Below are positions 1 through 64,000 of a stretch of DNA of 64,000 bases, in pieces (position 1 is the first letter of the stretch; the number at the start of each line of letters is the position of its first letter). The stretch is from Prosapia bicincta (lineage: Eukaryota > Arthropoda > Insecta > Hemiptera > Cercopidae). The stretch covers positions 62,735,898-62,799,897 of the forward strand of contig JBAIZL010000006.1 in assembly GCA_036971475.1 (NCBI GenBank), read 5' to 3'. Under the pieces are notes generated by a model, which was not told where the DNA came from, searched no databases, and saw only the letters and a list, made by a program, of their open reading frames with translations. Both the position numbers and the translations under genes were made by a program.

Positions 1-672
1 TTAATGAATTAATGTTAGTTTTATATAGGGGGAAACTGTTCAAAAAAGGGGCAAGGTAGGCAGTATAGTTATTTCGTTTCATTTTGTTTAAAATAAGTGA
101 TAACATAAGATTTCATAAAACAGTTGATATTATGTTGTAATTTATGTGGTAGAACAACTGTTTTAACGCACAGGTTATGTTACTTTATTTATATTAGTTG
201 TAATTACTTAATAAAAAGTCATTAAAGTAAAACCTAAGTAGGAATTGACTTAAACAATTTTTGTTTATGTGCTTGTTCCTATTTTTACAGATCCCCTACT
301 TTCGATTACAACCGATTCAAATTTAATCCATCTCGGCGAAAACAAGTTAAATCTAAACAAAAACCTAAAGTTAGTTACATTTGTAACACACTTGATTAGG
401 AAAGCTCAATTTATCAAAGATTCTAGATAAACGTTTTATCTGAGATGGTACGATAGGTTTTTGTTGACGGATGAAACATTTATAATGGTATTGCAATGTA
501 TACTCTTGCAACGAGTTAAAGAGACGAGCTCTCGAGTTGAAGAAACACAATCGGCGCCTAATTAGTGCAAGAGGAGGCAGCAACAGGAGACTCGAGTAAT
601 CCTTAATCCTAACCCAGGAGAGCGCATTTACGACAGGTGGAATCCCCTTCCATTATTTTTAAAATTTGTCTG
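1..672. other. No gene recognised
   Basis: AT-rich sequence with no ORF that looks coding. The 70-codon minus-strand ORF at 371-583 has no recognisable domain and I do not support it as a gene. Confidence 0.5.
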
Positions 673-682
673 TGTGATTTAA

Positions 683-726
683 AATAATACATGTTTCAAC
701 TGCCAAGGTGTCATCATCAGTGACAA
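683..726 (-). ncRNA. Hammerhead ribozyme motif, ACAUGU stem III
   Basis: On the minus strand CUGAUGA (714-720) is followed by one unpaired U. A short stem II then forms (GACACC with CAGUU, imperfect), followed by GAAA (694-697) and the palindrome ACAUGU plus A at the expected cleavage position. Stem I pairing is weak, so this copy may be inactive. The family assignment rests on the shared core and palindrome. Confidence 0.55.
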
Positions 727-742
727 GTATACACTCAGTTAG

Positions 743-786
743 TGTATCTCTGATGATGACAGCTTGGCTGTTGAAAATACTAGAAA
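743..786 (+). ncRNA. Hammerhead ribozyme motif, degenerate stem III
   Basis: CUGAUGA at 750-756 is followed by U and a good stem II (GACAGC / GCUGUU around loop UUG), then GAAA at 773-776. The palindromic stem III expected after GAA is mutated to AAUACU, so self-cleavage is doubtful. It is the mirror partner of the motif at 683-726. Confidence 0.5.
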
Positions 787-1114
787 AATAAAGTGACTTT
801 TTAATTATATTTGTGAGATTTGAGTTACTTTGCATATTTGCTGCTATCTTTATTTTCGCATACCTCGCTCAAAAGTGAATTGCAGATGTTGTTGTAAAAG
901 TGATTTAATATCATACATGTTTCTACTATCAGGCTGACACCATCAATGAAACGTGTACTCAGTCAGTGTATCACTGATGACGGCAGCTCGGAAGTAGAAA
1001 CATGTTTAACATTAAGGTCACTTTTTAAAATCTATTTGTGAGATTTGAGTTACTTTGCATATTTGCTGCCAACGTTATCGTAGGCCTTGCTTAAAAGTGA
1101 ATTACAGTTTATGT

Positions 1115-1779
1115 TTTAAAATTCTCTATCCAATTAATCTAAACAAAAAGTACCATACAAAAGTACTCGTTTATAATTTACAAAAGACTTTCCATGTCTG
1201 TAGCCTCGAATTACATGGAAGGACATCACAACTCGAAATAAGACACACGAAAAGAATTAATTTTGATAACATAATTCGTAGAATACTAATGTCTTATGAT
1301 CATTTACAACGGTAAGTTGACTCGTAAATACAAAGCATCCTAACCTTAGAAATTCTTTAATAACGTTTACAATTTTAAACAAATTTTAAGGTAACAACTT
1401 CTTTTTTGATAAATAAGATGTTTCACATGGCTTCATCTTAAATTTGAGAGAAGAGCCTCATTTTTATTTTGAGATATGCCTCATTTTCAAGTCGAACCGT
1501 GGTCAAATTAACATAGTTTTTCCAACGGCGTCCTCCTACAATACATGCATAAGTAGAGGCGCAGCGAGATGAATTTTGGAAACTGAACCTCCCGACAAGG
1601 ATTATTAAGTTTTTAAAAGTCTTTTATATGCTAAACAATTATTTAAAACTATTAATTGGTCAGTTATACAAGAAATTTAATATTAATTTCAAAGTGTCGT
1701 AAGGAAATTAAAATATTATGAGTTCCAAGATAGCTTTCATATAAAACTAGTTGATATTACGTATTTAATAAACAAGAGA
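1115..1779. other. No feature recognised
   Basis: AT-rich intergenic DNA. I see no gene, repeat boundary or RNA gene in it. Confidence 0.5.
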
Positions 1780-2830
1780 CTTCAATGTGCATTGCTTCAA
1801 TACACGTTGTTGATGGCCGTTTATTGGAAACTTCCAAGGGGCGCCTAAATGGACTGGCTGGGCTGTTACAGAGGACGGGGTTCTCAAGTCTACAATACTC
1901 GTTACTTGTAAGTAGTATTGCGTTTTATGAAAATAAAAGTTAATATCTGCTCTTAAGGCTCTCATGGTCTAACCAGGTCCCAAATCCGACTATCCGCCTC
2001 TTAGGTAAAGTCAACCGAGAGTGGATAAAGGTCCGATTGCACTACCTGGACCGAACTAAACGGGGTACTGAGTTACAGAAACTACTGGTCCCGAGTAGTT
2101 CTAGAAACGCGGACGAAACCTTATAATCTGAATTGAGTCCGTCACGTCCCAATCACCAATCCAGGCCTTACAGGGAGGTCGCAAGACTCTTGCATATTGG
2201 TACCACGGGTCGTGACACCAAGGTCCCCATCTCGAGCCTAGTCACCCAGGCGAGTGTCACGATTTTGAGGTTGGATTCGTGGGGGTAGTGGTTTCACACG
2301 CTAGACTGCGGATTCCCCACATAAGGAAATATCTTTCTGTACATTGACAAGTAGGAGAGTCATCAGAACCAGGTATCCTTGTCAACGCTCTTCTCTCTCT
2401 TACCATCTTTCTTTCTTCTATATTCTCTAACAATACAATGCCGAATGTCTGCTTTAAAGACATTGTTGTTGTCGTGTCTATTGAGGTGTAAAGTGCAAAA
2501 AGTTCAGATTCCTTCAAAAGTCTTGATGACAAGATCTGCCAGCTCTGCAGCCCAATGGCTATGAAGTATTTTAATTGGTGGTGCTTCAAGGTGAAGGAGG
2601 TAATGGGCAATAATTTGGCAGTTAAAACATGATCTAGGAATAGTTGTGATTGGGGACAAAAGTTACAAATGGGATAAGATTTTATAATAGTTGGGGATAT
2701 CTCCCACTCAGTACGGGACCCTATAACTGACACTGAGGGCGTTCCTAGGTGGCGGATAGGGAAATACTTCTGCACAGGTTCGCCCTATGAGAAGTAGGAG
2801 GGGAATAAAATACCTCCCGCGGTCCAAATA
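1780..2830 (-). mobile_element. Non-LTR retrotransposon 3' end (decayed ORF2 tail plus 3' UTR)
   Basis: A GC-richer island in AT-rich DNA. The minus-strand ORF at 2257-2775 carries CNFC, then about eight residues, then H, with a cysteine after a frameshift (C-x2-C-x8-H pattern). This is the zinc-knuckle-like motif often found near the C-terminus of Jockey/R1-type ORF2 proteins. Past the knuckle the reading frame shifts (HYLLHLEAPPIKILHSHW in one frame, HHQLKYFIAIGLQ in the other), so it is a relic. GC-rich sequence after the stop (about 1950-2256) would be the 3' UTR. It could instead be an unrelated unique region; no reverse transcriptase domain remains. Confidence 0.4.
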
Positions 2831-3849
2831 GGCGGAGGTTCAACCTTTTTGGAGGCAGTGACACCCCCTTTCTATGAATGTGCAAAGACGTTGTTATTTC
2901 TTGCAAACGTTAGACCTGATTTCATTAATAAGTCTCGACACATACTTAAAATAATATTCGTTGAGTATTCATTAAATATATAATGCATTTAAATTTAAAA
3001 TAAATTTTATTCAAGAATTTTTTTCAACTTTTTTGTTCTGGTTCTAAGTGTGAGAATGGCATAAAAAGAATTTTCAAAGATTTCCATTCGGGTATGAATT
3101 CGTTCTCAATCCCCCTACAAATGCTAAAACCCACTCCACTTCCCCCAGAAATTATTTTTAAAACAGTCATCATTAGTAGCACAAGTTTAAGATGGATAGA
3201 AGGAAACGTATTGTATAGTAGCATTATCAAGGTACTGAGAACTTGGCAAGACGTTATACACACAACCTTTTTCTTCTTTGCTAGCTGTAGGCCGAAATAC
3301 AGGAACACTTGGCATTTAGGTAGAAATTATGTATTTGTCGAATAGAAAACATCTGGCAAAGTCGTCATCCCCCATCGGGACCATAAATCGCGGCCTACCA
3401 GTCCCAAGCCTTAGACAATCCTATTAGCACGCTTCCGTGAACGCCCTATTTACATTTTTTTTGTTATTTATATCATACATTAAAAAGTATTAATAAGTAA
3501 CAAAATAATCGTCAACCCTATGAGTCAGCGGAAATGCAAGAGTCGATGTCTTTGAAAATGACCTGCGAGCACCTCCACCCTCCTCTTCCCAAGGCAGAAC
3601 CAAAATCTCAGCTTACAAAATTTGACCTGTAGCGTTGTTTCAACCTTTTTTGTTATCAAATATGCATTGATTCTTCACACTACTCGTCATTCATAGCGAA
3701 CTTGTAGGACTACTTTTAACGAACTCTCTCTTTCAATAACACAAAAAGTGCAGTGAATATTAAAATAAACAAGATTTTATTTTATCAAACATTTGTCAAA
3801 CATACTTTACCATCAGCAGACATATACAATTTTTAAAAAAAATCAAAAT
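2831..3849. other. No gene recognised; short GC-richer patch at 3360-3620
   Basis: The ORFs here (3024-3308 minus, 3094-3345 plus) have no recognisable domain. The GC-richer patch could be more of the neighbouring LINE, but I could not place it. Confidence 0.4.
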
Positions 3850-4050
3850 AAATCATTTATTTTCTCGGACGAGTTTCAATGTCGATTTTATCATCATTAC
3901 TTATTATGATGTAACTATTACTATAGTTTAGAATAACTTACATCGTAACTGGTTATAGTTTAGAATGTTTGTAGTTATATTGATGATGTTAACTTTGTCA
4001 CTGAAACGAGCAAGAGAAGATAAATTATTGGTTGTGAGATAATGTTACTA
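3850..4050. mobile_element. Inverted-repeat hammerhead element, ACGYGT family, decayed
   Basis: Arms around 3850-3900 and 3985-4045 are inverted copies. The plus arm reads TTGATGATG, AACTTTGTCAC, GAAACGAGC. The minus arm reads ATGATGAT, GACATTGAAACTCG. Both resemble the elements at 49.5 and 57.7 kb. C3 of the core is lost in both arms and the ACGYGT palindrome is broken, so no active ribozyme is expected. Confidence 0.45.
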
Positions 4051-4334
4051 ATTGTTATTAATTAACTATCTACAAAATTGGGTAATTATTCAAAGTCAGG
4101 TTTTTGTGACACGTTTATCCAATAATCTATATCTGTATGTAACAAACACTTTTTGCTAAAATTAACCTTTTTACAGATTTGATCCTAATTTGATCAGGTC
4201 CTACAGGTTTACAGGAGGAGCAGGATTGGTTCCGTGTAGGAAAGACACAAGATACACATTTAATCATTTCTTAGAGTAATTCTAACTCTGCATCAAGGCT
4301 TCTAACTATATTCAACGCATATTTAATAAAGAAT

Positions 4335-4525
4335 TTAGTAAAACATTTGTGAATATTTTAAAACTTGCCTATAGTAGCACTTACTTATATTTGTTGAGGG
4401 CGGCGGTTTCGAGAGATGTGTCCCATTGTCAACACATCTTCCAAAACGGCTGTCCTCAACAAATATAAGTAAGTGCTACTATAGGCAAGTTGTAAAATAT
4501 TTACAAGTGTTTTAGTGAAAACTAG
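4335..4525. mobile_element. Foldback element, ACGGCCGT family
   Basis: Near-perfect arms: CTTGCCTATAGTAGCACTT to TTGTTGAGG on the left, and CCTCAACAAATATAAG to CTATAGGCAAG on the right (to about 4494), continuing less well to 4335 and 4525. The loop holds a GGGA/TCTC stem followed by GAAAC on the minus strand. The left half of a hammerhead core is not intact (CAAT where CUGANGA is expected). The same arm occurs alone at 10020-10130 and, diverged, at 23098-23240. Confidence 0.6.
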
Positions 4526-4698
4526 TAGCTCATGTGAAGAGGGATTCAACTAATATGAAGAATTTAGATTCTTCTCGACAATTCATTTATAAGGATTATA
4601 AATTTGAAAGCATTCTAAAGAATACATTTGTAGATTTTTACTCTAAGTCCAAATTAAAAAAATACGTAAGTTAATATTGCTCAGGACTTTTAAAAACA

Positions 4699-4740
4699 GA
4701 CACACACAGCCTCACTCCCTCACGCGCGCACACACACACC

Positions 4741-4809
<69 letters not shown>

Positions 4810-4843
4810 GGACGCACACACACACACACACTATCACTCAAGG

Positions 4844-4879
<36 letters not shown>

Positions 4880-4955
4880 ACACTCTCACTCACTCACGAG
4901 ACCATGCCCTCACACACACACAAATGTACATATATATGTGTATATATGTATGTGT

Positions 4956-5013
<58 letters not shown>

Positions 5014-5017
5014 GTAT
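4699..5017. repeat. Compound (CA)n / (TA)n microsatellite
   Basis: (CA)n with ACTCTCAC interruptions to about 4921, then (TA)n, TGTG and TATG motifs to 5017. The 123- and 72-codon ORFs here are simple-repeat artefacts. Confidence 0.95.
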
Positions 5018-5120
5018 TAAACTTTGCAACACTGTTTTCTTGATTTAACTGATTTCACTGAATTTTTTGATATTTTTTATTTCAATACCAAAAAATGTAA
5101 ATGAAATATATTGTAAATGA

Positions 5121-5121
<1 letters not shown>

Positions 5122-5168
<47 letters not shown>

Positions 5169-5306
5169 GGTGTGTGTATATATATATATATATATTTTAA
5201 AACAACACAGGTTATTCAAATACAAGAATATTTATTATTTATTAAATAATAAATATTCTTGTATTTGAATAACCTGTGTTGTTTTAAATTATTAAACAAG
5301 AAAACG

Positions 5307-5348
<42 letters not shown>
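5122..5348. repeat. Perfect palindrome flanked by two (TA)n tracts
   Basis: (TA)n at 5122-5195 and 5309-5348 enclose a perfect 93-bp palindrome (5196-5288). Its arms start TTTAAAACAACACAGG and meet at an AT-rich centre. The arm contains AAATACAAGAAT, also seen in the arms of the TA-flanked hammerhead foldback at 13.7 kb. I infer it is a truncated member of that class that has lost its ribozyme centre. Confidence 0.8.
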
Positions 5349-5350
<2 letters not shown>

Positions 5351-6707
5351 TAATACGTATTCCTTCACTGATGGAAAAATATGATGAATAGTTATAATCT
5401 GGAGTACATCCGTTCATTCTGCAGTCCGCCAAATCTATTTTAATTTTTAAATCCTTTTATTTACTCTTGTATTTAAGGTAATCCTAACCCCACTTTTAAG
5501 TTAATTTTATAGATCTTATGGTAAAGATGTGGTAACTATACCTCTGAAAGTGAATTCGACTCAAAGTTCATAGACAATCAAGCAAATAGGAACAAACCGG
5601 ATGCTTTCTTTGAAAAGTTGTTTTTAAATTAAAGGGTCAGCAATATTTAATATCAAAGTCCTGTGTGTATAATATATACAGAAATATGTATCAAATGACC
5701 GCAAGCAATAAAAAACTCTGTGTGATATTTCTAACTGAACATTATAAAGTAAATGAGTATGTTTAGATCGAAAAGATTTTGTAATTATTAACTAAAATCA
5801 AAGCTTATAATTAAACTATTTGGATAAAATAGAGTCAAACAATGGAAATTTTAATTTTATACATAAATTTCAATTAGTTAAATTTATTACCCAGAATGAG
5901 AGTGTTTACTCTAAAAAAAAAAAATCCAATAAAGCTACAACCAATTAGAAAATGTTATTAGCAGTATAATTATTTGCAATATGTGTTAATTAATTATTTC
6001 CAAAGTCAATGACCAGTGAGACACTTTGCAGGAAATAGGAAGTAGTATTTACTAGTAGAAACCAGAGCTCTGTTCAGCCGAATGAGCTAACTTTTAAAGT
6101 CATCACCTTATGTCGGCCAACAGCTTAGGGCTTTTGAGCTGCTGTTTTCCGTCTTAGTTTATGGGGTGTAGTGTTGGATGCTAGTGAAGGCTATGAACTG
6201 AAAAGTTTGTGACATGTGACTCTACTAATGAATATGGGCGGATTGTAGACAAATCATGTCACAAATTAAAGGGTTCTTAAAAGGATAAAAAAATTGGAGA
6301 AGTCATAAAAACAAAGAAATAACAAACATTCCTGTGTTTTAAAAATATCTTGAATAATAGTGGCATTTGTTAACTTCTGCACTTTGTTTCTCTCCATCAT
6401 GCAAATCTGTCTATCTTTCCACTTAAGGGATTTCAACTGGAGCCCCTTCCATTTTTTGCCCTTGTAGTAAGTTCTCTTATATCCCTTTCTACATATCCCC
6501 TAGATGTAATTTATGACCCCCCTTATTGCATCTATCCTCACCTCATAAGTTAAAACAGTATCTTCTCATTTTTGCTCAATTTTAAGAAACAGGTCTCTTA
6601 GACTTAAGTCTTTTGTATTTAGGTATTTGTTACTGTTGTAATTAATTTATCAGGTTGTGTTTCTAGTAAACGCCCACCACATTCTCATAGGTAGGGCCAT
6701 AGTCTAT
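5349..6707. other. No feature recognised
   Basis: AT-rich DNA; no gene, RNA or transposon end identified. Confidence 0.5.
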
Positions 6708-6822
6708 AAGTCACTTTGTATATTCACATGTTTGTCTTTAGCCTAAGCCCAGTTTCAAGTCACTTTGTATATTCACATGTTTGTCTTTAGCCTAAGCCCA
6801 GTTTCAAGTTACTTTGTTATTC
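6708..6822. repeat. 49-bp tandem repeat, about 2.3 copies
   Basis: The unit AAGTCACTTTGTATATTC to CTAAGCCCAGTTTC occurs at 6708-6756 and 6757-6805 without mismatch. A partial third copy (AAGTTACTTTG) follows. Exact identity suggests a recent duplication. Confidence 0.9.
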
Positions 6823-8379
6823 ATTAGTATTAAGCATTCCATTTAGAAGTAAGGGAAAATCATCCTAGCCCAAGCACAAGAAGCCCTGTACCCATATGCC
6901 TACTTGCCGCTAGTATCGTAAGACAGGAGGTGCAAATCCACAGGGGATCCCCAACTCTCTCCTTATCTGACTGACTGGAAGATATCTGTGTGATGAAGTG
7001 TGGGTATATGAAGGTCTCGTGGTTAGCCATCCTAGGTTACTAACCAACTCTTCAGTTGACTAAGACTAACGTTGGCAATAGCGATGCAAATCAGGAACAG
7101 ATGGGAACTTTAACCCAATGGTGACTACTGTCACTCAAAGCGTGTCTCCGATTATTTGGCCACAGTGTGTATTGACACACACACAGCGAGTCTTCATGAC
7201 TACATAATTTTTTGTTGTTGAATGTTTACACTACTTGACCCTTGTTAATGTGTTATCGTCTTCATGTTTCAAATAAGCATGTGTAATACATTTCTTAATA
7301 ATATGCTAATGTTTTAATAACCTCTCAAGACTGTTACTTTACAGAAAGATACTTATAGTCACTCTTTATAGAACTCAGGAATAATAGAATTATAGTAACT
7401 GCGTAAAGAGGAAAAAGAATACAAATCATCTCCAACTCAATAAGCATAAAATTCTCCAAATCACCCTTGAGGAAAAACTTTCTGAAGTTTCCAGTATCAG
7501 GTTCTGTTTGAAGAGGCATGTGCTAATCACAGTTTAAACTCTGGGAAAGAACTATATATTTCCATGTATGAGTCATGTCACAAATGGTTTTTTTAAAATC
7601 CTGTGTATTTCGCTTGACGCTTTAATACATTGCAAACTACGGATTACTTTGAAGCCATATATGATTTTATATATGTGGATTCAATTTATTACTAACAGCG
7701 ATAAAATGTGAAATAAAAATAAGAAGGGAAGCTGTAAGGATAAGTGCCTTGAGTCACCTGAGAAAAAGTTAAGAAGGCTGCCTAGGTGTTCAGATATATA
7801 TTATTTTACCATCCGAAAAGATGATACTTGTGTTTGAGATATGGTACTCGTTCTATTCTGATAGTGTGTGGGATGAATGTTAAAATTAGACTTTTCACCA
7901 GAAAGTTATGCTTAGGTATGTAAGGCACATAACTTGGTATGTAAGGGAATAGTAGTACAACTTGCACCCACTACATTTTTCCTAAGTTCACTTGTAAGTT
8001 GGTGTCATCTTCGGTGTTTCTGACTGAGTGGACTGGGATTACTGTAACAAAGCCCAGTCTGTAAAGCTCGGAGGCACAAAGGAATGTTACGCCCACTATA
8101 ACATGGAAGGACGTTGGAGTGTAGATGGCTCACTGACAATTTATTGCCACATAAGAAATATTAGAAGCAAATTTAGAAAATAAAAACATGAAGTATTAAT
8201 ACTTTGGTTCATGTACCACTTCAATAACTGTAATTTGTAAAATGTTTCTAGAACAGCCAATGATCACACTATAAATAATTAAAATAGAGGCTACCTTCAC
8301 CAAACTCTGAATAATATATTTACCAGTTAATTGTACAAGATGAATATTACAATAACAATTTTATTGGATTGTAACCACT
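6823..8379. other. No gene recognised
   Basis: Slightly GC-richer around 6880-7200 (possible old repeat), otherwise AT-rich. The 61-codon minus ORF at 7334-7519 has no coding signal I can support. Confidence 0.5.
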
Positions 8380-9215
8380 ATTCATGTTTACTATCCAAGA
8401 TGCTCTAAAAACTGCCTACAAGTCATTTATAACACCGATCCTAGAATATGGTAGCAAATTAACTGTCTCGCCCAATAAATGCACCACAAATTCACTTGAT
8501 TTAGCTTGAAACACTGCCTTAAGAGTGATAACTGGTGCTGGGAAGTCCACCCCTATTGCTACAATGAGATTGAACTGCTGCTAATACAAAGGAACTGTCA
8601 GCCCTATGTTTCTAGGAGCGACTTAAACAAGTCTTGAGATGAGTACTGTCTATTCACAGATAGACTCAAAACCTAGTCATCCCTTGTCTGCTACCAGGAC
8701 CTTTATAAAAAGAATGGAGTCACTTCCTGAGAATGCTTTTAATGCTTATCAGGACTACTTCTAAGACCTCCTTGACGCAGAGCTCCTCCTGACAGATCAC
8801 CACTTGCCAAAGCATGCGTCCTCGGATCATGAGCTTAGAAGCGCAGCCCTCCAAACTATCAATGAAAAATGCCCTACACGAGAATTACTCCAAATTTACA
8901 CTGATGGATCATCCATGCCTGGATCAGGAGAAATAGGTCCTGCATACTAATTTACATTTTTTGAAGGATTTTCTGCAGTCACCGTCTTAGCAATTAAAAC
9001 GGTGAGGTAGTTGCTATGGTATGGTTCAGCAATATAGCTTGAAAACCTGGCTGCTCCAGCTAAGGCTGTTTTCCATGTTGACTCTAACACCACCATCCTG
9101 AATCTCTCTGAGAACTCACAAACTGACTGTAGAAGAAAACTAAATGCTGTTAAAAATGCCGAGTAGGTAATGATGTGAAAGTTTATAGGCTAGCTAGCAA
9201 TTTGAGTCCCATGAA
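8380..9215 (+). mobile_element. Decayed non-LTR retrotransposon with RNase H domain
   Basis: Translation in broken frames gives ALKTAYKSFITPILEYGS, NTALRVITGAGKSTP and, further on, LQIYTDGSSMPGSG. The first two match the C-terminal thumb-like region of Jockey/I-type ORF2 (the 'YKS.I.PILEYG ... T.ALR.ITG...STP' pattern). The third is the start of an RNase H domain with its D in TDGS (about 8893-8913). Stops and frameshifts are frequent and neither the catalytic reverse transcriptase core nor a 3' tail is recognisable, so it is a dead internal fragment. Confidence 0.75.
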
Positions 9216-10019
9216 GTTTTTTGTGGATGTCTCAGTATATTTGTCATGAGGTACTCTTTTAATCATGTGGGTGTGCCCATGACTAAAACGATGTTCTTAT
9301 AAGCTTTTTAAATAAACACTATAGGCCTATATACATTATTTTTATACATAATTTGTTACTTTTTTCCAATTGCTAACTACACAAACAAATTTACATAAAT
9401 AAAGGTATTCGATTTTTTATTAATCAATAAATTCCGAAGAACAATCGTCTAAATCTAAAAATGATCCGATATAGATATCACTTGGTATTTTGTAAGAGTA
9501 ATACCCTTAATTTATGGCAGTTTTAATTCTTTAGCAAGAATATAGAGAATTTCATAAAATATCTTAAACTGGAATACTTAAGCAAACAATTGCTTACTAT
9601 ACTTCCAATTGCTCAAAATCTATAGGAATCAAGGGAAATAGGTCAGTGGTTTACTGACCATGTCAGTAAACTGCTGGTACGGCAGTTTATGATGATAAAA
9701 CGTTAAGAAGATAAATTGGTCACAAAACCAATCGCATAAAAAAAACTAGGGACTAATAGTAAATGGACACAGAAAAAATTATATCTTTGAACATAGGTGA
9801 ATCTAGAAAGTTATCTGTTGCAACTTTCAGATAGAAAGCAAAACTGACTTGACTAATTTTTATTAATGAAAATTATTATGGTGGTGTGGGTGTATTTTGT
9901 GAATGTTTGAGCTTAATGGAAACTCACACACACACTTTATTATACCATAACTCCTAATACTCACACAATAAACCTACACCAGCATAATGTGCCATCCCCA
10001 TCCCAACATACGTAAACCT
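9216..10019. other. No feature recognised
   Basis: AT-rich DNA with small local hairpins near 9640-9700; nothing assignable. Confidence 0.5.
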
Positions 10020-10130
10020 TGAGATCAGTTACGGTCTGAGTTGACAATGGGACACATCTCCCGAAACGGCCGTCCTCAACAAATATAAGTAAGTGCTACT
10101 ATAGGCAAGTTTATTAATATTCACAAGTGT
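10020..10130 (+). mobile_element. Solo arm of ACGGCCGT hammerhead-like family
   Basis: Contains GGGA, loop CACATC, TCCC, GAA, then the perfect palindrome ACGGCCGT plus C, then CTCAACAAATATAAGTAAG and CTACTATAGGCAAG. It shares these with 4335-4525. The 3' half (stem II, GAA, palindromic stem III, H17) fits a hammerhead. The 5' core reads GTTGACAAT instead of CUGANGA, so activity is doubtful. Confidence 0.5.
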
Positions 10131-12639
10131 TTGTAATGTTAATTATCAAAAGAGTCTGTCTAACAAATTATATGTCCTGTCATCGACATTCACCCAAGAA
10201 ATATTATTTATTTAAAATTTGTATTTCATTTCTGTTCTTCTATCAGTGTTTATAACTTTCATAAATTAAAACTTTATACATTTCTAACAACTCATATATA
10301 TAATTGAAGAGTTAAAATGTGCTTTTTATACAATTGTTAATATTTTGATTTGTAGATGGTAAATTGTACATAAAAGGTTATGTTCATTTAACTTATTTAA
10401 ATTAATTACCAAAATAAATGAGATTTACTACTTTATATTTAAGTAGCCTAATATTTAAAGTGGTAACTTGGAAATTATTAATGTATAGATTTGGCTATTA
10501 AATTAAAATCTTCAAAATATTCATATAAAATATTTTTAAGAGTGTGTTCTTTGGGGCATCACCTGTTATTTTTCTTAATTTTTCACTTAAATATCATTTT
10601 GATACAATAAAGTTAACTGCTGAAAATTAAAGTTAATTAATAATAATAATAAATCAGTTTTTCTGTATCTCAGTTTTAAGTGAACCGTTTTTTATTTGCA
10701 AATTAAATATCATGCTACATTTGGAGTAATTATTTAAATTTAAAAATATCTTATAATTGTAGTTTCAACTTACCAAATACTTCAGAAAAACAGAATGACA
10801 CAATTTAATATAGTAAAATTCATGTTTTAAATTTCGACACCAGAATACACCCTATATAATCTTCAAGCATTTACTATGATGTTCATTAAGTTTAAATTAC
10901 ACACACATTTTTTATTATCCAGTCTTGAACATTTATGAAATGAAAAAAACTTAAGTACACTTGATTTATTTAATGAACAGCTGATTACACTTAAAACAAC
11001 GTTTTATGCTAATTTTAAAAAATCTAAAGTGAGCACTACAGGCTATGTGTTATTGCGCGGACATTGACGGATATCATTCAATTGTGCGCAGATATTCACC
11101 ATTGGCGGCTGTTATAGATTGATGGTATTTGGATTTATTTGCACTAAAATTTAAACAAATTTCATGTAAATATATTTATATTTTTATTGTGAGATTATAC
11201 AAAGCAAAAATAGAGACTAAATAAATATAGCTGTATAATAAACAATTATTTGCAACTGGGAATTAAAATATTCTGTAACATAAAGAGGCTATGTATACAT
11301 AGTCTATTCTGTGTAATATAGATGGCAGTTGTCTCGACATTTACTATAAATTTCGTTTAGCCAACACTACAAATAATAATGTTCCTTTACTATAGTGAAA
11401 TTGTGACAGTATGTATATAAGATAATATCAAATTGAGATTTATATTCAAATTGTACTAAACCATTGATATATATAATATATATAGAGAGTAATACGATTT
11501 ATAGTTGTGTTTTTGTATTGCAATAGTTCCACTATTTCAAATATAAAAATAAAACTACGAATATTTTAAACATAAATATTTTATAATAAAGGTAACACTA
11601 AATAAAAAAAGAAGCCAAAGAATAAAATCAATTGTTAGAATAAAATTGTATTGAAGAATTAATATTGTAGGGAATAATAATTTGTTTTAAGAGAAATGTG
11701 GGGTATAACTAATGTATACAAAACGGCACACCTGCTACTCAGCACTTGACTAACATATGAACAAAGCATTTCTTGCCCATAATCAGAAAGTCGGAGTCTG
11801 TTGGTGGTGGATGAATATTGTCAGCATTGTTTTTGTGTAGTTTGTTTATTTAGGAGTCATCTTCAAAGAATATTGTTGCTTTTTAAATAATAGTAAGTAT
11901 TACTTGTATAATTTTTAATTTTGACATCCAAGTTTTTGTAATGGATAGTTTCATTCTAATCGGCTTGATTTATTTTCACACCTGTCATTGATTTCCAGAC
12001 AAATGTATGTATGATTCATATTACGAGGCATGGCCTTGATTCATGTGTCATTGCCCACTCAATTCCACAAATAAAATTATATTTATCAATTGATTTTTGT
12101 TTACGATCAATATTATTATTTCTTCATACGAAAATCAGGAATGTTGAATTTTAATTGTTTATTTCTGTTCATACTTTTAAATTTAATATTTCCAAAAACT
12201 GATCTGTGAAGAACACCTTTGAAGATATCAGCTCAATATTTTACTAAATTGTTTCCAATTTTTTTACGGTATGAATATATTTTGGTGCTTAAATGTTTGT
12301 TCATGACAAAGACTATAAAATATTTTTCAGTTCACTATCAACTTGGTGTAGCCTATGCAGCAAATATTAGACAAGTATTAACAAGTTTTTATTCATAAAA
12401 ACTTATTTGTTTTGAATTCTTTGGTGCCTACTATTGTATAAGGATAAAAATCATTAAATAATATAACAGTGTAAAACAGATTCTTTACTATATATAACAT
12501 GATCAACCAAGTGGTTTTATATTATAAGTATGTGTCTGCTCAGTGTTGCAATTTTAAAAAATAAGCCCATTTATTAATTATCCGGACCTCGTAGGTTTAT
12601 TTTTTTTAACAAATTTAAATGGTGATTTAGAATATTATT
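10131..12639. other. No feature recognised
   Basis: Long very AT-rich stretch; no ORF of note, no TIR pair found. Confidence 0.5.
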
Positions 12640-12697
12640 TCATGTTTTGAAATGTTTCATGCAAATATAGGGCCGGTTTAGAAATGTAAACATTTAC
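12640..12697 (-). mobile_element. Solo end of the long-TIR MITE that follows
   Basis: Its reverse complement (GGTAAATGTTTACATTT, CTAAACCGGCCC, TATATTTGCATGAAAC) is a diverged copy of the terminus at 12726. Confidence 0.6.
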
Positions 12698-12725
12698 CAG
12701 TAAAACTTTAAAAACTAAAACAGAT

Positions 12726-13433
12726 GGTAACTGTTTAGTTTGCTAAACCGGGCCTATATTTTCATGAAACATTCAGAAACATGTAAAAAGGCCTTTTCAT
12801 TGAAAAGGCTGTTTTCTGTGCCTAGAAACATTATTTTTTCTTAAATTAAAGTTGGGTAAAATTTTCAGCGGGGATGTAGCAGTTGTGAATAGCCTGCCTG
12901 GCTCTCGGAGGGATACACGACATCACAAATGTACCAACCGTTACACTTGGATAATGTGTAGAATTACGTTTTGGCATAATTTTAATGAATTTAACAAAAT
13001 AAAAGTATAAAATATGAAGTATCCAGTCAGGATAGATTTGGTTCTAATTGTATAAATGTAACCATTTAGGTAATATATAAAATTAAAACCAAATCTAACC
13101 TAACTGGAGACTTTATAAATATATTTAAATATATGTATAAAAATTAAGCCAAAACGTTTCTCAAATATCTACACACGTAAGGTTGCGTGACATACGTAAG
13201 GAGCCGATGCGTACAACTTTATGCGCAGCACTGTGACGTAAAAAAACATTTGTATCACTCCACGCCCATTCACAACTTCTACATCCGCGCTGAAAATTTT
13301 ACCCAACTTTAATTTAAGAAAAAATAATATTTCTAGGCACAGAAAAAAATAATTTCAATAAAAATAGCCTTTTTACATGTTTCTGAATGTTTCATGAAAA
13401 TATAGGCCCGGTTTAGCAAACTAAACAATTACC
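12726..13433. mobile_element. Long-TIR MITE with 8-bp target duplication (hAT-like)
   Basis: A 708-bp imperfect palindrome. Left terminus GGTAACTGTTTAGTTTGC; right terminus, reverse complemented, GGTAATTGTTTAGTTTGC. The arms match for about 190 bp, including TTAAAGTTGGGTAAAATTTT on the left and its complement on the right. The target duplication AAACAGAT is exact (12718-12725 and 13434-13441). Eight base pairs fits hAT (or P) superfamily integration. There is no coding capacity, so the element is non-autonomous. Confidence 0.85.
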
Positions 13434-13510
13434 AAACAGATATCTTCAAATTACCAAAACAAAATTCATTATAACATAATAGGTTTTTATTTTTAAAGCA
13501 TCCTTTTAAG

Positions 13511-13513
<3 letters not shown>

Positions 13514-13561
<48 letters not shown>

Positions 13562-13681
13562 TGAAGTTAATATATGACTATTGTAAGTAATTTTATCCAT
13601 CATTAAGTGCAATGATTTTACCTTACAATAGTAATATATTAACTTCATAAAGTCAGTGCAACGGAAAAACAATGGATAACG

Positions 13682-13731
<50 letters not shown>

Positions 13732-13929
13732 CAATATGTATTCTTGTGTATTAGTAAAGAACTAAGTCAAAATACAAATACAAGAATTATTGAATTTACA
13801 ATATAATTGAATATTCCTGATGATGTTGGTACTGTTAGCCAACGAAAAGCTTTGATTTGTAAATTCAATTATAATTCTTGTATTTGTATTTTGACTTAGT
13901 TCTTTACTAATACACAAGAATACATATTG

Positions 13930-13990
<61 letters not shown>
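13514..13990. repeat. Three (TA)n tracts separating two foldback inserts
   Basis: (TA)n at 13514-13561, 13684-13729 and 13932-13990. Between the first two lies a foldback (13562-13683; arms ATGAAGTTAATATAT and ATATATTAACTTCAT). Between the second and third lies a hammerhead foldback (13730-13931; arms GCAATATGTATTCTTGTG and its complement, about 65-70 bp each). The 13562-13683 insert shares ACTTCATAAAGTCAGTGCAA with 45985-46158. Confidence 0.85.
13810..13860 (+). ncRNA. Hammerhead ribozyme motif, AAGCUU stem III
   Basis: CUGAUGA (13817-13823), one unpaired U, stem II GUUGG/CCAAC around loop UACUGUUAG, then GAAA (13844-13847). The residues from the last A form the palindrome AAGCUU, followed by U at the cleavage position. 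Stem I is short (C-G, U-A, mismatch, A-U). Stem III is too short for a good monomer, so dimer pairing through AAGCUU is expected, as described for PLE hammerheads. It lies at the centre of a TA-flanked foldback. Confidence 0.8.
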
Positions 13991-14569
13991 ACAGCTATAT
14001 TTTATTATAGTATGTAATAGTGGTCTGTTAAAAAAAAAAACATTCTCTTCATGCAGTTTTATGTATGTTTGTAGGTTCAGGTTTTTTGAAACTATTCGAT
14101 ATTATTGTTTCCTTTAAAGTGGCTTGTTTCTTGTTTAGAATGTATTTTTAAGTAAATATGAGTAAAAAATTGGAGTGGAGATACATTTAGTCAACTATTA
14201 TCAAATAGTTTCAAAAATGTTAATATTTGTTTAAAAATTATGATTTTGGTTAATATTCGATTAAATACAGGCCCTGTTAGATTTCTGTTTGTTTAAATTT
14301 ATATAACTAATAAACAAAACATTTAATTTTAAGCATCAGTAAATATAAATAGTGCTAAAAGTTTTTAAAAACAACTGAAACATAAGATAAATATAGGCTA
14401 TACAATAATTTGTGAAATGGAAGTTTCCCAATGAAACAGAATACACTTTTTACACGTCAGTACAATATAGCTTTTATACAACATACCTATAGAGTATTCT
14501 TTTAGGAGAGATTTGGTTACAAAAACATATAAATTTAGTACCGGTAAAATTGAATTTGATTAATTTAAA
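13991..14569. other. No feature recognised
   Basis: AT-rich DNA between the TA-flanked foldbacks and the Tigger element. Confidence 0.5.
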
Positions 14570-16366
14570 CATAAAGTGGAACCCCTCAAATCCAAACTAA
14601 TTGGACTAAAGCCAGTTTGGATTTTGGATTTGCTGGGTATTTTGCAATTGACAGAATTGCGTTTTTCTTTAATAAGGAACAATAATGGAACATTCATTAC
14701 ATATTTCTGTATCAAAAATTAAAGTTTTCTAGTGATACAAGTGAAAAGTCTTTGGAACAATGCCATCGCTCGAAATTTTAAGTGAATGAAAAAAAGAGAT
14801 GCAGAAAGGAGTTCCTATTAGTTGCCCATTAATACAAGAAAAGGCATTACACTCAAACAAATTAAAGAACAGTGATTTGGAATTCACTGATAGCAATAGA
14901 TGGTTGGATAGATGGAAGAGAAGGCACGGAATTAGATAACTAACGGTAAGTGGGAAAAAGGTTTCAGTTGAAATTCTAGCTGCAAAAAAATATTTAGACA
15001 AATTCACAGATTTGAATTCGTCTGAAAATTACTCACCCCAGCAAGTGTATAATGCGGACGAGACTGGATTGAATTTTAAAGCCCCTCCCACTAAAGGTCT
15101 TGTTTCTAAAGAGGAATCTTCATTGCTAAGCTTTAAAACGAGCAAACATCATCTCACAGTTTTAACTTACAGTAACGCCGCAGGAACAAATAAGCTACCA
15201 TTAATGATGATTGTAAAATCTGCCAAGCCACAAGCCCTAAAAATATGAACTTGAATCCTCTCCCTGTTCCTGATTACTGAAATCAGTGGAAGGTGTGGGT
15301 GACTGGTAATATTTTCAAGGAGTGGTTAAAAAATGAATTTGTTCCTTTAGTTACAAAATTTAATGAAAACAATGGACTGCCACCAAAAGCCCTACTTTTG
15401 ATAGACAATGCTCCTTCACATCTTTCAGTCATGGAGTTGGTATGTAAAGACATATAAGTAATTTTTCTCCCACCTAACTGACATCGTTGCTTCAGCCTAT
15501 GGATCAAGGTTTGCTGCAGTACACGAAACTGAGTTACAGAAAAAAAGCTTCTGCAAACATTAATTAAAGACGATTGTTCTCTTTCTATTCCAGGAAAACT
15601 TAAGTCGATTACAATAAAGGATGTAATTTACTGGGTAGCTGAATCCTGGAATAATATCAGGAACACTTTACTGCAGAAACCTTGGGAGAAGCTCTGGCCC
15701 AGCCTCGAATTTGTAGAAACACCACTTACACCATGGAATGATGAAACTGAAATCTCTCAGCTCTCATTCAAAGAGTACCAGAATGTGAAGATGCTAAAGA
15801 AAGTTGCCTAAAAGAGTTGACAGCACTAGATAACAATGAAGAAAATACCAAGCATGTCATGGTGTTTATGACCCAGGATTAACATGATGACAGTGTAGCA
15901 GAGAGCGATAGCAAAGAAAAAGATGCCTCTACGAATGCTGCTACTCATGCCGTCTCTCTTGACATTGTGTTGCGTTACATAGAACAACATGCACCTACAA
16001 CACCCAATGATGTTATGCTAATGCAATGGTGGCTCAACATCGCATTCTCTGGAAGGTTTACGCCTCTTCGCTAGATGAAGATTACTGATTTTAAGTAAAC
16101 TATGTAGTTTAGTGTTTGTCTTTTTATTTTTATTTTACTGTCAATAAATTCTATGTTTAAGAAGTGATACAGTGGTACAGTATAGGCCTTCGTATTATAT
16201 CATTTTTTACAGTGTCAATTCCAATATATTGCACATCTCAGTCCTGTTTTAAGTAAGTAATAAACTATCAGTACATACTTCATTAAATTTTAAACACTTT
16301 TTTAAAATTTGGTTTTCTTTAAATCATGTTTGGATTTCTGGGGTTTGGATTTGAGGGGCTTTACTG
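14570..16366 (+). mobile_element. pogo/Tigger DNA transposon, decayed
   Basis: Terminal inverted repeats AACCCCTCAAATCCAAAC (left) and GTTTGGATTTGAGGGGCT (right) end in ...TTACTG|TA. That is the usual CAG...CTG with a TA target. The interior encodes a pogo-type transposase in order: CENP-B-like helix-turn-helix residues NRWLDRWKRRHGIR (about 14890-14935), first catalytic Asp in YNADETG (about 15048-15068), LTVLTYSNAAGTNKLPLMM, then LLLIDNAPSH with the second Asp (about 15395-15425). The size (1.8 kb) is near full length. Stops after HGIR, after PQALKI and after CKDI, plus frameshifts, make it inactive. Confidence 0.88.
14840..15830 (+). pseudogene. Tigger transposase pseudogene
   Basis: The longest open piece is 15012-15248 (NSSENYSPQQ to AKPQALKI). 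The frame is actually open from about 14840 except for one TAA after HGIR. After 15248 the frame must shift to recover VTNFNENNGLPPKALLLIDNAP (split here only by what can be seen) and later KSITIKDVIYWVAESWNN. DDE-superfamily endonuclease; would cut at the TIRs of the surrounding element. At least three stops and two frame changes. Confidence 0.8.
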
Positions 16367-17382
16367 TAGTTACAAAGTATCTGGCTGGTATAGATTCTGG
16401 TTCTAAAAAAAAATATAATGTCAACTATGTTAAAATTAACCTTTCTGAAGTTATTAATTTGGCTTCCAATGATTTGTGTATGCCATTATTCTAAACTCTA
16501 GATATTGAGTTAACACTGACAAAAAAATTATATATGGTTAAGTTTTTTTACATTGTATTTTCCGAAATAATTGATGAATATTTCTGTTAATTACATATTA
16601 ATTTCAAAAGTTATTGTTTTTACATTCAAGAATATATATTTATTTATATTTTATACAGCCTTTTTTGCTGCATATAACATTTTACTCTTCTGTTTGAATT
16701 AATTTATAATTTATTTCTGTTTACATATTGGAATTTATTGTTCACACATAGCTCATCATTATTCTAAAATTAAAATGTTATCTGACTTTACAATAAAAAA
16801 AAATAAGTGTAGCCTATAAAAATGTAATGTTAAATGGGACATATACAATTAATATATTTTATCTGTTTAACCTTGAATCAGAAGAATGTGTTAATCACCA
16901 TCTGAATAACATGACTCAAGATATATCAATATTAAATCGTGAATGATTAATTATTGTAATCTTAATTAAGTAAAAAGAATTTCTAATTCAGCTGAAGTAG
17001 TTTCTGTTTAAAAATAGCATACTTTTATTTTTGTATATCTAAGCATTTCAATTTTCATGAAATTGATAATAGTCTGGGTACCTCTTTAAATTATTCATGG
17101 TTTGAATTGTTAATGAAAATGAGCTCACTTGGTCACCTTAAGAGGATTTTATTTTTTTATCTATAGTTTTTATAACTTAGTTACAGAATTCAAAAGTCTG
17201 TAGTGAAAATTATGTTGTAGCCAAAACCTATTGTAGTAAAAAAATAAGTTGATGTTGAAAGGTTTTTATATTATTCAAGTCTACTGTATAACAGAAATAT
17301 AAATGGTTATAAATTATTTTCTTAGTGCATGTAATTTTAACTTTTTAAAAGGTTAAATTAAAGTTTGTCATACATATAAATA
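16367..17382. other. No feature recognised
   Basis: AT-rich; the 61-codon ORF at 16309-16494 starts inside the Tigger end and is not supported. Confidence 0.5.
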
Positions 17383-17812
17383 CAGTAAAACTTCGTTTAA
17401 CCAATAACTCTTTAAACCGTCAGTTACTGTTAACCGTCAGTGCTGTAATAGCATAGTAATACTGTCATAACAAAGCGGTTTAAGGTGCAGTGAACAAAGT
17501 GTTCGCTTTGTTTTTTAAGCTACATGAACTATTTCACCTGTAAGTTTATACAACTATACATTATTTGGACAGATTTGTAACTACTGTGCGGATGTGTTTA
17601 TCACGTAATAAACAGTTTTATTTGCGATTACAATCGTGTTTCATTTCGTTTTGCTCCAAAATATATTACATTATTGTGAAAGTGATATTTGTTTATAATA
17701 TAATTGATTGGCGTTATGTTTGGAGGAATAATACAGTGTTTCTGTTTTCTGTCCATCCGCTCAATAATCACAATCACAACCCCAACGATTATGGTTAATC
17801 AAGTTTTTACTG
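17383..17812. mobile_element. Tigger-type MITE
   Basis: TA-flanked TIRs CAGTAAAACTTCGTTTAACC (left) and, complemented, CAGTAAAAACTTGATTAACC (right); 430 bp. Non-coding; the 77-codon ORF inside it is not supported. Confidence 0.85.
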
Positions 17813-18099
17813 TAGTCCGTTGATTGAAGTTTAAAAAAAATTATTTAAATCTATTTATTTATTTGGTAGTATGTTGAACTACTACAAAATTTCATATATT
17901 TTATTATATGGTTTTCATTTAATTGTTTGAAATCCAGTTAGAATAAACATAGGTTAACCGGTCGAAACTGTTCAGTATAGGATTAAAGAATTATATTATT
18001 AAATCATCATTTAATTCAAGAACATCAGAAGAAATATTGTTATTGAAGGATAATAAAATTGGTTCCACTTTATCTTTTATTATATTTTCTAGTTCCTAG

Positions 18100-19079
18100 T
18101 AGGGATGGTCAATTCAGTGACTTTAAATGATCGGTGATTTTAATGACAGCGCCAGTTTTAGATCAGTGACTTTTACTGATGATTTTACTGGTGACAAGGG
18201 TTACTGAGTCTGCTCTGTATGTCGAAACAACAGGCAGGCATACCACACTGCTTAAATGATTCTACATCTCGCTATTTCTTTTTCGGAAAGATCATTTTAT
18301 TTCAACACAACATAACATAACTCAATAAATTCTTGAAAATTCTCTCTGGTAGATAGAAATTTATCAGCAGTATAATGTTTTTCTGTTGTAAGTTTGTCAT
18401 TAAATCTGAGATAATTTATTAAAAAATGCAACCTTCATTGCTCATTTAGTATGAGCCATTGAAATAGTGATTAAAAAGCTAATCAGAACTCAAATGGCTG
18501 TCCTTTTATACTGCAGGTAAAACCAACAATAAGAGCTTTAATTTCAATTACGTTGGTTTCTTTTACAATAATATTTTAAATAAAAATTTCAGGGTTTCTG
18601 TATTTTAATATTAAAAAAATCTGTTTCATTTAGAAGTAAAATCTTACATTGGACTTGTAATGCGAGTGGCTTGTTTTTTGGGGTTGACAAATGAAATGGT
18701 TAAATGAAATGGCTGACATTTCGAGTAGGTCTATGTTTTTGAAGATCCTGGTAGTCGGCTGGTCATTTAGGGCAATTTTCAGCTTCTATGGTTTGAGGCA
18801 ATTATACAGTTTTTGAATGAGAAAGCCCTTTTATGTTCAGGAAGCTGAATAGACACTATTACTATCAGTATCACTCGCTTCTTGAAGGAAGCCCGCCTTT
18901 CTTAGCTTGCCCATTTGTTCCTCTTTGTCATCAACTTCAGTACCTGTGTCATTGTCAGTAATTTCATTCTCTTGCTTTCTAACACAAACTATTTCGTTAT
19001 TGCTCTCTTGCTTTCCACTGCCACTACATCTTGAGATAGCATTTCTCTTATTTCTAAACTAGTGTAAAATACACCTTTC
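18100..19079. mobile_element. Possible hAT end with a decayed coding fragment
   Basis: TAGGGATGGTCAATTCAG at 18100 resembles a hAT terminus. A matching right end was not found. On the minus strand 18841-19062 is open for about 70 codons (RNAISRCSGSGKQ to ASDTDSNSVYSAS then stop), rich in Ser, Asp and Glu and more code-like than its surroundings. I infer a transposase remnant but cannot name the domain. Confidence 0.3.
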
Positions 19080-20201
19080 ATGGTTAGTAAATATATTATA
19101 AACTATTAAGAATTAAAAAAGTCTAAAACTAATAATATATACGTATCAAGCAATTTCTTATATATCAACATAGGGACAAAAATGTAATATCAACCGCAAT
19201 GTTTAGTCTGCAAAAAAATGAAAGGTTTGCTAGAATGAACTAAAATGAGTGAACAAGCTAGAATGCGAACTGTTATTGACCTTGACTAATAGGGGAAGGT
19301 ATTGGAGGTAGGGTTTCTGTTACTTAACAATTCTCCAAAAGTGGTTTTTATAGCACCAGTTGTCTAAGAGATTATCTTCAAATGGAGGGAATATTTTCTT
19401 ACAACATTCTTCAAACATTTTAATTTAATTGCTAGTAAATGCAATCTATAGGTGTTGGCACGTAAAAGCTGGTACTTGGCCATGGCACGTGACTAAAGGA
19501 GGTGGGTGGAGATTAGGTAAAGACCGTTCTGCGAACATTTCCATAGATATAGACATACATCACTTATAGCATTTCGTAATTCATCTACTGGAGCGCCTTC
19601 ACGAGGGCTGCGAGGACAATTGACGCAACTCACATGATGACAGACATGTTTTTATCGTCTAGACTAGTACAGACGATCGGTCAAGTGCCAGTTTAGGTGT
19701 AAATACCTATACAATTGCTATTAATTTCTACAGCTTTTGAAATATATCTTTTTACTTTACCTAATTTTATATTAAGGTTTCTCAAGCGGTAGTAGAAAAG
19801 CTAAACCTGTTAACTAATTGATAATATTCTACAATAATATTAGAATTCTTACAAAAATCATGGTACACAGAAATTATCTTTTAAAAGAGAAATTCATAAA
19901 ATTAACAAAAATTTGTTTTTAATGAACAAATCGAAATTTATACTTCTCAGCGTTAAAGAACATTGACATTTAACGGTGTAAGAGGGTGGGGAAATTGTCA
20001 GTCATGACTCACTTGATATGACCTTAGCACGTAAATAAATTCTTTAAATACAAACTTTTATTGAAAAGTAATTTTGTCTTAATAAAATTGTTCTGCCAAT
20101 TAATATTTTGCTCTGCCAATTGTTATGTGAGTGTAGTATGTTTTGTATGTGTATGACACATAAAAATTTGATTTGGGCTGTATCTTTTTTATGTCTTTTG
20201 T
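19080..20201. other. No gene recognised; GC-richer patch at 19440-19690
   Basis: The patch has no ORF or TIR that I can assign. Confidence 0.5.
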
Positions 20202-20239
20202 ATGTTTGTTTTATCTTGTGGTAAATGTTCTCCCTGTTT

Positions 20240-20555
20240 GTCTTATGTAAAACAAGTTTTTACATACACAATACATTCACACACCAACATAGACACCAAT
20301 CTAAAAATCCTACACTACATCAAAAAAGGTCACAAACTAAACACAACAGAAAACTACGAGATACACAAACAGCACAAATACTATCCACAACACATTCTAA
20401 ATGACAAAACACACTCAAAAACAAATACTATATTTGAACAGATAATTAACAACTACTCTATTAACAGTAACACACCACAGAACACCAATATACCAGAGAC
20501 TCTCACCAACACAACACACTTGAGCAACAGTCTTGTCTGCGAGTCACAGCATTGA
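20240..20555 (+). pseudogene. Penelope-like element C-terminal (GIY-YIG endonuclease region) relic
   Basis: The open frame 20202-20555 reads HSHTNIDTNLKILHYIKKG, HKLNTTENYEIHKQHKYYPQ, HILNDKTHSKTNTIFEQIIN and ends CESQH. The order (ILH..KKG..LNT.E.YEI.K..K..P..ILND....T..IF) is the tail that follows the GIY-YIG endonuclease in many Penelope-like polyproteins. A second copy in the window (35597-35720) reads KKGPNLNTLEQYEIYKHTK and, after a frameshift, ILNKQTKYKSHILFDTIEN. The reverse transcriptase and the catalytic GIY-YIG residues are missing, so this is a 5'-truncated copy. No hammerhead is recognisable just downstream. Confidence 0.6.
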
Positions 20556-21001
20556 ACAATGAGCTGACTTAGTGTGAAAAGTGTCTGCTGAAAAATATCA
20601 GTAAGTAGTGGTTTTTTTGCCAAGTTAATACCAAAAGTGTAATTAAAATGTACTCTATAGTCAAGTGAAACAAGTATAGGTTGGAGCTGTATAGCTCTGG
20701 TATAATGAGATGTGGTAACTCCAGTTCTAGAAAAGTATTAAACTTACACTACCATGCTTGTAAGTATCTTTATCCAAAATATCTCACCAACCACATATTT
20801 CTGGCTTTATTGATACATATGTATGCAGTAGTTAGTACCACATGACAGTGGCACAATTGCTGAAAACAAACAGAAAAGTAAAAAAAAAAAACATTTTATC
20901 AATGCAGAAATAATACAGATGATAAGAAAAAATCTCTTAATTTTGTGCCTTAACAAGTAAACTAAATAAAAATAAATTGCCATTGTCATGATAAATGCAG
21001 T
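20556..21001. other. No feature recognised
   Basis: AT-rich; the minus ORF 20807-20989 is low-complexity and hydrophobic and I do not support it. Confidence 0.5.
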
Positions 21002-21532
21002 TTAACCCTAGATTACTTATGTCTAAATTTTGTCAAACGATTATTTATGTATCGTAAATTTGACTACTCCTATTTCTTTTTTTTATTTCCTAAAATAATG
21101 TTTTTTTAATTAATGTGTCAAACATTGTAATATCCCATACTTTTTTTGCTCTTGGAAAAAAAAATTACAGTAGCTACGAATCCTATTAGACAGAAAAATA
21201 ATTATTATTTATTTTCAAATAACAGAACAATCGAATGAGTTGCAGAACAGGTTTTTAATAAAATTAAAGAATTCTTACAAAACTATGTATAGAGAACACA
21301 ATCTTTTTAAAAAAGTCATATGATTACTTATGTATCGTCAAAATGACGATGCGAGCTGTGTTTCACTAAAACGCATAAGAACTTTAGTGGCGAATTTGCG
21401 CATCTGACATCAGTTGTTGTAAGTACGAATGTACTGGAAAAGATGGATGCGCGTGAACCGCTCATTTGTCAAATAGAGATTTTTGAAATAGTGCGTCATG
21501 ATTTTGACGAGGTATAAGTGATCTAGGATTAA
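21002..21532. mobile_element. piggyBac-type MITE
   Basis: TTAA target at both ends (21002-21005, 21529-21532). Termini CCCTAGATTACTTATG and, complemented, TCCTAGATCACTTATAC. 531 bp, non-coding. An internal GATTACTTATGTATCGTC repeats the terminal motif. Confidence 0.8.
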
Positions 21533-22849
21533 TATGAATTTGTTATCACTTATAAAGTTTGATATATGAAATATTATTGGATTTTATAAAGTGTAACTCT
21601 AAATTTGTAGAATGAAGCTGATTTATTTGTGTGTGTCACTGATAAAAATATTCTAGATATTAACACAATTCATATAGTTGAATGAACTTCAAGAATTTAT
21701 TATTTGAGATAAAAACAACATATCGTTTATTTTTGATCAGCAGAGAGATTTATGAATATGATGGTTTATTGTATTCCTCCCATATTGTAGACAAGTTAGG
21801 AGGTGTGCACTGATAAACCCACTCAATTACACATTATATACAAACAGAAGTAGGTCTTTGTTACTTTTTATGTTTAGGTATCCTCTACATGAAACAAAGT
21901 TTTATATTTACAGATCTCTGTACTATTCTTTTGGAAATGAATTCAGATCTTGCTCTGACATTAATTGTTATAATTGTAAATGTGGTATAATTTCACTTCA
22001 ATTACCCTACACTTTTAATATTCGCTAATCTTAATTCAAACGTTTATTAAAATTTTCTGATTTTTCAAAAGATGAACTAAGTATCTTTGGAACTTCTTTT
22101 AAAATTAAATAAATTAAGGCTTCAAGCCTAAATTATAATATAGAGAAAGCTTTATTGTGACAAAAATATTGTTTTTTTTTTGAAGAAAATTGAGACAAGT
22201 TCCTTTTCTGTTAATATTACTTTCTAGTTATTTAAATTAACAAATTTTATATATTTAATTATTGAAGAAAGATGAAACATTTATGTATAAATATATCTTA
22301 TTTAGAGTGATTGACATATTTTGATTATTATTTTGAGGCATGATTATTGTTTCATAGTAATAAATGTTAGGCAAAAATTTTAGTACACAATGACACTAGT
22401 TGTTTATTATTAAGATTCAAATTTTAAATGTTCACCATTTAAATATTACGTAACAACATATCTGACTTATTTTTTTTTTTACTGAACTTTATGATGTTAA
22501 TATAGCTAAAACTGCCTACAGTTAAAATACTGGTATCTAGAGCTAATTTCCACAAAACCAACTTGAGTGTTCTCGGTATATGTTTAGAATGGTGGTAGTA
22601 TGATAAAAATACCATAGTGTAATGAATTTTCTTCAACATTTGCCTAGTGATAACTAATTGCTTGTTCTTTTTCTTATTTCTTTTCAATTATGATCTCAGG
22701 TGATTTAGATAGTCCATACATTCTATGCAAATCCAGCTGTCTTATGTTTTACACTTCAGTACATTCATTTGTTTTATTTAGTTTACAGATTAAAAGGTAG
22801 ATTTCTATTACCACTTTTATGAATTCATTATTTTTTTAAATGATATTTT
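21533..22849. other. No gene recognised
   Basis: AT-rich; the 82-codon minus ORF at 22439-22687 is lysine/asparagine-rich with no domain and is not supported. Confidence 0.5.
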
Positions 22850-22945
22850 CTAACTAAATAAATAAAATCCACTAATCACAATACAAAAATCTTTATTTTA
22901 CGACAAAATTTGTGTAGTGATTAGTGGCTTTTATTTATTTAGTTA
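22850..22945. repeat. Inverted repeat
   Basis: Arms CTAACTAAATAAATAAAAT, CCACTAATCACA and their near-complement at 22911-22944 enclose a 30-bp loop. Class unknown; similar in size to the truncated foldbacks elsewhere. Confidence 0.7.
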
Positions 22946-23097
22946 AAAAATTAGTTCACAGTGCACAACAAATTTATTAATATTTTCTGTTGAACCACTA
23001 AACTTTTTCAATTTGTAATTGTCCCATATTTTGCTAGGTAGTATCATTTTCATTTAGATATGACTGCTTGATGACTTTGTAATATAATATAAAAATC

Positions 23098-23240
23098 CCT
23101 ACCTATAGTAGCGTTTACTTTTGATAGTGAAGATAGCCATCATCTGAGTTGGTAATGGGATACATCTCCCGAATTAGTTGTCTTCATTTTACATCAAAAG
23201 AGCTGCTATAGGAAAGTTTTTATATATTTCTACAAATTAA
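23098..23240. mobile_element. Foldback, diverged ACGGCCGT family
   Basis: CCTATAGTAG near 23103 and CTGCTATAGG near 23202 are inverted. The centre has AATGGGATACATCTCCCGAA as in the 10.05 kb copy, but the palindrome after GAA has decayed to ATTAGTTGT. Confidence 0.55.
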
Positions 23241-23289
23241 TAGTTTATACATATAGAAACAAACTCAGTCGAATGTGGGAAGACGTATC

Positions 23290-23859
23290 AGGTACCCCTA
23301 GTTAAAATCACAACTACTCAAGATGAAGGACCAAAGAGGGTAATGAATGTCGCTGAGTTTTGAAATGATTCAGCTTGGAAACAGGCTAGAGAAGACAGCC
23401 ATAATTGCATTCGTTGTGTGCTTTGTAGCTTCGTTTTTCTGGAATAACACATTTTTTACAGCAATTCCTCTGTTTCATAACTCTGGAATGAAAATGAAAT
23501 TTATAGTGGCACTGTAACACTCGGCTGTTATAGTAAAAGGAGTCTCATTTTGTTTGAAAAAGTAAGGCCAATAACACCAACTTTTCTCAGTACACACCAC
23601 ACAGTTATTTTCAGGCTAGCTCATAAATCTTATGTGGATTTCTTCCTGTTCAGCACCTATATATTTATGGTCATTCTCTATATTTATGAGAATTATACCT
23701 ATATCTATGAGGGCATTAAGGTGAAAATGAGCTTTGCCTATCATCAGTTTTAATTTTTCATGTTCTTCAAAAGTGGCAGAAAATTTTAAGTATTGAAGGT
23801 AATCACTCTCGTTTAACTGCTGCACAACAGCTAAGTTAAACGGGGAAAATGCAAGTATA
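23290..23859 (-). pseudogene. Mariner-like (DD-x-D) transposase relic, C-terminal half
   Basis: Minus-strand frames read QQLNESDYLQYLKFSATFEE, KLKLMIGKAHFHLNAL, EQEEIHIRFM, CYWPYFFKQNETPFTITAEC, INFIFIPELWNRGI, NAIMAVFSSLFP. This follows the arthropod mariner-like family in which the first catalytic Asp sits in DEAHFHL (here GKAHFHL, so the Asp and Glu are lost) and the second in QQDGATSHT (here QKNEATKHT, also lost). Frame changes and stops are present. A hAT MITE starts just upstream in its reading direction. Confidence 0.8.
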
Positions 23860-23867
23860 CAATTAAG

Positions 23868-24318
23868 CAGGGTTGTCCAATTTGCAGCCCGCAGGGGTAT
23901 TCTGTGTGGCCCACCAGTAGTTTTTCAATAGAAACGATTAATAAAAAGAAATAGTCATTTACTATCTTGTTGAGAAAGTAAGAGAGTCTGCACCTCTTCT
24001 CAATAAACATATTTTTCAATATTAATTATAAAGCACAATGTGCCATGCATTTTCCAAGATTTTTACTTAATAAAGTTATACTGAATTGGATCAGTGTATC
24101 AGTCAGTTTAAGTCATCAAAACGCCTCAAATGCACCAATTTCATAAAATTTTAAAAGTTTCCCCAAACCCTCTTTTACATGGAGGGGTATTACGTAACAC
24201 CATGATAAATACGCCTAGAAATAGATGTCTCGGACCCTGCAGCACACATTGGTGTCGCCCACGACTTGGCCTAAAGATTGGGTGTTGGCCCTTTACCTAT
24301 GTAAGTTGGACAGCTCTG
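23868..24318. mobile_element. hAT MITE
   Basis: Termini CAGGGTTGTCCAATTTGCAG and, complemented, CAGAGCTGTCCAACTTACAT. Imperfect 8-bp target duplication CAATTAAG / CATTAAAG. 451 bp, GC-richer than the flanks, no transposase. Confidence 0.8.
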
Positions 24319-25558
24319 CATTAAAGTCTCCACAGAAGAAATTAATTTTACCCTACTTCTGTAAATCTAAAGTACAGGTTAATGCTTTCGAACAGTGCTG
24401 TATGGGCTTCTAAAAAAGTTTTCTTACTCAATTGATGTTCTCCATAGTGAACTGTAAATCGAGGGCCTGGCAGTTTTTTCAGTATCTAACTATTTGTTCA
24501 AAGAAAAGTTGTTAAGAGAGCCATAGTGTTAAGAAAGGAAATGGATTTTAAACTGAGTGCTGAAACTTCACTGAGCAGCTGTTATGAACTCGTCAATATG
24601 TACGTAGGTATCATACCCGTACAGGAGTGGTCCAGCGTTTACAGGTTTATCTCAATGACTGAAGATCAAATGGTATGAACAAAGGAAATGACACCACAAA
24701 CGCCTGAGTTGTACTCATTTAAAAAATATCTGGTTTTCGTAAACTACCCTGTATTCATATATAAACAATTTGAGTAAAAATATTCCAATTTTATTAATAC
24801 TCACTCTTAAGCATGTGAAACCATAACAATATACTGGTTATTAAAGTTATATAACACAAATAAGTTTGTTTTTAAATTTTAAAGACATATCTTATAAATT
24901 GTCATTCTAATATTTTTGTAAACGCCCAGAATTCTTTTTTCTATAAAATTTGTAATCATGTTTATTAATTCAAATTTATATTGACTGATCTCCATAAGAT
25001 GCAAACAAAATTCTTTTATAATTATTAACCTGAAAAATGTGAGCCTAAAGGGATTTTTTTAAAAGTTATAAACTAAACAAGTAATATACATTTTAAAAAT
25101 ATCTCTTCCTACTTATATCAACAAAGAAAATTTTTATTTTATTTTTTTATATTTTTTAATTACAATTAATATAAATATGTATATACATTTGTCAGAATAA
25201 CAATATTAAATGGCAAAATAGAAATGAATTTCCTTGCAATTCCATATTCCTTTCTATGTATGGTGTTGGACTCTTATTTTTGTTTGTTACTATTTATACA
25301 CTTTTTTTGTCGCTTGCATTGTGATGTAGTGTGTTTTTGCATTCCTTTTCCATTGTCTGTTTTTGAAGCAAGGTTGGATACCGTTAATCCAGTTTGTTTA
25401 TTTTATTCTTTTCATTCATTTTTAATCCTTGAGCATTATTTATGATATTGTGGGATAACCATGGCAACAGTTTAAGGTTATACAATGAAGGTTTTGACGA
25501 CAACCAGATGGGAGCAAAAGATAATTCATATACTTCTTTGAGAAATAGACTTCTAGCT
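24319..25558. other. No gene recognised
   Basis: AT-rich. The ORF at 25224-25445 is hydrophobic and unsupported. Confidence 0.45.
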
Positions 25559-25625
25559 ATGGGAAAATTGGTTCAGTGTCAAAAGCGCTGGACTTTGAAG
25601 ATACTTAATTCGAATCCTACCTAAA
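25559..25625 (+). pseudogene. tRNA-like sequence (possible SINE head or tRNA pseudogene)
   Basis: TTGGTTCAGTG resembles an A box, GCGCTGGACTTTGAAGA resembles a Gln-type anticodon arm with loop CTTTGAA, and ATTCGAATCC resembles a B box. The anticodon and acceptor stems do not pair, so it is not a working tRNA. Confidence 0.35.
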
Positions 25626-26104
25626 TCCTCCTAAATTTGTATAGTTTAATTATTTTATAAATATTTGAAAAAACTGTATTAAAATCAACTATCCACTATA
25701 GGTTAAAAAAATGTATTTGAACATAATTGGATGAATAAAAACGTATTTTATTAACAATCGAAAATTTGTTTACGATATATATCAGGAGAGTGAGCAAATA
25801 GAAGGGATTAAAAAAGAAATGGATATAAACTGTAATATATGTTCAACATCATTAGTCAATGTTTATCTATCTGCTTGTAGTGTGAATTTTAAATGATACA
25901 AATAAATGCCCTAATGAGTGTTGTTTGTTGGCCTTATCACAATGGACTTACTGGTCTGAATATCACGATAGGCAGTTCAATATTGTTTTAGTTCATTACT
26001 ATGGTTTATTACCTAAAATTTATTTTCTATTTTATTAGTTACAAATATTTTATTTTGATCATTAGTTACAAATCATTACAATTAATTTGTATTAATATGT
26101 GCAG

Positions 26105-26903
26105 TTAACATCCTATTAAGTTGACACCCTATTATGTTGACATCCTATTAAATTGACATCCTATCAAGTTGACATCCTATTTAGTTGACACCCTATTAAG
26201 TTGACATCCTATTAAGTTAACACCCTATCAAGTTGACACCCTATCAAGTTGACATCCTATTAAGTTAACATCCTATTAAGTTGGCATCCTATTAAGTTGA
26301 CACCCTATCAAGTTGACACCCTCTCAAGTTGACATCCTGTTAAGTTAACATCCTATTAAGTTGACACCCTATTAAGTTGACTTCCTATCAAGTTGACACC
26401 CTATCAAGTTGACATCCTATTAAGTTGACACCCTATTAAGTTAACATCCTATTAAGTTGACACCCTATCAAGTTGACATCCTATTAAGTTGACACCCTAT
26501 TAAGTTGACACCCTATTAAGTTGACACCCTATCAAGTTGACATCCTATTAAGTTCACACCCTATTAAGTTGACATCCTATTAAGTTGAAACCCTATTAAG
26601 TTGACACTCTATTGAGTTGACATCCTATTAAGTTGACATCCTATTAAGTTGAAACCCTATTGAGTTGACATCCTATTAAGTTGACACCCTATCAAGTTGA
26701 CATCCTATTAAGTTGACACCCTATTAAGTTGACACCCTATCAAGTTGACATCCTATTAAGTTCACACCCTATTAAGTTGACATCCTATTAAGTTGAAACC
26801 CTATTAAGTTGACACCCTATTGAGTTGACATCCTATTAAGTTGAAACCCTATTGAGTTGACATCCTATTAAGTTGACATCATATTAAGTTGACATCCTAT
26901 TAG
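26105..26903. repeat. 16-bp minisatellite, about 50 units
   Basis: Unit TTGACAyCCTATTAAG, with variants TTAACA, TTCACA, TTGAAA, CTATCAAG and TATTGAG. A longer period of 13 units (208 bp) is visible: TTCACACCCT recurs at 26553 and 26761 with the same order of variant units around it. No ORF runs through it. Confidence 0.95.
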
Positions 26904-27849
26904 GATATAGACCTAATAATATTATGCTTAATGTAAGATGAATTTGTCTTACAAATACAATAATAATATAAAATTAATCAGTGCCATACTACGAAATTGG
27001 GTATCCTAGGGCAAAACTCAAATCGTGGGGCTTTTTTTGTAGATTTTTTATGCAGTACCCAAAAAAGTATAATGTTAATACAGCAAATATCTAATATATA
27101 TAACATGATATACTTTATTATAAAAAAAAGCTTTTGGTGAAAAAAGGTCAGGATTTTTTCATAATGATACTATAGGCTTATTGGTTTCTTTAAGCGCCAG
27201 ATATTGTTTTGGGACTATAGATATGTTAAACCAACAAAATTTACTTTTGATTGACTGTTAGTTGGTGGAGAACAGACTTATATTTGGCCTATGCCCAGTG
27301 GCTATGTAGCAGTAGTTCCTGTGGTTGTTACAGCACTAAAATTAATGATACTTCGCATCATAAGACAGACATTTCAAAAAAGGTGCTAAAATGTAAGAGA
27401 ATATGATAAAATCTAAGCTGCCCTAGGAAATATACCACATCATTGCTAAAGCATTTATTATACAAACTAGAACTAGAAATGTAACAGACTGTATTTGTCA
27501 TTATCATTTGATTGCAAGTTAGTACCATTTAGCCTAGTTTCCAGGGGTGCTAGATTTTACATTTTGTGCATTAATCTTCTCATATTAACATTTTTTGTGT
27601 GAAAGCTGATACATTCAAGAACAAGCTTGCATTAACTTTAAATTTAAATTTTGCATAGTGTAACTTTGCCTCCATGAATGTTTTGTTACGTCAGTAAAGT
27701 TTTTAAGTACATTCATTTTGTAGAACAAAGGTGTTTCAATAGTGTGCTATTCTTAAATTGAACACGATGGATGGTTTTTTCATAAACAAAAGGAATGAAA
27801 ATATTTAAAAAACCTCGAAAACTCATTCAGGGATAAAAATAAATATATA
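26904..27849. other. No feature recognised
   Basis: AT-rich DNA; nothing assignable. Confidence 0.5.
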
Positions 27850-28570
27850 CAGTAGTTTCTCGCCATTCACGGGTTTGGTATTTGTGGTTGGCAAAATTAC
27901 AAGATATCGCGCTAATATGTATCGTATTAAAAAAAAACAAAGTATAATTACTGTGCAGGTTGTAGGATGTGTTCTCCTCTTATTTATTTTGTACAGTAAT
28001 GTAGTTACTTATCACAAATAAATCTGTTATTCTTCAAACATACGCTGTACTGTACACTATTAGGCCTACTACTCAAAAACTAGGCATTGCATATTTATAA
28101 CAAGTGGTTTTATCATCACTGAGTAATAACGATGAGTCAATCTGTCACCTACATCCAACTCCATACATAAGTTTATGATCACTTCTGTTTTCTAACTATT
28201 AATTTAATAGTTTTTGAAATCAAAACCGATAATCGCATCTGGCGGCCGTAACTAACTCGGATTTGGTTTTCCCCGTTAGTTATTAAACAGGTGTTATATT
28301 CGATTATTGTGTCTGTTAGTTTTGGAAACATGTTTAAGTGTGGAAGTGTTTAGTTCGGATTGAAGGTAAATGTAAGTAAACAATAAAAATATGTATGTAT
28401 TTATTTAGTAGGTAAATATACCATACTGTATTATAAGTGTATAGCTGTAATTAATATTAATATAATATTTTTGATGTAGAACATAACACTCCCTTTTCCA
28501 TATAGAGCCGGTTTTACTATTCGCTGTAAGTTTGGGGAACGTAACCCCTGTGAATAACGAGGGATTATTG
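27850..28570. mobile_element. Tigger-type MITE
   Basis: TA-flanked TIRs CAGTAGTTTCTCGCCATTCA (left) and, complemented, CAATAATCCCTCGTTATTCA (right); 721 bp. The right end keeps the ACAGGGGTTACGTTCC motif common in Tigger-derived repeats. Confidence 0.85.
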
Positions 28571-28800
28571 TATTTTAAAAATTGTTAACACAATTGTTCT
28601 GGAATAGGGTCAACTCAATTCAATCATCTCATAATAAATAAAACAGTGTAAACAAGTCGTGACCCAAAGTCCAATTAAAGCGGAACTTTCCTATTATATA
28701 TTGTCATAGCAGTTTGTTTTTATTGGTCTGTTTTAATATTTTCCAAAAGGCGTACTGAAAATTTTGAAATAGAAGGATTTATATAAAATGTAAAACATTC

Positions 28801-28844
28801 ATGCTCTCTCTTTCTCTCTCTCGGGAGATAGAGAGAGAGAGCAC
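28801..28844. repeat. (CT)n/(AG)n hairpin
   Basis: TGCTCTCTCTTTCTCTCTC, GGG, then GATAGAGAGAGAGAGCA forms a near-perfect 20-bp stem. It sits between two related Tigger ends, about 300 bp upstream of the coding exon. Confidence 0.8.
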
Positions 28845-28854
28845 GAGCTTTAAC

Positions 28855-28982
28855 AAATGTTAACATTTTTGATGTGAAACTTAACACTCCCCTTTCCATA
28901 TACAGTTAGTTCAGTATACGCGGTTTTACAATTCGCGGTGAGTTCGGGGAACATAATCCCTGCAAATAACGAGGGATCATTG
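28855..28982. mobile_element. Second, truncated copy of the preceding Tigger MITE
   Basis: TTTTTGATGT, AACTTAACACTCCCCTTTCC, ATTCGCGGTGAGTTCGGGG and CGAGGGATCATTG match 28465-28570. It keeps only the right end. Confidence 0.8.
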
Positions 28983-29124
28983 TATTTATTAGTTAAATAA
29001 TAATAATTCATAAATCTTATTTTATTATACATACTTCATTATTAATATATTGTATCATGCTACAGTACAATAATGAAAAAGCGCACTTTTTTAAATAATT
29101 TAATCTTGTGTTTTTCTGTTATAG

Positions 29125-29146
29125 GACAAATTACAAAAAAATCAAA
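29125..29146 (+). other. 5' untranslated part of an internal exon
   Basis: TTTTTCTGTTATAG|GA is a good splice acceptor at 29124, so the coding start lies 22 bases inside a non-first exon. The frame stays open back to the acceptor, so an upstream in-frame ATG in an earlier exon cannot be excluded. That exon was not found. Confidence 0.7.
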
Positions 29147-29581
29147 ATGCCGGCCAGTGGGCCAGTATACCAGCCTACAACAGTCAGTTACGAACAACAA
29201 AATGAGTGGGCGAGACCTGGTAGCTATCTATCTCAGACAATGAGCAACAGTATGCGTGGCACTAGATGTATCCAATGGCTGTTTCTTGCGTTAGGAGTAT
29301 TCTCAGTTTCTGCAGGGATCATAATGGTTGTCGAAGGAACTGTTGATTTTACAGACACACACAAACATGAACTAGAAGATGAAAAAGGAAATGTAATTCC
29401 TTCGGGATCATCTGCTACTAACCTTGTAATTACAATTTTGGGAGTGTTTTTAATAATATTAGGCATTTTATTTCTTGGAGTTTATGTTCGACTGATTAGA
29501 AGAAGAAAAGGCTGTCCTTGTTTCCCAACTAAGGAACAAAGATTAGCTAGGCAGTTGGATACTCAGGTCGCAAATGGGCAG
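29147..29581 (+). CDS. Two-pass membrane protein, unrecognised; coding exon 1 of 3 (residues 1-145)
   Basis: The 271-residue protein is joined from 29147-29581, 34193-34329 and 45124-45367. This exon starts MPASGPVYQP (context AAAATGC) and ends ANGQ, followed by donor GTAAGA (phase 0). Residues 1-41 are polar and Tyr/Gln-rich, with no signal peptide. Residues about 42-64 (IQWLFLALGVFSVSAGIIMV) and about 92-114 (LVITILGVFLIILGILFLGV) are membrane segments joined by a charged loop of about 27 residues. Then comes RRRKGCPCFPTKEQ, a positive stop-transfer with two Cys that could be acylated. By charge both ends should be cytosolic. Coding quality and splice phases make the gene convincing; I do not recognise the family or function. 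Confidence 0.88.
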
Positions 29582-30849
29582 GTAAGAATCAATCATAATC
29601 CTAAAATTTATTAGTATTTTTTAAAATGGAATTTTCTATTAAGTGAGATATTTTCTCTTAAACCCAGAGATTACACTTTCTCAGAAACTTTTATTATCAA
29701 AAATAAATATTTATATATTTAGTTTTGTTAATGAAAGTTCATTGAATAGATTGATCTTTATCACCATTAGTTTTCAAAAAGTGTTTGGCAAATTCCGTTG
29801 TTTATATACGGTATTAAAATAATCAGAATAAATATTAAAAATAAATAAATAAATATTAAGAAACATGGCATGAGTTCCATATGATAATGAATCCATAATA
29901 CAAAGATAGTTTTTAATAGTAATATGTATAATGTTTCTCATGTTTTAAAATACCTGTATTGGCTAGTGAAAATATTTAAACAATTTTTCATCTGTTTAAT
30001 ATAAACTAGAAAAAACAATAGCCACACACTAAGCTAATCATGTAACTTCAGTTAAACCTGTTTACAAAGTCTATCACATTTCCAGGACTGTATGCTTTGT
30101 AAACTAACTCACTCACTACCAACCTACAAAACAAATAGCAACATCATTTATTGCGGAATTACAGCAACTAAGATAAACATGTTTAGTGTTGTTGTCTAAT
30201 AAGGAAAGTAAAACAAACATTTACTGTATAACACCTTTATATAAAAGTATGGTATGTTCTGGTAACAGCAGCTTAACTAAATAACAGAAATCTAATGCCT
30301 AGATAAGGAAATTTGACAAATATTGATGTATTCCAGCAGGAACAAACAGATAAGCTTATCTATTATGAAATACAAGTATAATTTGTCATCCTTTGGACTA
30401 AGTATCTTTATTATTGTTCAGTTTTAAAAGTTGTCTTTTTCTCTTTAAACATGTTTATTACATCAGCTTTATGACCTGTCTGGCATAAACAGTGTAACCC
30501 AGCAACTATTAAGATTAAAAAATAATTCCCTACCATTGTTACTAATGCCGTTGTGGAAACTCCTGGTAGGGCTTATTTCTTCAGTTTGACCTTAGCTTTC
30601 ACACAGTGGAGTCCATTTCTAAGAATTATTGCCACCAACTTACAAATAGCATCTTAAGCAAGATAAAGACACAGCATATACTTTAACCCATGACAGATCG
30701 CAGGTGAGTGGATCACTCTCCCAATATTATTTCCTTGACAGCATTATTTTTGATAGATAGATATTATACATAGCAGACTACCTACAATAGCAAACATGCA
30801 AAAAACTCAATGCCACAAATATACTTTTAAATAACTTATTTTCTACATG

Positions 30850-31050
30850 TATTTACAGCAATGGTGTCATCATTAGTGGTGGGTAAACTCCCCTATTTTA
30901 AATGTTTATCTATCACTGATGATTACAAATTACTGTCAACACATGTATAAGATTAAAGACATTTTTAAAAGTATATAGAGAGAGTTTGGTTTTTTATAGC
31001 TTTGGCACTATTATTATTTTTAGCTATAAAAGTGAATTACATTATGTACC
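30850..31050. mobile_element. Diverged single unit of the ACATGT hammerhead family
   Basis: ACATGTATTTACAGCAATGG, TGTCATCATTAGTG on one side and CACTGATGATTACA, CAACACATGTATAAG on the other are inverted, followed later by AAAGTGAATTACAT as in 673-1114. Stem II and GAAA are lost in the right arm, so no ribozyme is expected. Confidence 0.55.
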
Positions 31051-31302
31051 TTTCTAAAAACATATAGTCAACACCAATATATCTGCCAATCCCTGTCATT
31101 CCTGTGCTCCTTAGTAGATTACTCTTCTCTCAGATGAGGGACCTACCACAACTGATCTAACATACAATAGCAAGCCGGAAATGGCCATATATTTAAGCTA
31201 TGAAGGGAGGGGTAGATACATGTACTTGATCGAAATAAAACCATATACTATCTAGGAATAATATTGGGTGGCCTCTAAGATTGTTCTACAGGCAATAATT
31301 TA

Positions 31303-31460
31303 TTCTCTTGAATTTTGTAGTCCATACATTCAGTGAATCTTAATTAATCACTTTAACATTAGTTTACGACTATCTGAACTTTAGACAGGTTTCAGTAAGC
31401 TTTCACAAATTTACAAAATTCAAAGTTTGTATAGTCATAAACTAATGTTTAAGTGATTAA
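31303..31460. mobile_element. Truncated foldback, AACGTT Penelope family ends
   Basis: CTCTTGAATTTTGTAGTCCA, TTAATTAATCACTTTAACAT and TAGTTTACGACTATC are followed by an inverted copy (ACAAATTTACAAAATTCAAA, AGTCATAAACTAATG). These are the outer ends of the element at 35265-35895, without its ribozyme or coding part. Confidence 0.7.
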
Positions 31461-32222
31461 TAATTTATTAACAAAACACTACACTTTAAATTTTACTTTC
31501 TTATTTCTTCAAATATATACTGGTATTATATTGTACATTATTAATTGTTCTCTTTGCTTTACAACATTATGGATGTTTACTACTATGTTTTGTATACATT
31601 GCCAAGAGATTTTAATGTTTATATATTTACTGTTCATATTTTATTCAAAATTTTACAATGATTGATTTATAATTATTGTACGTTCTTTATACATCTCTGA
31701 TTATTAGTTAATCCAATAGTGTGTGGTTAGTGGTGAAATTTTAAGTTTAGGCCTAGAAACAATATTGAGCCATGTTGAAACCTTACAGTAAAATAAAACT
31801 AATTTTCTTTCACTTTCTTCTATGGGACATAATGATTAAAACAAGAAAGATTGCATTTCAAAGAAGCAACAACCCAAACATTAATATTTTATATATGTTT
31901 CAGAATATTCATCTGTCATCTTTCTGATAAAATTATCATTTTAGGTTATAACAAACCTGAACATAATCATTTTCATTCATTCAAACTTGTATTTCACATA
32001 CTTATTCTACTTTTATAAAAGTCAGTAGCATTATTTCTGTTAGAAAAATGATAGCTTCTCCTTCTTTTACTTTATGTTTTTTTTAATATTAACAAATGTT
32101 AAAGAAGAATTCTGTTTAAAACACTAATGAACCAAAAACAGGAATGAACTAATACCTTTGAATGGAAATAAGATTTAGAATTTTGAAAGGATTAATGATG
32201 AATACCACCATTCTTACAGGAA

Positions 32223-32690
32223 GGGTGAGTCAAAAAGGACTTTACAAGTTTGGAAAATCATATATATTTATTAAAATTGATTTACAGAACCAGTAGAGGA
32301 GTTCTTTTGTATCTAAACACTACTAATATGATTTATATATTGCTGTAGTACCAAATCCAAAAAAGATTTTACAATTTTGAAATCATATAGATCCTAATTG
32401 TGTTCTGGAATGTCTTATATTCCTTTATCTGATAAAATTTCAGCACAGAATTCTCCACAATCTAATTTATCTAAATCAGTAGTCTGTTTTAAGTTACATA
32501 GCACTCGCCAAACTGTCTTTCGGAATTCCATTCTTTAGAGGAGTGTGCCTCGTTATCTATTTGGATTATGAGCAAAACTTTCTCTAATCTGTTCTACAAC
32601 ATCATTACTAAAGTGTAGTCGACTTGGTGATTTCAACCTCTCTCAACAAAATTTTTAATCAACTTTAAACTACAGGCCTGGTAAGATGGA
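32223..32690 (-). mobile_element. Mariner-like relic with N-terminal helix-turn-helix
   Basis: The left terminus GGGTGAGTCAAAAAGGACTT is typical of this class. The minus strand encodes DVVEQIRESFAHNPN, then after a stop MEFRKTVWRVLCNLKQTT, which matches the helix-turn-helix block (VEQIR.SF..NP.RSTR ... IP..TVWRVL) of arthropod mariner-like transposases. Two in-frame stops; the catalytic half is missing. It may be the same family as the C-terminal relic at 23290-23859. Confidence 0.7.
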
Positions 32691-34192
32691 CACCTGTTTC
32701 TGAGTTTCATGAAATGTAACACATAAGTATGATCCGCATCAATAAAAATAGCTATTTCAACAATGACACTGCTAGTGCTAGCAGTGACGAGATTTGAAAC
32801 CATGACACTACATTAGTTAAACAAAAAGTGTTCTGATACAAAATAACACATCCATCTATTTTGTAATTAAATTTATATAAACTTTTTAAGTTGTAAAGTT
32901 CTTACTCACTCGCCTGTGTATATCTTTATAAAAATATTGTTAGTTTGTGTACACTTCAAATACTCAAAAAGTCTGCAGCGATTGAGGTCAAATTTTGACT
33001 CAACATACAACCCGCCTCAAAGATTGTTTTTATCTCTTACTCCCATCAGTAATATACCCTAAACCGAGAAAATATACTTTTTTAACAGTCACCTGTGTAC
33101 TATCAACCGTGCCATCTGCCACAAGTGCAGGGATCATTTGCTATACTAACTGATGACAACCGCAGTCACATGTGAAACATTACCTATTCCCAATTACATT
33201 GTTTATTCACAACAAATAAAATATATCCACTTGCATCTCATTCAGATTATTTACAATCTGAATTAAATATTCAACTCAATCGAGATACTGTTGTGTGACC
33301 ACATTTTGATTGAAATGTGCCGTTTGCCAAATCATAAATAGAGGTTATTTGGGAATGCCAGCACCCACCTGAGCTGTGACTGCTTCATTTGATGTGGATT
33401 TGCACAGTGAACAGAGTTACAACACCGGTGATCTGTCATTTGTCCAAACCAATCATTCTCAAATTAACGTCTGAACATAAGTTCATTTGTGATCGCATAA
33501 TGCAAGGGATAAATGTTAAAGTTCTTCTTCTTGGATGCGCAAGGAAGAATTGGGAAAACATTTCTTATTAGATTGATTCTGGCAACGATTTGATCAAAAA
33601 AGGACTGAACCTTAGCTGTTTATTCGTTTAGCCTCTGAAGTATAGCAAAATTAATCTTCTATGAAACTTATGGTCTGTTTTGTTCCTCATTTCTTATCGA
33701 TGCAGCCACAATGTACCACAGAAATGCATAGAAGGCTAACGCTAGTACTATATATATTTGTATTTATAAAGACATTCTTTGTTTTTTTTTTAACATAAAG
33801 TTATATTCTTATATTACACTCACCTATCCACCTTATGGAATAAGTAAGTTAATTTATGTATTTAATGAAATCCCTTCTCACATTATTGTTAGTTGTTTTT
33901 AACTTTTATCAATAATTTATTCATCTTAAATTTTAGTAATATATTATTGTCAATCTGCCTATTAGTAGTATTTAGATCTAAGCAATATTTAGACTAGCTC
34001 ATCAACTCATTCATTCGTTGGGCTCCACTTTTGTTTACTGTTTTTTTGCTTCAGTGTATATTTTTTTAAGTTTACATTTATTTACAAATTTTTGTTACTT
34101 TAATTTCAAAGCACTTTTATTTTACTTTAACGGGTTTTATGTTGAACTCATTTCACTCATCAAGGGGGTTGTGGTATAATTGTTGCCAATAG

Positions 34193-34329
34193 ATTTTGAC
34201 TCTGAACCCTTCTACGGATTTGTTGGTGACTGCACAGTATGGTCCTGTGTCGGAGATTGCTTATGAACCGCCAAAAGTGTTAGAAGAAGAGGAAACTCGC
34301 AAGCTGATGGCCAGTGACAATAAAGAATG
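34193..34329 (+). CDS. Membrane-protein gene, coding exon 2 of 3 (residues 146-190)
   Basis: Acceptor CCAATAG|A, donor ATG|GTGAGT. Phase 0 in and phase 2 out, both matching the neighbouring exons. It encodes ILTLNPSTDLLVTAQYG, PVSEIAYEPPKV, LEEEETRKLMASDNKE. A cytosolic tail segment, acidic with possible Tyr-based motifs (AQYG, AYEP). The exon is too short to appear as an isolated ORF; it was found by phase and coding likeness. Confidence 0.85.
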
Positions 34330-34935
34330 GTGAGTTAACATACAGTTGTGTTTATTAGACTGTAAAGCATGAATTTGTAGTAAACAATGAAGTAGTGTAT
34401 TTCATTTTGAGTTGAAGTTAAAAGTTTATATAACTTGAATATAATTTTACAGTATTACATATTTTTAAAACTTTTCCTGAAAAATTAATTTATATATACA
34501 CATGATTGTGTGTGTAGGGACTTTTTTTTATGATAGACTATTTATATCTGGTTTAAATTAATCAATATTTATATAAATAACATATAGTACTACATCATAA
34601 ACTATTAATCTGTGCATCTTTTGGTTATTAAATTTTTTATACACATCTGTAGTTCACTGCAGTCTTTTCTTCCTCTTTTTTTGATAGAAAAAAATCATTG
34701 TATGATCAAAATTTTTCAAGTGTAATGTGTTTGTTATATGTGTCTATTTATTTATTTCCAAGAGATTGCCGTTTTGGACTATGGGCGCTAGGTAAGTCTC
34801 TCTGTCTCCTATCTAGTCCAAAAACTCCTAAATAAGTTTTAAGCTCTACTAGATCTAACCTATATATAGATATATGCACACAAATACATATACATATGGG
34901 TAATAAGTACCAAAGTACTTCAATACATTTTGAAG

Positions 34936-34937
<2 letters not shown>

Positions 34938-35006
<69 letters not shown>

Positions 35007-35199
35007 ATAAATTTAAAATATTTCAAACACAAGAAATATTTCTTGTGAAATATTTTTTATTAGATAATTATTTTTCCTGAAGATGCTGATACTTTTTTAT
35101 CGGCGAAAAGCTTTGAATAAATATATTCATTAAAAGTATTCTTGTGTTTGAAATATTTTAAATTTATTAACTATATATAAAAGAAAACATATCACCATA

Positions 35200-35245
<46 letters not shown>
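34938..35245. mobile_element. TA-flanked hammerhead foldback, AAGCTT family
   Basis: (TA)n at 34938-35004 and 35203-35245. Arms TAATAAATTTAAAATATTTC, AAACACAAGAA and their complement about 35128-35170. The ribozyme lies in the loop. Confidence 0.8.
35070..35118 (+). ncRNA. Hammerhead ribozyme motif, AAGCUU stem III
   Basis: CUGAAGA (35077-35083), one unpaired U, stem II GCUGAU/AUCGGC around ACUUUUUU (one G-U pair), GAAA (35105-35108), palindrome AAGCUU, then U. Stem I: UUC before the core pairs with GAA after the cleavage site, then a U-U mismatch and two more A-U pairs. Confidence 0.8.
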
Positions 35246-35247
<2 letters not shown>

Positions 35248-35264
35248 TTGAATTTTGTTTTCCA

Positions 35265-35895
35265 TTACATTTGGTGAAACTTAATTAATCACTTTTACAT
35301 TAGTTAATGACTATCCAAACTTGAACTTTTGTAAATTTGTAAACACTTACTGAGACAGAACGTTTTCGATCGCTCCGTGGCGATCTTCACCAGTGTCTTC
35401 TGCTTGGAGTTGTTAGGTTAAGTAATGATGGTTTTAAAGTTAGGTTTTTAATAGTATCAAAGAGTATGTGTGATTTATATTTAGTTTGTTCATTTAATAT
35501 GTTTGTATTTTGTGTGTTTGTAAATTTCATATTGTTCTAGTGTGTTGAGATGCGGTCTTTTTTGTTGATGTATAAGATTTCTAGGTTATGTTAATCTTAC
35601 AAATCAACAAAAAAGGACCAAATCTCAACACACTAGAACAATATGAAATTTACAAACATACAAAATACAAACATATTAAATAAACAAACTAAATACAAAT
35701 CACACATACTCTTTGATACTATTGAAAACCTGCCTTTAAAACCGTCATGGTTTAACCTAACAACTCCAAGCAGAAGACACTGGTAAAGATCACCATACAG
35801 CGATCAAAAACGTTCTGTCTTTGTGAGGTTTTAGAAATTTACAAAATGTAAAGTCCGGATATTCATAAACTAATGTAAAAGTGATTAAATATATA
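35265..35895. mobile_element. Inverted dimer of Penelope-like 3' ends, with endonuclease tail and hammerhead
   Basis: Two arms of about 300 bp (35265-35578 and 35597-35895) meet head to head around a 16-bp spacer. Read outward, each arm has the PLE C-terminal coding tail, then a hammerhead-like motif, then the terminal TAATGTAAAAGTGATTAA. The plus arm reads KKGPNLNTLEQYEIYKHTK, shifts frame, then ILNKQTKYKSHILFDTIEN. The left arm ribozyme (minus, 35360-35396) has CUGGUGA (A6 changed to G), stem II GAUCGC/GCGAUC, GAAA, palindrome AACGUU, C. The right arm copy has further changes (CTGGTAA, CAAAAACGTT). Both copies are 5'-truncated. Confidence 0.75.
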
Positions 35896-36223
35896 TATTT
35901 TCATTAATTTGTAATTTCGTTACTTTGTACAAAATGACTAATGACTTTTAGAACACTACATTGAGTAGGAAGTCACTTCCCAGTAAAATATCAACTCAAG
36001 ATAACTGAGACTGATGGATCAGATTATTTGTTAGTTTTGTCTGCACCAGTGAAACTGAGAAAGAAAAACAGTTTTAATAATCATTAAAGGATTTTTTAAA
36101 GTAAATCTATTGAATAGTCTTAGAATCTTACATTCTTGGAACAAAAGCTCTTTATTCATTGTTCACTACTATACCAACTAGACACGCTACAGAAAAAGAA
36201 GGGGCTTATAGCATGTTATGTAT

Positions 36224-36761
36224 TTAACCCTTAGCATGCGGGACATATAAAAGGCAAGTAACAGATTACGTGCTATTAGATAAAAAAAACTTTTTTCGAA
36301 ATGTTCAAAGTTCTATTTAATTCTGTGTTCCTAAAGATGTATTTGAACAAAAAAATTATAAACTAGTTATTTTTATAATTTTTTATATTTTTACACTAGG
36401 TAATTCAAAATATCAATAAATCCATTTAAAATGAAATTAAAGTAACTAAAATTATTATTCACCAAATCATAAACAATAAATTATTCTTAAAGTACATACA
36501 AAGGTCACTCACATAAACAGTAAACAACTATAACAATCACAATGCCAACACAAAATACGACAGTTAGCAGACACTGCATCCTGCCGAGAATACCCGTCAT
36601 ACGCGCATGCATAGACCACGTAATGACGCCTGGTGGCTAAAACAACAGAATGTGGATCGGTAGCACGTGGCCAAGAACAATAAACGTAGCAGAGGAGTTT
36701 ATTTACACCAAACATAATTATGTAAATACGTGATTTCTCGTATTCATGGGCAAAGGGTTAA
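36224..36761. mobile_element. piggyBac-type MITE
   Basis: TTAA at 36224-36227 and 36758-36761. Termini CCCTTAGCATGCGGG and, complemented, CCCTTTGCCCATGAATACG. The minus ORF inside (36509-36715) is not supported. Confidence 0.8.
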
Positions 36762-38699
36762 ATATATAGATCTAATCAAAACCTTAATGGACTTTGCAAC
36801 AAGTCTGAGTGGGTTTCAAATCAGGTCACAAATTCCACAGCATGTGTCAAGTGGTAGACAGAAGAGGCGGGGTTTGCTTTACAACTTATCTAAAATCTGT
36901 CGACTTTCCAACCATTAATTTTTATTAAAGCATTTTTTTTAAATATCGGTTGTAGTTATAGAAAATATGCCTCCAAATTTCTATGTTGAAATTTAACTGA
37001 AAAGGTTTAATAATCTTTTATTGAAGGTCAACAGTTCTGTTAACCTTTGAATGTATTGCATATTACCAGTCTTATTAGAGTCATAATTTAATCTGAAATT
37101 ATTTTGAATTAAAAAACCTATAATCTGTGCGTAAATTTATTGAACAAATAATTAAACCCTAAAAAATAATATTTAAATTATATTCTTGATAAAATAATAC
37201 ATTATTATATTCATTAACAATGTGGATATCTTCAATCATCTGACAATATTGTTTTAAATATTATGGTATACTTCATTATTGTTTTTTTTAGATTTAATTT
37301 TGGTTTTAATGAAATAAAAACGTTTTGTCAGTTTTTTTTAGAGATGTTTACATTTGATGTCTTAATTTGGATTTCTTCAAATTAAATTTTTTTTTATACT
37401 TATAATTCTTAAAATAATTTTTTTAAATTTTCTTTGCTTCAAAAATTAAGAATCTCACCTGCTCAGAAATTGAGTAATTGCTCAAAAATGTTTGTTGAAT
37501 AATTATTTTTTAATAAGAATCCGATTTCTTTCTTAGCTTTATTTAATTAGTATTTTTTTAAAACTCCTTATTGAAAATATTAAATTTAGTGTCTTACAAA
37601 TTTAAAAGATAATACTATTATTTAATTTTGGATTTATGAATGCATGAATTTAATACAGAATGATTCATTTTTTGAAACCTATTAAAATAATCATCTTAAA
37701 TACATATTTGTGGATTATTTTTGTTGACAAATTTTTACGTATTTCCCTGCATATCAAATCTGAAGTGAAACTGGTCTCTAAAGCAGCTAATATTCTGTTC
37801 TTTATTCTTATGCCTGAGTTCTTATCACCGAGTAATAAAATTGTATCTGTGCCATGGTCATTAACTGTAAACAGGCCTACACTTAATTAAAAACTATTTC
37901 AGATTAAAAATAGTTTAGTTTAAACTTCAACTACAAATAATGGAAATAATTTTATGTTTAGTTAAATAATAACATTTCATAATATATTAGTGTTTATTCT
38001 GAGTTTTTAAAAATATAAAAAATTATTTAATTATATAAACTACATAAATAGAATCCTTGTTTGTGTTCTTCAATTGCTTTGACTGAAAGTATGTAACTGC
38101 TAAAGGATAGCGAACAATATTTTTAACTAAAAACATCTTACATAACAGATTTTTCGTAAATTTTAGCACATATTTAAACAAAATAAAAAATTAACCTAAT
38201 ATTGTATGAGTTTAGGCTGTGTGTGCTATTACTTGGCTTTTTTTGCTTTGAGTGTTAACTAACAAGGCATGTGTTTGTTTGAATGTAGTACTGAAGAGAG
38301 TGAGCGTATGCTGGAACCGGATCCAAGGATTGTACTTAGGCCGTTGAGCCACGCTGAAGATGCATAAGCTATATATTTTCAGGTAATATAGGAACAAAAG
38401 CATTTTAGTTTTATTATTTATTTTGTTGCTCAGTTGTATATCCATTAATTTGCTCTATAGTATGATTTGAAATTAATTGCTTCTGCATAGACTATTAGAA
38501 GAAGCTTTTGGTTGAAATTTAACTGTAAGATGTTTATTTTTTTTAACATAACCCACTAAATATCATACTACAGGATTATATACTGTGTTTCAAAAACTCT
38601 CCTCAGTATTTCTGAACTTATTTTTATATAATCTCTTTCACTTCTGATCATTTTAAGCCTGTCTTGTTTTAATTTTAATAAATACATCTTCTATACCAG

Positions 38700-38860
38700 A
38701 AATAACTTTTTCATTTATTTATTTACCCTTCGTACATTTCAATTGCATAGTAATCAGGTTACCTAAGGAAGTTTATTTTGTAAATTACCTCTGAAGATAG
38801 TTGCCATGCAATTGAAATGTTCATAAGGTATTAAATTAAAGAAAAAGTTTTTTGTGGTAT
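38700..38860. mobile_element. Inverted-repeat hammerhead element, AUGUACAU family
   Basis: Left arm AACTTTTTCATTTATTTATT, ACCCTTCGTACATTTCAATT. Right arm AATTGAAATGTTCATAAGGT, then ATTAAATTAAAGAAAAAGTT. The minus-strand ribozyme in the left arm has a broken core (CUGAUUA). The plus copy is well kept. Related to 59831-60078. Confidence 0.75.
38784..38832 (+). ncRNA. Hammerhead ribozyme motif, AUGUUCAU stem III
   Basis: Stem I UACCU (38786-38790) pairs perfectly with AGGUA (38826-38830). CUGAAGA (38791-38797), U, stem II AGUUGC/GCAAUU around CAU, GAAA (38814-38817), AUGUUCAU (palindrome with one U-U mismatch), A at the cleavage position (38825). The best-paired single motif in the window. Confidence 0.85.
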
Positions 38861-38951
38861 ATAGGTTCTATTTATTTAAATTAAACATTATACCACAGTT
38901 GGTTTTTACAGTTACTTTTTTCTTCTGTTCAGTCTCCATACTCGTATATAA

Positions 38952-39285
38952 AACTATTTAATCACTTTAACATTAGTTTACGACTATTCGAACTTTAAAT
39001 TTTGTAAATTTGTAAAAACTTACTCTGTGGACTGCAGCCTGGCTTGCTGTGTTAAACTCTTGAATTGTAGTCCATTACGTTTTGTGAATCTTAATTAATC
39101 ACTTTAACATTAGTTTATGACTATCGGAAGTTTAAACTGTAAATTTGTAAAAAACTTACTTAAAAAATGAGTAAGTTTTTACAAATTTACAAGATTTTAA
39201 GTTTGAATAGTCATATTATACTAGTGATTAACATGTTAAAATGATTCACCGAACGTAATGGACTACAAAATTCAAGAGTATATAA
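38952..39285. mobile_element. Three end fragments of the AACGTT Penelope family
   Basis: TTTAATCACTTTAACATTAG, TTTACGACTATTCG at 38958; CTCTTGAATTGTAGTCCATT at 39056, again with TTAATTAATCACTTTAACAT; and an inverted copy ending ACTACAAAATTCAAGAG near 39280. No coding or ribozyme part. Confidence 0.7.
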
Positions 39286-40994
39286 CTATGTTAACATAGC
39301 AGCACTCCACTTTCAACATACTGAAGTTCATTTGTGAAAATTGTTGCTGCATACCAGCAATATTGTCTTGACCAAAATAAAAAACTTAATGCTCTTTGTT
39401 GGCATATATAGATAAAGTAATTGATTTTTTCATATACATGCCAAAAACAAATTCTGCAGAATGGAAATCCATCTGCAGTCTTATTTATCCAGTATTAAAT
39501 ATTCAGTGTTTGTAAAGTTTTGCTGTATATTGATTGTTTATATTAGATTCATTGTTAACTAGTAAGGCTATATTAGTCCTTAGCGTTATAAATCATTTCA
39601 TTATGTTAGCCACTATTCAGCCCAAGATATTTAAAACTATCTTATTTGTATAATAACCTATAATTCTGGTCCTTCAAGTACTTCCTAATTACCGTTTTGG
39701 TGCTTATTTAATTTTTGTTTTTCTAATTTTATAACAATTTGTATTATTATATTACTTTATTAAAGAGATCTAAGATCGAATATAACTCAGTATTCTCTTG
39801 TATTATAAGTTGGCTAAAAATATTAATTTTATTTTAAAATATTTTTTCATTACTAAAAGTTTAATTCTCTAAAATTAAATAGGATCAGGATATATAAGAT
39901 TGTAATTATATATTATTTATATAATAATGTATATAGTTTCAGTAAATAATCTCTATTTTAGATTTCGACTTTAACGCTTTCCCTTTTACTTGGTGAACTT
40001 GCCCTTTTATTTTGATTGAAGTTATATTACCAAAATTATGTATCACTACCTCAAGTCTTAGATTTTGACTAACTCCTCTCCTGCTTCCCTTGGGTAGTTT
40101 CTGTGCAAGTTTTTTTCCTTCTTCAATTTCATTGGCTACAATGTACTGCTATTTTTTTTTTTTTTTTTGCCGTATCAGAATGTTTCTTTCCAAAGCTTTT
40201 TTTTAGTTTGAGTGATATTTTCTGGGAATTCCACAAGCTACAGTTGTTGACTGGTTGTGCTCTTTCTGCATTTTTAGAGATTTTTCTCCATAAATCTACA
40301 TGGTTCCCTTGATGTCTAACTAACTCCTCTCCAGTGTTCGAGTCAAGTATTGCTTCCCATGCAATGTAGCCTTTTAAGGTGTATTATTATTTATAGAGAC
40401 CAAATGGCGTGTAGTAACCCTACTTGGCAAAATATTTAGAATTGAATGCTCTTTGATATTTAGCGACAGTGTGCTACATTTTCTGGGATTTTTAAGTTTT
40501 TACAAATATTTCTTTAAATATACGGAATTACATTATAATATATTCTACAAAAGAATGATACAGAACTTTTTTTGCATACACAAGCATTCTAGGAATTAAT
40601 TTATAAAAATGTCACTCAGGTGATGAGCCCTTCCCCAGCAAAACCAATTATAAATCATGACTCTTAAGACATTATTGTGACACCCTAAGACACCACGTGA
40701 CTTTTAGAAAAGTGTTCAGAAGTCTAGGTGATGATCATTCCTAGTGTTAAACACAAGAAAGTCTCAAGTTTTTTTATATCTTTCAGTTCCCTAACATTCC
40801 TCAACCAATTTTAAACAAATTAATTTAAATTTTAAATTGATATGAATATGATACAAAAAAAATGTTTATGGAAAAAAATTATAAACGACAAACCAAAACT
40901 TATTTTATAAATACGAGTAAAATTTACTCGTAAGATATTCATACTAGTAAAGGTGTGTATGAGGAAAACTACAAAGTGTGACTTGTAAACATAG

Positions 40995-41602
40995 CAGTTA
41001 CCCCTCCATATCCGCGGTATCAGCAACTGCAGTTATCCGATTTCAGTTATCCACAGACTTTGCCTGTTATCAATAAATGAAATAAGAAAGCACAAAACAA
41101 GGTCATAACGAGAAACAACAGTGGAAGAGTTGGAGACATGGTGACGTCCCAAAATGAGATAGCCATACACCTTGAAGATGAAGATGAAGATCCTGATGAT
41201 CATGAAATGGAGCCAGTATTCTCCTTCAAAACCATTGATGAGATCCTCCAAATGGTGATGCAGCTTGCGGATCGCATGTTGGAGACGGATCCCCTTTTTG
41301 AAGGGCCCTTTGGTTTCAAAGAGAACTCCAGGAGCTCATGCACCCCAATGATGAAGTTCAAAAGGAGTTCAAAAAAAGGAGAAACAAACAGCTATAATTA
41401 TGTTTTTTTAAACCATCCTGAATGTTGTGTACTGTACATATTTACTTAGTAAAACTGTACTTAAACCAGTTATGTTGTATTCTGATTCATAAATTTCCCT
41501 TCAGAAACTAATACCCAAATTATTGTTCAAATAAGGTACAATTATCTGCGGTTTTCAACCGTCCAGAACCTAACCCCTGTGGATATGGAGGAGGAATTAG
41601 TG
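40995..41602 (+). mobile_element. Tigger derivative keeping a transposase C-terminal ORF
   Basis: TIRs CAGTTACCCCTCCATATCC (left) and, complemented, CACTAATTCCTCCTCCATAT (right) with TA on the right. Inside, 41138-41449 is open for 103 codons: MVTSQNEIAIHLEDEDEDP, then FSFKTIDEILQMVMQLADRM, then FKRSSKK. The acidic run followed by an amphipathic 'ID.I..M...AD...' helix is usual for the tail of jerky/Tigger transposases. The DDE core is deleted, so it is a non-autonomous internal-deletion copy, not a host gene. Confidence 0.75.
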
Positions 41603-43662
41603 TACTTAACCATACAAAAACTTCTTCACAGGCTATCGATGAGTGATTTTATCTTATTGAGGTTCAGAAATTAGTAGGTGAAGTGAGAAAAGCGTTACTT
41701 CACAATTTTCCCAGTTCATATACTCAGCCATTACTGTCTTACAACATTACGTAAGAAAACTTACTTTCCCAGTGTATTAAAAAACACACTGAATATGATT
41801 AGTGTATTTATACGCTGATTTCCCAGTGTATTAAATATGAAATATTGTAAAATATAAGTCACGTTTGACTTGAAATTCAAATAGGTTGGTTGTAAATCGT
41901 GTGCTTGATGCTGATTTTTTTTCCAAATTGATTTGTATGCTGGAAAATTTCAAAACAAACAAAAATTTCTCTTAGGTTGGCATTTCTTATATCAATATTT
42001 CATAAGTAAATTAATTTGCTTAAATTTAATTTATATAATTTCAATATTCAATAAATTCATGAATGAAAGTAATTAAGAGCTAGTGAAAACATTTAATATT
42101 TGAATATTATTATTATTAAAATATAGATATTTACTGAAATGGTAATATTGACATAAACATTTTGTAACAAAGTAATGGAAAAATATTCAGTTATTTTTAA
42201 CTACATTAGCATTTTGTTGCCTTCTACGTTTTGAACATTTTAAGTTGCCCAATGAGCTGGCAACTTGAAGTCATGCAATATGTAAATTTTGTGAATTTAT
42301 TAATGAAATTTGACATTAATCCTTGATAGCTCCTTGCATATGTTTTATTCTTCGAATTATGTTCAATACGTTTGATATTTTTTTAAATGCGATCCTCTTA
42401 ATGTACTGTCTATTGATTTTTAAAAATTTTCTAATGTATTAAATTCTAGTTAATTGCATCATTACCATGTGAATAAGAATAATATTCACTATATGGGGAT
42501 ATTGGTTTGTTTAATTTATTCTACATAGAACATGTTGTTAATTCTGTGGATTTAACTAAACATGAAAATGCCACACTCTTCTGCTCTAAAAACGTGTTCA
42601 AGCCTACGCTTGAGTATAGCTCGGGTCCATTTAGTTAGCTCTAATTGCCTACGCCCGTGTGTAGCTCAAGATCCCGTAATTATTTCCATGGCAACGTAAT
42701 TCTTGCTTTCGTTGATATCGTTCTATATATCGGTTATTCTACTTAACATGTCTTTACCTTTAGGCCAATCAGACTTGCTTTTATAAACAAAAACCTTATT
42801 TCTGAAGTGTGGCAACCAAGACCTAGTGGACAGTTGTTGGTTTGGTTGAGTGAGTGTTTTGTTAGTGAGAGTTGTTTATGTTTCGAATTTGTTGTTTTTC
42901 GCTTTAAATTTTATCATTCAGTTATATAGTTTATTTTATTAGTAGTTTGTGTAATTTTTGTTTAGGTTTCTCTAGTTTGTTGTTGTTTTCTCTAAATTTT
43001 ATCTTTCAGTTATTTAGAAACCGATTCAATACGAAACATGTAACCTTTAGATAGTGACAGTATGTCCCAAGCTGCTTCAAATTATACCACACCAAATAAA
43101 TTATTTGCAGTGTAGTGTTATTCGTGTGGTTTTTATTCTTTGAAAATATTTTTTAAACTCCCACCCAATATGTTAGGATAGTTTATTTATACAAGATTTA
43201 CATTATAGGCCAGTATTTCTAAATTACATTTTCATTTAGCTTTGAAATTACATATAACATATAGTATTTATTTTCATTCAAATGTAATATATGTGTAGTG
43301 AAGTGTAGTGATGTACTGTGTTGCTATTTTATTTTTTTATACATTTTTCAAAGAAGTATAACGCCATCTATATGTAAGTAATCAATTCATGTATATATTT
43401 CTTGAAAGCTTGTTTCATTCCCTTTACAAAAATATATAATTTGTTGCAAATATGGTATTTATTATAAGTCAGGAATTTTTTATCTAAAACCTTCAGGCAG
43501 ATAGAGACAGACGCTTATTATTGGCATAGGCTTCAAAGTGTTAACATTATACAGGTTTTGGCACAACATTCCAATTCCTTGACCCTTGGTTTTAATTTAT
43601 AGATAGCAGATACAACATTGAAATTATTCTATGTCATCTGCAGTATTGAATTATTTTAAGTA

Positions 43663-44122
43663 TAGTAGAACCTCTAATTCGTCACATTCAAGGCCGAGGG
43701 GCTGCCGAATTTGAGAAAAGAATTATGGAAGTTGTGAAATTATCATGTAATTTAGGGTGAACATAGCACATAAATATGTAATTTAATTAATGTTGTACTT
43801 ACATGATTTATGTTAGGCCTAAAAACTCAGCAACGCTATTGCACACCAAACAACACTATACAAACACTAGTAGCCTGCAGTATAGTTCGTAATTACAAAT
43901 ACAGTATGTTACTCTATTTTCATTAAAAACATACTGCAGCACCTTGTAAAAATATTGCACTAGCAAGAAAAAATAAGGTATATTAAATCAATTTACGTTT
44001 AAGTTTTCAAAAAAAGTCTGTGTTTCTTTAGTACTAAAGAATTCTTTTCTGATGATCCCTATATAACATGATATTGCAGACGATGTTTTTTATTATTTTG
44101 TCAAATTAGAAAGGTTTTACTG
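43663..44122. mobile_element. Tigger-type MITE
   Basis: TA-flanked TAGTAGAACCTCTAATTCG and, complemented, CAGTAAAACCTTTCTAATTT. 460 bp, non-coding. Confidence 0.8.
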
Positions 44123-44561
44123 TATATCCCGATTTAATTCGAAGTTAAAGATGTGGTTAGGTCTAGGCTCACCTTTCCCCCCTAAAGCCTAAAACCCTCT
44201 GCTTGTTATAGTATAAAAAAAATTAAGATGAAATATTTTTTAAAATTCTCTAAAATTAAATACAGTTGTAAAATACATAAAATAGGGTTTGTTTTATAAG
44301 ATTCAGTTATCGATTATTCTCTGTGGTCTAAAGGTGTTTTAAAATCCTACTTTTATTTTTAGTTCCACTATTTTAAGAAAAGTATTACATAATTCGAACT
44401 GCTATTATTATTATTGAAATCAATAATAAGGTTTTTAGTGTGTTATTTTTCATACAAACTGACAATGGGTTTCTTAATTTTAAAAATATTAAGCTCTCCT
44501 AATATGCTTAGGTATCTTCTAACTAGAAGAAATAATTAACTTATTTTATTATTTGTACATA

Positions 44562-44900
44562 CAGTAGAGTTTTGAAAATCCGAGTTCCGATATTTCAAGC
44601 TTCCGTATAATTCAAGGCTATTTCTATTTGAGCCTATTTTTTTCTATTTGAAAGAAAATGATGAGTCAGGCTTCCAAGAAATATGTATATCAATACGGTA
44701 TGCAAAGAAAATGAGTCCAGCTTCCAAGAAATGTTTATAGCTATACGGTATGCAAAGGAAATGAGTCATGCTTCCAAGAAATGTTCAAATAAATTTCTTT
44801 TATTTTTTCTAATGCACAGGAACTTGCTTTTGTGTTATCTAAGTTTTGTGTAATCCAACGGGTTCTCAGTCCTATCTACCTCGAATTATCGAGACTACTG
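44562..44900. mobile_element. Tigger-type MITE with internal 50-bp tandem repeat
   Basis: TA-flanked CAGTAGAGTTTTGAAAATCC and, complemented, CAGTAGTCTCGATAATTCG. Inside, a 50-bp unit repeats about 2.6 times (44655-44786): GCTTCCAAGAAAT recurs at 44670, 44720 and 44770, with TACGGTATGCAAAG between. Confidence 0.85.
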
Positions 44901-45123
44901 TATAAAGATTAGGAAGCAACTTGAAATTTTCTCTTTGTAAAGAGAGCTCATTGGTCTTATTTTATTAGAAAGTTTTTAAATCTTAGAAACAGACAGATTT
45001 ATGAAGTTATATTTTATTAATCTTGGAACATAAATAAATAAAATTTTACTTGGAGGGGACTGCACAAAGATAATTGAAACAGCATACATTTGTTTATTAA
45101 AAATTATAATTTTATTTTTTCAG

Positions 45124-45367
45124 TGCTTTAGAAGTGGTGGAGAAACCTGCTCGCGAACCCCGCCGAAAATCAGAAACTGTTGAACGGTATCGTAACCGAA
45201 AAGCGCCGATCGCATTACAAGAAGAAATCACCCCATCACTTCGCTCATCATTCTGCAGCGTGTACTATGATGACTCCCCTACCACTTCTATCCGTTCATC
45301 TCTTTTGGATCGCAGCTTTGAAAATTCCGAATCATCGTGGACCGATCATACTGAAACTGTAGTTTGA
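45124..45367 (+). CDS. Membrane-protein gene, coding exon 3 of 3 (residues 191-271)
   Basis: Acceptor TTTTTTCAG|T completes the split Cys codon left by exon 2. It encodes ALEVVEKPAREPRRKSE, TVERYRNRKAPIALQEEITP, SLRSSFCSVYYDDSPTTSIR, then SSLLDRSFENSESSWTDHTE and TVV, stop at 45365-45367. The tail is rich in Arg/Lys, then Ser/Thr. The C-terminal TETVV fits the class 1 PDZ-ligand pattern (T-x-V), which would tether the protein to a scaffold if used. RRKSE and similar sites look like kinase targets. Function unknown; these are sequence-pattern inferences. Confidence 0.87.
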
Positions 45368-45756
45368 ATCATTGGCTGTGTTTTGAAGGAATTTCAACAA
45401 GGTGTTGACTGCAATTAGACATTTCAAGTGAACGTCTACTTATACAATATATTTATATAATTTTTATTTTGTGTTGTAATTTTATACATTTTAGAATTGT
45501 TTGTATATTGTTGTTTTTTAATTTTTATGTAGAAATATTTTAATATCTCGGATTCATATAAAACAAAAGATTGAACACAGTTTTGTCATTCAAGAATTTT
45601 ATTAATTAATGATTTAACTATTCTATGTCGATATTGTTCTGTGAGACTTTTATTGGAGATATATCTTTCAAAGTACTAAAAACACTTTTGAAAGAACTTT
45701 TTAATGTTTTTGTGACTACCATTATGTTAATTCTTGCAAATGGTTTGGTTAATAAA
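45368..45756 (+). other. 3' UTR, probable, with AATAAA at 45751
   Basis: AT-rich sequence after the stop. The first canonical polyadenylation hexamer seen is AATAAA at 45751-45756. The real end could lie elsewhere. Confidence 0.5.
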
Positions 45757-45984
45757 ACTTCTAACAAGAATTTTCTTAATTAATTTTTCAAGAGTTAGTT
45801 TAGATTTTTGTTAGCACTTTTAATGTATTTGTAGAGCAGAAAAAAGTTTGTTTTTAACAAAATTAAATGAAATCATTTATTTCTTATTATTTTCATGAAA
45901 CATGTTGCACAAGTTAAACAAATTTTTTGCATTAATATGTATATGTATACAACAATATTTATATCTAATTATTGTTATTATTAT

Positions 45985-46156
45985 TATTATTACTTGTAAA
46001 TAATTTTTTCCACCACTAAGTGCAATGATTCTACCTTATGTGATGAGGCATCTTTCGGTCACTTGACCATTGTTGAATCACTCCTTATTTACAAGTAATA
46101 AGAATAACTTCATAAAGTCAGTGCAACGGAAAACTAATGGACAACGTGAAATATCA

Positions 46157-46158
<2 letters not shown>
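45985..46158. mobile_element. Foldback related to 13562-13683
   Basis: ACTTGTAAATAA and TTATTTACAAGTAATAA are inverted. ACTAAGTGCAATGATTCTAC and ACTTCATAAAGTCAGTGCAA are shared with the 13.6 kb insert. The minus strand has GGTC/GACC followed by GAAA, hammerhead-like only in its 3' half. Confidence 0.6.
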
Positions 46159-46210
<52 letters not shown>

Positions 46211-46390
46211 CTTTGCAACACTGTTTTATTGTATTCACTTATCACTTTCACTATATGTACTTAAACAAGAATCTTATTTGGTATTTATGCGAGTTAACTT
46301 TCAAAGATTGATAGTATCTCCATCATCAATTATCACTGAACGGGGGTTGTAGTAGACTCTAAGATTCTTGTTTAAGTACATATAGTGAAA

Positions 46391-46444
<54 letters not shown>
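46159..46444. mobile_element. TA-flanked foldback, AGUUAACU hammerhead family
   Basis: (TA)n at 46159-46209 and 46394-46444. Arms ATCACTTTCACTATATGTAC, TTAAACAAGAATCTTA and their complement at 46355-46396. GCAACACTGTTTT at 46215 also borders the TA tract at 5.02 kb. Confidence 0.75.
46288..46336 (-). ncRNA. Hammerhead-like motif, AGUUAACU stem III, core C3 changed
   Basis: Minus strand: UUGAUGA (C3 to U; 46323-46329), U, stem II GGAGAU/AUCUUU with G-U pairs, GAAA (46299-46302), perfect palindrome AGUUAACU, C. Stem I is poor. Probably inactive. Confidence 0.5.
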
Positions 46445-46449
<5 letters not shown>

Positions 46450-46651
46450 AATTTTGCTTTAACAATATTGTAATTGATTTGGCATAACTATTTATTTGAT
46501 CTAATTTGCAAATATGTTAATTTTAATTGTTTAATATTCCTGATGATGTTGGTACTGTTAGCCAACGAAAAGCTTTGAATTGTAAATTCAATTTTAATTC
46601 TTGTATTTGTATTTTGACTTAGTCCTTTATTAATACACAAGAATACATATT

Positions 46652-46706
<55 letters not shown>
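46445..46706. mobile_element. TA-flanked hammerhead element, AAGCTT family
   Basis: Right part (46530-46655) matches 13811-13931 closely, including ATTTTGACTTAGT and TACACAAGAATACATATTG, and ends in (TA)n at 46655-46706. The left arm is diverged or replaced. Confidence 0.75.
46531..46582 (+). ncRNA. Hammerhead ribozyme motif, AAGCUU stem III
   Basis: Stem I AUUC (46536-46539) pairs with GAAU (46577-46580). CUGAUGA (46540-46546), U, stem II GUUGG/CCAAC, GAAA (46567-46570), AAGCUU (46570-46575), U at 46576 before the predicted cut. All core residues are intact. Confidence 0.85.
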
Positions 46707-46709
<3 letters not shown>

Positions 46710-47160
46710 CAATATTAATATTATTAATAATATTATTTTTTGTTTTGAAAATAGTTTTGTATAATTATTAAATAGTAATAATTTTAACTATTGCCTGTTG
46801 CTTTTGATATAAAATGGACTTAACTAGACTGTTACATTACTACATATTAGACACAGTATTCTTGACTTATTAGTTTTAATAAGAAATTTTGTAGGATTAT
46901 AAATTATTTTTTTGGAAAATGAGGCAGCAGAACTATCTTTATGAATACCGATTAAAAAAAAAAAATAATAATTTACATTATATGTTTATTGTTTATAATA
47001 CATTAAATACCAATATTTAAACTGGTGAAGCAATATTTTACAAATGTTTGTTCTAGAGAGATATTTACTACAAGTATTTTTTAAACAAAATTTGTGTGAG
47101 TGTTTAGTAATATTGTTTAATTTGAATCAATTAATTTTTTTAGTAATATAATTTAATATA
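46707..47160. other. No feature recognised
   Basis: AT-rich DNA. Confidence 0.5.
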
Positions 47161-47730
47161 CAGTGAAACTTCCCTAAACTGACACCTCCAACATACGGAG
47201 ACTTCTCTTGAACGGACATTTTTCTGGAAACCAAAAAATAATAATACATGCATAGGATTTTTTCCTTCTTTCAACGGACACTTAATTAGACAACATTTGC
47301 ACCTCTGATATGTGGACAAATGTACTGCAAAACGTAGCTGAAATACTACGTATACAATCAGAAGAAAGAACAAAATTTGCATTACTGTATTGTTTCAGTG
47401 TTTTTTTTTAATTTGCTTTTGAATTTATGTTTAATAACAGTACAGCACAGTATTTATTGTACTGTATACTGTATTTTTAAAAATTTAGCCTTCATTATCA
47501 ATTAAATACTGTACATTAGTATTAGTATTAAATACATTAATTTATTAGTATTAGTTAAATACTGTAGCCTATTATGCATTGGTTTAGGAATAAGTTTAGG
47601 GTAGTGAGTAAATACTGTAACAATTATTGAAATTCTGTTTCTCCTTAACACCCCTCCACTAAACTGACACTTCTCATGGGCGGACAAAATATGAGAATCG
47701 TATATGTCCGTTTAACAGAGGTTTTCACTG
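47161..47730. mobile_element. Tigger-type MITE
   Basis: TA-flanked CAGTGAAACTTCCCTAAACT and, complemented, CAGTGAAAACCTCTGTTAAA; CTAAACTGACAC occurs near both ends. 570 bp. The ORFs inside are not supported. Confidence 0.85.
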
Positions 47731-47736
47731 TATTTT

Positions 47737-47738
<2 letters not shown>

Positions 47739-47789
<51 letters not shown>

Positions 47790-47815
47790 ATATATATATA
47801 TATATATACACTAAC

Positions 47816-47860
<45 letters not shown>
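47739..47860. repeat. (TA)n microsatellite in three blocks
   Basis: Blocks separated by TGTATGTG and CACTAACTTCAT. ACTTCATA also borders the foldback at 13.6 kb, suggesting a remnant of it. Confidence 0.9.
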
Positions 47861-47861
<1 letters not shown>

Positions 47862-49473
47862 CATGCTGGAAATATATTGGTTAAATATCACTTGGAAAAT
47901 TCCAAAATGGAGTTTTGTCTTTTGTTCGTTTACTTCACTAAAGCTACAATCCTGGACTCTTTGTGACCAAAATTAAAGACATTTTACTCTTGCCTGTACA
48001 CAATTTTATTTTGTGTGTGTCTGTGTGTGTATGATTACAAATATTTGTATCTATTACAAAAGCTCAATATTTATTTTTTCAAAAAATGGAAACTATAACA
48101 ACTAATCTTGTTATTTTTGTCTCTCTACTTTATATTAATTGTATTAGTGTTTTTGTGTGGTAATTCTGGTGTGTGTTACACTTTTTAATATCATGGAGTT
48201 TGTAAATATTTTCCAGTGTGCAATTTTTTAAATCAACTACTCTTAACTTTTCTAACTAGTTTAGAAGAAACTACTGTCAAAAATAATCAATTTTTATTCT
48301 ATTTTAGTTTTTATATTTAATTTTTGTTATAATAATAGTTTTATTTTAAATTTATTTTAGGTCCTTCTATATTTAAAATTGAACTCACTTAATCCCCTAA
48401 TTTATTAACTGACGCAGAGATTTAACTAAAAGGCAGTTTGCAAAAACAATTTTTAACTTTAAAAAAAATCTTCAATCTGAAAACTTATTCCATCAAATTT
48501 GAAAAAATGGGATTAACTATTTTACTTTTACGAAAAATGTACTCAGACTACATATATCAAATTGATACATAAGAAATCAATTTTTTTCAGTTAAAGTAAA
48601 AGGTTTCAATTTTATTTAAAATCTTCCATTTAACATTATTTATCTTATTAAATAATGTTTAAGTGATGGCATGACATTTTGAATAAAACTTTTACTCATT
48701 TTTCCATCTTTGAATAATATAATTCATTAACAATATATATAATAAAATATTAAAATGTTATATTTTGGACACACTTTTTCCTTTATTAATTAAAGAGAAA
48801 AACTGAAGTGAGTTACACTTCATGTATAAGACAGAACTGACAAATCGAAATAACCAAATTTTAAAGATTTTGTTTACAAGGTTGTAATATTAACATAGAA
48901 GATGAAATCATTATGTGATTTTTGCAATAAACGAATCTCAAGAATTTGTAATACTTCTGCAACTTTATAAAATAATATTAAGTCTACTTTATTTAAAGTA
49001 GGTAACATTTCTTCTAAGTCAAGTACATATAAAAACAATAATTTTTTTTTAAAAGTTTTTATTATGTTTTTTTTTTTGCTGGGATTGTCTTAAAATAATA
49101 TGTATAGACCTCTTACTAAAATATAAATATAACGGTTTTTTTAAAAAAATTTCAGTTTTTCATCTGAAATGATTCAATAGAAATATAATTAATTTTGCAG
49201 GGTGTTTTACATGACTTAAGTATCTTGCCAGTTAGACAAATTGAAGTTAGCACTGATTTTATTAAATAATATTAATCATGAACGTGCACTATTGATTTGT
49301 TTTTGTTTATATCAATTGTCTTGTATCATCTGCTTTTAAATCATCATCAAACTGTCTGTTGTATTAACTGGTTATATCATTATTTACTACAAAGTAATTG
49401 CTCAGAATTTTATAATGGGCAAAATTTAATTACCTAGTAACAATCATTACTGTTTATTAAATGTCTATTTACA
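47861..49473. other. No feature recognised
   Basis: Very AT-rich; no ORF, TIR pair or RNA gene found. Confidence 0.5.
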
Positions 49474-49718
49474 TAAAACAAATAAAAGATGTACACAAAC
49501 TCACAAATTAACCATTTATTAACCCAGACATATTTCAATGAAAAAGTCATCATCATCAAAGTGTTGCTATTACAAACTCTAATGTACAACTAATAGCAAC
49601 ACTCATGATGATGATGACTTTATCATTGAAACGCGTCTGAGTTAATAAATAATTAATTTGTGAGTTTTGTGTACATCTTTTATTTGTAACCTCACAAGCT
49701 CAGCTCAAATAATAGTTG
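49474..49718. mobile_element. Inverted-repeat hammerhead element, ACGYGT family
   Basis: Arms AAAACAAATAAAAGATGTAC (left) and GTACATCTTTTATTTG (right). After the right arm comes an extension ACCTCACAAGCTCAGCTCAA to about 49718, which the left end lacks. A one-sided extension beyond the repeat is a known PLE feature. The plus ribozyme has stem I ACUCA/UGAGU, GAAA and a perfect ACGCGU palindrome plus C, but core C3 is deleted. The minus copy has UUGAUGA and a broken palindrome. No clear target duplication. Confidence 0.75.
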
Positions 49719-52700
49719 AAATTCTATTAATTTATTGTTTACATTATAATATAACTAAAAAAATCTCAAGAATTACAACCATAAACTACTAGGATTAAAT
49801 GTCTGTTTTTTAAATGTTTTATCGAGCAATTACATCACAAATAGATTAAATTTCAAGTAAAGTTAACTGGAATAATTTTATTATTAAGCACAAACCATCT
49901 GCACCATAAGAAGTGTAATTTGAGTTGATTATTTAAGACGATTTTGATAAGCTTATTTTCTATAACACAATATATAAGCTTATTTTGTATAAGTATATAA
50001 TTTAGTTTTTACTAAAATGATTATTTTTACTAATTCATTATCAAGTAACCTGTGTATTTCAGATCTTGATAAGTAGATACCTAATTGAAAATGCAATAAA
50101 GCTGTTTGAATCTATATTTAGATACTTTTCCAATATTTTTAAAAATAAAACTTCAAGCTGTAGTTATAGATATATCTTTTGTATATAAAATTTTCTTAAA
50201 CATTTAAAGAAACCGTGTACTTAAATGAATAGATAAGGGCAATTTAAGTGTTCTGTAAATGTTATGTGGCGTTGAAATAAAAAGTGAAAATGTAACTGCT
50301 GAGAGTATTTATAGATCAGTATTGTCTACTAGTAATTTCTAATAAAATAAGTCTATTAAATAAATTAATATTTTTTCATAGCCACAAATTTTCTTGCAAA
50401 AATAGCTTAAAACGAACAAAAATATATCTATGGATGCCTGCTATTTCACACACAAAATTTTAATACCAAGATAATGAATCTCTTTGTTTATGTTTAAAAT
50501 GACTTGTATATGATATTCTCCACTTTTGCTTTCTCTCTTAGTGTAAAAATTAAGATACAAAGGGTTAAGGCCTCTCAGTTCAATGTTGTTACTGTTTGTG
50601 TGCTATTTTATTATAAGGAATTGTCTGAGTTTTAATACTATATGAAAACACAAGTTCATGCACAATTATTTTTCGATATTTTGCTTCGAATGTAATGTAG
50701 GTTCTCTCGGGTTAAGGAGGATTCCACACAAGACTAAAATGGTATTAAATTGAGTGAATATTTTATAGTTTAGTTTTTATTTTATTTTTTAATAATAGTG
50801 CATAAATGTTAAATATTATTGTTGGCATAGGTTGTTGATTTCTATTCTCATCATAGTTATATTTTTTGTATGAATATATATGTGTTATGTAACATGAGTG
50901 ATATTTTAATAGTTAAGTTATCTTGTAAATTATTGGCTAAAATCGCTTTTATAATATGCAATATTATAAAAGTAATTGTAGAAATAAACTTTTATTCTAA
51001 GACAGCTTTTACTTTAAGTGATCTGTAATATTTTTTCTATAAGTATCAGCAGCTATCAATTTTTATGAGAATATTTTATTACTTGTTTTTTGATCTATAA
51101 GTAAATTATTATAACCTTAATTAATTTGCATCAGATGTGAAAACAGTAGCATTATAAAACTTGGTAATAACGAAAGTTAAGTAAGTATTAATGCCAAAAT
51201 TTAGGATTTTAGAAGTTGACTTTATTCAATGTTTTTCCAATTTAAAAATATTTTCTATATTTTGCTACTGTTTATAACTGGTGTTCATTACACAAGCCTA
51301 TATTTGCAGCTATTTAGCGATTTTTTGTTTACTTACTTCATCACATATATAAGTATAAAAATCAATAGTCAGTTTTTAGCATAAGTTTTGTTGTATATAA
51401 TTTACATTCCTTTGTAGGTGAACCGGATTAGAATGCCGCTGTACTACGGATCATTAAAATGCTCAGTTTCAATGTAGTTTGTGAGTACTTTTAGAATGAG
51501 TAAACATTGCAACCAAACAGGGTAATACCAGAGAGCACTTATACAAATAGAGTAGTCATCTAATGAATTAGACATAGGGAGATACTGCAGCCGAATTCGC
51601 CATCTTGGCTGGGGGAAAAATCCTCCAATACCGTGTCATGCAAGGGACAAAATTAAATAAAAACTTTCACCTAAATCAGGGTTTAAACCACTTAGAGTGG
51701 GAATTAAATTTTGAAACTTGGCAGGTAAAAGCAGCATGATAGATTGAACAAGAGTTACACTTTAAGTAACATGAAAACGTTACTAAGCGACAATTTTTCG
51801 TATTTGTTGGTTAGAAACATTTTGTAAAAGTTTGAGATAATTAGTTAGATTTTATATTCTTTTTATTACATGTTTGTAGGACCTTTGGTTTACTGCTAGT
51901 GAAATGGTAAAGTAAATGGTTTTTAAATGCTGCGCGTCATATTTTCACCGAAAACTGCAGGCCTATACTCGTACGTAGATCACAGCTTTTGTTCCTGTAT
52001 GCATATATTTCTAAGTATTTCGTCAATAAAATAATTTTAACTTATGAAAATAATTACCTTTTTCCATACAAATTAAAATGAATTTAATTAGATAATATGA
52101 AGTTTCTCTATTAAAACTTTATTTTTATAAATGTTTTAAGAAGATGCTAAAGATTTATTTGTACAACAGCAAAATTATATTGGGCTACAAGGCCTTTTAC
52201 TTTCTGACATATATTAAAATACAAAAAACTATTGTGATAATAAAATAGTATAATAGTGTGAAAAATATAAATGTTGAGATCTCCTTATCCAAACTGTATG
52301 TATGAATGTAAAGGTCTGTGGGTCGGAATCCCAACCTACAACAACAAATACTGGTCCGATTTTGCTGAACTTCGGAACATTTATGTCCATTCTGTTAAGA
52401 AACGGAAAAGGTATTTGGAAACATTAAAAAATAATCTATAGTTGAAACTAAAATTTTAAAATGATGATCTTTCTTTGAAAATATTCTATACATTTATGTG
52501 CACTAACCTCTTATAGATGGACGGTGAGTGGTTTATAAGTAACAAAGTTATCTTTCAAGCAAAGCAATATTAAAAGTATAGCATTTTATGTTTTGTATTT
52601 ATGTGAGAGAGTTTGTGTCAGCCACCTGGTACCGTTTATTTGTAATAACTCCCTATTTTTTAAAATTTTGTGATAGGAATATTACATGAATATAATTACT

Positions 52701-53389
52701 ACTGAAACTCGGGACTTCAGTGTACTGGGTTAGAAAGTGGAACAGGAGCCGCCATCTTATCTGGAGAAGCCTGCTTCACTAGGCCTTTAGCAATGCCATC
52801 TTTATTTGTATTAAGTGCTCTGTGGGGAATACTAGCAGCACTACTAATGTGGAGGTATTAAGTACTCCCCTCTTAGGCTGTAATGTTTACTTGGTTAGAT
52901 AGTAGTTTATATGTTGAATATTTAAAAAAATAAATTTTAATGTATTTTTTTGCATTCTTGTTCAGTTAGCTTTATGCTTTTATAAAATTATTTATATCTA
53001 TTCCATTAGCCCTATGAAATATTTTTGTGAATTTTTCAAAAACCTAATCTAAGTTACATGTCACCTAACCAGGTGATATATCTCAAAACCTAGTATACAA
53101 TATTTTTTTAACTCATGGATATTACTAATATAATAATCTTGTTGTATTACAATTTTAATGTACAAGCATAATCGAAAATGAGGACGCCTTCCATAATTCT
53201 AAAGTAATGAATCTAAAGCAACATTATTGAGCTGTATTACAAATACTGTATGTAAACTATTATATAATTGCCTGGTTAATATTATTATTTTTTTAAAATT
53301 AGTTTTTATATAATAGAAAGTGAAATAGTTATATCACAGACACATTAGGCATTTTATCTGATGTATGCTTATTTTCTTACGTATTATGG
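49719..53389. other. No gene recognised
   Basis: AT-rich. TGGTCCGATTTTGCTGAAC at about 52352 resembles a motif seen in several arthropod transposons, but no element boundaries are visible. A GC-richer patch at 52720-52870 is unassigned. Confidence 0.45.
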
Positions 53390-53995
53390 GATATGCCGTT
53401 TCCCAAATTCCTCCTATCTTCATATAAATCTTCTGTCATTTACTATTTATGCATGGTTTCATTTATTCGTTTATCTCGCTCTCTTCTAGGACTTCATCTT
53501 ATTCTTCTTTCTGGGGGTTTCTCACCTGTCCAACCCAAAGCAACTGTAGTTTCTCTATCGTGTTTATCAGTGTTGTAACACTTTTATTCTTTCTTTAATA
53601 TCACCTATTCTGATTTTATCCATTATAGTATATTTACAACATCTCTAGTACATCGTTATACTATTGTCTTCAGTTGCTCTCTCATTCTTTTGCTTAGCGT
53701 CCACACTTCATCTCCTTACATGACTATGCTTTCTACAAAAGTGAAATATACATCACTTTGTGCTTCTTGAAATAGCATCACTCCACAACAGTGGATATTG
53801 CTGTCAGATCACTTCTGCACTTTAGTATTTTATTTTTAATGCCTGTAAAGTATTTTTCATCGTCAGTGTGACCTCTAAGTACTTATACTTAGATATGTAT
53901 CTTATCATTTTTCTTCTATTTTTAAGTCATTTGCATTACTTCTGATCACCATGTATTGGATTTTCTCCATGATGATTTCCATACCCCAATCCTCA
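53390..53995 (-). mobile_element. RTE-like LINE relic, reverse transcriptase C-terminal end
   Basis: Minus-strand frames give HTDDEKYFTGIKNKILKCRS, then VMYGDEVWTLSKRMREQLKT, then TIEKLQLLWVGQVRNPQKEE and RRERDKRINETMHK. This is the usual order 'ITDDG....EI..RI..AK ... YG.E.WTL.K.....L ... LRW.GHV.RMP..R ... RGRPR.RW.D' at the end of RTE/CR1-type ORF2. Many stops and frameshifts; no catalytic core. The 61-codon plus ORF at 53393-53578 is its shadow. Confidence 0.75.
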
Positions 53996-55088
53996 TATTC
54001 TAATAATTTCTTAGGTTTTACTTATATTATTTTATAATAACAATAAAGCTTTACTTAAATTTAAGTAAGTTAATTTATTTGGCAGTGTATTCTGCAAGAT
54101 ACATTTTATTATCTTACTCAAAAATTTTAAATCTTAAAATTAGCATACTTAGACCTTGAAAAAAATTAATGAAAAAGAAATTTAGAGCCTAACCAAATCA
54201 AGGGTTAATATAAATTGGTTGATTAATAGTTTACCTGATTTGGCTAAACATTTAAAATGTCAATTGTCTGTTGAATGGAAGTTTTGATATTGTTAGCTTT
54301 TAATGATAAAAGAGTTTACACTGAAAATTTCATTTTTTTCATTTCAGAGTATGTGGAATGTTATTAGTTTTTAAGTGACTAAAGTAAATCGCAAACCAAT
54401 TGTTCAACTTCTTACCAAATCCTCTGATGTGTCTTACACTTTACTCCTAAAGTAAGGTTGTTTTATCATCACCTGATGAATAAGTATCTGCATGTGTTGA
54501 ACATGAACATAATTTGTGTGCATGTGTTGTTGGTAGGTTTAATTATTTTTCCATCCAGAGGGCAATTTATTTCCCATAATAAGAGCCTTTGGGGTAATTT
54601 ATTTTAATACATTATCAAAAACATTTATGAGTCTGTGTTTATATGGTAAAATGTTTTATAGTTGAACTAAATTAACTGTTTTTTAACATAGGCGTATTTC
54701 AATTTTTATTTGCAATTTATTAAGAATTTTTTTGAACACTAGGTTGTATAGTGCTTTAAAAGCAAATAACAAAAATGATTACTTACTATTTAGATTAGTT
54801 TTAGTAATTATTTAATTGCGTAACACACTTCATTAATTAGTTTATTCAAATCCTAAACAAGGACAAAGCATAAAAAATGATATTTATGTAATTTTTTACA
54901 TATTAACTCACAGGATTTTATTATTTTTTTAATAGTATACATCTTTTTATGGTAGTACCAAACAACAAATTTTGTAAAGCTTTTAGAAATTTTAATGAAT
55001 CAATCTAATATTTTAAAATTTAAGTAGAATAAAAATTTACTGTTTATACAATCAATTGCAAATTTCATAACATAATTTAAAGTAGTGT
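53996..55088. other. No feature recognised
   Basis: AT-rich DNA. Confidence 0.5.
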
Positions 55089-55521
55089 TTAACCCATTTG
55101 CACCATTATCTGTTAGTTGCCAAAGTCGTAAATGATTTTGGTTAAAATCTCATATTTACCTTAACAATTTTTTGGTATTTTTTTTTACTTTGATTCAAAA
55201 TTAATATTTAAAAAAATTGTATGAAATGGTAACATTTTTTCAATTGCTCAATTGATTTTTTATTATTATGTTCTATATGTATTTTAATGAGAAAGATAAA
55301 AAACAAAATTTAATAGCAGTTTTTTCCTCGCAATCATAATTTTAGTGGAAGAGGTATTTTCAATTAATTGTTGATCACAATAATCATCAATAAAGAATTG
55401 TGATATATTGGGGGCAGTGCTATCCTATATAACATGCTAAGAAGTATGTTATATGATTAATTAATGTTATGACATTATACATCATTGTGTATCTATTTGT
55501 TACATGATTCAAATGGGTTAA
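55089..55521. mobile_element. piggyBac-type MITE
   Basis: TTAACCCATTTG at 55089 and its exact complement CAAATGGGTTAA ending at 55521; 433 bp. A TTAA target with a CCC start fits piggyBac. Non-coding. Confidence 0.8.
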
Positions 55522-57229
55522 CTTCTAGCCAAACATATAGATAGATAAAATTGTAAAAAACTAATTTTTATCTGTTTCATAATATGTTTTCAGATATTTT
55601 TATCATATAATAAAGATTTATATGCTATCATATATTTGTAACTTTCATCTTTTTGTTACTAGTATTAGGCTAATGTCCGTACTTATAAAAGACAATTTTT
55701 TGTACTTAATATGTCAATATATGCCTTGTATAATGTTGCATAAAGTTAACTAAGACAAAAATAAAAGCAGTAAACTAGTAATTCTACTTATTTCCTAATA
55801 CAGAGTAATTCTCCTAGTATACAAAATATGCTTGAAAGGAATTTACTGTAGTACCTACTGAAAGTAATAATTTCTGTTGGAGCTTCTAAATATTAAAAAA
55901 ATAATAAACTTGCTGCCATAGTACTGACTTAATAAGGATCAGAAAAATTAAAATTGTTTAAACATTTGCATCTTTCTGTTAAGGATTTTTTAACCTCAAT
56001 AGGTTTTTCGCCGAGAAAAAAAAAATTAAGCGTAAAATATGCAATTTATCAATTCTATTTTTTTGCATGATTGATTTTATTTCCAATACATTGAATATTT
56101 TTAAAAATTTAGCAAAGTTGCTAGTTCACATGAGAACAAAATTACATCTACACTAGCAATTTAAAAGTATGATATCCTGACAATTTTCAAGTTTATGTAA
56201 AAATAATAGAAACAAATTGGGGTGAATGTACTTTTACTGTGTATACTTTGGTTAAACTGTTGTTTAGGTCAGCCACCTCATTCTGCTAAATCCTTTACTT
56301 ATCTAATACCACGTGGGTCGCAGACACTAGAGGGTACGAATTAATTTCTCGCATCATTTGAGTTGAATTTTGTTACAAAATTATTCTCACTTATAAAGCA
56401 CTAAATATTAATTTTTTTATATTACCTTAGTTTATTATTTATGAATTTATTATTATGCGTAATCACAATTACTAAAAACAAATTAAAAGGCGTACGGTTT
56501 GAAGTTTGTTTTAGATTCTACGCTCTCACTATTATTTCTCATTTCGTATGTACACAAGAATACTATAATTAGCGTACTGACCGACACTGAGTAAAATAAA
56601 ACCTAAGCTTCTCACTCCAGTTGAATAAAAACTGCTGAATTCTATTGTGTTTAGATGTCTGACAGGTCAGTGTGCCATAAATATCTCTCTCTATGCTGTA
56701 AGTTTTGAGAATCAATAAACATCTCTCAGAAAGCACAGATGTCTAGTCTTGTGCATAACATATAAAAGAATAAACTCGAAGCAAACAAGTTAATTAAATG
56801 ATAATATTCATGACTACCTGGGCTAGTCTTTATACCCGCTACTAAAATATTGTCATAACTAGCTGACCTAGTCTTTAACCTGCAATGGCTTAAGTGTGTA
56901 GGTTTAGTGTAATCATAAACACAGATAATCTATATGTATGTATATATACACTCACACATAAACATGCAGTGGTGGTGATAAGCAATTAGACACCCCCTGT
57001 GAAAAGAAATGTAGAGCCCCCTTTAATAAAATGCGTATCAAAACGATTTTTAAGATGCATGCAAAGTCTACATTACTTTTACTTATTAAAGCCTACTAGA
57101 TCCCTGCCGTCTATGACCGAAAAAACTATTTCGATGTTAATGTAATAAACAGCATAATATTTCGTTAGTAAATAATTGGCCGTTGGAACATTGTATGGGA
57201 ATATATATATTTTTGCTGTGTGCAGCAAT
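55522..57229. other. No feature recognised
   Basis: AT-rich; no ORF or element ends identified. Confidence 0.5.
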
Positions 57230-57646
57230 GGCTGGGAGGACATTGGAGCAAGCCTGCGCCGGGCCTAGTATTGGTACTACATATCGGTTATACTGCATTC
57301 ATCCATACTAGAGGCGGATCTTCCGGTTTTCTAATACAAAAATAGCAATTGTTTTCTTTCAGGGCAGGACTGCCGATTGCAGTGTGCTAGTAGCCGATAG
57401 GTGCGCACGGTCAAAGGTTACTATGTTAATTTCATTTATGCTTGATTTTTTTATTATTTTGATGGGGGCCCGGGTTCCCCCACCGCTGTATATACTCGTA
57501 TCTGTGTGTCTATGTTTCATGGTTTCTCTTGATATAATAAAAAAAAGACACAATACAGTAATAGAAACTGAATTTATAAAAGAAATTCTGAAAGAAAAAT
57601 ATTAAAATAAAATTGTATCTAGAGAGTAATTAACATATTCAAAAGT
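57230..57646. repeat. Dispersed repeat, copy 1 left part
   Basis: Matches 62395-62795: GATCTTCCGGTTTTCTA, GCAGGACTGCCGATTG, GATAGGTGCGCACGGTCA, then GACACAATACAGTAATAGAA and AGAAATT. It is followed, after the hammerhead insertion, by the mariner-containing part at 59406. Class unknown; the short ORFs in it are not supported. Confidence 0.7.
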
Positions 57647-57689
57647 AAAAACAAATAAAAGGCATACACAAGACACAAATTAATCATTT

Positions 57690-57736
57690 ATTATTCATAC
57701 ACGTTTCAATAACAAAGTCATCATCATCAGTGAGTG
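57690..57736 (-). ncRNA. Hammerhead ribozyme motif, ACGUGU stem III
   Basis: Minus strand: stem I UCA before the core pairs with UGA after the cut. CUGAUGA (57724-57730), U, stem II GAUGAC/GUUAUU around UUU (two G-U pairs), GAAA (57704-57707), ACGUGU, A at the cleavage position. Confidence 0.8.
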
Positions 57737-57875
57737 TTGCTACTAAAAACTCTAACTTACATGTAAGGTTACAATTCTATATTTATACTGTGGTGTTGCC
57801 ACACCTACCTGTCAAAACAACAGTTCTTAACATTACTTCCTACAAAATAGATCAAATAGAAACTTTATACCTATA

Positions 57876-58486
57876 GGTGCGATTACTATACTACAACTGT
57901 AACGGCTACGGCCGTGTGGCTACAGTCGCGATTAATCCCGTACGATACGAGTCGCTCAGTTAAATTCTTATAGAGTGACTAGTACAGTTGCATTGTGAAC
58001 GTCACAGATCATTGTTAGCTGCAAATCTTCTGCTTGAAGAAGAGGAGGAAGAATAGTTATTATTGGCCGAGCTTAAGAAACTCAAGCCTTATCTAATTTT
58101 ATATATAAAAATTGAATACTTTACCTGATATTTTCATTACAACTGCAATTTCATCCCATACATTATCTCTGACATTCGAATCTTTGTATTAGTGGTGCTT
58201 TTGGTTATAAATGATGGGTGTTCTCCATCTCTAGAAGTTTGGAATCAATATGTTCGAACACATTGAAAATAAACACTCCAGTCGCCACGACAGTATGACT
58301 ACATCGCTCATGTCAGCAGTTGAGCCGTACGGTTCAAGCCGATTGACCAGAGTCGCCTCAGTTGCACGGCTCCAGATGCTCCTTACGAAACGATTACGTT
58401 TACTCATTAACAATGAGTCACTTTTCATAGCCGCTCGGCTAGAGCCACGCGACTAGTCGTTACAGTTGTAGCATAGGAATCGTACC
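57876..58486. mobile_element. MITE of unknown class
   Basis: TIRs GGTGCGATTACTATACTACA, ACTGTAACG and, complemented, GGTACGATTCCTATGCTACA, ACTGTAACG. 611 bp, GC-richer than its surroundings, with further inner symmetry (CTACGGCCGTGTGGCTAC against CGCGTGGCTCTAG). No clear target duplication. The two overlapping ORFs at 58231-58456 are mirror images produced by this symmetry and are not supported. Confidence 0.7.
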
Positions 58487-58525
58487 TTAACTCATTAATT
58501 ACAATAAAATTCTAATCCATACATG

Positions 58526-58740
58526 CAGTAAACTCCCGATTATCTGTGGGCGGATTATCCGGAGTTTGCCATTGTTTTACAAATATCCAATTTTTATTCC
58601 AATCAGATTCATGTGATTAAATTTCCAAACGGTGAATTACGACGTAAATACATATAAGGCTTAATAGAAGTTAAGATGAAGGGAATAGATTTGTAAATAT
58701 GTACATACTAATTTTTACTTTGAAAGGGAAGCATCCCGAC
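58526..58740. mobile_element. Left end of a Tigger-type element
   Basis: CAGTAAACTCCCGATTATCT, GTGGGCGGATTATCCG is a pogo/Tigger TIR. The right end was not found. Confidence 0.5.
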
Positions 58741-59220
58741 GTGGGCCAGCGAAATAAAAGGGGCGAACAAGGTGGCTATTAACACGTTCAGCACGGCGAG
58801 CATCCCAGCATGTTTTGGGTTCCCTTGCGACTCACTGAGGGCATGCCGGTGTGCTCCCTCTTCTCTTCCGAAGGACGGCGAGCACTCCAGCTAGCTCACT
58901 CTCAGTCTAATTGAAACTTCTCTGGTGTCGCTAAATGACTGTGTAAAGGTTTGATTTTTTTGTCAGTGCTTCAGAACAGTTTGGAGAACATTGTGCCTGA
59001 GTCGTTTTTAAATCCGACCATCGCAAATTAACTTTTTGGAGATTCGAATATTGGGTAAGTTATTAATGCTATATGTCTCTTATTTTTGTATTTTTAAACC
59101 ATTTTGACGTTTATAATGTTTTATAATTGCATTTTTGTAAAGACTTATTTTTTCCCAAAAAGTGGTGGTTTATTTTTGTTCTAATGTTTTTGAATAAACG
59201 TACTATTTTGTGCGTTTGTT
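58741..59220. other. GC-richer sequence with TTAACACGTTCAGCACGG at 58778
   Basis: The TTAACACGTTCAGC start resembles a piggyBac terminus but no partner end is visible. No ORF. Confidence 0.35.
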
Positions 59221-59289
59221 TTATTTATTAATTATAATCACGCTACTGTGGTCTATTGTTTTATTTTACATTGAATTTGGCCAAAGCTT
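59221..59289. repeat. 69-bp exact direct repeat, copy 1
   Basis: Identical to 59604-59672 (CTACTGTGGTCTATTG to GGCCAAAGCTT). Copy 2 lies in its natural place inside the mariner relic; copy 1 lies inside the hammerhead insertion, next to its right arm. Confidence 0.9.
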
Positions 59290-59911
59290 GTCATTGAAAC
59301 ATGTATGAGTAATAAATGAATAATTTGTGAGTCTTGTTTATGTCTTATTTGTTTTATACATAACCTCACAAGCTAAGCTTAAAGAATAGTTGTATATTCA
59401 AAAGTGAATTAAGGTGTAAAGAGAAAATTGAAATTTGGTGCCCAACTAGGACTTCTGTCAGAGAACGTTTTAAAGAAATAGAGATGGAAGGAGCAAAGGC
59501 AGTTGAGCACATACTCTTGTATCTTCTTTTTGTAACCTTATGATCATGCTAACTGTGTTAGCTAAATGAAATAAATGTAAATATTTGTAGCTAAGGTTTA
59601 TAGTTATTTATTAATTATAATCACGCTACTGTGGTCTATTGTTTTATTTTACATTGAATTTGGCCAAAGCTTTACTCATAGTGAATAATGTTTGAGAGGG
59701 TGCATTGTCATGGTGTAAACTTAATCATTTTTGATCTCTGAGTGGGCTGGGCACACAATCCATCGAACAATGGAGCACTTCAGATTAAAATGACTTTTGA
59801 CAGTTTGTCTTAATGAACAAACTCATTGAGACTATTTATTAGGAATATACTGTGGTTGAATTTAATAATAAATACACAAAAACCTCTTAACCACAAACTT
59901 TCTTTAATTTA

Positions 59912-59957
59912 CCCTTATGTACATTTCAGTTACAAAGTAACCATCCTCAGAGTGATA
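59912..59957 (-). ncRNA. Hammerhead ribozyme motif, AUGUACAU stem III
   Basis: Minus strand: CUGAGGA (59944-59950), U, stem II GGUUAC/GUAACU around UUU, GAAA (59924-59927), AUGUACAU, A. Identical to its partner from the core onward, but stem I has only two pairs. Confidence 0.75.
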
Positions 59958-59984
59958 ACATTCAAAGACTCAGTCTTTGTATGT

Positions 59985-60032
59985 TTTTCCTCTGAGGATG
60001 GTTACTTTGTAACTGAAATGTACATAAGGGTA
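59985..60032 (+). ncRNA. Hammerhead ribozyme motif, AUGUACAU stem III
   Basis: Stem I CCU (59989-59991) pairs with AGG (60027-60029) plus a U-G pair. CUGAGGA (59992-59998), U, stem II GGUUAC/GUAACU, GAAA (60015-60018), perfect palindrome AUGUACAU (60018-60025), A at 60026. Core intact. Confidence 0.85.
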
Positions 60033-60330
60033 AATTAAAGAAAGTTTGTGGTTAAGAAGTTTTTGTGTATTTATTATTAAACTCATTGAGGATAATTTCT
60101 TTAAAAATCAGACAAAACCAAGAGCTTTCTGGGCCTTTGGAGATGAAACTACTTTGCACTCTGCCACTCCATTTCAGGATTGTACTTGTAGAACCAGATC
60201 TCATCAGACATGACCATTTTATTCAGAGTAAGTTTGGCAGTCGCTTTTCTTAACATCAAAGCTTTTCACTAACTTGAATGGTAAAACCAATCCCACCATA
60301 GCCCAGAAAATCCCAAATCATCCGCAAGTA

Positions 60331-61112
60331 ATTTTCATCAGTTCGGCTTGCTAAAGGTCTCACAGTTGTGTCATCTCCAACATTCTCGTGGTCATTTTTT
60401 AACCTCTTGTCATATGAGAACCATTTATTGCACTTTAAAAAATATTTTTTTTTAATAGGCCTCTTGAATCATATCAATTCCTAAATAGGTTTTATTAAGT
60501 TTCACACAAAACTATTGACTTATGTTGCTCCAATTTAACACAATGCTACTAGTGCTTCTTTCTCTCATTATTATTTTTCATTTACAATACCTACAAATAG
60601 AAATTGAGAAATATTATTTGTTTATGGAGGTTATTTTTCCTCCTTGTAAAACATGTAGTTACCCCAAATTGACTAAATTTGGAGAATTATGTACAAAATT
60701 GTGTTCCTCCAGACCTTTGAATATTTTATTCAAATATTTAGTTTGTGTTTTTATACTATTATGTATTCATTAAAGTCTGTAAAAAATGAAGAATTCCTGA
60801 AATCCTTGGCACAAGAATGATGACTCAAATTCTGCTTGTGTCATATGAAGTTGTATTTGCCAGAGATTCTACAGTGTTAAGTTGATCAAATATTACTAGG
60901 GATGATATTCTAATTGTGTTGTGATTCCATATAATACTCTTTACCTATGATATTATAATGTATATTCAATATATTAATGTTTCAGAATATTTTTTCATGC
61001 ATTGTAGTGTAGCGGATATTAAAAAATGTTAAAACCATATGTTTGTACTAGTGTATTCAAATTTTTTCCTATAAAATACATTACTTTAAATTCAATATAA
61101 ATACCCTATTAT
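60331..61112. other. No feature recognised
   Basis: AT-rich; the 83-codon ORF at 60522-60773 has no recognisable domain. Confidence 0.5.
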
Positions 61113-61335
<223 letters not shown>

Positions 61336-61340
61336 ATATA

Positions 61341-62256
<916 letters not shown>

Positions 62257-62394
62257 CTTGTTCATATGCCATTAAGCTTAAAAAATATAAAATAATTATC
62301 TTACAGAAACTTACAATATATCATCATTGTTCGGAATAAAATGACTTATCTGTGGCTTACTGTATTATACTTGCTTCTTTCATTATTCTGAGGC

Positions 62395-62815
62395 GTTTAT
62401 ATATGCATATATGCTAGGTGTATTATTATACTGCATTTATTAATTCTAGAGGCGTATCTTCCGGTTTTCTATTACAAAAATAGCAGTAGTTTTCTTTCAG
62501 TGCAGGACTGCCGATTGAGTGTGTTAGTAGCTGATAGGTGCGCACGGTCAGAGGTTACTATGTTGTTTTCATTTACGCTTTATTTTTTTATCGGGCAGTT
62601 GGAGGCCCGGGTCTACCTTCCCCAGAAGTGCCTTATGGCCATTACTGTATATATTTGTGTCTGTGTTTCATGGTTTTTCTTGATATAGTAGAAACAAGAC
62701 ACAATACAGTAATAGAAACTGGATTTATAAAAGAAATTGTGGAAGAAAAATATTAAAAGAAAATTGTATCTGGAAAATAATTAACAAATTCGAAAGTTTA
62801 TTAAAGTGTAAAGTA
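62395..62815. repeat. Dispersed repeat, copy 2 left part
   Basis: Homologous to 57230-57646. At 62790 AATTCGAAAGTTTATTAAAG crosses the site where copy 1 carries the 57647-59393 insertion, so it serves as an empty site. Confidence 0.75.
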
Positions 62816-63295
62816 CTCGAATAATTAAAATTAAGATAATGGCTAGACCAGGTTTAGAAGAGCAGTCACATTGAGAAGTACCATGGCTGATTTCTTGCCT
62901 GACTAAATTTGTTTACATCAATGGATTTCTTTTCCTTCAATTTAACATGTTAATTGGTTGTCTCTTGAAATTTATTTTATTTTTTTGGGGAGGGGTTGAG
63001 CTGATTGGTTCTAGAACCTGCCTCTGAATAAGTGTGAAATACAGTAAATTCCTGTATTTACCAGCAGTTGCTTCTGTAAGAAGTCTCAAAGCAAGCCACC
63101 CCATAAAACCAAATAAGCTCTAATTATCCCTTGTAACTATGTCATTTGAACGTATTTCAAATTGTAAAGGAGTACATCCTAATATACTAATAATTAACCT
63201 ATGGGGGACCCATTGTAAACAACAGATACAAAGTATTTAGCACAATTTTAAAATTAACAAATACCTGAAAATTAGAATTAGAGGTACTGGTGGTA
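62816..63295. other. About 480-bp segment absent from repeat copy 1
   Basis: Sequence between TAAAGTGTAAAG and GAAAAAATGGAAATATGG has no counterpart in copy 1 (where TGTAAAGAGAAAATTG is continuous), so it is either an insertion here or a loss there. No element ends recognised. Confidence 0.5.
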
Positions 63296-64000
63296 TACAA
63301 GGAAAAAATGGAAATATGGTGCCCAACTATGACTTTTGTCAAACAACTTTTAAAATAAATAAAGATGGAAGCAACAAAGAAAGTTGGGCACATACTCTTG
63401 TACCTTCATTCTGTAACCTTCAGATCATGCTAACTGCATTACGTAAATGACGTTAAGGTGATGGAAATATTTGTAACTAAGGTTTATAGTTATTATTATT
63501 ACATTATAATCATGCTACTGTGGCCTATTGTTTTATTTTATATTGAATTTGGCCAAAGCTTTACTCATGGGGTGTGATGCTTAAGAGGGTGCATTATCAT
63601 GGTGAAAACTCAATCATCTTTGATCTCTGAGTGGGCTGGGCACACTGGATCCTTCAAACAATGGAGCACTTCAGAGTAAAATGACCTGTGACAGTCTGTC
63701 CTAATGAATAATTTCTTTGAAATCAGAGATAAAAATGAGCTTTCATGCATGAACACTAAGCTTATGTGAGCTTCCTGGGCCTTTAGAGATTAAACAGTCT
63801 GCTAATTGGCACTCTGCCACTCCATTTCAGGATTGTACTTGTAGAGCCAGATCTCATCAGCCATGGCCACTTTATTTACAATAAGTTTAGCAGACGCTTT
63901 CCTCGATATCAAAGCTTTTCACTAACTTGAACAGCAAAACCAATCCCACTGTAGGCTAAAACAATCCCAGATCATCTGCAAGTAATTTTCCTCAGTTCGG
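63296..64000 (-). pseudogene. Mariner transposase relic, copy 2, cut by the window edge
   Basis: Minus strand shows DEIWLYKYNPEMEWQ near 63840 and HHDNAPS, stop, then MSKALAKFNIK near 63540-63610. Homologous to 59406-60330 but without the 248-bp insertion. Confidence 0.8.

Follow-up and report, generated by a model that had tools for sequence, protein, structure and literature searches.

Minimal hammerhead ribozymes in short head-to-head insertions of Prosapia bicincta, probable derivatives of Penelope-like elements

Hammerhead-like sequences recur along a 64,000-nucleotide stretch of contig JBAIZL010000006.1 of Prosapia bicincta (hereafter the window), raising the question of whether the motifs are real and what kind of element carries them. 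A first-pass annotation had described several families of Penelope-type hammerhead ribozymes, each with its own palindromic stem III. Our analysis indicates that the loci are very probably ORF-less short insertions from endonuclease-bearing Penelope-like elements (PLEs), arranged as head-to-head pairs of pseudo-LTRs (pLTRs), many of which hold a type I hammerhead in minimal form, its stem III being very short and, as a rule, palindromic.

Hammerhead motifs and chance controls

A search of the 64-kb window for an exact CUGANGA core followed by one extra base, a stem II with at least 5 of 6 pairs and GAA returned eight sites (750+, 13817+, 35077+, 38791+, 46540+, 59992+, 59950− and 57730−). Allowing one core mismatch enlarged this one-extra-base class to 14 rows, the eight strict sites included. 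Five further rows, representing four sites, lie inside repeat families (a single site read in two registers, 49602+ and 49605+, together with 49559−, 46329− and 35393−), and a single row, 18367−, lies outside them. The zero- and two-extra-base classes gave no strict sites and, with one core mismatch, three and two rows, respectively, none within a repeat.

Inverted repeats offer free stems, and a hammerhead core might be read into them by chance. The window does contain many palindromes, and the locus L described below is probably such a case. In dinucleotide shuffles (n = 100), the mean was 0.02 and the maximum 1, against five strict sites by that search. Permuting the motif at fixed geometry, a control that retains the palindromic elements of the window, gave a mean of 0.0017 and a maximum of 1 across 1,199 permuted motifs, against four sites for the true motif, which contradicts chance for the strict sites. 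With one core mismatch, the true motif scored five against a mean of 0.033, and 2 of 1,201 permuted motifs did equally well, a result on the side of chance. Against it, T invariably fills the extra-base position, and zero or two bases never occur among strict sites. We conclude that the hammerhead motifs are real and above chance expectation; the chance explanation is almost certainly wrong.

The eight strict sites bear out the earlier count of at least eight CUGANGA/GAA loci, but three families named in it have damaged cores. The AGUUAACU family has TTGATGA, the AACGUU family has CTGGTGA (CTGGTAA in the opposite arm) and the ACGGCCGU family has TTGACAA, with two changes. The cut positions predicted there, A38825, U46576 and A60026, agree with the core positions. 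A hammerhead model search, proposed in the same annotation, yielded none: Rfam gave no hammerhead across the whole window at gathering scores, nor within 38000–64000 at E values up to 10. Rows below gathering scores at the elements (lactis-plasmid, mir-2582 and mir-881) and at AT repeats (mir-297 and mir-1277) were taken as fold-back artefacts and rejected. A scan of viral contigs for the ribozyme of elements E, B and C gave 0 matches.

Architecture and families of the ribozymes

The single extra base ahead of stem II is U in 8/8 strict sites, a departure from the type I fold, in which stem II directly follows A9. Together with its neighbours, it reads AUG in seven of the eight copies, a triplet that may once have served as an ORF start codon and become part of the ribozyme. 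We count this fixed U as new here, the founding papers on minimal hammerheads having been compared through the descriptions given in reviews. According to reviews, Lunse, Weinberg and Breaker (2017) is reportedly one source on minimal hammerheads. In the lizard Anolis carolinensis, the ORF of the Poseidon element PAc starts at stem II of its hammerhead, according to the available portions of PMC11167929. The first-pass annotation mentioned neither the extra base nor the head-to-head layout.

Stem I is short, at 2–4 bp (five strict sites). Covariation of stem II, assessed on the copies in the window, exceeded controls on three of five measures, with a score of 0.544 against 0.284 when shuffled (0/500) and 0.044–0.230 when slid. 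The two remaining measures showed no excess over shuffles: four pairs changed on both sides against 3.2 (199/500), and nine further pair types against 7.9 (162/500). The window copies are the sample on which the covariation check suggested earlier was run.

A palindromic stem III follows GAA at six of the eight strict sites when G–U pairs are allowed (five Watson–Crick, one wobble), against a background of 3.2% of 2,298 GAA sites. Counted by family, as grouped by the analyst, it is 3/5 (3e-04). Palindromic stem III is common, not universal, contrary to the claim that every family has one: 38791+ carries the non-palindromic ATGTTCAT, 750+ carries AATACT, and ACGTGT is palindromic only with a G–U pair. 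In co-folding of two copies, the palindrome paired in 5/9 units and stem II was retained in 4/9. Selection for dimer pairing, as proposed previously, is consistent with the palindrome excess and these predicted folds, but is unproven by them.

By eye, the copies in the window fall into a 3-nt-loop group (A, R, Q, F, G, H and D) and a 7–8-nt-loop group (B, E, C and J), with family I standing apart, where seven or so lineages had been envisaged earlier; the cores of J, I and L are damaged, and L is doubtful. Because MAFFT misaligned family I and both loop classes, we limited a covariance model to the 3-nt-loop group (8 rows). Among 51 rows up to E = 10, those outside the training set included F+ (6.8e-05), Q (6.3e-04), R (0.036 and 0.13), I (0.047), J (0.084), B and E (0.27 each), A2 minus (0.33) and C (6.2).

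Head-to-head insertions and their origin

Small head-to-head elements, as a rule with one arm extended by 20–40 nt, house most of the ribozymes. Element E (46445–46654, plus strand) lies between (AT)n arrays and holds a hammerhead at 46536–46580, with the extra U at 46547, stem III AAGCTT and a predicted cut after U46576. The same stem III occurs in the head-to-head elements B (13730–13931, plus; hammerhead 13813–13857; between (AT)n arrays), where stem I is just 2 bp and no tail is present, and C (35004–35203, plus; hammerhead 35073–35118), which has a right-arm tail of ~32 nt. Element J (46210–46393, minus), another head-to-head insertion with (AT)n arrays on both sides, has a ~30-nt tail on its ribozyme arm and a hammerhead-like sequence at 46287–46333 with core TTGATGA and stem III AGTTAACT.

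Element H (59831–60078) is head to head with two hammerheads (59912–59954 minus and 59988–60030 plus), stem III ATGTACAT and a 31-nt left-arm tail. Element D (38668–38885), also head to head, has one hammerhead (38787–38829, plus), the opposite arm having decayed. Hammerhead G (57694–57734, minus) has stem III ACGTGT with one G–U pair. Both arms of the head-to-head element F (49478–49720, right end placed by eye) have a damaged core (49533–49563 minus and 49600–49631 plus), with stems III ATATGT and ACGCGT and an extension on the right arm. A1 (674–899) and A2 (900–1121) are tandem copies, 77% identical, each a head-to-head pair; the helices of their ribozymes (694–724 minus, 746–776 plus and 970–1000 plus) have decayed. 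Also decayed are hammerhead Q (3976–4006, plus), found by the covariance model, and the pair R (30850–30880 minus and 30912–30929 plus), which retains ACATGT and has lost GAA.

Element I (35246–35882) is a 611-bp inverted repeat with a left tail of ~40 nt, stem III AACGTT and hammerhead-like sequences at 35354–35397 (minus, core CTGGTGA) and 35776–35819 (plus, core CTGGTAA). Its family includes members without ribozyme: element 31 (31282–31460; left-arm tail ~39 nt), piece 38 (38951–39024) and piece 39 (39053–39284), which is head to head with a tail on each arm. P1 (13563–13683), with head-to-head arms between (AT)n arrays and a ~34-nt tail, has no recognised ribozyme; P2 (45935–46158) is a related copy. 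Element K (5196–5309), without ribozyme, is a near-perfect palindrome between (AT)n arrays, its right arm ~22 nt longer. The doubtful ACGGCCGU site (L2, 10037–10078, plus) was excluded from the hammerhead count: its core, TTGACAA, has two changes and its relative L1 (4339–4514) is a fold-back.

One-arm tails are thus found in H, C, J, P1, I, 31 and F, and a shorter one in K; the exceptions are B, with none, and 39, with both arms tailed. Clear target duplications were seen in two of six insertions inspected: H is flanked by AAACTCATTGAG at 59819–59830 and 60079–60090 (12 bp), and 31 by AATAATTTATT (11 bp). The flanks of D, F and 39 showed no clear target duplication, and K is embedded in (AT)n. 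Ten of 14 AT/TA arrays abut elements, although this contact is partly by definition, element edges beside (AT)n having been set at the arrays. A second copy of the repeat hosting H was rejected as a clean empty site; it was also without the duplicated target.

Long inverted arms, small size and AT-rich sites would also suit palindromic remnants of DNA transposons (MITEs), moved by a transposase and carrying a hammerhead-like sequence without a role. Several features argue against this origin, which we regard as very improbable: the arms are unequal by the 20–40-nt extension and their inner ends vary, both clear duplications measure 11–12 bp, and stem II persists across families together with the ribozyme core. 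The head-to-head arms, one-arm tails, two clear duplications and AT-rich sites strengthen the Penelope-type assignment made from the sequence alone.

Published PLEs, in the portions of PMC3846280 available, have head-to-head pLTRs, 8–10-bp duplications, an optional 31-bp tail and AT-rich targets. Since the insertions agree with these elements in their arms, tail, AT-rich sites and, where clear, duplication, we call them ORF-less PLE derivatives. As in endonuclease-bearing PLEs, we find a minimal type I hammerhead, head-to-head pLTRs and an optional one-arm tail of ~30–40 nt. No match to a telomerase-like reverse transcriptase or a GIY-YIG endonuclease was found in 40/42 ORFs of at least 80 aa in the window, and we therefore call the elements derivatives, not autonomous PLEs. 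The Adineta vaga Penelope elements, as far as the accessible sections describe them, share the inverted pLTRs, optional tail, palindromes at the junction, solo pLTRs and AT-rich targets; their families carry ORFs with reverse transcriptase and endonuclease, whereas only arms are found here (PMC3846280). The word hammerhead is absent from the text of that paper.

Minimal hammerheads, in the review sections available, have a type I core and a very short stem III, are thought to cleave as dimers and are placed in pLTRs (PMC7761336, PMC6466107, PMC7229834). The loci here are alike in core, stem III and pLTR setting, but stand head to head, whereas the units in those descriptions are tandem. Animal non-LTR retrozymes, which spread via circular RNA, would offer another source of small, non-coding, AT-rich elements with type I hammerheads, and A1 and A2 are indeed tandem copies. 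The excerpted text of PMC7229834, however, describes retrozymes as repeats in direct tandem that carry canonical hammerheads. The present units, by contrast, are arranged head to head and have a minimal motif, and only the decayed A1/A2 are tandem; such an origin seems highly unlikely. The kind of element proposed here, the PLE derivative, is already known, and we do not claim head-to-head mini-PLEs as new to publication.

Proposed insertion route and inner ends

The copies bear on the insertion mechanism of such elements. Transcription of pLTR RNA would begin a short way upstream of the ribozyme. A PLE enzyme provided in trans would nick AT-rich DNA on both strands and prime cDNA on both. Synthesis would begin at either of two sites 20–40 nt apart, usually leaving one tailed arm, and the two cDNAs would be joined into the head-to-head structure observed. 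We infer the two-strand nicking and the two start sites from the tails and the published PAc biochemistry: in the available parts of PMC11167929, PAc cuts and extends both strands, its tail lying between two reverse transcriptase start sites. PAc resembles the insertions in its pLTR hammerhead, tail and AT-rich cleavage sites, and differs in being autonomous and in tandem repeats (PMC11167929, same parts). Cleavage would take place in a dimer whose two ribozymes are joined through the palindromic stem III, a fold predicted for part of the units.

In each mirror-image insertion the tail marks the start and the inner junction the end, and the target is visible as well, which would permit a genome-wide count of insertions that end at the ribozyme cut. 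The fixed extra U likewise offers a way to ask if the ribozyme core was moulded by an overlapping start codon. In the window, inner ends lie 2–7 nt past the predicted cut in 5/9 internally truncated arms and 4/7 insertions under both alignment settings, a clustering noticed post hoc and given as a plain count, with 31R and C shifting between settings. The offsets are +2 or +5 (31R), +7 (39L, 39R and 38L) and +3 (B left). The set comprised 12 arms picked by the analyst, three of them starting upstream of the ribozyme, and omitted L1, H, D, A, Q and R. Common descent may link the three family-I insertions. Both complete family-I ribozymes, the only two, have A6 changed, which speaks against cleavage by those copies. 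In the accessible portions of PMC11167929, the PAc ribozyme depended on the protein, and reads ending at the cut were not found.

We count the position of the inner ends near the predicted cut, with the fixed extra U, as new here. These five truncated arms end as if cDNA had reached the 5′ end of cleaved RNA, and on that ground they could be a footprint of ribozyme cleavage in vivo, with cleaved and uncleaved RNA both serving as templates and the dimer palindrome kept for that purpose; we hold this to be a tentative and rather unlikely reading. The arms of H, A and F begin upstream of the ribozyme, as though copied from uncut RNA.

Hammerhead motifs and their stem III palindromes

The window was scanned for an exact CTGANGA core, a stem II with at least five of six pairs, and GAA, and spacers of zero, one and two bases before stem II were compared. 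At eight sites (750+, 13817+, 35077+, 38791+, 46540+, 59992+, 59950− and 57730−) a single base separates the core from stem II; spacers of zero or two bases do not occur. This extra base is T in all eight; read with the final A of the core and the stem II base that follows, it gives ATG in seven and ATA at 38791+. The frames opened by these triplets run for 4 to 16 codons before a stop. The extra U is possibly the relic of a former start codon. Stem I is short (2–4 bp in the five strict sites of the first scan). Rfam hammerhead models found no match at gathering scores across the window, nor at E up to 10 in 38000–64000; a covariance model built from eight rows also picked up the decayed copies Q (3976–4006) and R (30850–30929).

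The hammerhead observation is beyond chance. Dinucleotide shuffling (100 shuffles) gave a mean of 0.02 strict sites (maximum 1), compared with 5 in the real sequence. Because shuffling destroys inverted repeats, we added a control that retains the real sequence and geometry and permutes the motif itself. With an exact core, the true motif occurs at 4 sites versus a mean of 0.0017 (maximum 1) for 1,199 permuted motifs; with one core mismatch allowed, the values are 5 and 0.033, and 2 of 1,201 permuted motifs also reach 5. The expected covariation was borne out in part for stem II, among ten window copies with a 3-nt loop compared with 500 shuffles. Three stem II measures were never equalled by a shuffle: paired cells (81.7% versus 68.1%), cells changed on both sides (12 versus 5.2) and covariation score (0.544 versus 0.284; slid registers 0.044–0.230). 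Pairs changed on both sides (4 versus 3.2; 199/500) and further pair types (9 versus 7.9; 162/500) were not outstanding.

The first-pass annotation, mostly right on the hammerheads, had placed a palindrome after GAA in every family. It is present at six of the eight strict sites, once only with a G–U pair, and absent at 38791+ and 750+. Palindromes are commoner here than over all GAA sites of the window (73/2,298, 3.2%; 50 with Watson–Crick pairs only). Cores were said to be CUGANGA or a one-base variant; this holds for the eight exact sites, and altered cores occur in elements J (TTGATGA; 46210–46393), I (CTGGTGA; 35246–35882) and L2 (10037–10078), whose TTGACAA departs from the claim.

According to reviews, Penelope-like elements (PLEs) carry minimal hammerheads of type I that have no stem III, whose role is unknown and which perhaps act as dimers (PMC6155905, PMC7229834, PMC7761336, PMC6466107). 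Co-folding of two copies predicted palindrome pairing between strands for five of nine units (E, B, C, J and the minus-strand unit of H), with stem II retained in all of these except J; other folds, lacking this pairing, were predicted for the plus-strand unit of H, D (38668–38885), G (57694–57734) and I. Opposite-strand units could not dimerise within one transcript, so putative ribozyme dimers would join separate RNA molecules.

Element architecture and likeness to Penelope-like elements

Most sites are surrounded by long inverted repeats in the window self-comparison, and arm-to-arm alignment places the units head to head. Element H (59831–60078) has an intact ribozyme in both arms, which are near-identical over more than 100 bp. 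Elements B (13730–13931), C (35004–35203) and J have a single ribozyme near the apex and a truncated opposite arm, and E (46445–46654) is one unit without a matching left arm. The longer arm carries a tail of 31 nt in H and of about 32 nt in C, 30 nt in J, 34 nt in P1 (13563–13683), 40 nt in I and 39 nt in 31 (31282–31460). Such a tail also occurs in F (49478–49720) and, at about 22 nt, in K (5196–5309); it lies on both arms of 39 (39053–39284) and on neither arm of B. Some elements stand in rows: P1–B, P2 (45935–46158)–J–E and C–I.

The description of Adineta vaga Penelope gives head-to-head pseudo-LTRs (pLTRs), 8–10 bp duplications, junction palindromes, a 31-bp tail that may be present on one of the inverted pLTRs and a reported preference for simple AT-rich targets (PMC3846280). 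In PAc, the tail spans the interval between two sites where RT starts, both strands of the target are cut and extended, the ORF starts at stem II, and the ribozyme cleaves only with protein (PMC11167929). The Penelope-type reading was right in kind: arms, tails and the duplications seen at two elements agree with PLEs as described there, except for the ORF, as 40 of the 42 window ORFs that reach 80 aa gave no RT or GIY-YIG match (the other two, CA-repeat frames, were set aside). Given this agreement and the missing match, we call the elements, on sequence grounds, putative ORF-less derivatives of PLEs.

Arm ends, insertion sites and a candidate mechanism

Twelve arms were aligned under two settings and their starts counted from the predicted cut, the element anatomy making the ribozyme's role countable. 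Three begin upstream of the ribozyme and nine inside the unit: in family I, 31R at +2 or +5, 31L at +36, 39R and 39L at +7 and 38L (element 38951–39024) at +7; elsewhere, B left at +3, C left at +2 or +25, J right at +15 and H prime at −18. Under both settings, five of these nine fall between +2 and +7, a clustering seen after the fact on few events. Such starts could be where cDNA synthesis reached the end of a cleaved RNA. Against this reading, shared descent within family I is possible, and core base A6 is changed in both complete family-I ribozymes. H prime is a pLTR piece that breaks off within the ribozyme; it immediately follows the first copy of a direct duplication (59221–59309 and 59604–59696, 91%). 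The inner junctions of H (59960–59985) and A1 (725–745, in element 674–899) form small palindromes around ACTCAGT. Arms of both begin with AGT, which we take to resemble the arthropod initiator and which is perhaps the transcription start.

H is flanked on both sides by AAACTCATTGAG and 31 by AATAATTTATT; no clear target duplication was found in the flanks of D, F and 39. The host repeat of H has two copies (57288–60346 and 62426–64000, 83–84% identity), and the one without H also lacks the duplicated target. Its short minus-strand frame near 60207 and 63860 presumably resembles mariner transposases. Ten of 14 AT/TA arrays adjoin elements. Since element edges were placed at the arrays in these cases, this shows that the arms extend as far as the arrays.

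Arms, tails, two duplications, the motif and partial covariation are observed. In the proposed mechanism, an enzyme acting in trans would prime cDNA on both target strands, from start sites 20–40 nt apart, and the two cDNAs would be joined head to head.

Other features of the window

The window is AT-rich animal DNA. The top match of a 155-aa frame (29147–29611) has 92% identity; the best named match is the spittlebug Clastoptera arizonana (84%), followed by other Hemiptera. The host is accordingly taken to be a hemipteran resembling spittlebugs. An inverted repeat at 12725–13434 (774 columns, 72% identity) adjoins P1 and B, and motif scans found no ribozyme in it. The frame 14940–15248 matches DDE_1 weakly (E 0.00042, under the curated cut-off) and is a possible pogo/Tigger-type remnant. 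At 26103–26902 a 16-bp unit is repeated in tandem, with fifty copies.
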